NCBI GenBank assembly: GCA_017454015.1
Contig: JAFTDW010000019.1
Location: 1-55,665 of the forward strand
Length of the DNA: 55,665 bases
Reading direction: 5' to 3'
DNA from: Bacteroidales bacterium
GTDB taxonomy: Bacteria; Bacteroidota; Bacteroidia; Bacteroidales; P3
Shown: positions 1-55,665 of the stretch, in pieces
How the letters are laid out: each line of letters begins with the position of its first letter
Position numbering within the stretch: position 1 is the first letter of the stretch
The notes under the pieces: generated by a model
Database searches by the model: none
What the model was told of the DNA's origin: nothing
The model's input: only the letters and a program-made list of their open reading frames with translations
Made by a program: the position numbers and the translations under genes

Positions 1-883
1 CCATGGAGTGGATGAGGGCTGTCTCCTCACCGCACACGAAAGCGCCGGCGCCGTAGCGCAGCTCGATGTCGAAGTTGAAGCCAGTGCCGAGGATGTCCTC
101 ACCGAGGAGGCCGTACTCGCGGGCCTGGCGGATAGCTATCTTGAGGCGCTCGATGGCGAGCGGGTACTCAGCGCGGATGTAGATGAGACCCTTGCTGGCG
201 CCGATGGCATAGCCACCGATGGCCATAGCCTCAACGATGCTGTTGGGGTCGCCCTCGAGGATGGAACGATCCATGAAAGCTCCCGGGTCGCCCTCGTCGG
301 CGTTGCAGATGATGTACTTCTGGTCGGCCTGGTTCTTGGCGCAGAGACCCCACTTGACACCGGTGGGGAAACCGGCACCGCCACGGCCGCGGAGACCGCT
401 CTTGGTGATCTCGTCGATAACCTGCTGCGGGGTCATCTCGGTGAGGCACTTGGCCAGAGCCTCATAGCCGCCACGGGAGATGCACTCCTCGATGTTCTCA
501 GGATCCACAAAGCCGCAGTTGCGCAGGGCTATACGGATCTGTTTGCGGTAGAAGTCCATGTGCTTGGAGTCGCTCACATGTTCGGCGCTCTCGGGGTTGG
601 TGTAGAGCAGCTCGGGTACCTTGCGGCCTTTGATGAGGTGCTCTTCGACAATGCGCAGCACATCTTCGGGTTTCACCCTGGTGTAGAATGTGTTGTCGGG
701 CATTATCTTGACGATGGGGCCCTGCTCGCAGAAGCCGAAGCAACCGGTCTTGATGACCTGCACTTCGTCCTGCATGTTCTTTTCCTTGAGGATATTCTCA
801 AAGTTCTCCAGAATCTGCTGGCTGTTGCTCGATTTGCAACCGGTGCCTCCGCAGATGAGAACGTGACTTTTGTATTTTGCCAT
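1..883 (-). CDS. NuoF-like NADH-binding flavoprotein subunit of an [FeFe] hydrogenase (HydB/HndC type), C-terminus cut by window edge
   Basis: Beta subunit of a soluble, NAD(P)-linked [FeFe] hydrogenase; in this family it binds FMN, NAD(P)H and Fe-S clusters and passes electrons between pyridine nucleotide and the catalytic subunit. Visible here: an N-terminal thioredoxin-like 2Fe-2S domain with Cys11, Cys16, Cys48 and Cys52 (ICGGTGCKSS and TGCFGFCEQGP), then the NuoF fold with the glycine-rich GLRGRGGAGFPTG motif, NADEGDPGAFMDR, and GAGAFVCGEETAL close to the edge. About 294 residues are present of some 600 expected, so the 4Fe-4S end lies off-window. It follows the HndB-like gene on the same strand with a 134-bp gap holding TTCACCA-type tandem repeats. 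The catalytic HydA would be expected further left. Family certain; exact enzyme class inferred. Confidence 0.93.
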   Translation of the reverse strand, partial: MAKYKSHVLICGGTGCKSSNSQQILENFENILKEKNMQDEVQVIKTGCFGFCEQGPIVKIMPDNTFYTRVKPEDVLRIVEEHLIKGRKVPELLYTNPESAEHVSDSKHMDFYRKQIRIALRNCGFVDPENIEECISRGGYEALAKCLTEMTPQQVIDEITKSGLRGRGGAGFPTGVKWGLCAKNQADQKYIICNADEGDPGAFMDRSILEGDPNSIVEAMAIGGYAIGASKGLIYIRAEYPLAIERLKIAIRQAREYGLLGEDILGTGFNFDIELRYGAGAFVCGEETALIHSM

Positions 884-1017
884 TTCTTGTGGTTTTGGGT
901 GATTGGTGATTTGTGGATGGTGAATTGACAAGTGTCCTGACGAGTGTACCGCTAAACGCTATATTTTATTTTGCAGGTACCCAGGGTATTGGGTTCACCA
1001 TTCACCATTCACTAAAT

Positions 1018-1413
1018 TTACTTATCAATCGTTTCGTAATTGACGGGGATAATGCCCTCAACGAGCTCGCCGTTCTGCACATACTTGGTGAGAATTTCGT
1101 CGGCGCGGTTGTTGTCGACATGTCCGAATACGATGGGGTCTTTGCCCGGCACGCGCACCTCGAGGGTGGGCTCAGCATGGCAGTAGCCCATGCAACCTGT
1201 CTGCGTGAAGACTGCGGGAATGTGCAGCTCCTCGGCTTTCTGCATCATGTGTTCCATAACCTGCTTGGCGCCGGCGGCGATACCGCAGGTAGCCATGGCT
1301 ACCTTCACCTGTACGAGCGACTCGGGGTGCTCGGCCTTCTCGCGGACGTCGAGGTTTGACTGGAGCTTTTCTCTCATGGCCTTCAGGTCGGCCAAAGATT
1401 TTACTTTTGTCAT
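1018..1413 (-). CDS. (2Fe-2S) thioredoxin-like ferredoxin subunit, HndB-like
   Basis: Small Fe-S protein of multimeric [FeFe] hydrogenases, related to the thioredoxin-like domain of NuoE/NuoF; its role is electron transfer to or from the NuoF-like subunit encoded just downstream. The 131-residue chain is typical in size. A first cysteine motif (ATCGIAAGAK) and a second (QTGCMGYCHAEP) supply four possible ligands for a 2Fe-2S cluster; the N-terminus (MTKVKSLADLKAMREK) resembles HndB proteins. It is the first gene after the minus-strand promoter at 1498-1505 and is divergent from the helicase. A NuoE/HndA gene, usual in such operons, is not next to it. Some annotations call this family a NADH dehydrogenase subunit. 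Confidence 0.9.
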   Translation of the reverse strand: MTKVKSLADLKAMREKLQSNLDVREKAEHPESLVQVKVAMATCGIAAGAKQVMEHMMQKAEELHIPAVFTQTGCMGYCHAEPTLEVRVPGKDPIVFGHVDNNRADEILTKYVQNGELVEGIIPVNYETIDK

Positions 1414-1497
1414 TGTTGATTTATTTTAGTTAGAGGATTAATTATTTGTCAGTTAATCACAATATTAGGCATAATATGCCCACTATTGTGGACTTTG

Positions 1498-1505
1498 CAA
1501 AGATA
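1498..1505 (-). promoter_or_regulatory. -7 promoter element for the hndB-nuoF hydrogenase genes
   Basis: On the minus strand this reads TATCTTTG, an exact match to the Bacteroidota primary-sigma -7 box TAnnTTTG. It lies 85 bp upstream of the HndB-like start codon in AT-rich sequence. A clear -33 TTTG at the usual spacing was not found, so the call rests on the -7 box and position. The 297-bp gap 1414-1710 holds this promoter and nothing else recognisable. Confidence 0.6.
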
Positions 1506-1710
1506 CCATTTTTTATTCAATTTCGCCTTGATTTTTAAATTTTTTTTTTGACAAGGAAGGCGCGTACCTCGACAGTGCAATCCAAGTGCCGCAATGTCAG
1601 TGCTGTAGGGATGTTTACAATCGTCTTTTTATGTTCTATTTTGGGAGCGATGATGCGGGAGTGTCGTCAGGGGGCAATAAATGTGGCGGTGTTTGCGTTT
1701 GGTTATGGTC

Positions 1711-3594
1711 ATGTCTGTTTCAATAGAACATCTGAGACATCTTGGGGCGTTGCTCGACGAGGAGCTGCGCTATGAGCGTGAGAGCTACCAGACCATGCTG
1801 TCGCGTGGCGCCATGGCGGGGCAGGAGAATGTGTCGTGGCGGCGCTACCCTGTGGAGGTGACGGGCTGGCAGCGCAACGCGCTGGAACAGTTGGTGGTGG
1901 ATGTGTCGTGCGACGAGGAGAGTGACTTTGAGCCCGGGAAGGCCGTGGCGTTCTTTTACATCGACAACGACGGCGTCACTATGCGCGAGCTGCCATTCAC
2001 GGCTTTTGTCGATACGGCTACAGACACTGCCCTGCGCATTGCTTTGCCCAACAGCACGGCACTCAACCAGTTGCGCAGCCACACTGCCACACGCCTTGTT
2101 GGCGTGCAGCTCACGCTCGATGTCACCTCGTACAACGTCATGCGAGAGGCATTGCGAGAGGCTGCCGGAGCCACCGACGCCCGTTTGGTGAGACTGCGCG
2201 AGGTGCTGGCGGGCCCCGACAAGCCCCGTTTCCGCAGCCTGCCTCAGGTGGATCTGCCATGGCTCAACCGTGAGCAGCAGCGGGCTGTGATGCGTGTGCT
2301 GGAGGCACAGGATGTGGCCATAGTGCATGGCCCTCCGGGCACGGGCAAGACCACCACGCTGGTGGAGGCGGTGATTGAGACCCTGCAGCGCGAGACGCAG
2401 GTTTTGGTATGCGCGCCGAGCAACGCGGCAGTGGACTGGATAAGCACCCAGCTGCACCGTCGCGGCGTGGGAGTGTTGCGCATAGGCAACCCCCAGCGCA
2501 TGACCGACGAGATGCTGGAGTGCAGCTATGAGCGCCGCTACGCGGCGCACCCCGACTACCCCGAGCTGTGGAACATACGCAAGACGCTGCGCAGCGGCAC
2601 CGCCAATGGCAAGAGCCACGAGGCGCAGCAACGGCTGCGCCAGCTGCGACACCGCCAGACGGAGCTGGAGATACGCATACACGACGACCTTTTCAGCCAG
2701 GCCAGCGTGGTGAGTGCCACGCTGATAGGCAGCGCCTACCATATACTTGAGCGGCGGCGTTTCAGCACCCTCTTCATCGACGAGGCGGCGCAGGCTCTGG
2801 AGCCTGCCTGCTGGGCTGCCATTACAAGGAGCGACCGCGTGGTGCTGTGCGGCGACCACCAACAGCTGCCTCCCACGGTGAAAAGCCCGCAGGCGGCGCG
2901 CGACGGGCTGGCAGTGACCATGATGCAGCGGCTCGCCAAGGGCAAACGCGAGGCGGTGTCGCTCCTCACCGAGCAGTACCGTATGCACCGCGACATCATG
3001 GAGTTCCCCTCGCGCTGGTTCTACCACGGGAGGCTGCGTGCCGCCCCTATGGTTGCCGACAGGCTGGTGAGCCTCATGGACACTCCGCTGACGTGGATCG
3101 ACACGGCGGGCTGCGGCTTTGCGGAGCGCGAGGGTGGGGGGGCGAGTCGCCTCAACAGCGAAGAGGCGCGGATAGTGGTGCACACCGTGCGCGACTACAT
3201 AGAGACCATGGGCCTTGAGCGTGTCGTGGCCGACAATGTGGACTTTGGCATCATCACCCCCTACCGTGCGCAGCTGCGCATGATACGCAGGCTGATGAAG
3301 ATGCAGCGCTATTTCCGCCGCCTGCGCGGACAGATCTCCGTCAACAGCGTGGACGGTTTCCAGGGGCAGGAGCGCGACGTGATAGTGATAAGCATGGTGC
3401 GCGACAACGACGAGGGGCAGCTGGGGTTTCTGGGCGACTTGCGGCGCATGAATGTGGCCATCACGCGTGCCCGCATGAAACTTATAATAATAGGCAACAG
3501 CGAGACACTGTGCCGTCACCCCTTCTACGCAGCATTCTACGAATACATAAAAGAGTGCGGCCAGGTGATACGGTCTGGTGTGAATGCAGTATGA
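1711..3594 (+). CDS. SF1 DNA/RNA helicase of the Upf1/IGHMBP2 family
   Basis: ATP-dependent superfamily 1B helicase acting on DNA or RNA; bacterial members are widespread but their cellular role is unclear. Motifs in order: Walker A GPPGTGKTT (motif I) near residue 210, APSNAAVD (Ia), FIDEAAQALEP (DEAA box, motif II), GDHQQLPPTV (III), LLTEQYRMH (IV region), VDGFQGQERDVI (V) and NVAITRARMKL (VI). I chose the ATG at 1711 (MSVSIEHLRHL) because it fits the family N-terminus; an in-frame ATG exists at 1681. The last codons overlap, in another frame, a stretch resembling a thioesterase (3549-3707), so the native C-terminus may have been altered. It stands alone between two minus-strand hydrogenase blocks. 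Confidence 0.92.
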   Translation: MSVSIEHLRHLGALLDEELRYERESYQTMLSRGAMAGQENVSWRRYPVEVTGWQRNALEQLVVDVSCDEESDFEPGKAVAFFYIDNDGVTMRELPFTAFVDTATDTALRIALPNSTALNQLRSHTATRLVGVQLTLDVTSYNVMREALREAAGATDARLVRLREVLAGPDKPRFRSLPQVDLPWLNREQQRAVMRVLEAQDVAIVHGPPGTGKTTTLVEAVIETLQRETQVLVCAPSNAAVDWISTQLHRRGVGVLRIGNPQRMTDEMLECSYERRYAAHPDYPELWNIRKTLRSGTANGKSHEAQQRLRQLRHRQTELEIRIHDDLFSQASVVSATLIGSAYHILERRRFSTLFIDEAAQALEPACWAAITRSDRVVLCGDHQQLPPTVKSPQAARDGLAVTMMQRLAKGKREAVSLLTEQYRMHRDIMEFPSRWFYHGRLRAAPMVADRLVSLMDTPLTWIDTAGCGFAEREGGGASRLNSEEARIVVHTVRDYIETMGLERVVADNVDFGIITPYRAQLRMIRRLMKMQRYFRRLRGQISVNSVDGFQGQERDVIVISMVRDNDEGQLGFLGDLRRMNVAITRARMKLIIIGNSETLCRHPFYAAFYEYIKECGQVIRSGVNAV

Positions 3595-3707
3595 TTGGCA
3601 GTGAAGGAGAGCAGATAAAGTTCGATGTTAAGCTACGTTCAGAAGAATACGGTGAGGTGGCTAAAGGCGAGTGCATATTCGCCCAAAGATCGGAAGGAAT
3701 AAACTGA
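3549..3707 (+). pseudogene. Possible remnant of a FlK-like hot-dog thioesterase
   Basis: The frame starting at KRVRPGDTVWCEC and running through GEQIKFDVKLRSEEYGEVAKGECIF resembles the C-terminal half of small hot-dog thioesterases of the fluoroacetyl-CoA thioesterase-like type (pattern: vGd-v-v-a, G-r-i-F-v, i-a-G-h). No N-terminal half or plausible start is present, and the first 15 codons lie inside the helicase C-terminus in a different frame. This suggests a deletion joined a thioesterase tail to the end of the helicase. A short ATG at 3591 could give a 38-residue peptide of no known function. The resemblance is from memory, not alignment. Confidence 0.3.
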
Positions 3708-3788
3708 TGCGCGGGGTTATGACGCTTGCTTATTGATGAGTCCAATAGAGCAACGGCGACAGTAACATGGTCGTTATGCGCTATGGAT

Positions 3789-5051
3789 TTATCTGCCAGT
3801 GAACTTGCCAACGAAGAACACCACGCCCGACGAGGCTTCGCGGATTACGTAGACAAAGGGGCGGTTTGCGTGGAATGTAACAGGCTGCTCTATATGTGAT
3901 GATGTTGGTTCAGTCTTTACTATGGTCACAGCAGCGGCTTCCGACCCTTTTTCGTCGACCTTGATGTGGGCTTTCTGGAGCATCATGCTTATATAGACAT
4001 TAGCGTTGCACATGTTCGGTATTTCGGACGAGGCATTGTCGAAAGCACGGAGTATGCCCATCTTTTTCATTGTTCCAATAAGGTCGCTGGTTTCCGACTC
4101 GGTCTCAAAACGCGGAAGCTTAAGGTAGACAGGTCTGTATCGTGACTCCGAAAGGAGCGACAATCCGTCTTTGGCAAGATAGTCAACGACATCGTCGACG
4201 CTTCGTCCTTCTTCGGGCAGCATCACTGTCATGCTCCATTCCCCGTTCCCGTATGGGATGTCCACAGCAGAAAAGATGTCGTTATTCATATATCTGTATT
4301 TCTCGTCATTCCACATAAGCGGCAGCATTATGGGGCCGTTTGCCGTGGTGAAGGTGTCTGCTTCAGTGAGTGATTCCTCGAAAGGATACTCCCAGTCGGC
4401 CTTGAAGTATATGGCGTTGAGCAGATAGGAGACGGCAAATGGATCATCGATACATTCAATAATGCGCGGTATCATGCCATTGGTGTGGTTGTTGCACCAG
4501 CTGTTGATGATGCCTAGTGACTTAGGCGAGGTGAAGTCCAACGCCTCGGCTTGGGCATCGTAATAGTTCTGCATATCATGCCGGAACTGCTTTTTCAGCG
4601 TGTAGTCCTGATTTAAGAAAATGGCATTGGCGATATGGAACCGTACTTTGGGGTCGACCATAGGCATGCTGTCAATCAATATTTTGTAAAACATGTTTAT
4701 GTCGGCTGTCTCCGCATCGCCCAATCCCAGAGTGTTCTGCAGCTCTTTGCGCGTGAGGCCTTCAGCAGCATCGTTCACCATGCTGAGCGCGTAGGCGATG
4801 CTCAGTGGAGAGAACACAAAACTCTTGCCATCGGTGTTCTCCGAGTTCACAGTCTCCAGAAAGCAAAAGGCAAAAGCGTTGCTGCCTGACACAAAAGCGC
4901 GCTGATGTTCTGTAAGGATTATTTTGCATGGAGGCATCACCTCTTCTTCCACAATGGGTTTCTCCACGTTGCTGTGGCACGATGTTGCCATGCTACCCAT
5001 CGTGACAAAGACCAGCAACCAAATTACTGTCAGTATCTTGTTCCGTTTCAT
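3789..5051 (-). CDS. Serpin-family protease inhibitor, predicted lipoprotein
   Basis: Suicide inhibitor of serine or cysteine proteases, predicted to be anchored in the cell envelope. A 24-residue signal sequence ends in a lipobox-like MATSC (Cys25). The serpin core follows over about 370 residues with NSWCNNHTNGMI, AIYFKADWEYPF and the C-terminal RPFVYVIREASSGVVFFVG. The reactive-centre hinge KGSEAAAVT has the small residues needed for loop insertion, so an inhibitory serpin is likely. Counting from the hinge as in alpha-1-antitrypsin puts a Thr-Ser pair at P1-P1'; the loop after it is about four residues longer than in that protein. It starts only 21 bp after the sensory hydrogenase stop, so it probably shares its transcript. 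Confidence 0.93.
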   Translation of the reverse strand: MKRNKILTVIWLLVFVTMGSMATSCHSNVEKPIVEEEVMPPCKIILTEHQRAFVSGSNAFAFCFLETVNSENTDGKSFVFSPLSIAYALSMVNDAAEGLTRKELQNTLGLGDAETADINMFYKILIDSMPMVDPKVRFHIANAIFLNQDYTLKKQFRHDMQNYYDAQAEALDFTSPKSLGIINSWCNNHTNGMIPRIIECIDDPFAVSYLLNAIYFKADWEYPFEESLTEADTFTTANGPIMLPLMWNDEKYRYMNNDIFSAVDIPYGNGEWSMTVMLPEEGRSVDDVVDYLAKDGLSLLSESRYRPVYLKLPRFETESETSDLIGTMKKMGILRAFDNASSEIPNMCNANVYISMMLQKAHIKVDEKGSEAAAVTIVKTEPTSSHIEQPVTFHANRPFVYVIREASSGVVFFVGKFTGR

Positions 5052-5072
5052 TGCATTCTAGATGTGGTGGGG

Positions 5073-6431
5073 TCAGTCTTTGGGGTCATTCATGCGGTCG
5101 GTGCCCCAGACGGCGTTCATGGCTGCGAGGCATTCCTGGCGCGTGATCTCGTTTTTCTGCTGCAGGTGGCGTTGGTAGAAGACGCAGCGGGTGAGTCCCA
5201 CGCGGTTGATCACCATGTCGGTGGCGAAGGCGTCGCAGGTTGGGGCTCCGCAGAGGCCGCAGTCCACCTTGGGCAGGAACTCCTTGAGGCGGTTTATGCG
5301 TTCCATTTTCTGGAAAGCCACCTTGCGGTCCTTGTCGAGGGTCATCATGGAGCGGGGCTGCACCTTGTCGACGTTGGCGTTGGCGAGTAGGTACTCGCGG
5401 TACTTGTCTATCTCGCGGTCGCGCGGCACCTCGCCGTTGCGCTCGCGTTCGGCGGCCTTGCGTGCGCGGTTGTACATGCGCTCACCAATAAGGAAGCGGT
5501 TGTCGCACGACAGCAGTGCTCCGGCGCAGCTCTGGTCGCAGGCCCTCAGCTCAAGGAATTCCACGCCTTCCACCTCGTCGTTCTCCAGCTTGTCGAGGAA
5601 GTCCATTACGTTCTGCAGTCCGTCGATGGCGTAGGAGCGCTTGGCCATGCAGAGGCGCCGTTCGCCGTTGGTGAGGGTGGAGAGGATGGCGTCGGCCGAC
5701 AGGTTGGGCGACTTGGAGGGCTGGAAGCTGTAGCTCTTGCCCTGCTCTTTGATTTTCTTGTAGACGCGGTTGTAGAGCGAGTCCATGTTTATCACGCCGT
5801 CGATGATGGAGCGTTTCTCGCCCACGGGCGACTTGACGGCGGCGATCTTGGCGGCGCAGGGTGTTACATAGAATATGCCCACCTCCTCGCGCGGTATGCC
5901 GCGGTCGCCCAGAGCTTTGAGGGCGTACATGGCGGAGAGGTCGAGGGGGGCTTTGATGGGCATGATGTTGTTGACCAGCGACGGGTACTTGATCTGTATG
6001 AGTCGCACTATGGCGGGGCAGAAGCTTGAAATCAGCGGCTCGTCGTCGGCATGGTGCTCGGCGTAGCGTCCCTTGGCTTCGGCGAAGACCGAGGCCGACG
6101 ACTCTACCTCGAAGACATGCTTGAACCCCAAGTCTTTAAGGGCTGCATAGATGCGTGTCACGCTCATGTCCGACGGGAACTGGCTGAGGAACACGGCGGG
6201 CAGCAGGGCTACGGAGTGCGGGTAGTCGAAGATGGACTGGAAGTCGTCCTGCTTGATGAATATGGCGTCGACGGGGCAGGCCTCGTGGCACTTGCCGCAG
6301 TCTATGCAGCGGTTTCCCTGTATGAAAGCCTTGCCGCCACGGATGCGGATAGCCTCGGTGGGGCACACCTTCATGCAGCGGGCGCAGCCTATGCAGCGCG
6401 GTTCGTTGATTTCAAGAGCGTGGTGAAACAT
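5073..6431 (-). CDS. Sensory-type [FeFe] hydrogenase-like protein (group C/D, HydS-like)
   Basis: Iron-only hydrogenase homologue of the class thought to sense H2 or redox state rather than act in bulk turnover. Residues 1-60 hold two 4Fe-4S motifs ([12 protein letters not shown] and [12 protein letters not shown]). The hydrogenase core shows degenerate H-cluster loops: [11 protein letters not shown] in place of TSCCPxW, TPCAAK in place of MPCxxK, and [14 protein letters not shown] in place of the ACxxGCxxGG loop. A C-terminal Fe-S domain of the [13 protein letters not shown] type near residue 400 ends the protein. Length 452 fits these short forms. It lies downstream of the DRTGG and kinase genes, the usual arrangement for sensory hydrogenases in clostridia and Bacteroidota. 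Activity cannot be judged from sequence. Confidence 0.9.
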
Positions 6432-6458
6432 AAGGGTGTAGTCGTTGATTACTGTTTC

Positions 6459-6872
6459 TTAGCTGAAGTTCACTTCCATCTCCACGGTGGTGCCTACGCC
6501 CACGGTGGATTTCACGTCGAGCTTGTCGACATTTTTCTGCATGTTGGGCAGGCCCATGCCGGCGCCGAAGCCCATGTCGCGCACTTCGGGGCGTGCCGTG
6601 GAGTAGCCTTCCTGCATGGCCTGAGCTATGTCGGGTATGCCAGGGCCTTTGTCGGCCACCACCATGTGTATCTTGTCCTCGTCGATGTCAACAAGCACCT
6701 TGCCGCCATAGGCGTGGGCAATGGCGTTGACCTCGGCCTCGTAGAGGGCCACGACGACGCGTTTCACTACCGATGGGTTGACATCGAGCTGTTTGAGGGT
6801 CTTCTTGACGGAGCTGGAAGCCTTGCCGGCATTCACAAAATCGCCTTCGATGATAGTATATTCTTGATGCAC
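6459..6872 (-). CDS. RsbW/SpoIIAB-like ATP-binding anti-sigma or serine kinase protein
   Basis: Small GHKL ATPase of the histidine-kinase-like anti-sigma regulatory family. In 137 residues it shows the N-box (EAEVNAIAHAYGG), the G1 box (DKGPGIP) and the G2 region (GFGAGMGLPNM), and has no sensor or phospho-acceptor domain. Such proteins phosphorylate or bind a partner protein; next to sensory hydrogenases they are a recurrent companion, suggesting signal output. It lies 27 bp upstream of the hydrogenase gene and 88 bp downstream of the DRTGG gene; that gap contains an ACGAAT-type repeat (about 6915-6940). The partner it controls is unknown. Confidence 0.85.
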   Translation of the reverse strand: MHQEYTIIEGDFVNAGKASSSVKKTLKQLDVNPSVVKRVVVALYEAEVNAIAHAYGGKVLVDIDEDKIHMVVADKGPGIPDIAQAMQEGYSTARPEVRDMGFGAGMGLPNMQKNVDKLDVKSTVGVGTTVEMEVNFS

Positions 6873-6960
6873 GTTGAGATGTTTTTTTTACCACAGATAA
6901 TTAAAAATGAACACGAATAGAGCGAATAGCGCGAATGTTAAAGTGAAGTGGGGTTGTCTG

Positions 6961-7302
6961 CTAATAGAGCGGCAGCAACCCTTTCTGGAAGAGTATGCCG
7001 CAGGTCTTGAACATGGAGTAGCGGCAGCTGATGATGGTCATGTCGTTGTCCTCGGCCAGTTCGAGCATCTCGTCGGTGGGTTTCTTGTTGCGCACCAGCA
7101 GTATTTGGTCGATGTTGGCCATGTCGCAGGTGCGTATGGTCTGCATATTGCAGAGGCCGGTGATGAGGAGTGGTGTGTCGCTGAGGGTGAGCACTTCGCT
7201 CATGAGGTCGGAGGCGAAAGCGTGCGACACTTCGGTGTCGAGATTGCCTTCGCCCAAGTGCACTGTGGCCTCAAGGGAGTCTACGATTTCTCGCAAAGTC
7301 AT
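6961..7302 (-). CDS. DRTGG-domain protein
   Basis: Stand-alone DRTGG domain, a putative nucleotide- or ligand-sensing fold also found fused to phosphotransacetylase and CBS proteins. The start is the ATG at 7300-7302 (MTLREIVDSLEATV); upstream in-frame codons cross the promoter and are rejected. The ITGLCNMQTIRTCDMANI and DMTIISCRYSMFKTCGILF stretches match the form found beside [FeFe] hydrogenases. It is the first gene of the sensory operon DRTGG - kinase - hydrogenase - serpin. Its ligand is unknown. Confidence 0.85.
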   Translation of the reverse strand: MTLREIVDSLEATVHLGEGNLDTEVSHAFASDLMSEVLTLSDTPLLITGLCNMQTIRTCDMANIDQILLVRNKKPTDEMLELAEDNDMTIISCRYSMFKTCGILFQKGLLPLY

Positions 7303-7371
7303 GATTGTTTGGTTGTTTGTGTGTGGTTTAGTGTTGTTTGACCTGCCCTGTGTAGGGGCAATATTAAAATG

Positions 7372-7379
7372 CAAAGATA
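7372..7379 (-). promoter_or_regulatory. -7 promoter element for the sensory hydrogenase operon
   Basis: The minus strand reads TATCTTTG, exact for the TAnnTTTG consensus, 70 bp upstream of the DRTGG start. A TTTTTG at 7402-7407 (minus strand), 22 bases further upstream, is a plausible -33 box with slightly long spacing. Confidence 0.65.
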
Positions 7380-7535
7380 TGAAAAAAAACTCATACGTAG
7401 GCAAAAATCATCTCTTGCGGGATACGAAAAATTACAGATAAAGGGGTGGTGATATACAATATTATTATTACAGGCGCGTTATTGTTGCAATCTACCTCCT
7501 AAAATAAGATGCAGCAAGACCACAGGAGTATTATC

Positions 7536-8441
7536 ATGCCCCCGCCCCTCAAGCGTGGCGATGTCGTGGCGCTCGCGGCCACAGCCCGCAAGGTGTCGCC
7601 GCAAGAGCTGGAGGCCACCGTGGCGCTCTTGGGCTCTATGGGTCTCGAGGTGCTGATACCGCAAGGGCTTTACAGCAAGTGCAACCAGCTGGCAGGCACC
7701 GACAGCCACAGGGCGGGCCTGTTGCAGCAACTGCTCGACGACGGCGAGGTGAAAGCCATATTATGCTGCCGCGGCGGCTATGGCACTGTGCGGATTATAG
7801 ACCGCCTCGACTTCGCGACTTTCCAGAAACGCCCCAAGTGGGTGGTGGGCTACAGCGACGTCACGGTGCTGCACAGCCACATACACAGCCATTGCGGCGT
7901 GGCGACCATGCACGGCGTCATGCCAATCAATATCGAAGCCACCACAAGCCTGTCCGACCCTGCTGTGGCCACGCTCTGCAACGCCCTTTTTGAGCGGCGC
8001 TTTGCCGTGGAGGCCGCGCAGCACCCCCTCAACAGGAACGGTGTCGCCGAAGGTGTGCTTGTGGGCGGCAACCTCTCGATACTCTACAGCCTATGCGGCT
8101 CGCCAAGCGCCATAGACACCCGCGGCAAGATACTATTTATTGAGGACCTCGACGAATACCTGTACCACATAGACCGCATGATGCAGAACCTCAAGCGCAA
8201 CGGCATGCTGGAGGGACTTGCCGGACTGGTGGTGGGCGCCATGAGCGATATGCACGACAACGCCATACCCTACGGCAAGACCGCCGAAGAGATTGTCCGC
8301 GAGGCTGTCGACGGCTACGGCTACCCGGTGGCTTTCGGCCTCCCATGCGGACACATAGGCACTGACAACCAAGCCCTGATACTCGGAGCCCACTGCCGCC
8401 TCTCCGTGGATGTCGCAACACTACTTACAAACCAAGACTGA
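7536..8441 (+). CDS. LD-carboxypeptidase, peptidase family S66 (LdcA/MccF type)
   Basis: Serine peptidase that in this family removes the terminal D-Ala from murein tetrapeptides during peptidoglycan recycling, or inactivates microcin C-like peptides. The start MPPPLKRGDVVALAATA fits the family and is preceded by a rare AGGAG at 7524-7528; an ATG at 7509 would add nine residues. CCRGGYGTVRIIDRLD precedes the nucleophile motif GYSD; the Glu of IEDLDEYLYHIDRM and the His of CGHIG complete the expected Ser-Glu-His triad. It is cotranscribed with the next genes (8-bp gap). No signal peptide, so cytoplasmic as for LdcA. Confidence 0.92.
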   Translation: MPPPLKRGDVVALAATARKVSPQELEATVALLGSMGLEVLIPQGLYSKCNQLAGTDSHRAGLLQQLLDDGEVKAILCCRGGYGTVRIIDRLDFATFQKRPKWVVGYSDVTVLHSHIHSHCGVATMHGVMPINIEATTSLSDPAVATLCNALFERRFAVEAAQHPLNRNGVAEGVLVGGNLSILYSLCGSPSAIDTRGKILFIEDLDEYLYHIDRMMQNLKRNGMLEGLAGLVVGAMSDMHDNAIPYGKTAEEIVREAVDGYGYPVAFGLPCGHIGTDNQALILGAHCRLSVDVATLLTNQD

Positions 8442-8447
8442 CGCACT

Positions 8448-9788
8448 GTGCTACTGATATATACACCCAGGCTCAACAACCGTATAGGTTACACCCTAAA
8501 CCTGATATTCAAGGATATACTGCGCGAGGAGATAGGCATCACCACCGATGTCGAGGTGTTTGGCAGGCACGATGGCGCCAAGCTGTCGTACAGCAGCAAG
8601 CGCATAGCCGATGCGCCGTATGTGAAACCTGCCGGCCTGCTCGAATCTACCAAGGTGGAGGAGCAGGAACTGACGGTAGGGGAGTATGAAGGGGGGCCGA
8701 TGTTTTTCCAGGTCTACGGGCGCGACCTCGACTTCCCGTTCGACATTTTCTCGGCAGCTTTCTACCTTGTGTCGCGCTATGAGGAGTATATGCCTCACCG
8801 CGAAGACGAGCACAACCGTTTTGACCCGCGCGACAGCCTGGCCTACCGCAACGACTTCCTGCAGACAGCTGTCGTCGACCGCTGGGCTCTGCTGTTGAGG
8901 CAAAAGCTCGAGAGTTGCTACGAGGGCTACACTATGCCGCGTCGGCATTTTGACTTTGTCGACACCATAGACATCGACACCGCCTACTGCTACAAGCATA
9001 AAGGAGTGTTCCGAACCATCACGGCGGGGCTCCGCGACCTCGTCACCAGCCAATACGACGAAGTGGCGGACCGCCTGAAGACCCTCCTCGGGCGTATGGA
9101 CGACCCTTACGACACCTTTGGCTATATACTGCAGCTGCGCCACCGCTACGGCATACGCAAGCAGGTGTTCTTTGCACTGCTCGCGGACTACAGCGACTTC
9201 GACAAGAACAACTCGTATGGCAATAGCGACTTCCGTGAGCTGCTGCAGCGACTGGCCGACCATGCCAAGCTGGGTGTCCACACCTCCTATTACTCCTCCG
9301 ACAATCCTGCCAAAGTGGAGCAGGAGGTGGAGCGCCTCTCCGGTATACTGCATCGCAACGTGACGCGCAACCGTTTCCATTTCCTGCGCTTCAGCCTGCC
9401 GTATTCTTACAAGGTGCTGCTTCGCTACGGCATAGACAAGGACTACACTATGGGCTATGCCAGCGAGGCCGGTTTCAGGAGCGGCACCTGTACGCCACAT
9501 CACTTCTTCGACCTTGAGAGCGACAGCGAGACCCCCCTAAAGGTGTACCCCTTTGCAGTGATGGACGCCACCCTCTGCAGACATCACGGCATGACGCCCG
9601 ACGAGGCGGTGGAGGCTTTCCGCAAGCTCATCGACGAGGTGAAAGCCGTGGAGGGTGTCTTCATAAGTATCTGGCACAACGAGAGCCTTAGCGACCGCCG
9701 CGAGTGGGCGGGCTGGCGCCCCGTGTACGAGGCAATGCTACAATATATACAGCAAACCTTGGAAAAAAGTGATAACGAAAAAGTTTGA
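8448..9788 (+). CDS. Polysaccharide deacetylase-like protein with DUF7033-type N-terminus
   Basis: A 446-residue protein of a family common in Bacteroidota, built from an N-terminal DUF7033-like region (about 1-150, with YLVSRYEEYMPHREDEHNRF) and a C-terminal NodB-like barrel (TIDIDTAYCYKHKG, KLGVHTSYYSSDNP, FISIWHNESLSD). The Asp and His residues are compatible with metal binding, but the substrate is unknown; an envelope polysaccharide is the usual guess. GTG start, 6 bp after the carboxypeptidase stop and 3 bp before hldD, so it is translated in the same operon. Its place next to hldD and kdsC hints at LPS or capsule modification (inference). Confidence 0.82.
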   Translation: MLLIYTPRLNNRIGYTLNLIFKDILREEIGITTDVEVFGRHDGAKLSYSSKRIADAPYVKPAGLLESTKVEEQELTVGEYEGGPMFFQVYGRDLDFPFDIFSAAFYLVSRYEEYMPHREDEHNRFDPRDSLAYRNDFLQTAVVDRWALLLRQKLESCYEGYTMPRRHFDFVDTIDIDTAYCYKHKGVFRTITAGLRDLVTSQYDEVADRLKTLLGRMDDPYDTFGYILQLRHRYGIRKQVFFALLADYSDFDKNNSYGNSDFRELLQRLADHAKLGVHTSYYSSDNPAKVEQEVERLSGILHRNVTRNRFHFLRFSLPYSYKVLLRYGIDKDYTMGYASEAGFRSGTCTPHHFFDLESDSETPLKVYPFAVMDATLCRHHGMTPDEAVEAFRKLIDEVKAVEGVFISIWHNESLSDRREWAGWRPVYEAMLQYIQQTLEKSDNEKV

Positions 9789-9791
9789 CAA

Positions 9792-10763
9792 ATGATAGCA
9801 ATAACCGGTGCGGCAGGTTTCATAGCGAGCAACGTGGCGGCTCTCCTCAACCGCTGCGGTCGCAGCGACTTGGTGATTGTTGACAACTTCTCCGTGGACG
9901 CCAAGCGATGCAACTGGGAACCACTCCGTTACGCACTGAAAGTTGACCGCAGGGAGTTTCCGCAATGGCTCGACAGCCACCACGGCGAGGTGGAAGCCCT
10001 TGTGCATCTTGGTGCCCGCACCGACACCACCGAGTTCGACTGGAATGTCTTTGAAGAGCTCAACCTGGGCTACACCAAACAGATGTGGACCATTTGCGCG
10101 CGTCACGCCATCCCCATGGTCTATGCGTCGAGTGCCGCAACCTACGGCGACGGGTCGCTGGGCTACAGCGACAGCCTCGACATGGTGGGGCGGCTGCAAC
10201 CCCTCAACCCCTACGGGCGAAGCAAGAACGAGTTCGACAAATGGGCTATTGCCCAGCGTGCCAGTGGCGTGGAGCCTCCTTTCTGGGCTGGGTTGAAGTT
10301 CTTCAACGTATACGGCCCCAACGAGATGCACAAAGGGCGCATGGCCTCAGTGGTGCTCCACACATACCAGTCGGTGATGGCGAGAGGCTACATGGAACTC
10401 TTCCGCTCGCATAGACCCGACTACCGCGACGGCGGACAGCTGCGCGACTTCGTGTATGTGGAAGATGTGGCAGAGGTGATACTCTTCATGTTGCAACACA
10501 AGCCCGAGAGCGGACTGTATAATGTGGGCACAGGCAGGGCCGAGACTTTCGAGGAGCTGGCCAGCGCCACCTTCGCGGCAATGCAGCGCCCGTGCGACAT
10601 ACGCTATATAGACATCCCCGTGGATATACGCGACAAGTACCAGTACTACACGCAGGCCGACATAACCCGTCTGCGCCAGGCCGGCTACGACAAACCCTTC
10701 AAAACCCTCCGCCAGGCAGTGCCTCTCTATGTGCAGCAACTGAAGGAGTTGCATTCAGTGTGA
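9792..10763 (+). CDS. hldD: ADP-L-glycero-D-manno-heptose 6-epimerase
   Basis: Last enzyme of ADP-heptose synthesis for the LPS inner core; an extended short-chain dehydrogenase using bound NADP. The Rossmann motif GAAGFIAS is at residue 6, the DNFSVDAKR segment and ARTDTTE follow, and the catalytic region shows ASSAATYGD and YGRSKNEFD. KFFNVYGPNEMHKGRMAS is the diagnostic substrate-binding stretch of HldD. The 323-residue length is normal. It begins 3 bp after the deacetylase-like gene. kdsC follows after 67 bp, so two LPS inner-core steps are adjacent. Confidence 0.95.
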   Translation: MIAITGAAGFIASNVAALLNRCGRSDLVIVDNFSVDAKRCNWEPLRYALKVDRREFPQWLDSHHGEVEALVHLGARTDTTEFDWNVFEELNLGYTKQMWTICARHAIPMVYASSAATYGDGSLGYSDSLDMVGRLQPLNPYGRSKNEFDKWAIAQRASGVEPPFWAGLKFFNVYGPNEMHKGRMASVVLHTYQSVMARGYMELFRSHRPDYRDGGQLRDFVYVEDVAEVILFMLQHKPESGLYNVGTGRAETFEELASATFAAMQRPCDIRYIDIPVDIRDKYQYYTQADITRLRQAGYDKPFKTLRQAVPLYVQQLKELHSV

Positions 10764-10830
10764 TCAGAACAACCGGAGTGCCCCGATCGCTCCATGGAAA
10801 TCAGAATAACCAGATTAATCAGACAAATTG

Positions 10831-11352
10831 ATGATTAATTACAAAGAAAAACTAATCAATATAAAAGCCTTCGTGTTCGACTTCGACGGCGTCATGACCG
10901 ACGGCAGTGTGTGGACCTACGGCGATGGCGAGACGGTGCGTTGCGGCAACTCCAAGGACGGCTACGCTCTGCAGTATGCCGTGAAGCACGGCTACACCAT
11001 TGCCATTATATCGGGAGCCACCACGGCGAGCATAGAAAACAGGATGAGGGCTCTCGGCATAACCCAGATATATATGGGCTGTGCCGACAAGTTGGCTACG
11101 TTCAACAACTTCCTTGCAGCCAACGGGCTCGTCCCGGAGCAGGTGGTGTGCATGGGCGACGACATACCCGACTACGAGATGATGCGCCATAGCGGCGTGT
11201 CGGCGTGCCCCGCCGACGCGGCTGTCGAGATACTCTCCATTGCCGACTACATATCGCCCTTCGCAGGCGGTCGCGGCTGCGTGCGCGACATAGTGGAACA
11301 GACCCTCAGGGCGCAGGACCGCTGGTTCAAAGAAGGAGCCATGGCATGGTAA
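10831..11352 (+). CDS. kdsC: 3-deoxy-D-manno-octulosonate 8-phosphate phosphatase
   Basis: HAD-superfamily phosphatase that releases Kdo from Kdo 8-phosphate for lipid A-core synthesis. Motif I is FDFDGVMTDG (Asp17 nucleophile, Asp19), motif II IISGATT, motif III lysine in the MGCADKLATF segment and motif IV MGDDIPDYEMM. At 173 residues it lacks a cap domain, as expected of the tetrameric C0 type. ATG at 10831 (MINYKEKLINIKAF) is preferred to a TTG one codon upstream. The 3' flank (11373-11398) carries an AATTCCGAAATAACG-type short repeat seen elsewhere in the window. Confidence 0.94.
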   Translation: MINYKEKLINIKAFVFDFDGVMTDGSVWTYGDGETVRCGNSKDGYALQYAVKHGYTIAIISGATTASIENRMRALGITQIYMGCADKLATFNNFLAANGLVPEQVVCMGDDIPDYEMMRHSGVSACPADAAVEILSIADYISPFAGGRGCVRDIVEQTLRAQDRWFKEGAMAW

Positions 11353-11421
11353 ATAGCCACGGCGTATTAGCGATATGACGTAATTCCGAAATAACGAAAA
11401 AAAAAGAAAAGCCCAACCCTC

Positions 11422-12222
11422 TTGCAAATTAGACTGCCCATATCATTATTATTGTTGCTTGCCATAGCCGCCACAAGCCGTGGCCAGGAGAGTGTGTGGC
11501 GCGACACCAGCCGCACCTTTACCATGAAGGCCACCTACTATGCCGACAACTTTGTGGGCCGCAAGACCACGAGCGGCGAGGTCTTCTCGCAGGAGGGCTA
11601 CACGGCGGCGCACCACGGATTTCCGTTACACACCCTGTTGCTGGTAACCAACATGAAGACAGGCAGTCAGGTAATAGTGAAGGTCAACGACCGTTGTCCT
11701 AAACGAGGTGTACTCGACCTCAGTCGCCGTGCCGCCGAGACCATCGATATCACCCACCGCAACGGTGTGGCACCTGTGACGGTAAGGATCATGGGGGAGG
11801 AGTACCTTGACTTCTGGCAACAGCAAGGAGAAATACGCGAGGTGATGTCGGCCGGCGCCGAGCTCACAGGCAGCCGCGAGGTTAAAAAAGCCAAAAGCAA
11901 GGCGGCAATGGCTGGCACCAAGCCCAAGCCTGCCGCCACCGACTCAAGCGCTGCCGCGAATAGTGTTAAGAGCATTGCCGAGGCCGACCACGACTGCTGG
12001 ATGGTGGTGCTGTGCGTCATAACCTCACAGTACGAGACCAACCAGTCGGTTGCCAAGCTCCCCATATATCACCAAGAAAACGTGGCTATTGTGGCCGACG
12101 CCGACAACCGTCAGCTGCTGCTGACACTCGACGTGAGGCAGAACCAAAAGCTCGCGGAAAAAACACGCAAAGAAGTGTCGGGTCTCTTTCCAGACAGCTA
12201 TCTTATGAAATGCCCCCGATAA
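11422..12222 (+). CDS. RlpA-like double-psi beta-barrel protein, secreted
   Basis: Septal-ring lytic transglycosylase RlpA family; members cleave naked glycan strands in the periplasm, though some are inactive. A signal peptide (LPISLLLLLAIAATSRGQ) is followed by the DPBB domain at about residues 33-130 with TYYADNFVGRKTTSGEVF, YTAAHHGFPLHT, VNDRCP and VLDLSRRAAE. The residue before Pro in the DRGP motif is Cys. The C-terminal 75 residues may be a degenerate SPOR-like domain (weak). Initiation appears to be TTG at 11422; no ATG lies before the signal peptide. No obvious partner; it sits between kdsC and the T9SS locus. Confidence 0.82.
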   Translation: MQIRLPISLLLLLAIAATSRGQESVWRDTSRTFTMKATYYADNFVGRKTTSGEVFSQEGYTAAHHGFPLHTLLLVTNMKTGSQVIVKVNDRCPKRGVLDLSRRAAETIDITHRNGVAPVTVRIMGEEYLDFWQQQGEIREVMSAGAELTGSREVKKAKSKAAMAGTKPKPAATDSSAAANSVKSIAEADHDCWMVVLCVITSQYETNQSVAKLPIYHQENVAIVADADNRQLLLTLDVRQNQKLAEKTRKEVSGLFPDSYLMKCPR

Positions 12223-12395
12223 GACACCATAAAAAGGCACCTTCATCCATGAATTTCTTCACGCAAAAATCGACAAAATAACCACTTTTTTGGCCTAAGA
12301 TTTTTTAGTGTTGTTAAGTCGCTGTTTTATAACTAATTAATATTATTTGTGAGTTTTTTTATCGAAAAAAGTAATTGTATTTCAATTAATATTGG

Positions 12396-12403
12396 TATCT
12401 TTG
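12396..12403 (+). promoter_or_regulatory. Promoter for porP and possibly the T9SS operon
   Basis: TATCTTTG matches TAnnTTTG exactly, with a TTG at 12375-12377 giving an 18-base spacer. It lies 102 bp upstream of the porP ATG in very AT-rich DNA. The transcript would start near 12410, just before a terminator-like hairpin. Confidence 0.65.
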
Positions 12404-12417
12404 CAAGTCAAAATAAA

Positions 12418-12451
12418 CCTTGCCTTTAAGTGTCAAAGCAAGGGCTTTTTT
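12418..12451 (+). terminator. Terminator-like hairpin in the porP leader (possible attenuator)
   Basis: CCTTGC at 12418-12423 pairs with GCAAGG at 12438-12443; with one bulged base the stem extends by TTT/AAA. It is followed by GC and six T (12446-12451). Because it is downstream of the predicted promoter, it could end transcription early rather than only terminate the rlpA-like transcript. Confidence 0.5.
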
Positions 12452-12504
12452 GGCATATTTAATTGTTACGCAGAATATTGAGAAGAGATAATAGAGTCTT
12501 GGAC

Positions 12505-13536
12505 ATGTTAACTGGGCTATCTAAAAAAGCCGTAATTCTGCTCATAGCGGTGAGTTTTGCGTCTATTTGTCGGTCTCAGCAAGAGGCACAGTTTACGCAG
12601 TTCATGTTCAACCGTCTTTCGTGGAACCCGGCAAGCGCAGGTAGCAATGGCTCCATGTGCGCCACCCTGCTTTACCGCAACCAGTGGATGGGACTCCAGC
12701 TCGACCCTCCGATACAGGGTGCGCAGGCTGGTTCCACCCCTGTAACTTACCTCTTCTCGTTTGAGAGCCCCGTCAAACCGCTCCACGGCGGCCTTGGCGT
12801 GTTGTTCTTCATGGATAATATTGGCTACAACAGCTCCAAAGTCGTCCTGTTGGACTATGCCTTCAGGATGTACTGGGGCAAAGGCGACCTCTCAGTAGGT
12901 GTCGAAGCAGGAGCCCGTATTCAGTCGCTTGACTATAAATATCTATTTGGTTACAACGACTTTACCGGCAACCCGCAGAATCCTACCCAGCCGTCGCAGG
13001 ATCCGTTGCTTTCAGGGCGCAACGGCGAGAAGGATGCCACAATCATCGACGCATCGGTAGGTATGCTATACCAAGTGCCTCATGTGTTCCATTTTGAGTG
13101 GTCGTTGAAGAACTTGCTCGCCGGTGCCAATAAAGACATTAATTTCAAGAACGCGCGTATACTTAATTTGGGGGCAGGCTACGAGTATGTGTTGCCATCC
13201 AACCCCTCGTTCCATCTGAGACCTTACGCACTCTTCAAGAGCGCCGATTTCAACCTCCACACATGGCAGCTCGATGTGGCTTGTCTCCTCGAATACCAGG
13301 CAGCCTTCTGGGGCGGTGTGAGCTACAGGGTCAACGATGCAGTGTCGTTCCTCTTCGGTGTCAATGCAAAGAAATTCCGCATAGGCGCAAGCTATGATAT
13401 AACAACCTCTCAACTTGGCGTTTACAAAGATGGTCGAAGCAATGGTACCGTGGAGTTGTATCTGCGCTACTGCTTCAAAGTCATTGTGCCGCCCAAGCCG
13501 CCTTCAATATACCGCAACACCCGCTACATCGACTAA
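12505..13536 (+). CDS. porP: PorP/SprF-family type IX secretion outer-membrane protein
   Basis: Outer-membrane beta-barrel family required for T9SS function or for surface attachment of secreted adhesins. I chose ATG 12505 (MLTGLSKKAVILLIAVSFA) because it gives a clean signal peptide ending near SICRSQQ; a TTG 14 codons upstream is less likely. The mature start QEAQFTQFMFNRLSWNPASAGS is the hallmark of the family. Alternating hydrophobic strands run to an aromatic C-terminus. Length 343 is normal. It precedes gldK by 177 bp, the standard order porP-gldK-gldL-gldM-gldN. Confidence 0.94.
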   Translation: MLTGLSKKAVILLIAVSFASICRSQQEAQFTQFMFNRLSWNPASAGSNGSMCATLLYRNQWMGLQLDPPIQGAQAGSTPVTYLFSFESPVKPLHGGLGVLFFMDNIGYNSSKVVLLDYAFRMYWGKGDLSVGVEAGARIQSLDYKYLFGYNDFTGNPQNPTQPSQDPLLSGRNGEKDATIIDASVGMLYQVPHVFHFEWSLKNLLAGANKDINFKNARILNLGAGYEYVLPSNPSFHLRPYALFKSADFNLHTWQLDVACLLEYQAAFWGGVSYRVNDAVSFLFGVNAKKFRIGASYDITTSQLGVYKDGRSNGTVELYLRYCFKVIVPPKPPSIYRNTRYID

Positions 13537-13713
13537 CCGAGCAGCGCCAATTGAAACCCCAACGCCCCAAACTGCGTATAATAAAGGAAGACACTCACCA
13601 AAAAGCAAATCCAGAGAATCAGCAAAAATACAAGAGAGACCAGGTTACCTATGGAATAATAGAGAAACCAGTCACCCTTAAACAAAAGATAAAAACACAA
13701 ACCCCAAAGAGAT

Positions 13714-15075
13714 ATGAAAAAGTTTTGTTTGATAGCAGCCAGTGTGGCTCTTATGTGGAGCTGTTCCACAGCCGAGAGAGGCGAGCTCATAGGCGTTGAG
13801 AACCGCCCCTACTTTGAGGATATAGACCTTAGCGGCATGGTTTTCATAGCCCAAGGTAACTACAGTATGGGTTCGGGCACCCAGAATGCCACTTATGGCA
13901 TCCCCGCGCAACCCCGCACCATGCAGGTTGCCTCGTTCTTTATGGATGAGACCGAAATCACCAACAACGAGTACCGTCAGTTCGTGAATTTCGTAATAGA
14001 CTCCATAGCTCGCCGCATGTGCGGTGAGGCCGGTATTGACGGATTCCTTATTGAAGAGGACCAGTACGGCGAGCCCATCGAACCCGCCATGCTCAACAAA
14101 AAGACCCGTATACTTTGGGCCGAGCAGGAGTACCGTGAGGCTCTCGAAGACCTCTATCTGCCTGAGAAAGACCGCTTCTATCGCCGTCGCGCCATCGACC
14201 CGACCAAACTCAACTATGAGTATTACTGGATTGACTACGCCGAGTCGGCAAAGAAAGAGGGTGCCACCTCCGTCAAGACTGAGCACAAAGGCACCATGTT
14301 CGCCGACCGTCCCAAGGGTCTCACCAACCGTTCGTCGCTTATCAAACGCGAAGTGGTCAACGTATACCCCGACACCCTCTGCTGGGTACACGACTATACC
14401 TATAGTATGAACGAGGACTTCACTCGCATGTATTTCACCTCACCGGCTTATGACAACTATCCTTGCGTTGGTGTGAGCTGGGTGCAGGCCAAGGCTTTCT
14501 GCGTGTGGCGTTCCAACATGCTCAACCAGCACCTCGAGAGTGTCAACTACTCGCTGATGAACGACTTCCGTCTGCCTACCGAGAGCGAGTGGGAGTACGC
14601 TGCCCGTGGCGGCATTGCTGCCGAGAGCTACCCGTGGGGCGGCCCCTATGTGCGCAACGTGTCGGGCTGCTTCCTCGCCAACTATGAGCCCCTCAAGGGC
14701 GCATACGACGACGATGGCGGCGTGAAGACCCTCATGGTTGGTCACTACGCACCCAACGACTACGGCCTCTATGACATGGCTGGCAACGTCAGTGAGTGGT
14801 GCTACGATTCCTACAACGAATCCACCTACATAGTGGCCAACGCCATGATACCGTACTACAACTACAACGCCAAGGAAGAGGATCCCTCGGCCATGAAGCG
14901 TAAAGTGGTGCGCGGCGGTAGCTGGAAGGACCAGAAATACTTCATCCAGGTGCAGACCCGTACCTATGAGTTCCAAGACACCAGCAAGTCGTATATCGGC
15001 TTCCGTTGCGTGCAGCCTTACCTTGGCCGCGTGAAGGGCGACAACCTCAAGACCGCCACCAATGTGTCGCGATAG
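13714..15075 (+). CDS. gldK: T9SS outer-ring lipoprotein GldK/PorK
   Basis: Lipoprotein that with GldN forms the large periplasmic ring under the outer membrane in type IX secretion. Signal sequence MKKFCLIAASVALMWSC ends in a lipobox with Cys17. The body is a formylglycine-generating-enzyme-like (sulfatase-modifying) fold: MVFIAQGNYSMGSG, MDETEITNNEYRQFV, RLPTESEWEYAARGG, YGLYDMAGNVSEWCYD, VVRGGSWKD and YIGFRCV. The catalytic cysteines of true FGE enzymes are not evident, in keeping with a structural role. Length 453 is typical. First gene of the gldKLMN cluster; 69 bp to gldL. Confidence 0.95.
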   Translation: MKKFCLIAASVALMWSCSTAERGELIGVENRPYFEDIDLSGMVFIAQGNYSMGSGTQNATYGIPAQPRTMQVASFFMDETEITNNEYRQFVNFVIDSIARRMCGEAGIDGFLIEEDQYGEPIEPAMLNKKTRILWAEQEYREALEDLYLPEKDRFYRRRAIDPTKLNYEYYWIDYAESAKKEGATSVKTEHKGTMFADRPKGLTNRSSLIKREVVNVYPDTLCWVHDYTYSMNEDFTRMYFTSPAYDNYPCVGVSWVQAKAFCVWRSNMLNQHLESVNYSLMNDFRLPTESEWEYAARGGIAAESYPWGGPYVRNVSGCFLANYEPLKGAYDDDGGVKTLMVGHYAPNDYGLYDMAGNVSEWCYDSYNESTYIVANAMIPYYNYNAKEEDPSAMKRKVVRGGSWKDQKYFIQVQTRTYEFQDTSKSYIGFRCVQPYLGRVKGDNLKTATNVSR

Positions 15076-15144
15076 CAGGTGATTGTCTTTAAAATTGAAA
15101 AACACAAATACAAACCAATTAAATAACACAAACACTTAACAGTT

Positions 15145-16017
15145 ATGAGTTTTATAGACAACTTAGTCAGGAGCAAAGGCTACAAAAACTTCATGTCCAA
15201 ACTCTACGGCTGGGGCGCTGCCGTTGTGATTATCGGCGCCTTGTTCAAAATTAACCACTGGCCTGGCGGAACACTGATGCTCATTATCGGTATGGGTACA
15301 GAGACCGTCATCTTCTTCCTCTCGGCTTTCGAGCCCCCTCACGTGGAGTGGGACTGGAGCCTTGCCTATCCTGAACTTGCCGGCATGCCCGTTGAGGGTG
15401 AAGGCGAAGGCGAGGGTGGCGAGCAGGGAGATACCACCGTTGTCACCAAGACTAAGCTCAGCTCTGATCCTCTAACTGCGCAACTCGACAAGATGCTCGA
15501 GGATGCCAAGATTAGTCCCGAACTTATTGACCGTCTCGGTCAAGGCATGCAAAACCTTGCCGACTCGGCCACCTCGATGAACAGCATGGCCACGGCCACG
15601 GCTGCCACCGACAAGTTTGTGTCCAATATGGATGTGGCCGCCAACGCCGCCGGTCAGCTCTTCGAGAGCATGAAGGGAGCCCCCGAGGCAGTCACCACAC
15701 TCACCAATATCTACAAAGAGACAGCCCAGTCGCTCAGCGGCGGCGATGTGTCGTATGCCGGCGAACTCAAGAAGATGGCCAGCAGCCTCTCGTCAATCAA
15801 CGCCATGTATGAGATACAGATGCAGAACTCCACGGCCCAGCTCGAAGCCACCAAGGAGGTGCAAGACCGCATACAGACTATGGTTGCCAACTTCGCCGAC
15901 TCCGCCGAAGGCGTGCTCAAGTACAAGGAGCAGGTCGACGCGCTCACACGCAAGGTGGCCGAGCTCAACAACGTGTATGGCAACATGCTGGCTGCCATGC
16001 AGACTCGTGTAAGCTAA
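15145..16017 (+). CDS. gldL: T9SS inner-membrane motor subunit GldL/PorL
   Basis: Cytoplasmic-membrane part of the proton-driven T9SS motor, five copies around a GldM dimer. Two transmembrane helices lie at about residues 17-36 and 41-62; Lys35 (FKINHWPGG) and Glu53 (GMGTETVIFF) correspond to the conserved charged residues in the membrane. The rest is a cytoplasmic domain with an acidic linker of GE repeats (about 85-100) and long helices rich in Ala, Ser and Met. Length 290 is slightly long for the family. Ends 59 bp before gldM. Confidence 0.95.
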   Translation: MSFIDNLVRSKGYKNFMSKLYGWGAAVVIIGALFKINHWPGGTLMLIIGMGTETVIFFLSAFEPPHVEWDWSLAYPELAGMPVEGEGEGEGGEQGDTTVVTKTKLSSDPLTAQLDKMLEDAKISPELIDRLGQGMQNLADSATSMNSMATATAATDKFVSNMDVAANAAGQLFESMKGAPEAVTTLTNIYKETAQSLSGGDVSYAGELKKMASSLSSINAMYEIQMQNSTAQLEATKEVQDRIQTMVANFADSAEGVLKYKEQVDALTRKVAELNNVYGNMLAAMQTRVS

Positions 16018-16076
16018 TAACAAGGCGCTACACTCACTCAAAATAACACAAATACCCTTAAACTAAGTATTAAAAC

Positions 16077-17786
16077 ATGAGTGCATCAAACTGTCCGGAA
16101 ACCCCGAGACAAAAAATGATACAGATGATGTACCTGGTGTACACCGCCATGTTGGCTCTCAACGTTGCAGCTACGGTGCTTGAGGGCTTCAGGACGGTGG
16201 GCGACGCCATGGAGAAGTCTAACTTCAGTGTGGGTCAGAAGATTGTAGACTCATACGACCAGTTCGACCGTTTGCACGAAAACAATCCTGAGAAGACCGC
16301 TGTTCAGTACCAGAAAGCTCAGGAAGTCCGCAAACTATCGCACGACTTGAAGTATTATATCGACACTCTGAGCTATGGTTTGATTTGTTATGTGCAGGCC
16401 GAAGTGACCCCGTTGGATCACAGTAGTGGCAAAAAGTCCGTGAAATTGCCCAAAGTGAAAATCAGAGAAGGAGCTCCAGATGATGGCAAGTTTTATATTG
16501 ACACAGTGAAGCACCTGGTGCGCAACTACGGTCTTGAGATTATTGAGAAAGCCGACAACAACAACGATGGTACGCGTTACTTTTTCAACGGAAGCGAACC
16601 CAAGCAGCCCGCTGAAGACTGTCGCTGCATGGTGCTCAAAAGACGTATCATTGAGTATAAGCAGAAGTTGAAAGAAATACTTGGTCCCGATTCTTCGGAA
16701 ATTCAGATTGCACTAAACGTGGAGGGCAACAATTTCCACAATGAGCATGGCGGCAATGGTATTTCGTGGGAGATGGTCAACTTCGACAATACCATTATTA
16801 TTGCCGACGTGGTGGTCCTGCAGCGTCTGCGTGCCGAGGTTATGACAGCCGAGTATGATGCAGTGCGTATGCTTTACAACCAAGTCTCCGCAGATGACTT
16901 CAAGTTCGACCAGGTCAAGACCATGGTTCGCCCCACCTCCAGCCTTGTTATGCAGGGCGGCAAGTATGAGGCCAGCGTGGGTCTCGGCGCTTTCGACAGC
17001 AAATCGCCGTTCCGCGTTGTCATCAACGGTCAGAGCTATACCAGCGATGGTGGTGCTGTTGAATTCAGCCAGACCGCCACAGCTCCCGGCGAGAAGAAAC
17101 TGCACGGTACTATTTATGTAAAGAAAGACAACGAAGAGAAGTCGTATGATTTCGACGAGTCATACTTTGTCATGGAGCCCATGGCGGTGGTCTCGCTCAC
17201 CCAAATGAATGTGGTCTACAACGGTATAGACAACCCCGTGAAGATATCTGTTCCCGGTGTCGCCGCCAAAGACCTTGTGGTTGAGATTAAGGCCCCCGCG
17301 GACGGCAAAACCCCCGGTGCTGCCACTATCATACCTGAGGCAGGGAAGGCTGGCCACTATATTATCCGCCCAAGCAAACTTGGTAAAATCGAGGTCAGTG
17401 TGAGTGCCAAGATGGACGGCAAGCAGGTTCGCCACATGGGTTCGTATGATGTCCGTGTGAAGCGTATCCCCGACCCGGTTATCATGATTGGTTCAAACAA
17501 ACCAGGCTCTATCCTCTTCAAAGCTGAGTTTGAGTCTAACCCCATGCGCGTCACGATACCCGATTTCGACTTCCAGTTGGCTACGCCTCTGCGCCTGGAA
17601 CAGTATGAGTTCAGCGTGTCGGGTAGCGGTAAACTGCCCGAGACAGTGCAGGGCGGTCGCCTCGGTCCTGAGCAGATAAGCCTTATCAAGAACGCTCGCA
17701 AGAACTCCAAGGTATATATCTCCAGCTCCATCAAGACCCCCGACGGTGTGTCGCACCCCATCGACGTGTCGTTCCGTATCAAGTAA
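16077..17786 (+). CDS. gldM: T9SS motor shaft subunit GldM/PorM
   Basis: Single-pass membrane protein whose periplasmic part spans to the GldK/N ring and transmits torque. The N-terminus carries the conserved segment TPRQKMIQMMYLVYTAMLAL, which is the transmembrane helix packed in GldL; a long coiled helical region follows (about 30-215), then the beta-rich D2-D4 domains with VMQGGKYEASVGLGAFDS and the C-terminal IDVSFRIK. Length 569 is slightly above the usual 510-530. It lies between gldL and gldN (20-bp gap), all on one transcript. Confidence 0.95.
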   Translation: MSASNCPETPRQKMIQMMYLVYTAMLALNVAATVLEGFRTVGDAMEKSNFSVGQKIVDSYDQFDRLHENNPEKTAVQYQKAQEVRKLSHDLKYYIDTLSYGLICYVQAEVTPLDHSSGKKSVKLPKVKIREGAPDDGKFYIDTVKHLVRNYGLEIIEKADNNNDGTRYFFNGSEPKQPAEDCRCMVLKRRIIEYKQKLKEILGPDSSEIQIALNVEGNNFHNEHGGNGISWEMVNFDNTIIIADVVVLQRLRAEVMTAEYDAVRMLYNQVSADDFKFDQVKTMVRPTSSLVMQGGKYEASVGLGAFDSKSPFRVVINGQSYTSDGGAVEFSQTATAPGEKKLHGTIYVKKDNEEKSYDFDESYFVMEPMAVVSLTQMNVVYNGIDNPVKISVPGVAAKDLVVEIKAPADGKTPGAATIIPEAGKAGHYIIRPSKLGKIEVSVSAKMDGKQVRHMGSYDVRVKRIPDPVIMIGSNKPGSILFKAEFESNPMRVTIPDFDFQLATPLRLEQYEFSVSGSGKLPETVQGGRLGPEQISLIKNARKNSKVYISSSIKTPDGVSHPIDVSFRIK

Positions 17787-17806
17787 CCATATTAAAAACC
17801 AACGAT

Positions 17807-18697
17807 ATGAAAAAGTTATTGTTTTGCATCGCTTTGCTGGCTTCCAGCTTAGGCATCGCCAGTGTCTCGGCACAGACGATCATCGACCAGGAAGACGAGT
17901 CGAACTTCAACGACTTTTATCAGAAGACCCTCACCAAAGGGAAACAGGCCATACCCTACGCCTATCTGCGTGAGAGCGACGTGGTGTGGGAAACTGCCAT
18001 CTGGCGCACTATCGACTTCCGTGAGAAGTTCAACCAGTTCTTCTATTTCCCCGTCAGCGACGAGAAGGGTACCAACAACCAAGGTCGCCGCAGCCTTATC
18101 ACCACAGTGATGCAGGCTCTCGCAAGTGGCGAGATAGAGGCGTTTGAGGACGACGACATGCGTATCCCCAAAGATTATCAGAAAATTTTCGACGAGTTGA
18201 ACCGCGAGAACCACCGTACAGTAACCGACTATGACGAGTGGGGTGATGAGACCGGTACGCATGACACGGTTATCCGCGAAGAGTTTGACCCCGGCAAGGT
18301 TTTCAAGATCAATCTCAAGGAGTATTGGTACATAGACAAGCAAGACACCCGTCAGAAAGTGCGTGTCGTCTCTATGCAGTTCATCTATTTCTACTGCAAA
18401 GACCGTGGCGACACCAAAGAGTGTATGGACGCCAAGATGTTCTGGGTTCCCATGAACGATATGCGTGTGCGTAACATACTGGTAAAATCCAACGCCTACG
18501 ACGAGAACAACAACAACGCCTACCGCACCTACGACGATGTGTTCATTGACCGTTACTTCGACAGTTATGTCTACCGCGAGAGCAACCGCTTCAACCGCGA
18601 GGTGACAGACTACGTGACTGGTACTGATGCCATCATCGAATCGCAGAGCATTGAGGACAAGGTGTTCAACATCGAGTCCGATATGTGGGAGTACTAA
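17807..18697 (+). CDS. gldN: T9SS outer-ring protein GldN/PorN
   Basis: Periplasmic partner of GldK. Signal peptide MKKLLFCIALLASSLGIASV is cleaved near SVSAQ, and the mature start TIIDQEDESNFNDFY is characteristic. Conserved cores: VVWETAIWRTIDFREKFNQF, KEYWYIDKQDTRQKVRV, MFWVPMNDMR, and the end IESDMWEY. Length 296 is typical. It is followed at once by an intrinsic terminator (18727-18766), after which a diverged second copy lies. Confidence 0.95.
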   Translation: MKKLLFCIALLASSLGIASVSAQTIIDQEDESNFNDFYQKTLTKGKQAIPYAYLRESDVVWETAIWRTIDFREKFNQFFYFPVSDEKGTNNQGRRSLITTVMQALASGEIEAFEDDDMRIPKDYQKIFDELNRENHRTVTDYDEWGDETGTHDTVIREEFDPGKVFKINLKEYWYIDKQDTRQKVRVVSMQFIYFYCKDRGDTKECMDAKMFWVPMNDMRVRNILVKSNAYDENNNNAYRTYDDVFIDRYFDSYVYRESNRFNREVTDYVTGTDAIIESQSIEDKVFNIESDMWEY

Positions 18698-18726
18698 GCG
18701 TTTGACTTTACACAAGAATTTAATAA

Positions 18727-18766
18727 AAGAGTCGAGGGCTGTCAACAAGCACTTGGCTCTTTTTTA
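18727..18766 (+). terminator. Intrinsic terminator after gldN
   Basis: AAGAGTCGAG (18727-18736) pairs with CTTGGCTCTT (18752-18761) over ten positions with two G-T wobbles, followed by a run of T. It separates gldN from its paralogue, so the downstream copy would depend on read-through or its own promoter; none is evident in the short gap. Confidence 0.7.
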
Positions 18767-18851
18767 ATTACGCATAACCATCAATCCGACAATATCCATA
18801 AAGCCCCTTTGCCTCATTCTGCTGCTCTGTTATGTTTGGGCTGGTGGCTCT

Positions 18852-19682
18852 ATGGCTGTTGGCCAAACGGTGATAGACGAAGAGCCTGCCACCAACTTCA
18901 ACGACTACTACAAGCGCGAAGAGCTCAAAGGGCGACGCTCGCCCACCATGCCCTACGTGCGTGAGGACAACGTGGTGTGGGAGACCGCCATCTGGCGCAC
19001 CATAGACTTCCGCCAGAAGTTCAACCAGTTCTTTTATTACCCGATAGACCGCAAAGACACGCGGGGCCGCATCAACCTCGCTTATATGCTGTGGGATGGC
19101 ATTGCATCGGGTCTGCTGCCAATCTATGAGGACAGCGACCTCTCCGTCCCTATGGACAACGAACGCTTTGTGTACCGCTTCACCAAGTCGGACACAACCT
19201 ACCTCGACATTATTGACGAGAACGAGGATTACCATTATCAAGCCATTGTCATTCCCCACGAGTTTTCGTCGGACGACATCTATCTGTTGCGTCTCAAAGA
19301 GGTGTGGTACATAGACAAACAGGACACCCGCCAGAAGGTGCAGATACTCTGCTTTGCGTTGGCAATAAACATGTACAAGGAGGACAATGAGGGCGACCGT
19401 AGCTATCTGGGCACCGCCGACCTTTTTTGGGTTCCTATGCTCTCTTCGCAGGTACGCTCCATGCTCTGCAACCACGAGACCTATCAGGAGGGAAGCATTG
19501 CCCATCTGCCCACCTGGGACCAGATATTCGACACGCGTATGTTCGACAGCTACGTGACGCGTGAGTCGAACCGTTTCAACCGCACCATCAGCGAGTATGT
19601 GACGGGCATCGATGCCATTTTGGAGTCGCAGCGTATTGAAGACCGCGTGTTCGAGATGGAAAGCGACATGTGGGAGTATTAG
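18852..19682 (+). CDS. Second GldN/PorN paralogue, signal peptide encoded upstream of the first ATG
   Basis: Paralogue of the preceding gldN with the same landmarks: QTVIDEEPATNFNDYY, VVWETAIWRTIDFRQKFNQF, KEVWYIDKQDTRQKVQI, LFWVPMLSSQVR and MESDMWEY at the end. The first ATG (18852) would yield a protein with no export signal, but the same open frame runs upstream to 18768 and encodes an excellent signal peptide, KPLCLILLLCYVWAGGS, directly before MAVGQTVID. The codon where its Met should be (18798) is ATA; no ATG, GTG or TTG is present in that stretch. Either the start codon was lost, a rare ATA start is used, or the base is an error. Function as an exported ring protein needs the upstream segment. 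Confidence 0.88.
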   Translation: MAVGQTVIDEEPATNFNDYYKREELKGRRSPTMPYVREDNVVWETAIWRTIDFRQKFNQFFYYPIDRKDTRGRINLAYMLWDGIASGLLPIYEDSDLSVPMDNERFVYRFTKSDTTYLDIIDENEDYHYQAIVIPHEFSSDDIYLLRLKEVWYIDKQDTRQKVQILCFALAINMYKEDNEGDRSYLGTADLFWVPMLSSQVRSMLCNHETYQEGSIAHLPTWDQIFDTRMFDSYVTRESNRFNRTISEYVTGIDAILESQRIEDRVFEMESDMWEY

Positions 19683-19732
19683 CGAACAACCTTAAAACCG
19701 TTTAATCCTAACCCCTAACAACCTTACCCCTT

Positions 19733-20899
19733 ATGATCGGAAATTTTGCTTACCACAACCCCACCAAGCTTTATTTTGGTGAAGAGTCGCTGAAGAACCT
19801 TGTCGGCGAACTGAATAACTATGGACATACCGTCATGCTCAGCTACGGCGGCGGCAGCATCAAGCGCAACGGCATATACGATGCCGTGACAGCTGCTTTA
19901 AAAGAGGCAGGGAAGGCTGTTGTTGAGGACGCTGGGGTAATGCCCAACCCCACCTACGAGAAGGTTCAGGAGGGCTGCAAACTGGTGCGCGACAACAATG
20001 TCGACCTGATTCTTGCCGTTGGCGGCGGCTCCACCATAGACTACGCCAAGGCAGTCTCTGCTTCGGCCTATTGTGAGGAAGAGCCGTGGGAGAAATACTG
20101 GGTGCATTAGGGCAAGCCAAGCTGCAAGACCATCCCCGTGGGCGCCGTGCTCACCATGGTGGGTACTGGCAGTGAGATGAACGGAGGCAGCGTCATCACC
20201 AACCGCAAGGCAGGCTTCAAGCTCGGCAAAGTGTTCGGTCCAGACCTCTATCCGCGTTTCGCGGTGCTCAATCCGCGCTTCACCATGACAGTGCCGCAGT
20301 ACCAGATGGTGGCTGGGTTCTTCGACATTATGAGCCACCTCATGGAGCAGTATTTCGCGGGCACCGCCGACTGCACCACCGACTATATTAACGAAGGTCT
20401 TATGCGCTCGCTTGTCCACAGCACTCGTGTTGCCGCCAAGAACCCACAGGACTACGAGGCCCGTGCCAACATCATGTGGACTGCCACATGGGCACTGAAC
20501 ACCCTGCTTAAATGCGGCAAGGGCGGCGACTGGGAAGTCCACCAGATAGGCCATGCCATCGGATTGGTCACCGATGCCACACACGGCATGACGCTTGCCA
20601 GTGTCTCGTTGCCTTATTACCGTCATGTGATGCGCGACGGCCTGCACCAGTTTGTGCGTTTTGCCACCAATGTGTGGGGTGTACGTCCCGATGGCAAGAG
20701 CGACGAGCAGGTGGCCACAGAGGGTCTTGCCTGTCTGGAAGCTTGGATGAAAGAGATAGGTGTGGTGATGCATTCCAAGGAGCTTGGAGTCAATGAAGAC
20801 AACCTGCAGGCTGTTGTCGATGCAGTGCTTATCCTCCCTGTAGGCTACCGTACTCTGACCCGTGACGAAGTGGTCTCCATCCTACGCGAAAGCATGTAA
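19733..20899 (+). pseudogene. Iron-containing (butanol-type) alcohol dehydrogenase interrupted by an in-frame TAG
   Basis: Fe-dependent group III alcohol dehydrogenase, NADPH-type, catalysing aldehyde/alcohol interconversion in fermentation. The first 125 codons give MIGNFAYHNPTKLYFG, the dinucleotide motif LSYGGGSIKRNG and AVGGGSTIDYAKA, and end at TAG (20108-20110) just after EEPWEKYWVH. The same frame continues with KTIPVGAVLTMVGTGSEMNG, the metal site FDIMSHLMEQ (Asp and His), HQIGHAIG and DATHG (His ligands), and ends at 20899. Everything except the one stop is intact, so this is either a fresh nonsense mutation (CAG or similar to TAG), read-through, or a sequence error. The second half alone lacks the nucleotide-binding part. 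Confidence 0.85.
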
Positions 20900-20917
20900 C
20901 GCAGTTTATAGGGTAAT

Positions 20918-20960
20918 AATGGTACGAGGGTTGCGCCTGCGGCGCAACCCTCGTACCATT
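20918..20960. terminator. Bidirectional hairpin terminator between convergent genes
   Basis: A perfect 20-bp inverted repeat (arms 20918-20937 and 20941-20960, rich in GAGGGTTGCGCC) closes a 3-base TGC loop. It sits between the converging alcohol dehydrogenase and hydG genes, with a T-rich flank on the plus side, so it can serve both. The stem is unusually long and GC-rich for a simple terminator and could be a dispersed palindromic repeat. Confidence 0.75.
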
Positions 20961-20984
20961 GTATTGTTTTAGTGTCTGTAGGAT

Positions 20985-22409
20985 TTAGAAGTAGAGGTCG
21001 CGTTCGCCGTCGCCTATCTTGCAGAGGTTGCCTTCCACGCGTTTCTTCAGCTCCTCTTTGCTGAAGGTCTGAGTGAGCTGTTTGAGCAGTGCGAGGCCTT
21101 TTGCCTTGGTTTCTGGAGAGGCGTAGTCTTCCAGATACTCGCGGAAGGTGAACATGGCGTTGGGTTTGCAGTATTCCTTGATGAGGCCTGGCTTGGCGAG
21201 GTCCATGAAGTCGGCTCCCACACGTCCTTTACGGTAGCAGCCGGTGCAGAAGCTCGGTATGTAGCCGCCGTCGATCATCATGCTTATCACCTCGTCGAGC
21301 GAGCGGTGGTCGCCCAGGGTAAACTGTGCGCCGGTCTTCTGGTGGTCGGTCTGTGCGTCCATGCTGCCTTCGCCCTCGTCGTATCCGCCGGGGTTTGTCT
21401 CGCTGGCGGCGCTGATCTGGCTCACGCCGTACTTCACCAGCTCGTCGCGCATCTCGGGCCGTTCGCGGGTCGAGATGATAATGCCAGTGTAGGGCATGGC
21501 AATGCGGATAATGGCTATTATCTTCTTAAAGTCCTTGTCGTTGACAGGGTGGGGTATGTTCTGGGCAAGGCTGAAGGGAGTGCCTTCTGCCGGCTCTATG
21601 CGTGGGAAACTCACGGTGTGCGGGCCGCAGCCGTAGTCCTCTTCGAGGTGGCGGGCATGCTCCATGATGGCGAGTATCTCAAAGCGGTAGTCCACTAAGC
21701 CGAAGAGCACGCCGAGGCCCACGTCGTTGATGCCACCCTCCATGGCGCGATCCATGCAGGTGAGGCGGTAGAGATAGTCGCCTTTGGGAGTGTTGGCAGG
21801 GTGGAACTTGGCATACTCCACGGGGTCGTAGGTCTCCTGAAAGCACACATAGGTACCTATCTTCTCGGCTTTGAGCTTGGCAAAGTCTTCCACGCTCATG
21901 GGCGCCAGCTCCACGTTGATGCGGCGTATGGTGCTGCCTTTCTCGTCCTTGGCGGCGTAGCAGCGGCGGATAGCCTGCACCATGTAGTCGGCGTCGTTGC
22001 GCGGGCTCTCGCCGCAGATAAGCAGGGCGCGTTTGTGTCCCATGCGTAGCAGCTGCAGCGTCTCGGCCTCAATCTCGTCCATGGTGAGGATTTTGCGTTT
22101 CAGCGCCTTGTTGTCGCGGCGAAAACCGCAGTACACGCAGTTGTTGACGCAGGCGTTGCCTGTGTAGATGGGGGCGAAGAGCACGAGGCGTTTGCCGTAA
22201 ATCTCTTCTTTGCAGTAGTGGGCTGTGTCGAGTATCTTCTGTATGTCGGCTTCTTCCTCCACACAGAGCAGTTTTGCCACATCCTCAAGGTTGAGGCCTT
22301 TAAGCTTGCGGGCTTTGTTGAGGATGTCGTTCAGTTGTTGTTCGCTGGGTGCGTTGTTCTCCAACAGACCGTACAGCTTGTCGCGGTCGATGAAATTTTG
22401 ATTTCTCAT
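20985..22409 (-). CDS. hydG: [FeFe] hydrogenase maturase HydG (radical SAM tyrosine lyase)
   Basis: Radical SAM enzyme that cleaves tyrosine to p-cresol and dehydroglycine, making the CO and CN ligands and the Fe(CO)2CN synthon of the H-cluster. The SAM cluster motif is C87-X3-C91-X2-C94 (CVNNCVYCGF). The C-terminal auxiliary cluster motif C-X2-C-X22-C begins at SFCTGC and ends at EYC, which separates HydG from ThiH. Other landmarks: GESPRNDADYM and RIEPAEGTPFS. Length 474 is normal. It is the second gene after the TM1266-type regulator; hydE and hydF are not in the window. Confidence 0.96.
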   Translation of the reverse strand: MRNQNFIDRDKLYGLLENNAPSEQQLNDILNKARKLKGLNLEDVAKLLCVEEEADIQKILDTAHYCKEEIYGKRLVLFAPIYTGNACVNNCVYCGFRRDNKALKRKILTMDEIEAETLQLLRMGHKRALLICGESPRNDADYMVQAIRRCYAAKDEKGSTIRRINVELAPMSVEDFAKLKAEKIGTYVCFQETYDPVEYAKFHPANTPKGDYLYRLTCMDRAMEGGINDVGLGVLFGLVDYRFEILAIMEHARHLEEDYGCGPHTVSFPRIEPAEGTPFSLAQNIPHPVNDKDFKKIIAIIRIAMPYTGIIISTRERPEMRDELVKYGVSQISAASETNPGGYDEGEGSMDAQTDHQKTGAQFTLGDHRSLDEVISMMIDGGYIPSFCTGCYRKGRVGADFMDLAKPGLIKEYCKPNAMFTFREYLEDYASPETKAKGLALLKQLTQTFSKEELKKRVEGNLCKIGDGERDLYF

Positions 22410-22473
22410 TATTATTAGTGATTAGTAATTGCTTAAAACTTACAAGGTATACCCCCCAGTCTGGCCCCAATAA

Positions 22474-22731
22474 CTATATTTTGGCACTGAGTTTAGTCAC
22501 GACGGCTTTGCTTTCCACGCCGTCGATGCGTCCAAGTTTGCCGCAGGCGTTGTTGATGTCGTCGACGCTACCCTCGACAATAAGGGAGATGACGGCCACG
22601 TTGCGGTCGCGGAAAGGCAAGCCTTGCCGACACATGATGATGTGGGAAAAATCCGAGATGATACTATTGACCGCAGCAGTTTTCGTGCGGTCCTGCACAA
22701 GCATAGTAATTGTGCCTATTCTCTTTTCCAT
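22474..22731 (-). CDS. TM1266-family iron-only hydrogenase system regulator (ACT/NikR-C-like)
   Basis: A one-domain protein of 85 residues with the ferredoxin-like ACT fold, in a family consistently linked to [FeFe] hydrogenase maturation genes and assumed to be regulatory. Features: KRIGTITMLVQDR, the central GLPFRDRNVAVISLIVEG segment and the end LGRIDGVESKAVVTK. It precedes hydG by 64 bp on the same strand and follows the promoter at 22826-22833. No DNA-binding domain is visible, so how it regulates is unknown. Confidence 0.9.
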   Translation of the reverse strand: MEKRIGTITMLVQDRTKTAAVNSIISDFSHIIMCRQGLPFRDRNVAVISLIVEGSVDDINNACGKLGRIDGVESKAVVTKLSAKI

Positions 22732-22825
22732 TAGGTTTTACGCTTTTGGGTCAGACTGGCTTTAACTATTTGTTGGCTATCTTTCAAATAGATAGGCAAC
22801 AATGGCGCTCTCTGTGAGTCCATTG

Positions 22826-22833
22826 CAAAGATA
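22826..22833 (-). promoter_or_regulatory. -7 promoter element for the TM1266-hydG operon
   Basis: The minus strand reads TATCTTTG, exact for TAnnTTTG, 95 bp upstream of the regulator gene. A TTG 16 bases upstream of it is a possible but short-spaced -33 element. Confidence 0.6.
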
Positions 22834-22937
22834 CGCCTAAATTTTCAAACAAGTGCTAAAAGCAAAAAAAGTTATCAACACCCCCGGAAAGTCTCCTCCG
22901 TATTTGCAGGCAGCCACAGGTCAGTGCCTTGCCATAG

Positions 22938-24386
22938 TTATTGGGCTTTGAAGTGCAGTTGGCGGGTGGTGTCCCATTTTTGGAGAGCCTGACGGAAGGC
23001 TTTGTAGTCTTTGCCTTCGAGGGTGCCTGCGGTGAGTGTCATGGTGCGCGTCACCTGCACGGTGTTGGCGGTGCGACGTATGGTTACGCCTATGTCCCAT
23101 TTGCCTTCTTTGCTGCTCTTGAAGTTCAGCTCTTTGGTTAGCAGCTGCAGGTTGAGGCTGTCGGGTAGAGCAAGGGTGTAGGTGTAGCTTTCGCAGGCGT
23201 TGGGGATGTTGAGCGGCGCGGTGCGCACGGAGGTGAGCAGCTGTGAACGCAGGTCGACATGGCCACTGTCGGCAGGCAGCTCCACGAGGTAGTAGCTGTT
23301 GCCGAGGTTTGTGGGTGCCCACGCAAGCTGGCGGTTCACAATGATGTCCGACGGGCGTGCGAGGTCGGGTATGAAGAGCGGCGGCTTGCGGGTGTCGGTG
23401 GCCGACATAAGGTAGTCTATGCCGTCAATGGTGCATTGCACGAGCCATTTGGAGTTGCGTAACAGCACCTGAGCCTGGTATCCGGCCTGGCGGAGCATTG
23501 CGGCGAGGAGTATGTTTTTCTCTATGGCGGTGCCGCATCCACTGTTCCACACCGTGGCGGCGTTGGCGTGTTGGAAGTTGAGCTGGTTGGGTTGCAGGTT
23601 GTTGAGGCGTATATAGTCGACCACGTAGTCGCGCAGCGTTGCGGCGTATGCCACGGGGTCGTCCTTTGTGAGGTTGGAGATGGTGCTGGCGGCATCGGGG
23701 ATGGTTTCGCTGTCGATGGTGAAAAGGGTGGGGTAGTCCTCGGGTTTGACGCTACTGACCACGAAGTGTTTGCCGTTGGTATTTGCGGGCATATAGCTGT
23801 CTATGGTGCTCTGTGGGATATTGGTGAGGCTGTAGGTGTTGCCGTTGTGAGAGAAGTCGGCGTCGTACGTTGCGTAGAGCATGTGCTGAGGGTCGTCGAT
23901 AACCACCTCGAAGTGTTTCACGGGGCAGTCCATCACTGTGCTAAACTCGTCGTAGAGTTTGTTGCTGCGGCGGTGTATGGTGTAGTCGAGCACTATGGTG
24001 CAGCCATATTCGAGGGCTGTGTGGACCAACGCCATCTCGCGTAGCGCATTGTAGCGGCCGCAGTTCTGCGCTTCGGAGGGCAGCTGCTCTACAAAGGCGT
24101 TTGGCGGTGTGGTTACTTTTGAACCGTCGGCGCGAACGGTGTAGCTCTCGTTGATTTTGAGGCTCTCAAAGGATGGGTTGTACACAATGAATGTCTCACC
24201 TTTGTCGGCGTAGGCCGTGAAAGCGCGGTTGCGTATGAGCTTCAGCTCTTTGCGCAGGGTTATGTCTATGGTGCCGTCGGCACCTACCTTGTAGGTGCGG
24301 CGCAGGAGCTGGTACTCGGCGTCGGGCTGCGCCATGGCCGGTATTGCCGCCGCTATTATGGCAATTATGATTAGTGTCCTTTTCAT
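22938..24386 (-). CDS. Secreted DUF3857 protein with degenerate transglutaminase-like domain
   Basis: Exported protein of unknown function, common in Bacteroidota, usually paired with a DUF3857-transglutaminase homologue as here. A signal peptide (MKRTLIIIAIIAAAIPAMAQ) leads to a DUF3857 region (about 25-240; NPSFESLKINESYTVRADGS). The transglutaminase-like region near residue 300 keeps the cysteine helix (GCGTAIEKNILLAAMLRQAG), but at the usual catalytic His position the sequence is NSKWLVQC, so the triad seems broken. The C-terminal part is beta-rich. It is the last of a three-gene minus-strand run after the DUF4105 and DUF3857-transglutaminase genes. Confidence 0.8.
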   Translation of the reverse strand: MKRTLIIIAIIAAAIPAMAQPDAEYQLLRRTYKVGADGTIDITLRKELKLIRNRAFTAYADKGETFIVYNPSFESLKINESYTVRADGSKVTTPPNAFVEQLPSEAQNCGRYNALREMALVHTALEYGCTIVLDYTIHRRSNKLYDEFSTVMDCPVKHFEVVIDDPQHMLYATYDADFSHNGNTYSLTNIPQSTIDSYMPANTNGKHFVVSSVKPEDYPTLFTIDSETIPDAASTISNLTKDDPVAYAATLRDYVVDYIRLNNLQPNQLNFQHANAATVWNSGCGTAIEKNILLAAMLRQAGYQAQVLLRNSKWLVQCTIDGIDYLMSATDTRKPPLFIPDLARPSDIIVNRQLAWAPTNLGNSYYLVELPADSGHVDLRSQLLTSVRTAPLNIPNACESYTYTLALPDSLNLQLLTKELNFKSSKEGKWDIGVTIRRTANTVQVTRTMTLTAGTLEGKDYKAFRQALQKWDTTRQLHFKAQ

Positions 24387-24410
24387 TTTTTTTGTTCTTT
24401 CCTGATATGA

Positions 24411-24458
24411 CTAGTGATTCTAGTATTTCTAGTGATTCTAGTATTATAGTTATACTAG
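24411..24458. repeat. 9-bp CTAG-centred tandem array, intergenic
   Basis: CTAG occurs at 24411, 24420, 24429 and 24438, exactly every 9 bases, with units CTAGTGATT and CTAGTATTT alternating; a degenerate unit (ATAG) at 24446 and a last CTAG at 24455 follow. It fills the gap between the two DUF3857 genes. A second array of the same period lies inside the pseudouridine synthase gene (28492-28594). Confidence 0.85.
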
Positions 24459-24477
24459 TTGTTGTTTTTCTTGCTGG

Positions 24478-26424
24478 CTATTTTATTATTACTATAGGTG
24501 TTGAGGCGAGCACTTTCTGGTTGGCCACTGCCAGTCGGAATGCCGGCCAGTCGGCAGCGTCGTATATGCGTTTGTTGAGCATGACGCTCTCGCCGAAGGT
24601 GAGGGTCTCACCGCCGTCGAGCCAGTAGCTGCATCCGAAGTTGACGGCAGGTGTCACTATGCCGTGCAGGCGGCGGGCGAAGCTCACGCGGCTGTATTTG
24701 CCCGGCAGCTTTATCTGCTCGTTGATTTCTACGAGGCGTGAGCAGCGGTCGCTAAAGGGGTACTGGCGCACCTCGAGGGTGGTGTCAAATCCGAGGTGTG
24801 CCATGGCGCGGCTGTAGAAGTTGCGAGCAGAGAGGGGAATGAATATTATCTCGTTGTCGGTAACGGTGGCGTAGTCGGGGATGGTGTAGTTGTAGGTGAT
24901 GGTTACCGGCTGTTGCAGATACTGTTCGTCGTCGGTGTAGGTTACCTTGGTGATCTCGGCGCGCGGGTCAATCTTGAGCAGTTCGAGTTCGAGGTTGCGC
25001 TGCCACTCGCTCTTGCGGCTGCTGAACACTCCTCGAACGGCCTTGTCGCTCTGTCCCTCGGCGGTGATGGTTATGGTGCCTTTGAGGGTGCCGTTCTTGC
25101 TTATTGTCGACTTGCCAAATATGCGCACATAATGCTTGTCGGCAGCCGAGAGGGGTGTGTACATAAGGTCGGCGCCCTGTGGCAGGCCCATGAGGTAGCC
25201 TTGCTGCTGTTCGGCGCTGGACCATAGCTCGCGCACGTTGGGTACCCATGTGGGGTCGAGCATCTCGAAGCGTCCGTTGCGGTGTTGTACGGCGCATACG
25301 CTGTGGTTGAACTGGTCGGCAGGCAGGTCGTCTATGCGTTCGCCTGCCATAGTCATGGCGGCGTATGCCTTGAAGCCTGCGGCCCGCAGCATGGTGATGA
25401 GCATACTGGCTTTGTCCTTGCATACGCCGCAGCGGTCGGTGAAGTTCATCTGGGCGTTGTGAAGGGTGTATCCCTCGCCTTTGCCCATGCTGATGCCTGC
25501 ATAGCGTATGTTGTCTGCAACCCAGTGGGTCAGTATGCCTATGCTGTCGCCCTCGCTGCGTGCGTCTTTGAGCAGTTCGCGCACCTTGGCGCTCACCTCC
25601 GGTGTAGTCTTGAAGCTGCCGTAGTCCTCGTTGACGTTGTAGAACCACACCGATTTCGACTGCCAGTTGGGGGCGGTGCTGAGCAGCAGCTTGCATTGTA
25701 TGTCGTTGTTGGCGAGCGAAGAGGGCTCTCGCTTGAGCGGCATGATGTCGCGTTTGGTGAAGGTGTAGGTCACCGTTGAGCCTTGGCGTGCCACGGCGGT
25801 GTCGACGGTGCCGTTGTACACTTGGTAGCGCAGCTTTTTGGTGTTGGGTACGCTCACCGAGTATACTTTGAGTTTCACAGGTGCGCCCGACCAGAAAGGC
25901 ACTATGTCGTAAAAGTGTCCGCGCATGGGCGGTATGTAGCGGCTGTCGTCGTCGTTGAGCAGAGCGTAGGTGAAGCCTTTGCGGTAGGTGGTTACCTCCA
26001 GCTCCTCGCCGGGTTCGAGGTGCCCAACCTCCACCATCTTCTGGCTGGCGCCCCAGTATATGAGGCGTGCCGGAGCAACGTAGTCGTAGACTGTGGCACT
26101 GCCGCCTTTGCCGACGAGCAGGGTGGTGGAGCCGTCGTTGCGGCTCACCTTCACCTCGCGGAACTCCACATAGGCCGACTGCGGGTCGTAGTCAATCTTC
26201 ACCACGCTGTTGTTGCGGCAGCCTGTCTCGTCGATCATGCGTATCTTATAGTGGTTGACCACATGGCTCAGGCCGCTCTCTTCCATCTCCACGTGTGTGG
26301 AGTCGTAGAGCGTAACTTGGTGCTGCCCTTTGTATTTAGGCAAGGCTTGCTCTTGCGCGATGGCGGCAAGCCCCGGCAGGAGCATAAAAAGGGCAATAAG
26401 CGGAATATGCAGTCTGTGTTTCAT
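24478..26424 (-). CDS. Secreted DUF3857 and transglutaminase-like domain protein
   Basis: Exported protein with an N-terminal DUF3857 domain (about 50-230; VVNHYKIRMIDETGCRNNS) and a transglutaminase-like domain (about 290-400). The signal peptide is MKHRLHIPLIALFMLLPGLA, cleaved near AIAQ. The catalytic triad looks intact: Cys in DRCGVCKDKASML, His in DQFNHSVCAV, Asp in FEMLDPTW. Its biological substrate is unknown; the family is thought to process or crosslink envelope peptides. Start overlaps the stop of the upstream DUF4105 gene by 4 bp (ATGA), so the two are translationally coupled. Confidence 0.87.
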   Translation of the reverse strand: MKHRLHIPLIALFMLLPGLAAIAQEQALPKYKGQHQVTLYDSTHVEMEESGLSHVVNHYKIRMIDETGCRNNSVVKIDYDPQSAYVEFREVKVSRNDGSTTLLVGKGGSATVYDYVAPARLIYWGASQKMVEVGHLEPGEELEVTTYRKGFTYALLNDDDSRYIPPMRGHFYDIVPFWSGAPVKLKVYSVSVPNTKKLRYQVYNGTVDTAVARQGSTVTYTFTKRDIMPLKREPSSLANNDIQCKLLLSTAPNWQSKSVWFYNVNEDYGSFKTTPEVSAKVRELLKDARSEGDSIGILTHWVADNIRYAGISMGKGEGYTLHNAQMNFTDRCGVCKDKASMLITMLRAAGFKAYAAMTMAGERIDDLPADQFNHSVCAVQHRNGRFEMLDPTWVPNVRELWSSAEQQQGYLMGLPQGADLMYTPLSAADKHYVRIFGKSTISKNGTLKGTITITAEGQSDKAVRGVFSSRKSEWQRNLELELLKIDPRAEITKVTYTDDEQYLQQPVTITYNYTIPDYATVTDNEIIFIPLSARNFYSRAMAHLGFDTTLEVRQYPFSDRCSRLVEINEQIKLPGKYSRVSFARRLHGIVTPAVNFGCSYWLDGGETLTFGESVMLNKRIYDAADWPAFRLAVANQKVLASTPIVIIK

Positions 26425-27605
26425 ATTCGGTGATTTTTGAGTTTATAGCGTGCCGTGGTGCGTATAAACAGGGTTATTATTATTGGCAGCACGGCGGGGT
26501 TGTACTGTTGCGGCAGGAGAGCGAAGCCTCCGGCGGCTACAAGGAGCATGACCATAAGCGCCAGCGTTACCCAGCGCGATGGGTGCCGCCATCGGATGAG
26601 CAGATATATAAAAAGCGGGTTGGCCCACAGCAGGTTCCAGTTGGCCTTGGTGCAGTAGTGGTCGGTGCACAGCCACATAAAAACGAGCACCACGGCTATT
26701 AACGAGGCGGTGCCAAATAAAGCCATGTCGAGGCCGTTGAGGCTGAACCCTCTTCTCAGCTGCCATGCTGTCAGAGCTGCCACTGCTGCGAGGAACAGCC
26801 AAAACACGAGGCTTGGGTCTACACTCGGGTTGGGAAGGGTGCGTGTCTCGTCGAGCAGCAGCTCCTGCGAGGCTGCCAAAGGCAGCATGGTCGCGCCTTT
26901 GCGACACGTCAGGGCGGCTTGCTCCATCAGCTCGCAAGGCAGAAAAGCGCGTTCGTGCATGTCTGTAGCCTTGTCGCAGCGCTGCCCCAGCAGCAGGTCT
27001 ACCCCAAACTGCCACCACATAAGCTCTCTGCCGGTGTAGCTGCAGAGCAGCTGGCGGTAAGTGCGGTCTGGCTCGGTATTGGCTGTCGCGACGGCAGGCT
27101 TGTCGGGGTCGAGGCACTGCTCTATCATGTCGCGTGCGCGGGTGGCGCAGTTGTCTTTTATAAGGTCGTAGCGGTAGTAGCGGTTGGCTTCGAGGTAGTT
27201 TTCTTCGAGGGCACAGAAGAGTCTCTGCACCTCGTCGTGGCTGAGCAGCAGTGTCTGCTGACGCACCCAGCGCCCCTCATATGCGTATTCGGCCATGAAG
27301 TATCTGTAGTCGGTGCGCGAGAGGCAGTAGTCGAGCTTGCCGCGAGCAAAGGTGAGGTAGAAGTGAGGTGTGTTGAAGTCGAAGGTGCCGTAGTTGTAGA
27401 CCAAGTCGAGGTGTATGGCGGGGTCTGTAACGCGAATGGCGGTGTGCCCGAAGGTGGTGTAGAAGTCGTTGCCCGGGCCGCAGGTTACGAGGCTGGCGCG
27501 TGCACTGTCGGAAAGAGCGAGCTGCCCCAAGTAGCTCTGCGCCTTGGCAGGTACAAGCCAGAGCGTGAACAGCAGTGCAAGCACTATTTTCGTCAGCGAC
27601 TTCAT
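26421..27605 (-). CDS. DUF4105-domain membrane protein
   Basis: Bacteroidota-type protein with a signal peptide (MKSLTKIVLALLFTLWLVPA) and an N-terminal DUF4105 domain (about 30-200) marked by CGPGNDFYTTFGHTAIRV, YNYGTFDF and DNCATRARDMIE; this fold is related to NlpC/P60-like or C39-like Cys-His hydrolases (GHT and DNC as likely active residues). Four transmembrane helices follow in the C-terminal 140 residues. Function is unknown; a periplasmic hydrolase held in the inner membrane is plausible. First of the three-gene run with the DUF3857 proteins. Confidence 0.85.
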   Translation of the reverse strand: MKSLTKIVLALLFTLWLVPAKAQSYLGQLALSDSARASLVTCGPGNDFYTTFGHTAIRVTDPAIHLDLVYNYGTFDFNTPHFYLTFARGKLDYCLSRTDYRYFMAEYAYEGRWVRQQTLLLSHDEVQRLFCALEENYLEANRYYRYDLIKDNCATRARDMIEQCLDPDKPAVATANTEPDRTYRQLLCSYTGRELMWWQFGVDLLLGQRCDKATDMHERAFLPCELMEQAALTCRKGATMLPLAASQELLLDETRTLPNPSVDPSLVFWLFLAAVAALTAWQLRRGFSLNGLDMALFGTASLIAVVLVFMWLCTDHYCTKANWNLLWANPLFIYLLIRWRHPSRWVTLALMVMLLVAAGGFALLPQQYNPAVLPIIITLFIRTTARYKLKNHRI

Positions 27606-27647
27606 TTCCTCGATATGACGTTATTACGTTATTTCGATGTCTTGATT

Positions 27648-28622
27648 TTATATCATCTTGAGGTAACCCACCTCTTTCTCGGTGAGTTCGCGCCAGCGTC
27701 CGCGGGGCAGGTCTTTCTTGGTAAGTCCGGCGAATACCACGCGGTCGAGGCGTACCACATCGTAGCCCAGGGCTTCGAAGATGCGGCGCACTATTCGGTT
27801 GCGTCCCGAGTGGAGCTGTATGCCTATCAGGCGGCGGTCGTCGCCGGTGCCGGCGTACTGGATGTCGTCGACTTTAATGAAGCCGTCGTCGAGTTCAAAA
27901 CCCTCGCGTATTTGTTTCATGTGCTCGTGGCTGAGCGGCTTGTCGAGCAGGGCTTCGTATATCTTGTACACGCGTGTCGAGGGGTGGGTGAGTTTCTTGC
28001 TGAGTTCGCCGTCGTTGGTGAAGAGCAGCAGCCCCGTAGTCTGCCTGTCGAGGCGTCCCACAGGGTATATGCGCTCACGGCAGGCGTTGCGCACAAGCAT
28101 CATGACTGTCTTGCGGTTCTGCGGGTCGTCGAGGGTGGTGATATAGTCTTTGGGTTTGTTGAGCAGTATGTAGCGTTTGGTCTCGCTCTGTAGCCGTTCG
28201 CCGCCGTACACCACCACGTCGCCAGGCTTCACCTTGTACCCCATCTCGGTAACCACCTTGCCGTTGACGCTTACGCTGCCAGCGGCAATCAGCACGTCGG
28301 CCTCGCGCCTCGAGCAGATACCTGCGTTGGCAATGTATCGGTTGAGACGTATGGTCTCGTCGTTGTTTTCTTCGAAACCTCGTTTTCTGGCTGCGGCAAT
28401 GTGAGCAAGCTCCCATTGCTCTTGCTTAACGAAAACGTTGGCAGGGGTGGCTTTTCTTGCAGGACTGGTGATTTTGGGGCTTCTGGTATTGCTAGTGCTC
28501 CTGGTGTTGCTAGTACTCCTAGTGCCCCTAGTGTTACTGGTTTTCCTAGTGTTACTAGTGCCCATGGGTTGGCTGGTGCTTTTTGGGGCTCTAGTGGTTT
28601 TAGGCTGGGTTGGTTTCTTCAT
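27648..28622 (-). CDS. rluB: RluB-like 23S rRNA pseudouridine synthase with repeat-derived N-terminal extension
   Basis: Modifies uridine in 23S rRNA. The enzyme proper starts near residue 91 with the S4 domain (IRLNRYIANAGICSRREAD), followed by the RsuA/RluB catalytic domain with YILLNKPKDYITT, the catalytic motif YPVGRLDRQTTGLLLFTNDG and HSGRNRIVRRIFEALGY. The first 90 residues are unusual: residues 8-47 are low-complexity SNTR repeats encoded by a 9-bp CTAG tandem array, and residues 62-87 (NVFVKQEQWELAHIAAARKR and on) are encoded by a copy of the 57-bp dispersed repeat found four more times in the window. An unstructured N-terminal tail is common in this family, but not one made of an interspersed repeat. 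An inner start is possible but no Met lies between residues 20 and the S4 domain. Confidence 0.92.
   Translation of the reverse strand: MKKPTQPKTTRAPKSTSQPMGTSNTRKTSNTRGTRSTSNTRSTSNTRSPKITSPARKATPANVFVKQEQWELAHIAAARKRGFEENNDETIRLNRYIANAGICSRREADVLIAAGSVSVNGKVVTEMGYKVKPGDVVVYGGERLQSETKRYILLNKPKDYITTLDDPQNRKTVMMLVRNACRERIYPVGRLDRQTTGLLLFTNDGELSKKLTHPSTRVYKIYEALLDKPLSHEHMKQIREGFELDDGFIKVDDIQYAGTGDDRRLIGIQLHSGRNRIVRRIFEALGYDVVRLDRVVFAGLTKKDLPRGRWRELTEKEVGYLKMI
28362..28437. repeat. Dispersed repeat B, copy inside rluB coding sequence
   Basis: The 57-bp core (28381-28437) starts CGTTTTCTGGCTGCGGC and ends CTTAACGAAAACG; its ends form an inverted repeat (CGTTTTC/GAAAACG), as do GCAATG and CATTGC inside. 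The left flank with the small hairpin TTTCTTCGAAACC (28362-28380) is also conserved in copies at 39146 and 40321. 57 bp is 19 codons, so the copy stays in frame. Confidence 0.85.
28492..28594. repeat. 9-bp CTAG-centred tandem array inside rluB
   Basis: CTAG begins at 28492, 28510, 28519, 28528, 28546, 28555 and 28591: all spacings are multiples of 9. The units are related to CTAGTGNNT. On the minus strand it encodes the Ser/Asn/Thr/Arg-rich tail. Same period and core as the intergenic array at 24411-24458. Confidence 0.8.
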
Positions 28623-29045
28623 TTAAAATCTCATTTTGTAGGGGAAGGCGGTGTCGAGTTCCTGTTTGTTGCGGAGACCCGCCACTGCGCTGGCCAATAT
28701 TAGGAATATGTCGAGGTTGTGCTCTTTTAGCCATGTCGAGGCTTGCTCGTCGCCTCGGCAGGCAAGGGCGAAGGTAAGGTTGACGGGGTGCATATTGTTC
28801 TGCATCCATACCCTTGAGTTCTGGTCGCCGTCTATGGCATGGCTCACTATGCCGAGCCATCCGTGGCCGTTTTGCGTGAGCCACTGCTCGGCCTCTATGT
28901 CGTCCTGCAGCATGTTGCTGAATGCGGCCAACTCCTTGTAGCCATTGTTTGCTAGCCACTTGAAGTAGTCTTCACGCTCGCCGTCTATGGCCTTGGCCAG
29001 CAGCAGCAGCACTTTGACGTCATATTGTTCCAGCCCTTTACGCAT
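28623..29045 (-). CDS. Small alpha-solenoid-like protein of unknown function
   Basis: Not recognised as a named family. The 140 residues show about four repeats of 26-30 residues with the pattern D-x4-a-x2-W(L/M)-x2-(N/H)-x5-l-x2-a-i-x-G: EDYFKWLANNGYKELAAF, EAEQWLTQNGHGWLGIVSHA, NSRVWMQNNMHPVNLTFALA and ASTWLKEHNLDIFLILASAV. This suggests a short helical repeat scaffold. No signal peptide or transmembrane helix. It ends directly before the rluB start (stop and start adjacent) and follows pheT by 54 bp, so it is probably cotranscribed with both. Confidence 0.75.
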   Translation of the reverse strand: MRKGLEQYDVKVLLLLAKAIDGEREDYFKWLANNGYKELAAFSNMLQDDIEAEQWLTQNGHGWLGIVSHAIDGDQNSRVWMQNNMHPVNLTFALACRGDEQASTWLKEHNLDIFLILASAVAGLRNKQELDTAFPYKMRF

Positions 29046-29099
29046 CGTTTCGTTTCATGGTTTGGCGGTCGATACTGTATGTGCACCCTTTTTGTCGCA

Positions 29100-31580
29100 C
29101 TACTGCCGTATGGAGGCGCCGAGCTGGCTCTCCATCTGTTTTTGCAGGCGGCTCATCACGTTGTCTATCTGGGTGTCGGTAAGGGTCTTGTTGTCGTCTT
29201 GCAGTATGAAGCTGACGGCATACGATTTCATACCTTCGGTGACGCCCTTGCCTTCGTATACGTCGAAGAGCGACACGCGTTTGAGGAGCTTCTTCTCGGT
29301 GGCGAAGGCTGTGCGCTGCACATCGTCGAAGGTCACCTCCTGGCGCAGTATGAGGGCAAGGTCGCGCCGCACCTCCGGGAACTTGGCTATCTCGCAGTAG
29401 GTCACCTCTTTCTTTGGGTATATGGAGAGTAGCAGATCCCAGTTGATGTCAGCGTAGTACACCTCCTGTTTGCAATCCATGCGTCGCAGGGTCTCTTTGC
29501 CCAGGCGGCCTATGGAGAGCAGTTGCTTGTGGCTGTCCTTAAGGGTGTAGGAGAGTCCTTCGGCATAGTATTTCTCGCTGGCTGCGGCTATGACGAGGCG
29601 GGTGGGGTCCACGCGCATGCGGTGCAGAATGTTGGTCACATGGGCTTTGAGGTGGTAGAAGTTGCTCTTTATCGTGCCTGTCATCCAGTTTTCAGGGGTC
29701 TCGGCGCCGGTTATGAAGAGGGAGAGGTGCTGCGTCTCGTCGTAGCGTTTGCCGGTGTCGGTGGCCTCGGGGTTCACTTCGAGGTAGGCGCGGCCAAACT
29801 CAAAGAGTTTCTGGTCGTGGATTTTGTGGTTGATGTTGCGTGCCACACATTCCATTCCACCATAGAGCAGCGTTTGGCGCATCACGTCGAGCTCGCGGCT
29901 CAGCGGGTTGAGTATGGCGACGCTCTTCGAAGCGTCGAAGTCGGGGTTGTCCTTGTAGTAGTCGCTCTTGGTGAGCGAGTTGTTCATTATCTCGAAAAAG
30001 CCGTTGGCTGCCAGGTAGTCGCCAATGGTGTTGCGCAGATGCGCCGTGTTGGGCTTGTTGCTGTACGAGAGGCAGCTGCTAAGCCTTTCGTCGAAAGGTA
30101 TGTTGTCGTAGCCGTATATGCGCATGATCTCTTCCACCACGTCGCATTCGCGGGTCACGTCAACCTTGCAGGTGGGTATCCTCAGCCTCATGCCGTCGGT
30201 GTCCTCCTGCTCTATGGTTATGTCGAGAGAGGTGAGTATGGTGCGTATTTTCTCCACGGGGATGCGTGTGCCCATGAGTCCGAAGATGCGCTCAAAGTTG
30301 ATATCCACTGTGGCTTGAGGTATCGGGGTGGGGTAGAGGTCTACCATGTCGCCGCAAATCTCGCCACCTGCGAGTTCCTTGACGAGCGCTGCGGCGCGTC
30401 GTAGCGCCCATACGGTGATGTTGGGGTCGGCTCCGCGTTCATAGCGGAAGCTGGCGTCGGTCTTAAGGCCGTGGCGCTTGCTGGTCTTGCGTATGCTTAC
30501 GGGGTTGAAGTAGGCACTCTCGATAAATATGTTGCGTGTTTTGGCCGTAACGCCCGAGTCGATGCCTCCAAACACGCCGGCAATGCAGAGCGGCTCCGCC
30601 CCTTGCGGCTTGTCGGCGCATATCATGAGGTCGCGGCTGTCAAGTTTGCGCTCCACATCGTCGAGGGTGCGGAAGGTGGTGCCGTCGGCAAGCCGTTTGA
30701 CCACGATGGCCTGCCCCTCTATTTTGTCGGCGTCGAAGGCGTGGAGCGGCTGCCCAACCTCCATCAGCACAAAGTTGGTTATGTCCACGATGTTGTTGAT
30801 TGGACGCAGCCCCACGGTGCGCAGCTTGTTCTGCAGCCATTCGGGGGAGTCTTTCACCGTGATGTTCCTTATGGTAATGCCGCTGTAGCGCGGGCATAGT
30901 TCGGGCTCCTCCACTCGCACCTTCACGGCGGTGTCGCTGCTTTCCGGTTCCAGTGCCGGTGGCTCCGGCCGTCTCAGCTTGAGCTCTTTGCCTTGGCGTG
31001 TGTTGAGCACTGCCACCACGTCGCGTGCCACGCCTATGTGCGAGGTGGCGTCGCTGCGGTTGGCGGTGATGGCGACCTCCAGCACGCTGTCGCCCTCCAC
31101 ATGGAAGTACTCCTTGGCTGGCATCCCGACAGGCGCGTCGTCGGGCAGCACCATAATGCCGTCGTGGTCGCTCCCAAGCTGCAGCTCATCGGCGGCGCAT
31201 AGCATTCCTTCGCTCACCGCACCGCGCAGCTTGCCTTTCTTTATCTCATAAAACTCGGTGTCCGAGGTGTATATTTTGGTGCCTGTCTGGGCGCACACCA
31301 CTTTCTGTCCTGCCGCCACGTTTGGGGCTCCGCACACTATGTCGAGCGGTCGGTCGCCGCCCACGTCCACCGTGGTGATGTGCAGGTGGTCGGAATTGGG
31401 GTGCGGCTCGCAGGTTAGCACCTGGGCTATCACCACGTGCTCCAAGCCGCCCTTGATGGTTTCCACTTTTTCTACGCCCTCAACCTCCAGTCCGCTGAAA
31501 GTCAGCAGGTCGTCGAGCTCTTCGGGCGTCATGCCGCCCAACTCCACATAGTCTTTAAGCCAGTTGAAAGAAATGTTCAT
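29100..31580 (-). CDS. pheT: Phenylalanine--tRNA ligase beta subunit
   Basis: Beta chain of the (alpha-beta)2 class II PheRS; it holds the tRNA-binding and editing domains. The N-terminus MNISFNWLKDYVELGGMTPE is typical; the EMAP-II-like tRNA-binding domain covers about 40-155 (VIAQVLTCEPHPNSDHL, DIVCGAPNVAAGQKV); the B3/B4 editing region and B5 (GYDNIPF region) follow; the C-terminal FDX-ACB anticodon-binding domain starts near residue 735 (FPEVRRDLALIL, SLFDVYEGKGVTEG). Length 826 is normal. pheS is not adjacent, as is usual in Bacteroidota. Confidence 0.96.
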   Translation of the reverse strand: MNISFNWLKDYVELGGMTPEELDDLLTFSGLEVEGVEKVETIKGGLEHVVIAQVLTCEPHPNSDHLHITTVDVGGDRPLDIVCGAPNVAAGQKVVCAQTGTKIYTSDTEFYEIKKGKLRGAVSEGMLCAADELQLGSDHDGIMVLPDDAPVGMPAKEYFHVEGDSVLEVAITANRSDATSHIGVARDVVAVLNTRQGKELKLRRPEPPALEPESSDTAVKVRVEEPELCPRYSGITIRNITVKDSPEWLQNKLRTVGLRPINNIVDITNFVLMEVGQPLHAFDADKIEGQAIVVKRLADGTTFRTLDDVERKLDSRDLMICADKPQGAEPLCIAGVFGGIDSGVTAKTRNIFIESAYFNPVSIRKTSKRHGLKTDASFRYERGADPNITVWALRRAAALVKELAGGEICGDMVDLYPTPIPQATVDINFERIFGLMGTRIPVEKIRTILTSLDITIEQEDTDGMRLRIPTCKVDVTRECDVVEEIMRIYGYDNIPFDERLSSCLSYSNKPNTAHLRNTIGDYLAANGFFEIMNNSLTKSDYYKDNPDFDASKSVAILNPLSRELDVMRQTLLYGGMECVARNINHKIHDQKLFEFGRAYLEVNPEATDTGKRYDETQHLSLFITGAETPENWMTGTIKSNFYHLKAHVTNILHRMRVDPTRLVIAAASEKYYAEGLSYTLKDSHKQLLSIGRLGKETLRRMDCKQEVYYADINWDLLLSIYPKKEVTYCEIAKFPEVRRDLALILRQEVTFDDVQRTAFATEKKLLKRVSLFDVYEGKGVTEGMKSYAVSFILQDDNKTLTDTQIDNVMSRLQKQMESQLGASIRQ

Positions 31581-31681
31581 GTCAGAGTATGGTTAAGATT
31601 GTTATTCGGGATTATTGTTTGTCTCAGCTGTTTTTTCTCTTTGGTAGCTGTAGTAGAGGTTTGTCAATAATAGTCATGGCG

Positions 31682-33388
31682 CTATTTCATTTTTCCCCAG
31701 CTGTCTTTGAGGGTGCAGGTGCGGTTGAACACTAGGTAGTCTGGTGTGGAGTCGCTGTCGGTGCAGAAGTAGCCCATGCGCTCAAACTGGTAGCGTGCAA
31801 TGCCGTCGTTCCATTTCCCGCACTCTTTCTCGGTCTCTTGCAGCGATGGCTCGCACTTGGCGGTGACCACATGCAGCGAGTCGGGGTTAAGGTTGTCAAG
31901 GAAGGTCTTGCCTTCGGGAGCCTCGTCGGGTGTCTCGGTGGCGAAGAGTCTGTCAAAGAGCCGTACCTCGGCGTCGATGGCGTGCTGTGCGCTGACCCAG
32001 TGGATGGTGCCTTTTACCTTGCGTCCGTCGGGAGCGTCGCCGCCGCGTGTCGCAGGGTCGTAGGTGCAGTGTATGCAGGTGATGTTGCCTTCGGCATCCT
32101 TCTCCACGCTCTGGGCTGTTACAAAGTAGGCGTAGCGCAGACGCACCTCCTGGCCTATGGCCATGCGGAAGAATTTCTTGGGAGCCACCTCCATGAAATC
32201 CTCGCGCTCTATGTAGAGCTCCCGTGAGAACGGCACCTCGCGAGTGCCGTCGCACTCGTCCTCGGGGTTGTTGACAGCCTGGAGCATCTCTGTCTGCCCC
32301 TCGGGATAGTTGTCTATGACTACCTTGACGGGGTCGAGCACTGCCATGCGGCGCGGCGCCACCTTGTTCAGGTGCTCACGCAGGCTGAACTCCAGGAGTG
32401 AATAGTCAATGACATTGTCGCGTTTGGCCACACCTATGCGGTCGCAGAAAGCTCGGATGCTCTCTGGGGTGTAGCCGCGGCGGCGGAACCCGCAGATGGT
32501 GGGCATGCGCGGGTCGTCCCAGCCGCTGACATGGCCCTCTTTGACAAGCTGCAGCAGTTTGCGCTTGCTCATCACTGTGTAGTTGATGTTGAGGCGGGCA
32601 AACTCGTACTGGTGGCTTGGCCAGATGCCAAGCTTTTCTATGAACCAGTCGTAGAGCGGGCGGTGTATGTCGAACTCCAGCGTGCAGATGCTGTGGGTAA
32701 TGTGTTCTATTGAGTCGCTCTGACCGTGAGCGTAGTCGTACATGGGGTAGATGCACCACTTGTTGCCGGTGCGGTGGTGGTCTGTGTGCAGTATGCGGTA
32801 CATGATGGGGTCGCGGAACTGCATGTTGGGATGTGCCATGTCGATCTTGGCACGCAGCACCTTCTCACCGTCGGCGAACTCGCCGTTGCGCATGCGGCGC
32901 AGGAGGTCAAGGTTCTCCTCCACGCTGCGGTTGCGCCAGGGGCTCTCCTTGCCTGGCTGTGTCACCGTGCCGCGTCCGGCGCGTATCTCCTCAAGGCTCT
33001 GGTCGTCCACATAGGCCAGCCCGCGTGTCACCAGCAGCTCGGCCCACTCGTAGAGCTGTTCAAAATAGTCGCTTGCATAGTGCATCTCCTTCCAGTGGAA
33101 TCCAAGCCACTTAATGTCCTGCTGTATGGAGTCCACATATTCGGTGTCTTCCTTCACGGGGTTCGTGTCGTCGAAACGCAGGTTCGTCGTGCCGCCGTAT
33201 CTCTCGGCGAGGCCGAAGTTGAGGCAGATGGATTTTGCGTGTCCAATATGAAGATAGCCGTTGGGCTCCGGCGGAAAACGGGTATGAATCTTGGTGTAAG
33301 TACCGTCGGCCAAGCCTCTCTCGATAATCTCTTCGAGGAAGTTGAGTGTGCGTTTTTCGGGTTCTGTCGAGTTGGTAGTGTCTTGCAT
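31682..33388 (-). CDS. glnS: Glutamine--tRNA ligase
   Basis: Class I aminoacyl-tRNA synthetase charging tRNA-Gln. The HIGH motif lies at residues 47-50 ([19 protein letters not shown]), with RFDDTNP next; the KMSKS-like motif is VMSKRKL near residue 270; [20 protein letters not shown] is diagnostic for GlnRS against GluRS. The C-terminal beta-barrel anticodon domains carry [13 protein letters not shown]. Length 568 is normal. It has its own promoter (33453-33460), upstream of pheT by 101 bp. Confidence 0.96.
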
Positions 33389-33429
33389 TTTTGGTATATG
33401 TTATTAAATATTGGCAAGTTAGTATGCAC

Positions 33430-33446
33430 GCCACACAGTGTGTGGC
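33430..33446. promoter_or_regulatory. 17-bp palindrome in the glnS leader
   Basis: GCCACACA-G-TGTGTGGC is a perfect inverted repeat around one central base, lying between the glnS promoter and start codon (42 bp from the start). It could be an operator or an RNA hairpin in the leader; no regulator is suggested. Confidence 0.4.
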
Positions 33447-33452
33447 AATCTG

Positions 33453-33460
33453 CAAAAATA
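33453..33460 (-). promoter_or_regulatory. -7 promoter element for glnS
   Basis: The minus strand reads TATTTTTG, matching TAnnTTTG, 65 bp upstream of the glnS ATG. No convincing -33 box. The rest of the gap to clpB (33389-33631) holds the palindrome, a partial repeat-B end and no gene. Confidence 0.5.
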
Positions 33461-33502
33461 ACATTTTTTTGTCATTAATACATAAAAAAGTGTTTGCGCT
33501 AT

Positions 33503-33530
33503 GCCGCAGCCAGAAAACGAGGGTTTAGAA
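33503..33530. repeat. Partial copy of dispersed repeat B
   Basis: Only one end is present: GCCGCAGCCAGAAAACG followed by AGGGTTTAGAAGAAACC, which is the flank and left end of repeat B in minus orientation. The other half is absent, so it is a truncated copy in the clpB-glnS intergenic region. Confidence 0.65.
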
Positions 33531-33631
33531 GAAACCATACCCATGCATCCTGCATGACAAAATGGCAGTGCGCCTTGCTGTGGTAAACTGTTTGTATCCG
33601 TTATCAACAGGAAACAAAAACAATTAAAGCC

Positions 33632-36235
<2,604 letters not shown>

Positions 36236-36266
36236 GTGCAGTTATGCACTCGGTACACAATTTTGA

Positions 36267-36330
36267 CCACGAATAACACAAATCAACACGAATGATCCCT
36301 CTAATTCGTAAAATTCGTGTTATTCGTGTT
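36267..36330. repeat. ACGAAT-rich inverted repeat after clpB
   Basis: CCACGAATAACACAAATC with CACGAAT on the left pairs with ATTCGTGTTATTCGTG on the right, forming a long imperfect hairpin. ACGAAT/GCGAAT units of the same kind occur at about 6915-6940. Such units are common in Bacteroidota intergenic DNA; here it may act as clpB transcript end. Confidence 0.6.
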
Positions 36331-36405
36331 CTATAAATAAACCAAATTATGCAATTCTTGCGTTATTAGTACTTGAGACTCTACCACGGTTCAAAAAGCC
36401 AAGAC

Positions 36406-36426
36406 GCTCGCGGTATCACCGCGAGC
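36406..36426 (+). terminator. Intrinsic terminator-like hairpin
   Basis: GCTCGCGGT (36406-36414) and ACCGCGAGC (36418-36426) form a perfect 9-bp stem with an ATC loop, followed by TTTCTT. Best taken as the distal terminator of clpB, about 170 bp after its stop. Confidence 0.65.
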
Positions 36427-36570
36427 TTTCTTGTATGTGTGTGGAGGTGATTCTATGACCTCGGACTTGAACAAAAAAGTTTCGCGTTTTCTTTTTATTG
36501 TCCAATACCATAGCCCTGTAATCGGAGAAAAAAATGCCAATCCAAATAAAAGTTGGTATCTTCGCACCCT

Positions 36571-36674
36571 CGTTTTCTGGCTGCGGCAATATGAGCAAGC
36601 TATTCGCCGTCCATGTTCTTATTTCATAGGTGCTCATGACCTTGGGTTCCCATTGCTCTTGCTTAACGAAAACG
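36571..36674. repeat. Composite dispersed repeat: B interrupted by an inverted module A
   Basis: Left half of B (36571-36600, CGTTTTCTGGCTGCGGC), then module A in reverse orientation (36601-36642, TATTCGCCGTCCATG to GGTGCTCATGACCT), then the right half of B (36651-36674, CATTGCTCTTGCTTAACG). In the copies at 39146 and 40321 module A lies the other way round within the same B halves. Confidence 0.8.
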
Positions 36675-36840
36675 TTCTATTTATTCTTTGAGAGTGCCTG
36701 TTCTCCGCTGTGCTATCGAAATGCCACTGGCATTTCTTCACTCCGAGACGAATATTTCTTCTATCTTGCAGTCCCACACAGCGCTACGCTTGTGCGGGGT
36801 TATTGAGAGTTAGCCTCTATGAGGCTATTTTTAGAGGTTG
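36675..36840. repeat. Repeat E, uninterrupted copy
   Basis: Starts TTCTATTTATTC, contains the perfect palindrome GAAATGCCACTGGCATTTC (36718-36736), then CCCACAC, TTGTGCGGGGTTATT, and ends GAGAGTTAGCCTC-TAT-GAGGCTA with TTTTTAGAGGT. The same blocks occur in reverse order and orientation at 48720-49060. Confidence 0.75.
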
Positions 36841-36910
36841 CCTTTAAACTGGTCCACCGCTGTTTTTTTTAGTTAGAGGTTACCTTTAAACTGGTCCATC
36901 GCTGTTTTTT
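36831..36910. repeat. Two tandem copies of a 42-bp unit
   Basis: TTAGAGGTTGCCTTTAAACT with GGTCCACCGCTGTTTTTT begins at 36831 and again, nearly identical (GGTTACC, GGTCCATCGC), at 36873. Each copy ends in a T run. They directly precede the promoter of the S8 protease gene. Confidence 0.75.
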
Positions 36911-36955
36911 AGAATTTTATTTTTCGCGTGTACGCGTAATTCAAGATTTTTTATG

Positions 36956-36963
36956 TAAATTTG
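36956..36963 (+). promoter_or_regulatory. -7 promoter element for the S8 protease gene
   Basis: TAAATTTG matches TAnnTTTG and lies 30 bp upstream of the start codon. A clear -33 box is not seen; the palindrome CGCGTGTACGCG lies about where it would be expected (36925-36936). Confidence 0.5.
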
Positions 36964-36992
36964 CATTGCATATTGTGGCAATCCATGTTATG

Positions 36993-39143
36993 ATGAAAAG
37001 ACTTCTATTCACATTGTTAGTGCTGTTTACTGCAACTGTATGTGCCCAGCCTCGGAGCTCGCAAGAGACGCGGGCGGTGGTCCAGAGCGTTGCCCGTGGG
37101 GTGCAAAAAGGCAGTGACATCATGCTGTCTCGCTACGGCATATCACGGGATGGATACGTGGGTGTTTTGGCCGTTGTTGACACTATGGCATACGACAGAG
37201 CCGAACTCGAACAGGCAGGCATTATGGTCGGGGCTAAGGTGGGCGACGTGCTGAGCCTGCGTATGCCCGTAGCCCTGTTGCCCCGTCTTGACAAGACAGG
37301 TTGGATACGTCACTATGAGGTTGCGCGTCCCGTGACGCCCCTCTTGGACCGCACTCGCATGGATACACGTACCGACAGTGTGCATCAGGGAATTGGTCTC
37401 GCAGCCCCCTTCGACGGCAGCGGCGTGCTTATAGGTATCACCGACTGGGGCTTCGACTACACGCATCCTAACATCAACAGCAGGCAGGAGAAGCGGGTGC
37501 TTCGCGCCTGGGACCAGTTCCGCACTGCAGGGCCGCCCCCCGCGGGTTTCTCTTACGGCACTGAGATAATTGGCTATGACAGTCTTGTTGCCAAGCAGTG
37601 CGACACCTTTGGACTCTATGGTTATGGCACTCATGGCACCCATGTGGCTGGCATCGCTGCCGGTCGCGGCCTTAACGGCCATTATGCGGGGCAGGCTCCC
37701 AAGGCCAACCTGCTATTTGGTAGTTGGTTTCTCGACGAGGCTTCCTGGATAGACCAGGTGCAGTGGATGTTCAATGTGTCAAAACAGGAGCGCAAACGCC
37801 TCGTAATCAACAGCAGTTGGGGCATGTACAGGCTCGGCACCATGGATGGGCAGTCTATATTGAGCCGTGCCATCAACAGTTACAGCGACAGCGGTGTGGT
37901 GTTTGTGACTAGCGGTGGCAACAACGGCGACGCCAAATTCCACATAGAGCAGACCTTTGGTACCGACGACACTCTCGGAAGCATAGCGACCTACTATGTG
38001 AACGGCATAGGACAGGTGCTGACCTACTGGGGCGACCCAGGCCAGGACTTCAGTGTGGGGTTCTGCATGAGCCGCGACGGGCGCATCTACCGGTCGCCGC
38101 TCTACGCCACAGCCGCCGACATCACCTATATGGACAGCATGATGTTGGTTGACGGCGACACGGTGCGCTACAACCTCACGACCGAACATGCCAATCCATA
38201 CAACAACCGCCCTCATGCAATCCTTACCGTTTACAAGCTGTACAATACCAAGCTGCACATGCTGGCGGTGGCCGACAGCGGCACCCATCTGCACGTGTGG
38301 AATGTGTGCGAGGTGGAGAATCATGCCGGCAATACAGGCAATGACTTTGAGAACGGCGGCTTTGAGGGCTACAGGACCGGCGACAAATACTTTGGCGTCG
38401 GCGAGCCTGCCGTTGCCGACAAATGCATAAGCGTTGCGGCGCATATTGCCGACCGTTGGCGCAACGACACGACCTACATGACTGGGGGGCTCACGTCGTT
38501 CAGCAGTTGGGGCCCAACGCTCAGCGGCAAGCCCAAGCCGGAAGTCTCGGCCCCCGGCAGCGCCGTGGTGTCGTCGATAAGCTCGTTCTACTCATCGGGT
38601 GCTTATGAGCCGGTAGTACAGACCTTTGTGGGCGGACGTCCGTATATTTGGGCGTCAATGAGCGGCACTTCGATGAGCAGTCCGGCGGTGAGCGGCATAG
38701 TGGCGCTGATGTTGCAGGCCAATCCCAACCTGACGGTCGACACGATACGTGCCATACTCTTCCGTACAGCCCGCAACGACGATCGCACCGGCCCCCTGCA
38801 CGAGCGCGACAGCGTAAGCATCTGCTGGGGTTATGGCAAGGTTGACGCCCTTAGAGCAGTGGCGGCAGCCTATGATCTGCTCGACATCAATACTGCCACA
38901 CGGCAACCACTGCCCATGAGTGTGTGGCCCAATCCTGCCAGCGGCTATGTCAATATAGAGCTCTGGACGCACCGCATTGCCGAAGTATCGCTGTACGACA
39001 TGGCGGGACGCTGCCTGCGCACCGCCACAGTAGCGGGACGCGGCACATTGAGTACGCAAGGGCTTCAACGTGGGGTATATATACTCAAGGCTTCGGCGGA
39101 TGGCCGCATAGCGACGAGCAAAGTGGTGGTTTGCGGTTTGTGA
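36993..39143 (+). CDS. S8 subtilisin-like protease with T9SS C-terminal sorting domain
   Basis: Secreted serine protease, cargo of the type IX secretion system. Signal peptide MKRLLFTLLVLFTATVCAQ (ATG 36993; another ATG one codon before). Catalytic Asp in LIGITDWGFDYTHPN (about 151), His in HGTHVAGIAAG (about 214), oxyanion Asn in TSGGNNGD and Ser in MSGTSMSSPAVSG (about 559). An insert domain of some 200 residues separates Asn and Ser. The last 80 residues form a type A sorting domain: VWPNPASGYVNIEL, VSLYDMAGRCLRTA, LQRGVYILKA. Length about 716. It stands alone between repeat-rich gaps. Substrate unknown. Confidence 0.92.
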   Translation: MKRLLFTLLVLFTATVCAQPRSSQETRAVVQSVARGVQKGSDIMLSRYGISRDGYVGVLAVVDTMAYDRAELEQAGIMVGAKVGDVLSLRMPVALLPRLDKTGWIRHYEVARPVTPLLDRTRMDTRTDSVHQGIGLAAPFDGSGVLIGITDWGFDYTHPNINSRQEKRVLRAWDQFRTAGPPPAGFSYGTEIIGYDSLVAKQCDTFGLYGYGTHGTHVAGIAAGRGLNGHYAGQAPKANLLFGSWFLDEASWIDQVQWMFNVSKQERKRLVINSSWGMYRLGTMDGQSILSRAINSYSDSGVVFVTSGGNNGDAKFHIEQTFGTDDTLGSIATYYVNGIGQVLTYWGDPGQDFSVGFCMSRDGRIYRSPLYATAADITYMDSMMLVDGDTVRYNLTTEHANPYNNRPHAILTVYKLYNTKLHMLAVADSGTHLHVWNVCEVENHAGNTGNDFENGGFEGYRTGDKYFGVGEPAVADKCISVAAHIADRWRNDTTYMTGGLTSFSSWGPTLSGKPKPEVSAPGSAVVSSISSFYSSGAYEPVVQTFVGGRPYIWASMSGTSMSSPAVSGIVALMLQANPNLTVDTIRAILFRTARNDDRTGPLHERDSVSICWGYGKVDALRAVAAAYDLLDINTATRQPLPMSVWPNPASGYVNIELWTHRIAEVSLYDMAGRCLRTATVAGRGTLSTQGLQRGVYILKASADGRIATSKVVVCGL

Positions 39144-39145
39144 GG

Positions 39146-39313
39146 TTGGTTTCTTCGCAGCCTTGTTTTCTGGCTGCGGCAATGTGAACCAAAGGTCATG
39201 TGGCGAGCCTGCGAATACCTTGAAATAAAAAATAATGAAATGAGCAGCACCTATGAAATAAAAACAAGGACAGCGAATAGCTTGCTCACATTGCTCTTGC
39301 TTAACGAAAACGT
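39146..39313. repeat. Composite dispersed repeat: B halves around modules C and A
   Basis: Left flank and half of B (39146-39188, GTTGGTTTCTTCG and TTGTTTTCTGGCTGCGG), module C (39195-39252, GGTCATGTGGCGAGCC to GAGCAGCACC), module A (to 39283, ACAAGGACAGCGAATAGC), then the right half of B (CATTGCTCTTGCTTAACG, ending 39313). It begins 3 bp after the S8 protease stop. Confidence 0.8.
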
Positions 39314-39360
39314 TCATAAACAACGGATGGTAAATACACGGATAGCGAATAATTGAAACC

Positions 39361-40545
39361 ATGGTCGACTTCTTCAAGAAAAGCGGACTCAGTCAGTTGG
39401 TGGCGATATTGTTGCTGACAGTGGCTCTGTGGGTTCATCCGTTCATAGAGCCGCCAGTCATGGAGGCGTCGCCCTATTCAGGGGTGCTCTATGTGTGGCT
39501 CTGCGGTCTGCTGGGTTCGTTGCCACGTGTGGCCGTAGCCATAGGACTGTTGCTCACACTGGCCGAGGCGGCCTGGCTCAATGTCTTGCTGGTCAACAAC
39601 AAACTGCTGCCCAACAATAGCTTCTTGCCAGCGTTGTGCTTCATACTTCTCTCGGGTTTTGGCTGCGGTAGCAAGGCACTTACCGAGATGAGCCTTGTCA
39701 ACTTTATCATAATCTACGGAGCGGCGCAGTTTATGACGGGTATGCAGCCTATCCTGTCGCGCGTCAAGATGTGCAATGCCATCACGTCCATCTCGTTGGC
39801 GACTCTTATCTATGTACCGGCAATCTTTTTGCTGGTGCCGTTTATGGTGCAGTTTTTCGTGTACAGAATGTATCACTGGAAGGATCTTGTGGCGTTGCTG
39901 CTGGGACTTTTGGCGCCGTATATACTGATATTTACAGTGGCATTCATGAGCGATGCCACAGGCTCTTTGTGGTTGCAGACCGGCGGTAGGTTGCAGGTCA
40001 AATCTTTAGCCATAGGCGGGAGTGGAGTGTTGTCGACATGGCTGTACATCGTGGCGCTGCTTCCAGTGTTGATAGCAACAGTCAAAGGCATAACTCACAC
40101 AGGTGAGCAGACGGCAGTTTACAAGCGCAATGCCGGAGCCTATCTGCTACCGTTGCTGGCAAGTGTGCCGTTGGTGTTATATGGCGGCCTGTGGCCGTTG
40201 CCGCTACAGGCGGTGGCAATGCCCGCGGCTTTTGCCGCATCAGTGACGCTGTGTAACATAAGGAGGCGCAAGTGGGTGGCCGATATATGCTTGATATTGT
40301 TTATATTGTCAGAGTTTGTTGTTGGTTTCTTCGAAACCTCGTTTTCTGGCTGCGGCAATGTGAACCAAAAGGTCATGAACCAAAAGGACATGAGCACCTA
40401 TGAAATAAAAACAAGGACAGCGAATAGCAAACTCCCATTGCTATTGCTTATTGAAAACGTTCCATTTCATGAGTCGTTTTCTGGCTACGGCAGTGTAAGC
40501 AAGCTCCCACTGCTCTTGCTGAACGAAAACGTTGAATTTGTATAA
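39361..40545 (+). CDS. DUF6427-like polytopic membrane protein with repeat-derived C-terminal tail
   Basis: Inner-membrane protein with about ten hydrophobic helices over residues 10-325 (for example LSQLVAILLLTVALWV, VLIGLLL-type segments, ILFILSEFVV). It resembles the Bacteroidota DUF6427 integral membrane family; function unknown. The natural end is probably near residue 320: from 40321 the frame runs through a composite dispersed repeat and then a second B copy, giving a 74-residue tail (FFETSFSGCGNVNQK, STYEIKTRTANSKLPLLLL, SKLPLLLLNENVEFV) before the stop at 40543-40545. The stop also lies inside the start region of rnhB, with a 10-bp overlap of frames short of the rnhB ATG. Confidence 0.75.
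   Translation: MVDFFKKSGLSQLVAILLLTVALWVHPFIEPPVMEASPYSGVLYVWLCGLLGSLPRVAVAIGLLLTLAEAAWLNVLLVNNKLLPNNSFLPALCFILLSGFGCGSKALTEMSLVNFIIIYGAAQFMTGMQPILSRVKMCNAITSISLATLIYVPAIFLLVPFMVQFFVYRMYHWKDLVALLLGLLAPYILIFTVAFMSDATGSLWLQTGGRLQVKSLAIGGSGVLSTWLYIVALLPVLIATVKGITHTGEQTAVYKRNAGAYLLPLLASVPLVLYGGLWPLPLQAVAMPAAFAASVTLCNIRRRKWVADICLILFILSEFVVGFFETSFSGCGNVNQKVMNQKDMSTYEIKTRTANSKLPLLLLIENVPFHESFSGYGSVSKLPLLLLNENVEFV
40321..40459. repeat. Composite dispersed repeat within the 3' end of the membrane-protein gene
   Basis: Flank and left half of B (GTTGGTTTCTTCG, CGTTTTCTGGCTGCGGC), then module A (GAGCACCTATGAAATAAAAA to GCGAATAGC), then a worn right half of B (CATTGCTATTGCTTATTG, ending GAAAACG at 40459). 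All of it is read as protein in the upstream gene. Confidence 0.8.
40459..40534. repeat. Dispersed repeat B, left member of a 76-bp inverted pair
   Basis: Contains the complete 57-bp core (40475-40531) plus the flank GTTCCATTTCATGAGT. It matches the reverse complement of 41771-41846 with two mismatches over 76 bp. The pair brackets rnhB and the DUF6913-like gene. Confidence 0.85.
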
Positions 40546-40555
40546 AAACAGTCCG

Positions 40556-41140
40556 ATGGCATTGAAACCGAGATATAGCGACAAGTTTGTCGAGGCAGGC
40601 TGCGACGAGGCCGGGCGAGGATGTCTTGCAGGGCCTGTGGTAGCCGCCGCGGTGGTGTTGCCCACGGGTTACACCAACGACAAGCTTACCGACTCCAAGC
40701 AGCTCAGCGAGCGGCAGCGTGAAGCGCTGCGCCCCGTGGTGGAGCGCGACGCATTGGCGTGGGCTGTCGCTGTGGTCGACAATGTCGAGATAGACCGCCG
40801 CAACATTCTCCATGCCTCCACCCATGCCATGTGCCTCGCCGTGAAGCAACTTTCCATAAAGCCTCAGCTGTTGCTGATAGACGGCAACCGCTTCTACAAC
40901 GAGACCAGCATAGACTATCGCTGCATAGTGAAAGGCGACGCTACCTATATGTCAATAGCCGCTGCCTCGATACTTGCCAAAACCCACCGCGACGAGATAA
41001 TGCGACAGCTATCAGTGCAATGGCCGCAATACAACTGGCACAAAAACAAGGGCTACCCCACCCAAGAACACTACAATGCCATCCAGCAATATGGCATTAC
41101 CCCATATCACCGTATGAGTTTTAATTTGAAAATGCAATGA
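40556..41140 (+). CDS. rnhB: Ribonuclease HII
   Basis: Cleaves RNA in RNA-DNA hybrids, including single ribonucleotides. Start at ATG 40556 (MALKPRYSDKFVEAGCDEAG); frames upstream run into repeat B. Active-site residues: Asp-Glu in GCDEAGRGCLAGPV, Asp in TDSKQLSERQRE region, Asp in LLIDGNRF and the following KGDATYMSIAAASILAKTHRD. The end YGITPYHRMSF is typical of the family. Length 194 is normal. It overlaps the next gene by 4 bp. Confidence 0.95.
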   Translation: MALKPRYSDKFVEAGCDEAGRGCLAGPVVAAAVVLPTGYTNDKLTDSKQLSERQREALRPVVERDALAWAVAVVDNVEIDRRNILHASTHAMCLAVKQLSIKPQLLLIDGNRFYNETSIDYRCIVKGDATYMSIAAASILAKTHRDEIMRQLSVQWPQYNWHKNKGYPTQEHYNAIQQYGITPYHRMSFNLKMQ

Positions 41141-41709
41141 AACTACTAAGCAAAATACAGGAAATTCAGCAACAGCGCGTGTTGAAACGTCTTACATCCG
41201 TTAAGCGCAGCCGTAGGCTCACCTCCATGGAGCAGGTGAAGACAATAGCATTGATATTCACTGTCGGTTCTGAGCGACAGTGGAACGTCCTCGATGAATA
41301 CATTACACGCATGGAACGTTCAGGCAAGCAGGTTTTTGCTGTAGGCTATCAGGCCAAGGATCTCCAGCTCGACTACATCATAACCCACACCAAGTGTACC
41401 ATCTGCCATGAAAAGGATGACTTCAATATCTGGAACATTCCCAAGGAAGAGGTCATACTCCCATTTGCCAAGCGCAAATACGACCTGATGCTCGACACAA
41501 CGGCAGAACGCACCTTCTGGTCGCTCTATATGTCAGCGCGCATCGCCGCCAAAATCAAGGTGTCGCACTGTCAGCACGACGAAGACGGCCGCCACAAAGA
41601 AATATACGATTTCGAGATAAAGAACGTGGAGGCATATCGCGTCAGCGAGTTCCTGTCCGAGTCGGCCAAATGTCTCGACATGATGAGTGGAAAAGGCATA
41701 GTGGTGTAA
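41137..41709 (+). CDS. DUF6913-like protein
   Basis: Conserved Bacteroidota protein of unknown function, 190 residues, no signal peptide. Recognisable stretches: a basic N-terminus (KIQEIQQQRVLKRLTSVKRS), IALIFTVGSERQWNVLDEYI, and KYDLMLDTTAERTFWSLYMS. The middle contains a CTICHEKDDFNIW segment with two cysteines. Translationally coupled to rnhB by an ATGA overlap. The family resembles part of glycosyltransferase- or nucleotide-binding folds only vaguely; no function is claimed. Confidence 0.7.
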   Translation: MKLLSKIQEIQQQRVLKRLTSVKRSRRLTSMEQVKTIALIFTVGSERQWNVLDEYITRMERSGKQVFAVGYQAKDLQLDYIITHTKCTICHEKDDFNIWNIPKEEVILPFAKRKYDLMLDTTAERTFWSLYMSARIAAKIKVSHCQHDEDGRHKEIYDFEIKNVEAYRVSEFLSESAKCLDMMSGKGIVV

Positions 41710-41770
41710 CCACACCGCAATGAAATTTGCAAAGCAGCGATATCGCCAAGAATAGATAAACTGTAGAAAC

Positions 41771-41846
41771 CAACGTTTTCGTTCAGCAAGAGCAGTGGAA
41801 GCTTGCTTACACTGCCGCAGCCAGAAAACGACTCATGAAATGGAAC
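41771..41846. repeat. Dispersed repeat B, right (inverted) member of the pair
   Basis: Complete 57-bp core in reverse orientation (41774-41830), followed by ACTCATGAAATGGAAC, the mirror of the left copy flank. Lies 20 bp upstream of the dapA start, so it makes up most of the dapA leader. Confidence 0.85.
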
Positions 41847-41866
41847 ACACACACAAATCCCAATAT

Positions 41867-42760
41867 ATGAAAAACATCGTTTTTAACGGTACTGGCGTGG
41901 CGCTTGTCACGCCGTTGCGCAAACAGCAGGACACTGTCGACTTTTCGAGTCTTGAATCGCTCATAGAGCGTATGGTCGAGGCCGGCGTTAATTATATAGT
42001 GGCACTTGGCACCACGAGTGAAGCTGCCACCATGACTTTCAAGGAGCAGCAGGCGTTGCAGGAGTTCATAGTGGACACCGTCAACGGGCGTGTGCCAATA
42101 GTGCTGGGCCTTGGCGGCAACGACACTCGTGCCGTTGCCGAGCGTATTCACGAGACCAATTTCGACGGCATCAGCGGCATCCTCTCTGTAACGCCCTACT
42201 ACAACAAGCCGCAACAGAAAGGCCTGGTGCAGCATTTCAAGAGTGTCGCCGATATGTCGCCCGTGCCCCTCATACTCTACAACGTGCCGGGGCGCACTGG
42301 CTGCAATCTCGCAGCGGAGAGTGTGCTGCAGCTTGCCGAGGAATGCCCCAATGTCGTTGGTATCAAAGAGGCGTCGGGCAATATGTCGCAAATCATGGAG
42401 ATAATACGCAACAAGCCGTCTCGCCTACAGGTAATCTCTGGCGACGACGCACTCACGCTCCCAATGATGGCTGTGGGGGCCACAGGTGTCATATCGGTCA
42501 TGGCCAATGCGTTGCCACAGGACATGGTAAGCATGGTCAACCTCGCCCTCAAGGACAATATCCGCAAAGCCTCCCAGTTGCACTACAAGATGCTGCCGCT
42601 TATGCATGCCATCTTCGAGGAGGGAAACCCCTCGGGCATCAAGGCGCTCATGGAAATACAGGGCACCATCACCTGCAGCCTGCGCCTGCCTTTGTGCAAG
42701 GTGAGCAAGCAGTTGTACAACAAACTCTCGGTGCTTTACAATGCCTACACAGCTAACTGA
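41867..42760 (+). CDS. dapA: 4-hydroxy-tetrahydrodipicolinate synthase
   Basis: Condenses pyruvate with aspartate semialdehyde in lysine and diaminopimelate synthesis; a TIM barrel. Start at ATG 41867 (MKNIVFNGTGVALVTPL); codons further upstream in frame belong to repeat B. Motifs: GTTSEAATM, VTPYYNKPQQKGL (Tyr of the active site), YNVPGRTGCNL and the Schiff-base lysine in VGIKEASGN (about residue 165). GDDALTLPMMAVGATGVISV follows. Length 297 is normal. It overlaps the thioesterase gene by 20 bp. Confidence 0.96.
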   Translation: MKNIVFNGTGVALVTPLRKQQDTVDFSSLESLIERMVEAGVNYIVALGTTSEAATMTFKEQQALQEFIVDTVNGRVPIVLGLGGNDTRAVAERIHETNFDGISGILSVTPYYNKPQQKGLVQHFKSVADMSPVPLILYNVPGRTGCNLAAESVLQLAEECPNVVGIKEASGNMSQIMEIIRNKPSRLQVISGDDALTLPMMAVGATGVISVMANALPQDMVSMVNLALKDNIRKASQLHYKMLPLMHAIFEEGNPSGIKALMEIQGTITCSLRLPLCKVSKQLYNKLSVLYNAYTAN

Positions 42761-43163
42761 AACAGGGCGTAAAGTCATGTCCCATGACATGTTTGCGTGC
42801 AGTGCCACAGGGTGCGAGCTCGTGAGTCTCGACCTGCGCGGTGCCGTATGCACGCTGTCTGTCGCCAGCCACCATCTCAATGCCGCCGGTGTGGTGATGG
42901 GCGGAGCCCTCTTCACTCTGGCCGACTTCGCCATCGCTGCTGCAATGAACAGCGAATGCATCGCCGCCAACGAGCCGCCAACGTGGGTCTCCACCGAAAG
43001 CCATATCCACTACATCAGGCCTGCAAAACAGGGCACACTTTGCGCCGAGGCCGAATGTCTGCACCAAGGTCGCAGCACATGCCTCTACCGCGTAACCATA
43101 ACCGACCGAGACGGAAATCTTGTGGCAACAGTCGAAGCCTCGGGCCTGAAAAAACAATCTTGA
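42741..43163 (+). CDS. PaaI-family hot-dog thioesterase
   Basis: Acyl-CoA thioesterase of the hot-dog fold. The family signature is clear: HHLNAAGVVMGGALFTLADFA, with the acidic residue of LAD as catalytic candidate, and IHYIRPAKQGTLCAEAECLH in the second half. 140 residues, cytoplasmic. The start overlaps the end of dapA by 20 bp and the prenyl synthase gene begins 3 bp after its stop, so the three are coupled. Substrate unknown. Confidence 0.88.
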   Translation: MPTQLTETGRKVMSHDMFACSATGCELVSLDLRGAVCTLSVASHHLNAAGVVMGGALFTLADFAIAAAMNSECIAANEPPTWVSTESHIHYIRPAKQGTLCAEAECLHQGRSTCLYRVTITDRDGNLVATVEASGLKKQS

Positions 43164-43166
43164 GCC

Positions 43167-43907
43167 TTGATAATAGAATCTGAAATAAAACAGGTGGAGC
43201 AGCTGGTGAGGCAAACCATGGACTGCGGCATACCGCTCCTGAGCGATGTGCTGCACCACGTGTCGGCCCGCAAAGGCAAGCTGCTGCGCCCTCGCCTTGT
43301 GCTGCTTGCCGCAGGTGCGGGAGGCGCAAACCCTCGCTCCGACAGTGCCGTAATGCTTGCCGCCGCCGTGGAGCTTATCCACAACGCCTCGCTGTTGCAC
43401 GACGATGTGGTCGACATGTCCGACGAGCGCCGCGGTCAGCCCTCCGTCAACAGCCTGTTCGGCAACAAAGCCGCCATACTCAGTGGCGACTACCTGCTGG
43501 CCAGGGCTATGGAACTGGTGGACCGCTCCGGCGCGGCGCAGGCCCATCATACTGTGCTCAGCGCCGTGCGCTCAATGAGCGAAGGCGAGCTGCTGCAGCT
43601 CTCAGCCAACAAAAACGAGGCACCTTCGCGGGCGCTGTACCTCGACATCATAGGTCGCAAGACAGCCTCGCTCATGGCTGCTTCTTGCACCCTCGGCTGC
43701 GAGCTGCTGGGCGTCTTTGGATACAACTACGGCATGGCATTCCAAATAAACGATGATATTGCCGACGGCGACTTGTTCCCCAAGGAGCTGACCCCAGCCG
43801 ACCTTCTGCGCCAATACTGCGACAAGGCCCTGGCTGCGCTCCAGTCTGTGCCATCGTCGCCCTACCGCGATGCCATCCGCAACATGGCCGAACAGTTATG
43901 TCCATAA
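43167..43907 (+). CDS. Short polyprenyl (isoprenyl) diphosphate synthase
   Basis: Trans-prenyltransferase that extends allylic diphosphates with IPP, as for quinone side chains. Both aspartate-rich motifs are present: LIHNASLLHDDVVDMSDERR (FARM) and FQINDDIADG (SARM); KGKLLRPRLVLLAAGAGG binds IPP. At 246 residues it is about 70 shorter than usual; the sequence between the motifs and after the second motif is reduced. Start is TTG at 43167 (MIIESEIKQVEQLV), no ATG is available. Activity uncertain, but the key residues are kept. Confidence 0.85.
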   Translation: MIIESEIKQVEQLVRQTMDCGIPLLSDVLHHVSARKGKLLRPRLVLLAAGAGGANPRSDSAVMLAAAVELIHNASLLHDDVVDMSDERRGQPSVNSLFGNKAAILSGDYLLARAMELVDRSGAAQAHHTVLSAVRSMSEGELLQLSANKNEAPSRALYLDIIGRKTASLMAASCTLGCELLGVFGYNYGMAFQINDDIADGDLFPKELTPADLLRQYCDKALAALQSVPSSPYRDAIRNMAEQLCP

Positions 43908-44025
43908 AATCCGCTGTTTATGTATCCCCAAAACGCAACATTCTCAAAATAACGGAATACCGTGATTACGAAATAACGGAATATCACTCCCCCAAACATA
44001 AAGAAACTAAAAACCCAAAATTAAT

Positions 44026-44529
44026 ATGAAAACAAGACATCTCCTATTCGCGGCGTTCTTTGTGGCCGCAACAGTCGCCGTGACGGCCCAGACCACCACG
44101 CTGCCCAACGTTACCCTCAAGACTGTTGACGGGCGGTCGGTGCAGACCACCGAAATCACCAACGACGGCAAGCCAATAATCCTGAGCTTCTGGGCAACAT
44201 GGTGCAAGCCCTGCAACCGCGAGCTGAACGCCATCAGCGAGCGTTACGACGAATGGCGCGAGATTACCGGCGTGAAGTTGGTGGCTGTGAGCATAGACGA
44301 CGCCAAGTCGGTTCATAAGGTCAAGCCCCATGTCGACGGCAGTGGCTGGGATTTCGAGGTCTATATTGATGCCAACCAAGAGCTTAAACGTGCCATGAAT
44401 GTAGTCAACATACCTCATACCTTCCTCCTGGACGGCAACGGTCAGGTGCTGTGGCAGCATACAGGTTACCTCGACGGCGACGAGGAACAACTCTACGGAA
44501 AAATCAAGGAGCTCATAGGCGAGAAATAG
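44026..44529 (+). CDS. TlpA-like secreted thioredoxin-fold oxidoreductase
   Basis: Envelope thiol-disulfide protein. Signal peptide MKTRHLLFAAFFVAATVAVT, cleaved near AQ. The thioredoxin domain has ILSFWATWCKPCNREL with the CKPC active site, and the cis-Pro loop MNVVNIPHTFLLDGNG. Length 167. The 118-bp gap before it carries short CGGAATA/AAATAACG repeats (43946-43985). It precedes the DUF6029 gene after a repeat-filled gap. Partner unknown. Confidence 0.9.
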   Translation: MKTRHLLFAAFFVAATVAVTAQTTTLPNVTLKTVDGRSVQTTEITNDGKPIILSFWATWCKPCNRELNAISERYDEWREITGVKLVAVSIDDAKSVHKVKPHVDGSGWDFEVYIDANQELKRAMNVVNIPHTFLLDGNGQVLWQHTGYLDGDEEQLYGKIKELIGEK

Positions 44530-44570
44530 AGGAAGCTGGCATTACGACAAAGCCCCTCTCGTCAACACTT

Positions 44571-44716
44571 TATTCGCTGTCCGTGTTTTTATTTTTACGG
44601 GTGCTGCTCATTTCATTATTTTGATTTCAAGGTATTCGCAGGCTCGCCACATGACCTCAGTTGCTCACTGTCCATGTTTTTATTTCTATTTGTGTTCGCA
44701 GCCTTCGGCTCATAGC
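44571..44716. repeat. Cluster of dispersed modules A and C before the DUF6029 gene
   Basis: Reverse-oriented module A (TATTCGCTGTCCGTG, from 44571), module C (44600-44656, TGCTGCTCATTTCATTATTT to CATGACC), and another module A (TTGCTCACTGTCCATG, about 44660-44690). No B core is present. The frame upstream of the DUF6029 start runs through it, which would mislead start-site prediction. Confidence 0.75.
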
Positions 44717-44746
44717 TTCAGCAATTCCCACAAAACAATTCCTCTA

Positions 44747-46408
44747 ATGAAAAATATTGGAAAAACACTATTTCTCGCGCTGCTTTTGTTGCCGTGGTCC
44801 GCTGCGGTTATGGCGCAGGGTACTGGCGGTCAGGTGACCGGCAACGTGCAGTTCGACGGGCAATTCACGCGTGCTGACAGTGTCATAGGCGCCACCCAAG
44901 CCCCCGAGAGGTGGCTCATGAACGCCCGCGCCGACATACTATACACCAACGGAGGCTTCAACGCGGGTTTGCGTTTCGAGTCCTATCTGCCGCCTCTGCC
45001 GGGCTTCAACACCCAGTATAAAGGCTACGGCATAGCCAACTACTTTGTGAAATATGCCAACGACTTGCTCGATGTCACTGCCGGTACTTTCTACGAGCAG
45101 TTTGGCAACGGCTTGATACTCCGAGCCTACGAGGACCGATACATAGGTATAGACAATGCACTGCTCGGACTCTCTTTCAGACTCCGCCCCTACAGAGGCA
45201 TACAACTCAAAGGTCTTGGCGGCGTGCAGCGCAACTATTGGAGCTACGGCGGCGGACTGGTGCGTGGAGTGGATGCCGAAGTCGACGTCAACAGCCTCTT
45301 CAAGTCGCTCGACGAGAAGCCTCTGCGGCTCAGCTTGGGAGCGGGTTTTGTGAGCCGCTACGAGGAGGCCGAGAATATCGCTGCCGCGACCCCGGGCTAC
45401 AGCCTGCTGCTGCCCCTCAACGTGGGTGCAGGCTCGTTGCGTGCCGATGTGCGCTACAAAGGCTGGTTGCTTGCCGCTGAGTATGCCCGCAAAGGGCAGG
45501 ACCCCAACGCCATGAACGGCTATATCTACCGTAAGGGCGAGGCGCTGCTGCTCAACGCAGCCTACTCGCAAAAAGGCTTCAGCACCAGCGTGCAGGCCAA
45601 GCGGGTCGACAACATGGCCTTCAAGTCTGTGCGCAGCTCCACGGGTGAAATGCTCTACATCAACTACATACCTGCCATAACAAAACAACACACCTACGCC
45701 TTCCTGTGTATGTACCCCTATGCCACGCAGGCTACCGGCGAGATGGGATTGCAGGCCGACGTGATGTACAAGATAAAGAAAGAAACCCTCTTGGGTGGCA
45801 AGTATGGCACCGACATCCATTTCAACTGCTCAATGATCACGGGTCTCGTCACCTCGCCCATAGGCGGTGCAGGCACCGACGGCTACACCTCGCAGTTCTT
45901 CGCCACCGGCGAGCATTACTACACAGACCTCAGCCTCGAAGTGGCCAAGAAACTCAGCAGCCGTCACAAAGCGGTGTGTACCTACGGCTATGTGGTGTTC
46001 AACCCCACCATAGAAGGCCATGCCGGACCGCAGCACCACAACCACGTGCTTGTGGCCGACTATACATGGCGAGTGGCCACCGGCAAGACGCTGCGCTTTG
46101 AAGGCGAATGGATGGGCAGCGACTCGCACTACGACGTGGAGGTCGACGACAAGCGCGCCGGCGACTGGCTCATGGCTCTGGCGGAGTACAGCTTCGGTGG
46201 CCATTACTTTGTGTCGCTGAGCGACCAGTACTGCTACCGCGACGGCGTGGGCAACTACTACACCGCGGCCTTCGGCTACACCCACGATGCCACTCGCATC
46301 CAGCTCTCCTATGGCAAGCAACGCGAAGGCATACTCTGCATAGGCGGTGTGTGCCGCGCAGTGCCGGCTACCAACGGCTTGACCCTCGGCATTACGACAA
46401 GCTTCTGA
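44747..46408 (+). CDS. DUF6029-family outer-membrane beta-barrel protein
   Basis: Conserved Bacteroidota envelope protein of unknown role. Start at ATG 44747 (MKNIGKTLFLALLLLPWSAA) gives a signal peptide cleaved near VMAQ; in-frame codons further upstream are repeat DNA. The body is rich in alternating aromatic/hydrophobic strands (DILYTNGGFNAGLRFESYL, GTFYEQFGNGLILRAYEDR) as in porin-like barrels, and ends in an aromatic residue (TLGITTSF). Length 554. Followed 31 bp later by an Omp28-type lipoprotein, a common pairing. Confidence 0.82.
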   Translation: MKNIGKTLFLALLLLPWSAAVMAQGTGGQVTGNVQFDGQFTRADSVIGATQAPERWLMNARADILYTNGGFNAGLRFESYLPPLPGFNTQYKGYGIANYFVKYANDLLDVTAGTFYEQFGNGLILRAYEDRYIGIDNALLGLSFRLRPYRGIQLKGLGGVQRNYWSYGGGLVRGVDAEVDVNSLFKSLDEKPLRLSLGAGFVSRYEEAENIAAATPGYSLLLPLNVGAGSLRADVRYKGWLLAAEYARKGQDPNAMNGYIYRKGEALLLNAAYSQKGFSTSVQAKRVDNMAFKSVRSSTGEMLYINYIPAITKQHTYAFLCMYPYATQATGEMGLQADVMYKIKKETLLGGKYGTDIHFNCSMITGLVTSPIGGAGTDGYTSQFFATGEHYYTDLSLEVAKKLSSRHKAVCTYGYVVFNPTIEGHAGPQHHNHVLVADYTWRVATGKTLRFEGEWMGSDSHYDVEVDDKRAGDWLMALAEYSFGGHYFVSLSDQYCYRDGVGNYYTAAFGYTHDATRIQLSYGKQREGILCIGGVCRAVPATNGLTLGITTSF

Positions 46409-46439
46409 CAAAAAACTCTTAATTCCATTATTCCGCTTC

Positions 46440-47291
46440 ATGATAAAAAAATACCTGATTCCTGCATTGTTTGTGGCAGTTGCGCTTCTCTATGCGTCGT
46501 GCGACAAGGTCGAAGCCGACGCCAACGGCTACTACATCTATTATTCGGGAGCCATCGGCGACTGGGTCGACGGACCCGCCATTGCCGACCACTCGCCGCA
46601 TGTGCTGCTCGAGAAATACACCGGCGTGCGCTGCCTCAACTGCCCCGATGGCGACGCCGTCATCCACGCAGCCATGAACACCTACGGCAGTGCCTTGATA
46701 CCAATATCCATACACGACAGCAGCTCGTTCACACGTCCCTACGGCAGTGACCAGCGCCTCAGCACCCCAGTGGGCAACACCTGGAGCCGTTATTTTGGCA
46801 TCAGTTCCTACCCCACAGCTATCTGCAATCGCACAGAGATGGGCGGCACTCTCCAGTTCAATCCCGCCGCGGGAGTGTCGGCGGCTGTTGAAGCCGCATT
46901 GTCGCAGCCTGTCATGATGGCTCTCGCCGCCTCGATGGAGCGCGACGGAAACCACTATGCCGTGACCGTCAGCCTCGAATATCTGCAGGACTACCCCAAT
47001 CCGCTTACTGTCACACTCCTGCTCTTGGAGGACTCGGTGCGTGCCACACAGCTGCAGCCCGACGGGCGCACCAAGGACACCGCCTATCTCCACAGCCACC
47101 TGCTGCGCGAAGCTATCACCAACCCGTGGGGCGCCGATGTCGATGCCGACGGACACAAAGGTACCAAGCGTCAGGCTCGTTTCACGCACACCTCCACCAA
47201 TCCACTTGTCAATCACAGCCATTGCTATATAGTGGCTTTCGTCTCCGACAAAAACACACGGCAGATACTCGCCGCAACAGAGTGTAGGTAG
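46440..47291 (+). CDS. Omp28-related outer-membrane lipoprotein
   Basis: Predicted lipoprotein (MIKKYLIPALFVAVALLYASC, Cys21). The domain resembles Omp28 of Porphyromonas, a thioredoxin-like fold: VLLEKYTGVRCLNCPDGDAV holds a CLNC motif at the thioredoxin active-site position, and YFGISSYPTAICNR has the cis-Pro loop. Length 283. It lies between the DUF6029 barrel and the MATE gene (1 bp gap to the latter). Function as adhesin or redox protein is not settled. Confidence 0.85.
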   Translation: MIKKYLIPALFVAVALLYASCDKVEADANGYYIYYSGAIGDWVDGPAIADHSPHVLLEKYTGVRCLNCPDGDAVIHAAMNTYGSALIPISIHDSSSFTRPYGSDQRLSTPVGNTWSRYFGISSYPTAICNRTEMGGTLQFNPAAGVSAAVEAALSQPVMMALAASMERDGNHYAVTVSLEYLQDYPNPLTVTLLLLEDSVRATQLQPDGRTKDTAYLHSHLLREAITNPWGADVDADGHKGTKRQARFTHTSTNPLVNHSHCYIVAFVSDKNTRQILAATECR

Positions 47292-47292
47292 C

Positions 47293-48660
47293 ATGAACAG
47301 GCGTATTCTGCAACTGGCTTTGCCCAACATCATAACCAATATCACCGTGCCGTTGCTCGGCATGGTCGACATGGCTATTGTAGGGCACCTTTCGCAGAGC
47401 CACATAGGAGCCATAGCCATTGGCACCTCCATGTTCAACCTTATATATTGGAACTTCGGATTTCTGCGCATGGGCACCAGCGGCTTCACCGCCCAGGCCT
47501 ACGGGGCGCGCCGTCTCGACGAGGCTGTTGCCACCCTCGTCAGAGCCTTCACCATAGCCCTTGCCATTGCCGCCTTGCTGATAGCGTTGCAGTGGCCGCT
47601 GGCAATGGCTACGCGTCTCGCCTTCAACGGCAGCGACGAGGTCATGACCCTTGCTCTTTCCTATTTTTTTGTCAGAATATGGGCGGCACCGGCAACGTTG
47701 GGTTTGTATGCCATAAAAGGCTGGATGATAGGCATGCAGAACAGTAAGCTGCCCATGTGGATAGCCATAGCCCTCAATGTGGTCAACATAGTGTGCAGTC
47801 TGCTCTTTGTGCTTGTGTTGCATTGGGGCATAAAGGGCGTTGCCCTCGGCACTGTTGTGGCGCAATACAGCGGTCTGGCAATGGGCCTATGGCTCCTCCA
47901 CCGCTACTATGGACGTGTCATCCGCGGCCATCTCAATATTGCAGGCAGTCTGCGGTTGGATGCCATGCGGCACTTCTTCCATGTCAATGGCGACATCTTC
48001 CTGCGCACAGTCTGTCTTGCGTTGGTCTTTGCATTCATAACCGCCGCAAGTGGGCGCATAGGCGACGACATCCTTGCTGTCGATGCCCTGCTGTTGCAGT
48101 TCTTCACGGTGTTCAGCTACATCATGGACGGCTTTGCCTATGCCGGCGAGTCGTTGGTAGGCCGCTACATAGGAGCCGCCGACGGCAAGAGCCTGCGGCG
48201 CACCATAAGACTGCTCATGCTGTGGGGTGTGGCACTCACCGTGACGTTCACCATAGCCTATGCCTTGGGGGGTTCGGCTTTTCTGGGCCTTTTCAGCGAC
48301 AAGCCCGAGGTCTCGGCTGCTGCCAAGCCGTACCTCTTCTGGACCCTGATAACCCCCGTGTGCGGTTTCGCCGCTTTCCTTTTCGACGGCATATTCATTG
48401 GCGCCACGGCTTCGCGCCACATGCGCGACAGCATGTTTGTGGCAACTGCCGTATTCTTTGCGGTCTACTATGGGCTGCGGGCTTTGCTTGGACTCTACGA
48501 CAACCCCGACGCATACCTTTGGAACAACGTGCTTTGGACGGCTTTCATGGCCTACCTTGTGTTTCGCGGCGCCATGCAGGCCCTCATGCTCAACCGCGCC
48601 GTCTATTCCAAGGCGCCGCAAGCCGCCTCCACCCTTTGCAATCTCAAAATAGCGAAATAA
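47293..48660 (+). CDS. MATE-family efflux transporter (DinF-like)
   Basis: Twelve-helix Na+ or H+ coupled multidrug exporter in the inner membrane. The first helices show LALPNIITNITVPLLGMVDMAIVGHLS, split here as family landmarks LALPNIITN and MVDMAIVGHLS; FGFLRMGTSGFTAQAYGA and MDGFAYAGESLVGRYIG mark the two halves and point to the DinF branch. Length 455 is normal. Begins immediately after the Omp28 gene. Substrate unknown. Confidence 0.93.
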   Translation: MNRRILQLALPNIITNITVPLLGMVDMAIVGHLSQSHIGAIAIGTSMFNLIYWNFGFLRMGTSGFTAQAYGARRLDEAVATLVRAFTIALAIAALLIALQWPLAMATRLAFNGSDEVMTLALSYFFVRIWAAPATLGLYAIKGWMIGMQNSKLPMWIAIALNVVNIVCSLLFVLVLHWGIKGVALGTVVAQYSGLAMGLWLLHRYYGRVIRGHLNIAGSLRLDAMRHFFHVNGDIFLRTVCLALVFAFITAASGRIGDDILAVDALLLQFFTVFSYIMDGFAYAGESLVGRYIGAADGKSLRRTIRLLMLWGVALTVTFTIAYALGGSAFLGLFSDKPEVSAAAKPYLFWTLITPVCGFAAFLFDGIFIGATASRHMRDSMFVATAVFFAVYYGLRALLGLYDNPDAYLWNNVLWTAFMAYLVFRGAMQALMLNRAVYSKAPQAASTLCNLKIAK

Positions 48661-49091
48661 TGAGATAACGTGACAACGATACTAACCCTACCAATAAAAA
48701 CAATCACGAAAACAATAGGTGACCTCTAAAAATAGCCTCGGAGAGGCTAACTCTCAATTGCTTAGGCCATGAACTGAGGTCATGTGGCGAGCCTGCGAAT
48801 ACCTTGAAATCAAAATAATGAAATGAGCAGCACCCGTAAAAATAAAAACATGGACAGCGAATAGCACCTATGAAATAAAAACACGGATAGCGAATAACCC
48901 CGCACAAGGAACCATTGGTCATGAGCACAGATGAAATCAAAAATATGGACAGCGAATAATGCAGTGTGGGGCAACAAGATAAAAACGACATGCGTCCCGG
49001 ATGTGAAGAAATGCCAGTGGCATTTCGATAGCGTAGCGGAGAATATACGCTCTCAATGAAAAAATAGAACCCACCAATAATCATTAACGCC
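48661..49091. other. 431-bp intergenic region occupied by nested repeats
   Basis: No gene is supported. Almost all of it is accounted for by repeat E split by modules A and C (48720-49060). A short AATAATGAGATAACGTGAC segment at 48655-48680 resembles other AATAACG repeats in the window. No clear promoter for the M6 protease gene was found. Confidence 0.8.
48720..49060. repeat. Repeat E interrupted by an array of modules C and A
   Basis: In reverse orientation to 36675-36840: ACCTCTAAAAATAGCCTC and GAGGCTAACTCTCAAT (48721-48759), then inserted module C (48778-48834) and three module A copies (48835-48864, 48865-48896, 48918-48959) with AACCCCGCACAAG between, then GTGTGGGGCAACAAGAT, the palindrome GAAATGCCAGTGGCATTTC (49008-49026), TCGATAGCGTAGCGGAGAA and CTCTCAATG. 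Confidence 0.78.
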
Positions 49092-52000
49092 ATGATAAAG
49101 AAACTTTTTTTCCTGACACTCTTTGCCGTTGCGGCTTTCTTTGCCGAAGCCCACTACGTCAAAAGCATGCCAGTCAAGCAGCTCCAGCCCAACGGCGACA
49201 CGCTGTATTGCTACGTCAGCGGCGACGAGTTCTACCACTGGCTACACGACGCCAACGGCTACACCATCGTCAAGCACCCCTCCACAGGCTACTACGTCTA
49301 CGCCTGCAATGACACCAGTGCCCCCTTCGCCGCCTACCCCAACAACATGTTGCATGCCAGCAACCATGTGGCAGGTGTTGTAAGCCCTGCGGCGCAGCCC
49401 GACCTTCAGCCCAACATCATGCCTACTCTCAGGCAGGTCGAGCGGCTGCGCAAGGTGTGGGATGTGCCGATGTCCATGCAGCCCGACCCCGCCGAGTATC
49501 CCAAGACCAGTGGAGCCAACCACGGTACTATCAACAATATAGTGGTCTTTGTCAGATTCAACGACGATGCCGACATCACATACCCCCTCGACACCATCGA
49601 AGCCATGTTCAACGACACATCGGCCAACGCCGTCTCCATGCGCAGCTATTTTCAGCAGGCCTCGTATGGCAAACTCAACATTGTCACCCACTTCTTTCCG
49701 TCACAAACCTCAAGCAGCCATATCGTCTCGTACCGCGACAGCCACAACCGCGCCTATTTCATGCCGCGCGACTCCGCCAACTCGCAGGGCTATGCAGACA
49801 GCGACGAGCGCCGTAGCCGCGAGTTCGCGCTGATAGAGAATGCTGTCAACTACATCAACCGTAACAGCCCTATACCCTCCACTCTCAACATCGACTACAA
49901 CAACGACAACATGGTCGACAATATCTGCTTCATCTTCAAAGGCACCTACACAGGCTGGAGCGACCTGCTGTGGCCTCACAAGTGGAGCCTCTACGACCGT
50001 ACGGTGCGCATCAACGGCAAGCGCGTCTACACCTTCAACATACAGCTCGAGGGTTCCGGCAGCCATTATTTCAGTACAAGCGTGTTCTGCCATGAGATGT
50101 TCCACACTCTCGGCGCCCCAGACCTCTACCATTATGACTACTTCTCCAACGCCAATCCCGTGGGCTGCTGGGACCTGATGGAGTACAACCAGACTCCGCC
50201 GCAGCACATGGGGGCTTATATGAAACTCCGCTACGGCAACTGGCTCGACAGCATACCGGAATTGCGCACACCGGGAAACTACACGCTCCACTCCGTGGCC
50301 GACCAGTCTCCCCGCGGCCGAGCCAACAACTGCTACGCTATACCCACCACCAACCCGACACAATACTATATACTGGAGTTCCGCAACAACCAGGACCGCT
50401 ATGAGACCTCACTGCCAGGCACCGGCCTGCTCGTCTACCGCGTCAACACAGTCTACAACGGCAATGCCAGTTTCAACGACACCAATATCCTCGATGAAGT
50501 ATATCTCTTCAAGCCAGGGGCTTTCAACGACACAACGCCAGGCAACTACCGGCAGGCCTACTTCTCGCAGCTGGCGCACCGCACCAGGTTCTGCGACACC
50601 ACCAACCCCCATCCGTTTCTCGCCGTACCTATGGCTCAGAACGTCGTGGACACCACCGTGCTGATATCCGACATCAGGGTGAGCGGCGACTCGGTAACCT
50701 TCTATTATGGCCGGCGTATGCCTCTTGCACCGTGCGCAGACACCGAGATGTGCAACCTCTATGTCTCGTCTGTCGACACCTACGGCGACACATGGCAAGG
50801 CTGCTACATGGGCATAGAGGGCTCCAATGGATACATCTATGCGAGTGTGGCCAACAGCGTGAGTTGTTCGTCCAACACCAGCTGCTACCAGTACGACACT
50901 GTACGTATATGCTCCACCGACACCATCACGCTCCGCTGGAACGAGGGTCTTTACTCCAGCGAGGCAGGCTTCACGGTGACGAGTGCCGTGGGCTTGCAGC
51001 TCTACAACCATCAGGCTGGCGAGGACCTGCCCGGCCGCGTGCTGGCACGCGTGTACAATCCCTGCGACAGCAGCTGCTTTGTCGACACCCTCTTTACCAA
51101 CATAGTCTACACCGTCAATGCGGTGAGCGGCAATCCTACGCGCGGCAGCGTGACGGGAGGCGGCAGCTACAGGCAGGGTGCCCCGGTAACACTTACGGCA
51201 ACACCCGCGCGCGGCTGTCGTTTTGTGCGCTGGACCGAGGGCGCCAATCTCTACACCAGCAACCCACTCGGCTTCATAGCCACGGCCAACGCCACCTACA
51301 CCGCATGGTTCGAGCATGTGAGCTGCACACTCTCTGTGAGCTCCAACAACAACTCGCTGGGCTCCGTGACGGGGGGCGGCACCTATAACCTCTACGACAG
51401 CGCTGTGATGAGTGCCATAGCTGCCAACGGCTGTCGCTTTGTACGCTGGAACGACGGCTCCACCGTCAACCCCCGCACCATCACAATGATGGGCGACACA
51501 GCCTTTACGGCTACCTTCGAACTCATACGCCACACTGTCACGGCGCGTTCCAACAACACCGTCATGGGCTCCGTGACAGGGGGCGGCACCTATGCGCACG
51601 GCACCACGGCAACTCTCAACGCGCAGCCTGCCTTGGGTTATCGCTTCAACCACTGGAGCGACAACCTGATGACCAACCCGCGCACCATTACCGTGCTGAG
51701 CGACACAGTCATTACGGCCTACTTTGAGCCGTGCCACTACTGGATTTCGGTCTCCTCGGAAAACCAGACAATGGGTATGGCCACAGGTGGCGGCGAATAC
51801 CTCTACGGCGACACCGCCGTGCTCACCGCCTCGCCACGCCAAGGCTATGAGTTTGTCTCGTGGAGCTCGCCGGGTGGCTCATCCACAGCCAATCCCATGC
51901 ATCTTGTGGTGCGCTCCGATTCAAGCTTTGTGGCTACATTCAACCAGCTGCCCGAAGACACCACGTCAATCTCCGATGTGCATAATGTGGCAGCCCCCAA

Positions 52001-52196
52001 GGTGTATACTGTGGGGAGGCTCCTTGTAGTGTCTCAGTCCGAGCCGGTGGCATGGCACCTCTACGACGTGCAGGGGCGCAGCCTCCATGTCTCGGCAGGC
52101 AACGAAGCCCGCGAGCAGGTGCAGCTGCCTGCCCCGGGACTCTATGTGGTCCGCTTCGCATCCGGCCTTGTGGTTGTTCGCTGTCCATATTTTTGA
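49092..52196 (+). CDS. M6-family metalloprotease with InlB-type repeats and T9SS sorting domain
   Basis: Large secreted zinc protease, predicted T9SS cargo. Signal peptide MIKKLFFLTLFAVAAFFAEA. The M6 domain (about 130-420) has the zinc motif HEMFHTLGAPDLYHYD, His334-Glu335 and His338. A beta-rich domain follows, then four InlB B-like repeats of about 65 residues (about 675-955), each with GSVTGGG, a GCRFVRW or GYxFxxW core and a TAxFE end. The C-terminal 65 residues are a short sorting domain (AWHLYDVQGRSLHVSAG, LPAPGLYVVRFASG). The final codons (RCPYF) lie in a copy of module A, so the end has been rewritten by a repeat. Substrate and target unknown. Confidence 0.9.
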   Translation: MIKKLFFLTLFAVAAFFAEAHYVKSMPVKQLQPNGDTLYCYVSGDEFYHWLHDANGYTIVKHPSTGYYVYACNDTSAPFAAYPNNMLHASNHVAGVVSPAAQPDLQPNIMPTLRQVERLRKVWDVPMSMQPDPAEYPKTSGANHGTINNIVVFVRFNDDADITYPLDTIEAMFNDTSANAVSMRSYFQQASYGKLNIVTHFFPSQTSSSHIVSYRDSHNRAYFMPRDSANSQGYADSDERRSREFALIENAVNYINRNSPIPSTLNIDYNNDNMVDNICFIFKGTYTGWSDLLWPHKWSLYDRTVRINGKRVYTFNIQLEGSGSHYFSTSVFCHEMFHTLGAPDLYHYDYFSNANPVGCWDLMEYNQTPPQHMGAYMKLRYGNWLDSIPELRTPGNYTLHSVADQSPRGRANNCYAIPTTNPTQYYILEFRNNQDRYETSLPGTGLLVYRVNTVYNGNASFNDTNILDEVYLFKPGAFNDTTPGNYRQAYFSQLAHRTRFCDTTNPHPFLAVPMAQNVVDTTVLISDIRVSGDSVTFYYGRRMPLAPCADTEMCNLYVSSVDTYGDTWQGCYMGIEGSNGYIYASVANSVSCSSNTSCYQYDTVRICSTDTITLRWNEGLYSSEAGFTVTSAVGLQLYNHQAGEDLPGRVLARVYNPCDSSCFVDTLFTNIVYTVNAVSGNPTRGSVTGGGSYRQGAPVTLTATPARGCRFVRWTEGANLYTSNPLGFIATANATYTAWFEHVSCTLSVSSNNNSLGSVTGGGTYNLYDSAVMSAIAANGCRFVRWNDGSTVNPRTITMMGDTAFTATFELIRHTVTARSNNTVMGSVTGGGTYAHGTTATLNAQPALGYRFNHWSDNLMTNPRTITVLSDTVITAYFEPCHYWISVSSENQTMGMATGGGEYLYGDTAVLTASPRQGYEFVSWSSPGGSSTANPMHLVVRSDSSFVATFNQLPEDTTSISDVHNVAAPKVYTVGRLLVVSQSEPVAWHLYDVQGRSLHVSAGNEAREQVQLPAPGLYVVRFASGLVVVRCPYF

Positions 52197-52280
52197 TTTC
52201 ATAGGTGCTCATGACCTTAGTTGTTCGCTGCTCGTATTTTTAACTTCATAGGTGCCCATAACCTTCGGTTCATGTCACTG
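52174..52280. repeat. Two reverse module A copies at the end of the M6 protease gene
   Basis: TTGTTCGCTGTCCATATTTT to GTGCTCATGACCT (52174-52217) and TTGTTCGCTGCTCGTATTTT to GTGCCCATAACCT (52221-52265), followed by TCGGTTCATGTCACTGCC. The first copy supplies the stop codon of the upstream gene. Confidence 0.78.
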
Positions 52281-52327
52281 CCACATATAAAATAAATGAA
52301 TACTAAATTCTTTACCTAATTATTCTG

Positions 52328-52414
52328 GAATGCCCTGAAAGGGCATAAATCCAACAGCCCAGGGCACCGCCCTGGGTATAAACGGCATCAAAATATATGC
52401 GCCCTGTAAGGGCA
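52328..52414. repeat. Triple-hairpin GCCCT repeat
   Basis: Three small stems in a row: TGCCCT-GAA-AGGGCA (52331-52345), CCCAGGGC-ACC-GCCCTGGG (52358-52376) and GCCCT-GTA-AGGGC (52401-52413). This arrangement matches a short interspersed repeat I know to be frequent in Bacteroidota genomes; its function is unknown. Confidence 0.75.
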
Positions 52415-52437
52415 AAATCAATTTTAGGTATAACTGA

Positions 52438-52479
52438 GGTCATGAGCACCTATGAAATAAAAAACATTACAGCGAATAA
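52438..52479. repeat. Module A copy before gcvT
   Basis: GGTCATGAGCACCTATGAAA followed by TAAAAAACATTACAGCGAATA, forward orientation, nearly identical to the module in 40366-40428. Confidence 0.75.
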
Positions 52480-52587
52480 CATTTAGCAATCATTAAAATA
52501 AATATCAAATCCAAGCAATATAGGCAGATTTGTTGCGTTATATAATGTCTATTAAATAGAATTTATAATCAAAAACACATAACATCA

Positions 52588-53694
52588 ATGAAAACAACAC
52601 CCTACACCGAGCTCCATATAAAGCTTGGAGCCAAGATGGCCGAATTTGCCGGCTACAACATGCCTATCCAGTACACCGGTCTCGTTGAGGAGCACCACAA
52701 CGTGCGCAACAACGTTGGTGTATTCGACGTGAGCCATATGGGCGAGTTCCGTGCCAAAGGTCCCATCGCCAAGCACTTCATGCAGTATGTAACCACCAAC
52801 AACGTCGAAGACCTTTTCGACGGCAAGGTGCAATATACCTGCCTCCCCAATGGTCAGGGTGGTGTGGTCGACGACATGCTGGTCTACCGCGTCCACGACG
52901 ATGAGTACTTCATGGTTCCCAACGCCGCCAATATCGACAAGGACTGGGCTTGGATGAGCCAGATAGCCGACAAGATGGGTATGGAGCTTGGTAAGGACTT
53001 CGTCAACGAGAGCGAGCAGTGGGCTCAGCTCGCCGTGCAAGGACCCAACGCCCTCAAGGCCATGCAGAAACTCACCAGCGAGAACATCGTCGACATGGAG
53101 TACTATACCTTCAAGATCCTCACTTTCGCCGGAATCCCCAACATCATCCTTTCTACCACCGGCTACACTGGCGCTGGCGGATGCGAGATATACATTCCCA
53201 AGGAGAAAGCCATCGAGGTGTGGGACGCCGTCTTCGAGGCTGGCAAGGAGTTTGGCATCATGCCCGCCGGTCTGGGTTGCCGCGACACCCTGCGTCTTGA
53301 GAAGGGCTTCGCCCTCTACGGCCACGAGATGGACGACACCGTCAGCCCCCTCGAGGCTCCGCTCGCCTTCATCGTCAAGCTGAAAGCCGAGAACAACAAC
53401 TTCATCAACAAGGAGCTTCTCCTGGCTCAGAAAGCCGCCGGTTTCAAACGCAAAGTGGCTGGCTTCGAGATGATCGACCGTGGCATAGCCCGCAACGGCT
53501 ATGAGGTGTGCGATGCCCAGGGCAACAAGATTGGAGAGGTGCGCAGCGGCTCGCCCAGCCCCAGCACAGGCAAGAACATCGGCACCGCCCTCATCAAGGC
53601 AGAGTTCGCCAAGGTCGGCACGGAGATATACATCAAGGTGCGTGAGAAACTCCTCAAGGCTGTAACCGTAAAGATGCCCTTCTACGAGGGTTAA
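52588..53694 (+). CDS. gcvT: Aminomethyltransferase, glycine cleavage system T protein
   Basis: Transfers the methylene group from the H-protein aminomethyl arm to tetrahydrofolate, releasing ammonia. The start MKTTPYTELHIKLGAKMAEF is typical. Landmarks: VGVFDVSHMGEFRAKG with the catalytic Asp region, QGGVVDDMLVYR (Asp binding folate), TGYTGAGGCEIYIP and GLGCRDTLRLEKGFALYGHE. Length 368 is normal. gcvH and gcvP are not adjacent. Codon use is smoother and richer in GCC/ATC than in the next genes, in line with strong expression. Confidence 0.96.
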   Translation: MKTTPYTELHIKLGAKMAEFAGYNMPIQYTGLVEEHHNVRNNVGVFDVSHMGEFRAKGPIAKHFMQYVTTNNVEDLFDGKVQYTCLPNGQGGVVDDMLVYRVHDDEYFMVPNAANIDKDWAWMSQIADKMGMELGKDFVNESEQWAQLAVQGPNALKAMQKLTSENIVDMEYYTFKILTFAGIPNIILSTTGYTGAGGCEIYIPKEKAIEVWDAVFEAGKEFGIMPAGLGCRDTLRLEKGFALYGHEMDDTVSPLEAPLAFIVKLKAENNNFINKELLLAQKAAGFKRKVAGFEMIDRGIARNGYEVCDAQGNKIGEVRSGSPSPSTGKNIGTALIKAEFAKVGTEIYIKVREKLLKAVTVKMPFYEG

Positions 53695-53724
53695 GGCTAT
53701 TGTTATAAAAAAATAGCAGTAGTT

Positions 53725-53780
53725 AAATAAACATAAAAGTTGATTTTGCAAAACGTAAAAATCAACTTTTATGTTTATTT
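53725..53780. promoter_or_regulatory. Large inverted repeat, probable operator of the toxin-antitoxin pair
   Basis: Perfect 23-bp arms (53725-53747, and 53758-53780) separated by GCAAAACGTA. Inner ends read AAAGTTGATTTT and AAAATCAACTTT. The right arm overlaps the -7 box at 53776-53783, so a bound repressor would block the promoter. Autoregulation by the XRE antitoxin is the natural inference. Confidence 0.7.
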
Positions 53781-53783
53781 TTG
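53776..53783 (+). promoter_or_regulatory. -7 promoter element of the toxin-antitoxin operon
   Basis: TATTTTTG matches TAnnTTTG, 19 bp upstream of the toxin ATG. It shares five bases with the right arm of the inverted repeat. Confidence 0.6.
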
Positions 53784-53802
53784 CATCCGAAACGATATTG
53801 AT

Positions 53803-54282
53803 ATGGAGAAGAATCTTTTTATTGAGTTACTGGAAGATGGAGATAAAGTGGGTCTATACTCCCCGAGATTTGAAGGTGAAGAATATACGGAATTTGAAAA
53901 ATTCTTACTGAAATTTCGTGATGATTATCCTAATGACGTAGCTCAATTGGTGTATCGCCTCGACATAATAAAGCGTGATGGTGTTTCCGACAGGTATTTT
54001 CGATATGAAGGTACTCGTCGAGACCGCGTTATGGCATTGCCGTCACATTTGGAGACAACATCGTTGCGTCTTTACTTGTTGAACATACAGTCAAAGGTAC
54101 TGATTCTCGGCAATGGAGGTTTGAAAACGACTGCTACCTATCAAGAGGACGAACAGTTGAACCGTTGTGTCAATATACTGCAAAAGATTGATATTGAACT
54201 CAAGCAACGTGAGCGACATAAGGTCATTACCATAAGAGGCACGGAGTTGTTAGGTGAGTTGTCGTTTGTAATTGATGATTAA
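53803..54282 (+). CDS. Putative RelE/HigB-superfamily toxin
   Basis: First gene of a two-gene module with an XRE-type protein, order toxin-antitoxin as in higBA. Start at ATG 53803 (MEKNLFIELLEDGDKVGLYS); further upstream codons lie in the operator. The centre and C-terminus (RDRVMALPSHLETTSLRLYL, KVLILGNGGLKTTATYQED, CVNILQKIDIELKQRE) fit the beta-sheet and C-terminal helix of RelE-like ribonucleases or Gp49-like proteins, but at 159 residues it is longer than most and the typical basic catalytic residues are not obvious. Codon use is more AT-rich than the neighbours, suggesting acquisition. Call rests mainly on context. Confidence 0.6.
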   Translation: MEKNLFIELLEDGDKVGLYSPRFEGEEYTEFEKFLLKFRDDYPNDVAQLVYRLDIIKRDGVSDRYFRYEGTRRDRVMALPSHLETTSLRLYLLNIQSKVLILGNGGLKTTATYQEDEQLNRCVNILQKIDIELKQRERHKVITIRGTELLGELSFVIDD

Positions 54283-54295
54283 AAGCGCAAGCCGT

Positions 54296-54604
54296 ATGAA
54301 AACAAACAAATTGATGGACGAAATCAGAGAGACGATGTCTCCTGAAATGAAAATGCAGATGGAGCTGTCGGTGAGCATTGCCAACCGAATATACGAAATA
54401 TTGGATGAAAAGGGCATGACTCAAAAGGATTTTGCTCTTCTGATGGGAAAGACCGAGACCGAGGTGAGTCGATGGCTGTCGGGAACACATAACATGACTG
54501 TGTCAACCATTGCCAAAATAAGTACAGCTTTGGAAGAAGACATTATTGCACCGGCACGTCCGGTTCAACCTCAGCGTCGTCGTCGCGTTGCCGCAGTTTT
54601 ATAA
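54296..54604 (+). CDS. XRE-family helix-turn-helix antitoxin
   Basis: DNA-binding partner of the preceding toxin; such antitoxins bind the toxin and repress the operon. The HTH is clear: EILDEKGMTQKDFALLMGKT then ETEVSRWLSGTHNMTVSTIA (about residues 38-75). I chose ATG 54296 (MKTNKLMDEIRETM); an in-frame ATG at 54272, overlapping the toxin stop, would add eight residues. The C-terminus is Arg/Pro-rich (PVQPQRRRRVAAVL). 102 residues. Confidence 0.85.
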   Translation: MKTNKLMDEIRETMSPEMKMQMELSVSIANRIYEILDEKGMTQKDFALLMGKTETEVSRWLSGTHNMTVSTIAKISTALEEDIIAPARPVQPQRRRRVAAVL

Positions 54605-54937
54605 TTACCATTGTTATATATGTGTAGTAGAGCCTGCTGATATTGAGTCGCTTGAACTTGAGTGTAATAACTTGATCACAATAAACGAGTCGTACAGGCT
54701 TGATAGTACATAATATTAAATTCAAGATGGCTTGAACCAATTGGTTCAAGCCATCTTCTGTTTTACTTCTGGCGGTTTAGCTATGGTGAACCTGTAGTTC
54801 GTCATAATATAGGTAGAGGTCTCATGCTTCAGATCCTACGCTATATAGACATTTGTGGGGTGCGAAACCTCTCATTACTAATGATACGTGATTGTCCAAC
54901 TTAGCCAATGAAAATCCGACTTATAGGTGACTACTGC
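54605..54937. other. 333-bp region without a gene
   Basis: Apart from the palindrome at 54724-54757 I see no supported gene. Short open frames on either strand lack family features. The sequence is AT-rich and may contain remnants of acquired DNA. Confidence 0.55.
54724..54757. terminator. 34-bp perfect palindrome, probable terminator
   Basis: AAGATGGCTTGAACCAA and its exact complement TTGGTTCAAGCCATCTT abut with no spacer (about 15-bp stem with an AATT loop in RNA), followed by CTGTTTTAC. It lies 120 bp after the antitoxin gene and could end transcription from both sides. Confidence 0.65.
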
Positions 54938-55312
54938 TCATTGCTTCTTTACTGGTTTACAATCGTAGCGAACCGTATGTGTTTCAGTGTTAGTTTTACT
55001 GTCATTTGTGGTCTTTTTTTCACCGTCACGACTAATACCTGCACCTCCAGCCACCTTGCCAGAGTTACTCGATACAGGAAGCCTTGTCTCGTGTTTGGCT
55101 TCAGCATTGACAGTGCCGTTGTAATGGTTTTGTGTACCTTCTTTTTGTTTTGAGGAAGTGCTTGAGGTGCTATAAGTTGTACTAAAAGCGCCATTGGCGT
55201 TTGGTACAGCTCGTTCGCCGGTTTCACATTGAGCATGGGATCTCCAACCATTATTCTGTGCAAAAGCAACACCAAATCCTAACACAAAAGCAACGATTAT
55301 CAATTTTTTCAT
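54938..55312 (-). CDS. Small secreted Ser/Thr/Asn-rich protein, unknown function
   Basis: Not recognised. Signal peptide MKKLIIVAFVLGFGVAFAQ, then a mature part of about 105 residues, very hydrophilic and probably disordered (TTYSTSSTSSKQKEGTQN, EKKTTNDSKTNTETHTVR). It has two cysteines, one early (AQCETGE) and one near the end (YDCKPVKKQ), which could form a disulfide. No sorting domain. It faces the toxin-antitoxin pair across a 333-bp gap. Low-complexity composition suggests fast evolution. Confidence 0.7.
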   Translation of the reverse strand: MKKLIIVAFVLGFGVAFAQNNGWRSHAQCETGERAVPNANGAFSTTYSTSSTSSKQKEGTQNHYNGTVNAEAKHETRLPVSSNSGKVAGGAGISRDGEKKTTNDSKTNTETHTVRYDCKPVKKQ

Positions 55313-55455
55313 TTTAAGTTAGTGCCCGTTATATACCATCGGCTCGTCGGTTTTGATTTTAACTACATTTTTTTTGCGGCCCTGATAGAGAATGCACATA
55401 AAAAAAGCGTGGCCTTTTTCGCCTTCATCGGATGCTTTGAGGTCTTGGACTACCT

Positions 55456-55526
55456 AAATCTCCCAATTACAACGTATAAGCCCACGCCATTTGACGGGTG
55501 CTCCGCTGCTTCATTCTGGGAGATTT
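55456..55526. repeat. Inverted repeat AAATCTCCCA / TGGGAGATTT
   Basis: Ten-base perfect arms at 55456-55465 and 55517-55526 enclose 51 bases; the right arm is followed by four T. Could be a hairpin with a structured loop on either strand. Confidence 0.55.
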
Positions 55527-55581
55527 TTTGAAAGTGTCCAATTTTATAAACTATCATCGATAATGTATTGGTATATAAATA

Positions 55582-55661
55582 GAAAGCCCGCCTATTACTT
55601 TAAGCGGGTAACAAATCAGTAACAAAAATGGCTTTTATGCTGCCATCGGTGGCGGGCTTTC
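55582..55661. repeat. Inverted repeat GAAAGCCCGCC / GGCGGGCTTTC with a competing inner stem
   Basis: Eleven-base perfect arms at 55582-55592 and 55651-55661. Within it CCCGC (55587-55591) can instead pair with GCGGG (55604-55608). Mutually exclusive stems of this type are seen in attenuators and terminators. Confidence 0.6.
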
Positions 55662-55665
55662 AGGG

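What the first reader, a model, noticed from the sequence alone, without database searches (positions are those of the whole stretch)
28362..52479. A modular family of palindromic dispersed repeats (B, A, C, E) spread over 24 kb
Seen directly: a 57-bp core B (ends CGTTTTC and GAAAACG as inverted repeats, with inner GCAATG/CATTGC) is complete at 28381-28437, 40475-40531 and 41774-41830; split by other modules at 36571-36674, 39146-39313 and 40321-40459; truncated at 33503-33530. Module A (GAGCACCTATGAAATAAAAA to ACAGCGAATA) occurs at least ten times, module C three times, with B, alone or in E. The blocks are shuffled, nested and inverted, unlike a simple MITE or REP. No transposase is nearby, so mobilisation in trans or a recombination-driven process is inferred.
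Basis: partly seen in the sequence, partly recalled or inferred. Interest (0 to 1): 0.75.

Follow-up and report, generated by a model that had tools for sequence, protein, structure and literature searches.

The report
Mobile hairpin repeats grafted into genes
A gut bacterium's genome is peppered with dozens of tiny hairpin-shaped DNA pieces that appear to copy themselves into new places, even into essential genes without breaking the reading frame, and what moves them is not yet known.

Summary
The "B" core is part of a 72-76 nt unit: GTT, a head (S1 or S2), then a hairpin core. At least 54 near-complete copies lie in the 2.3 Mb genome; 42 of 54 differ from the majority by at most 2 of 60 bases. 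The hairpin is conserved by compensatory changes. Related hairpins occur in 98 of 118 congeners searched but only weakly in 7 of 246 other genomes of the order.

Both units look mobile. The 46-47 nt A unit sits at precise points whose unfilled form exists elsewhere in the same genome (22 of 36 sites; offset joins 0-1, mispaired flanks 5-9). One of 37 B units has an exact unfilled partner. Several B copies lie in frame inside conserved genes (IleRS, RluA-type synthase, GH92, acyltransferase). All 29 congener IleRS loci read lack it.

No Y1 (RAYT/IS200) transposase was found in this draft genome, and 30 congener Y1 loci searched carry no such hairpin. Best reading: non-autonomous palindromic elements that work like Rickettsia palindromic elements, in a rumen-type Bacteroidales genus, moved by an unidentified, probably Y1-independent activity. 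New variant of a known kind.

The parts
28362..28439 (+). S2-type head + B core (75-nt gain as delimited by the pattern), inside the ORF 27648-28622 (-) of an S4/RsuA-type pseudouridine synthase, in frame, in its N-terminal linker
   Evidence: The peptide is in none of 27 congener linkers parsed of 29 loci; but the G014 linker holds a diverged hairpin of the same family (L140:1635-1694)
33501..33536 (-). truncated B unit (S2-type head plus left part of core)
36552..36676 (+). S2 head + B core with an inverted 47-nt A unit inserted in the apical hairpin (insert 36602-36648)
   Evidence: same arrangement at C18:4005-4112
36701..36739 (-). module D
36802..36843 (+). stem-loop module (E)
39145..39314 (+). 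S2 head + B core with a 92-nt C-type block at GTG^AGC (insert 39187-39278), just after the stop of a subtilase/T9SS gene
   Evidence: block absent in G011
40321..40461 (+). S2 head + B core with p2 + A at GTG^AGC (63-nt insert 40363-40425); read as C-terminal extension of the 394-aa ORF
   Evidence: G011 ortholog ends before it
40459..40533 (+). S1 head + B core, tandem to the previous unit
41772..41846 (-). S1 head + B core between the DUF6913 gene and dapA
   Evidence: absent in four congeners read there and no R1 match in 29 congener loci around this gene pair, L101-L129
44571..44662 (-). module C (A unit with x1-x2 block inside)
48717..48758 (-). stem-loop module (E)
48771..48863 (+). module C
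48863..48896 (+). A (q part)
48924..48958 (+). degenerate A (q part)
49005..49063 (+). module D
52174..52218 (-). A unit over the 3' end of the 1034-aa ORF (49092-52196)
52238..52280 (-). degenerate A
52327..52431 (+). K repeat (hairpins), carrier of the next A unit
52432..52477 (+). A unit at TTTTAGGTAT^AACATTTAGC, read by eye (not among the 36 patterned sites); unfilled form at C6:28737 and C4:2807

Best explanation
These are short non-autonomous mobile elements built from hairpins. The B unit (GTT-head-core, net gain about 72-76 nt) lands at a GTT and keeps GTT at both borders. The A unit (46-47 nt, AAC...GAAT) lands precisely, mostly between G and A, with no duplication beyond what matching letters could hide. 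Shown: high copy number, homogeneity, precise presence/absence, nesting of A in B and in other repeats, hairpin covariation, in-frame residence in conserved genes. Inferred: the event is gain rather than precise loss; the substrate is a folded single strand and short words, some in apical hairpins, are the targets; an enzyme acts in trans. Inserts of 72 or 75 nt are multiples of three and 3 of the 6 frames of the S1-B unit are open, so copies in tolerant loops, linkers and protein ends can survive and add peptides, as Rickettsia palindromic elements do. They spread as selfish DNA; a benefit to the host is not shown.
For: 54 near-complete B copies, 18 identical over 60 nt. B: exact 29-of-29 unfilled site (C23:71161 filled, C7:3563 unfilled). 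A: 22 of 36 joined-flank sites found unfilled at <=2 mismatches, against 0-1 of 36 for ten offset joins and 5-9 for shuffled pairings. Congeners lack the copies: IleRS 0 of 29 loci read; dapA gap and two gene ends in G011; no hairpin in 29 congener loci around the dapA pair. Covariation: 13 of 16 pairs with double changes, 126 cells against 45.4 in shuffles. Domain matches run across B in IleRS, RluA-type, acyltransferase and GH92 ORFs. Open frames of the S1-B unit. Genus: 99 of 119 genomes, own included; order: own and 7 others of 247.
Against: No same-species strain could be compared, so gain versus precise loss is not formally settled. Only 1 of 37 B units gave an exact unfilled partner; a second matched at 4 mismatches and a third hit is only the border of another unit. 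Some A unfilled sites are merely shorter A arrays, and shuffled pairings score 5-9 of 36, so the net signal is smaller than 22. No mobilising enzyme was identified. One covariation measure is weak (24 further pair types against 21.3, reached by 25 of 500 shuffles), and the alignment was fitted to the model and contains some reverse-strand matches of the same copies. In one congener (G014) the RsuA-like linker also holds a family hairpin, so that place is not simply empty elsewhere. The genome is a draft (93.86% complete).
Confidence: 0.75

Rival explanations
1. REP/BIME elements spread by a RAYT or other Y1 (IS200/IS605-type) transposase that this genome has lost or whose gene fell in an assembly gap.
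For: Hairpin units, mosaic with short motifs and insertion without clear duplication fit HUH chemistry (recalled knowledge). 72 of 118 congeners hold a Y1 gene over the cut-off.
Against: Y1_Tnp 0 in the own genome. B-rich G062 and G078 score 0 and B-rich G107 is not among the 73 genomes with a match. 0 R1 matches in 30 loci of 2.0-3.3 kb around Y1 genes, a part of all Y1 matches. None of 54 copies has GTAG before the stem.
Confidence: 0.2
2. No enzyme: the modules are multiplied and shuffled by replication slippage, template switching between hairpins and gene conversion.
For: Tandem arrays of A (period 46) and B (period 72-76), an inverted apical part in one B copy, modules joined at short shared words, and gaps and loops that in congeners carry other simple repeats.
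Against: Unit ends are the same at many unrelated sites, the join is exact to the base (offset joins 0-1 of 36), and single B units occur in unique coding sequence.
Confidence: 0.2
3. They are functional RNA or DNA sites (terminator, attenuator, nucleoid or recombinase sites) kept by selection at their places.
For: Hairpin conservation with covariation; many copies lie between genes.
Against: The places tested are not conserved between congeners; copies lie within genes in several frames; no Rfam match in the window at gathering scores.
Confidence: 0.04
4. Assembly artefact or chance similarity.
For: The genome is a draft of 63 contigs and several contigs end in repeats (e.g. C6, C18, C42).
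Against: Frames stay open through the inserts; related hairpins recur in other genomes of the genus.
Confidence: 0.01

Closest known systems
Rickettsia palindromic elements (RPE; also Wolbachia WPE)
   Same: Palindromic, many copies, between genes and in frame inside unrelated genes, some orthologous places possibly hot spots (passages of PMC3767692 and PMC10969869).
   Different: Different phylum, gain of about 72-76 nt instead of 100-150 bp, head + core build with tandem sharing of GTT, and a second nested 46-nt unit. RPE sequences were not compared.
CGTC-tagged REPs
   Same: Short palindromes, some inside genes, RAYT genes not flanked by them (passages of PMC3733652).
   Different: B has CGAC, not CGTC, beside its stem; in congener copies CGTC occurs but overlaps the stem; unit longer.
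GTAG REPs / BIMEs with RAYT
   Same: Mosaic of palindromic units and short linking motifs (BIME anatomy recalled). REPs are targets of IS elements (passages of PMC1525189), as B is of A.
   Different: No GTAG at the stem; no Y1/RAYT found in the genome or beside hairpins in the congener loci tested.
MITEs
   Same: Short non-autonomous repeats with presence/absence sites.
   Different: Unit ends are not inverted repeats (GTTCCAT...GAAAACGTT; AACTGAG...GCGAAT); no clear duplication for A; GTT at B borders may be target or element.
PARCEL repeats
   Same: Palindromic DNA coding for tandem peptides of 25 residues (abstract of PMC2996958).
   Different: B is also dispersed singly in unrelated conserved genes; no such domain was named among Pfam matches of 10 B-bearing ORFs.

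Membership tests
Rickettsia palindromic element | palindromic repeat with many dispersed copies | tested here: met
Rickettsia palindromic element | sits in frame inside unrelated protein genes without destroying the frame | tested here: met
   IleRS, RluA-type, acyltransferase, GH92, RsuA-like ORFs open through B; protein function itself not tested
Rickettsia palindromic element | length about 100-150 bp | tested here: not met
   as delimited by a pattern: 21 of 37 runs 72 nt, 2 multiples of 72, 4 of 75, 4 of 76, 6 arrays or slipped borders
Rickettsia palindromic element | sequence related to RPE families | not tested
   no RPE sequences were loaded
GTAG REP / BIME | GTAG at the foot of the stem | tested here: not met
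   the four bases before TCGTTTTC in 54 copies are TGAG 39, ACCC 8, AACC 5, TGGG 1, TTAG 1
GTAG REP / BIME | RAYT (Y1) gene in genome or flanked by the repeat | tested here: not met
   draft genome and 30 loci only, so a missed gene is possible
CGTC REP | unpaired CGTC at one end | tested here: not met
   CGAC in own copies; in congener copies CGTC overlaps the stem (read)
MITE | terminal inverted repeats at the exact ends | tested here: not met
   unit ends read
MITE | target-site duplication | tested here: inconclusive
   A: none beyond ambiguous A letters; B: one GTT in the unfilled site, GTT on both borders when filled
PARCEL | 25-residue amphipathic tandem motif | tested here: inconclusive
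   no such domain named in Pfam results of 10 B-bearing ORFs; the PARCEL model itself was not run

The most novel reading that the evidence does not exclude
A two-layer system of mobile hairpins, genus-wide in rumen-type Bacteroidales, moved by an unknown Y1-independent activity that reads short words, some of them at hairpin tips. It grafts frame-neutral peptides into essential proteins, at loops and linkers that different species fill with different repeats, so that protein segments of a whole genus are being rewritten by selfish DNA.
Probability: 0.3. Interest if true: 0.82.

Novelty: new variant of a known kind. Interest (0 to 1): 0.62.

Why it matters
Palindromes in frame inside genes are best described from Rickettsia; PMC3767692 says other bacterial palindromic repeats lie mostly outside genes, while PMC3733652 reports intragenic REPs in several species (passages). 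Here a recently amplified family in a large gut genus sits in several conserved genes, and over a hundred congener genomes can serve as controls. That makes two open questions testable: what moves palindromic repeats without a known transposase, and whether selfish hairpins build new protein segments. The exact A and B junctions define the unit ends that any enzyme must cut.

Tried and rejected
RAYT/Y1 mobilisation: searched in own genome, genus and 30 loci; not supported. Phage carriage: 5 viral-contig hits to an 18-mer are the same phage stretch by chance, no B unit; an A 20-mer gave 0. Integron attC (GTT core): looked at by reading only; B lacks the RYYYAAC...GTTRRRY arrangement recalled for attC; not pursued. 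Rfam: no match in the window at gathering scores. Naming the host: the one genome-contig scan leaves out the own genome; of its 5 hits two are Bacteroidales MAGs, one from goat reticulum and one named RUG (recalled as rumen); no species name is claimed; the other three (two Bifidobacterium, one Sumerlaeaceae) were not examined. Hairpin-loop targeting: of 8 non-B contexts of A folded, the point lies in a clear loop once (K) and a weak one once (A itself), unpaired outside any loop in the rest; in both B contexts and in the B target it falls inside a short inner stem, so loop preference is only a suggestion. Papers: six searches listed nothing that describes these repeats in Bacteroidales; only listings, and passages of the named papers, were seen.

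Full report
1. What is in the window. Reading all copies together changes the unit. B is GTT + head + core: head S1 (GTTCCATTTCATGAG) or S2 (GTTGGTTTCTTCGCAACC, with variants), then a 60-nt core TCGTTTTC...GAAAACGTT. In tandem, neighbours share one GTT. A second core (B2) combines with the same heads, so heads and cores assort. A is a 46-47 nt unit, AACTGAGGTCATG + AGCACCTATGAAATAAAAACATGGACAGCGAAT. C is an A unit with another block at its ATG^AGC point.

2. The family is genome-wide. In the own genome (2,306,065 bases, 63 contigs) B gives 60 BLAST matches, partial ones included, and A gives 88. In the pieces I fetched, 54 near-complete B copies were aligned; more lie outside them (C47, C32:4646). 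Of the 54, 18 equal the majority over 60 nt and 42 differ by at most 2, which I read as a recent burst.

3. The hairpin is real. Within the genome B copies differ at four positions that pair in the inner stem: 40 carry G/C with A/T, 5 carry A/T with G/C, and 9 are mixed. Across 56 distinct rows from own and congener loci, 13 of 16 pairs show double changes, with 126 such cells against 45.4 in shuffles; every slid control is far lower. One measure is weak: 24 further pair types against 21.3, reached by 25 of 500 shuffles. The alignment was fitted to model R1 and includes some reverse-strand matches. Single folds are only modestly better than shuffles.

4. Distribution. R1 finds matches at E<=0.001 in 99 of 119 genus genomes, own included (98 of 118 congeners), up to 46 per genome, which is the number scored, with several equal-scoring copies within species such as G003, G107, G129 and G030. 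In 247 genomes of the order, the own genome and 7 others have matches at E<=1e-4, all 7 weak. Both searches used the stricter filters that lose weak matches. BLAST with the full S1-B unit hits 6 of 120, own included, so species versions have diverged; S1- or S2-like heads are recognisable in G107, G084, G028 and G031. A tandem A query hits 13 of 119, own included, best in G011.

5. Presence and absence. G011 is the nearest relative found (about 75% DNA identity). It has no B between the DUF6913 gene and dapA; its ortholog of the 394-aa membrane protein ends without the A/B extension; its subtilase gene ends without the following block. R1 finds no hairpin in 29 congener loci around the dapA pair, L101-L129. 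The dapA gaps of G011 and G005 hold other tandem repeats, and that of G061 holds other repeats and a relative of module E/H.

6. Filled and unfilled sites within one genome. For 36 A runs found by a pattern I joined 12 nt of each flank and searched the fetched pieces: 22 joins occur elsewhere at <=2 mismatches. Ten joins offset by 3-10 nt gave 0 or 1 of 36; mispaired flanks gave 5-9. Distinct contexts include the K hairpin (TGGAATGCCCTG^AAAGGGC), TTTTAGGTAT^AACATTTAGC, GCCTGCG^AATACC, AATAATG^AAATGAGC, GGCTGCG^AACAC, CTCATG^AAATGGAAC inside S1, and ATG^AGCACC inside A itself. The base before is G in 23 of 36 and the base after is A in 34 of 36. Some of the 22 are only shorter arrays. The window inserts at 36602-36648, 39187-39278 and 52432-52477 were read by eye, not by the pattern; the patterned window site at 40378 gave no unfilled match because another p block precedes it. 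For B, 37 runs were tested: one has an exact unfilled partner (29 of 29, with a single GTT), one a match at 4 mismatches, and a third hit is only another unit's border.

7. Inside genes. B is open in frame within IleRS (NCBIfam TIGR00392 matches residues 15-758 around the insert at about 241-267), an RluA-family synthase (subfamily model matched below its cut-off, Pfam above), a PlsC-like acyltransferase and a GH92 hydrolase, where domain matches run across the insert. It is also in the linker of a CHU_C (T9SS) protein, in a protein with a sub-threshold SprT match, in what I read as a lipoprotein signal region (C52:7581, no family match) and in the N-terminal linker of the RsuA-like protein of the window. 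That is 8 of 54 copies by my reading; the others were not classified one by one. IleRS loci were returned for 29 of the congeners that matched; all 29 lack the insert, and the same loop carries other species-specific peptides. For the RsuA-like protein 27 of 29 returned congener loci parsed; none has this peptide, but the linker of G014 holds a diverged hairpin of the same family in frame (L140:1635-1694, E 0.0016), either a second landing or shared descent. In congeners a related hairpin is open in frame in UppP/BacA of G124 and in an IS5-type transposase in 3 of 5 loci (G063, G138, G087; the G071 and G028 copies gave no spanning frame). As delimited by the pattern, gains are multiples of three in at least 27 of 37 runs (21 of 72, 2 of 144 or 216, 4 of 75), but the pattern's left border slips at some copies. 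Three of six frames of the S1-B unit are open.

8. What moves them. No Y1_Tnp was found in the own genome. 72 of 118 congeners have one over the cut-off, yet G062 and G078, rich in B, show none and G107 is not among those with a match. No hairpin lies within 30 loci of 2.0-3.3 kb around Y1 genes. None of 20 window ORFs scanned in Pfam is a transposase. Unit ends are not inverted repeats. I therefore infer an activity in trans that acts on folded DNA, not yet identified; template switching without an enzyme is a serious rival.

9. Comparison. By behaviour the closest match is the Rickettsia palindromic element: passages of PMC3767692 and PMC10969869 describe palindromes in frame in genes and possible hot spots. 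CGTC REPs also seem to lack a dedicated transposase and can lie in genes (PMC3733652, passages). Length, tags, modular heads and the nested A unit differ, so I do not file it in either. Six searches of the paper library listed no description of these repeats.

10. Limits. One draft genome of the species; no strain comparison; the mechanism is inferred; the host is named only as a rumen-type Bacteroidales through two relatives.

Noticed in passing
L237-L265 (IleRS loop before YAIAWTTTPWTLPSN): The same IleRS loop carries different low-complexity peptides in many congeners (for example LSDLSDLSD, NSKLKIE...FSIFNSQL), as if it were a general landing place for short repeats.
   Followed up: partly
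L140:1635-1694: The N-terminal linker of the RsuA-like protein of G014 holds a diverged in-frame hairpin of the B family, in the same protein region as the window copy.
   Followed up: partly
L130, L132, L134 (gap before dapA): In these congeners the gap before dapA is filled by different families of short repeats.
   Followed up: partly
L195, L196, L205: An IS5-type transposase (DUF772 + DDE_Tnp_1 in L195) carries an in-frame hairpin of the B family at the same place in three species.
   Followed up: partly
L194:1270-2151: UppP/BacA of congener G124 is open through an in-frame B-type hairpin.
   Followed up: partly
window 36260-36340; C7:3500-3640: A separate ACGAATT/AATTCGT hairpin repeat family, one of whose copies is the exact unfilled site of a B unit.
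   Followed up: no
window 36831-36910: A 38-nt direct repeat (TTAGAGGTTGCCTTTAAACTGGTCCACCGCTG...) in two copies 42 nt apart, next to module E.
   Followed up: no
contig ends of C6, C18, C26, C42: Several contigs of the draft genome end inside A or B arrays, so the assembly probably breaks there and copy numbers are lower bounds.
   Followed up: no
window 39279-39294: In the split copy 39145-39314 the apical part of the B core is inverted relative to other copies.
   Followed up: no
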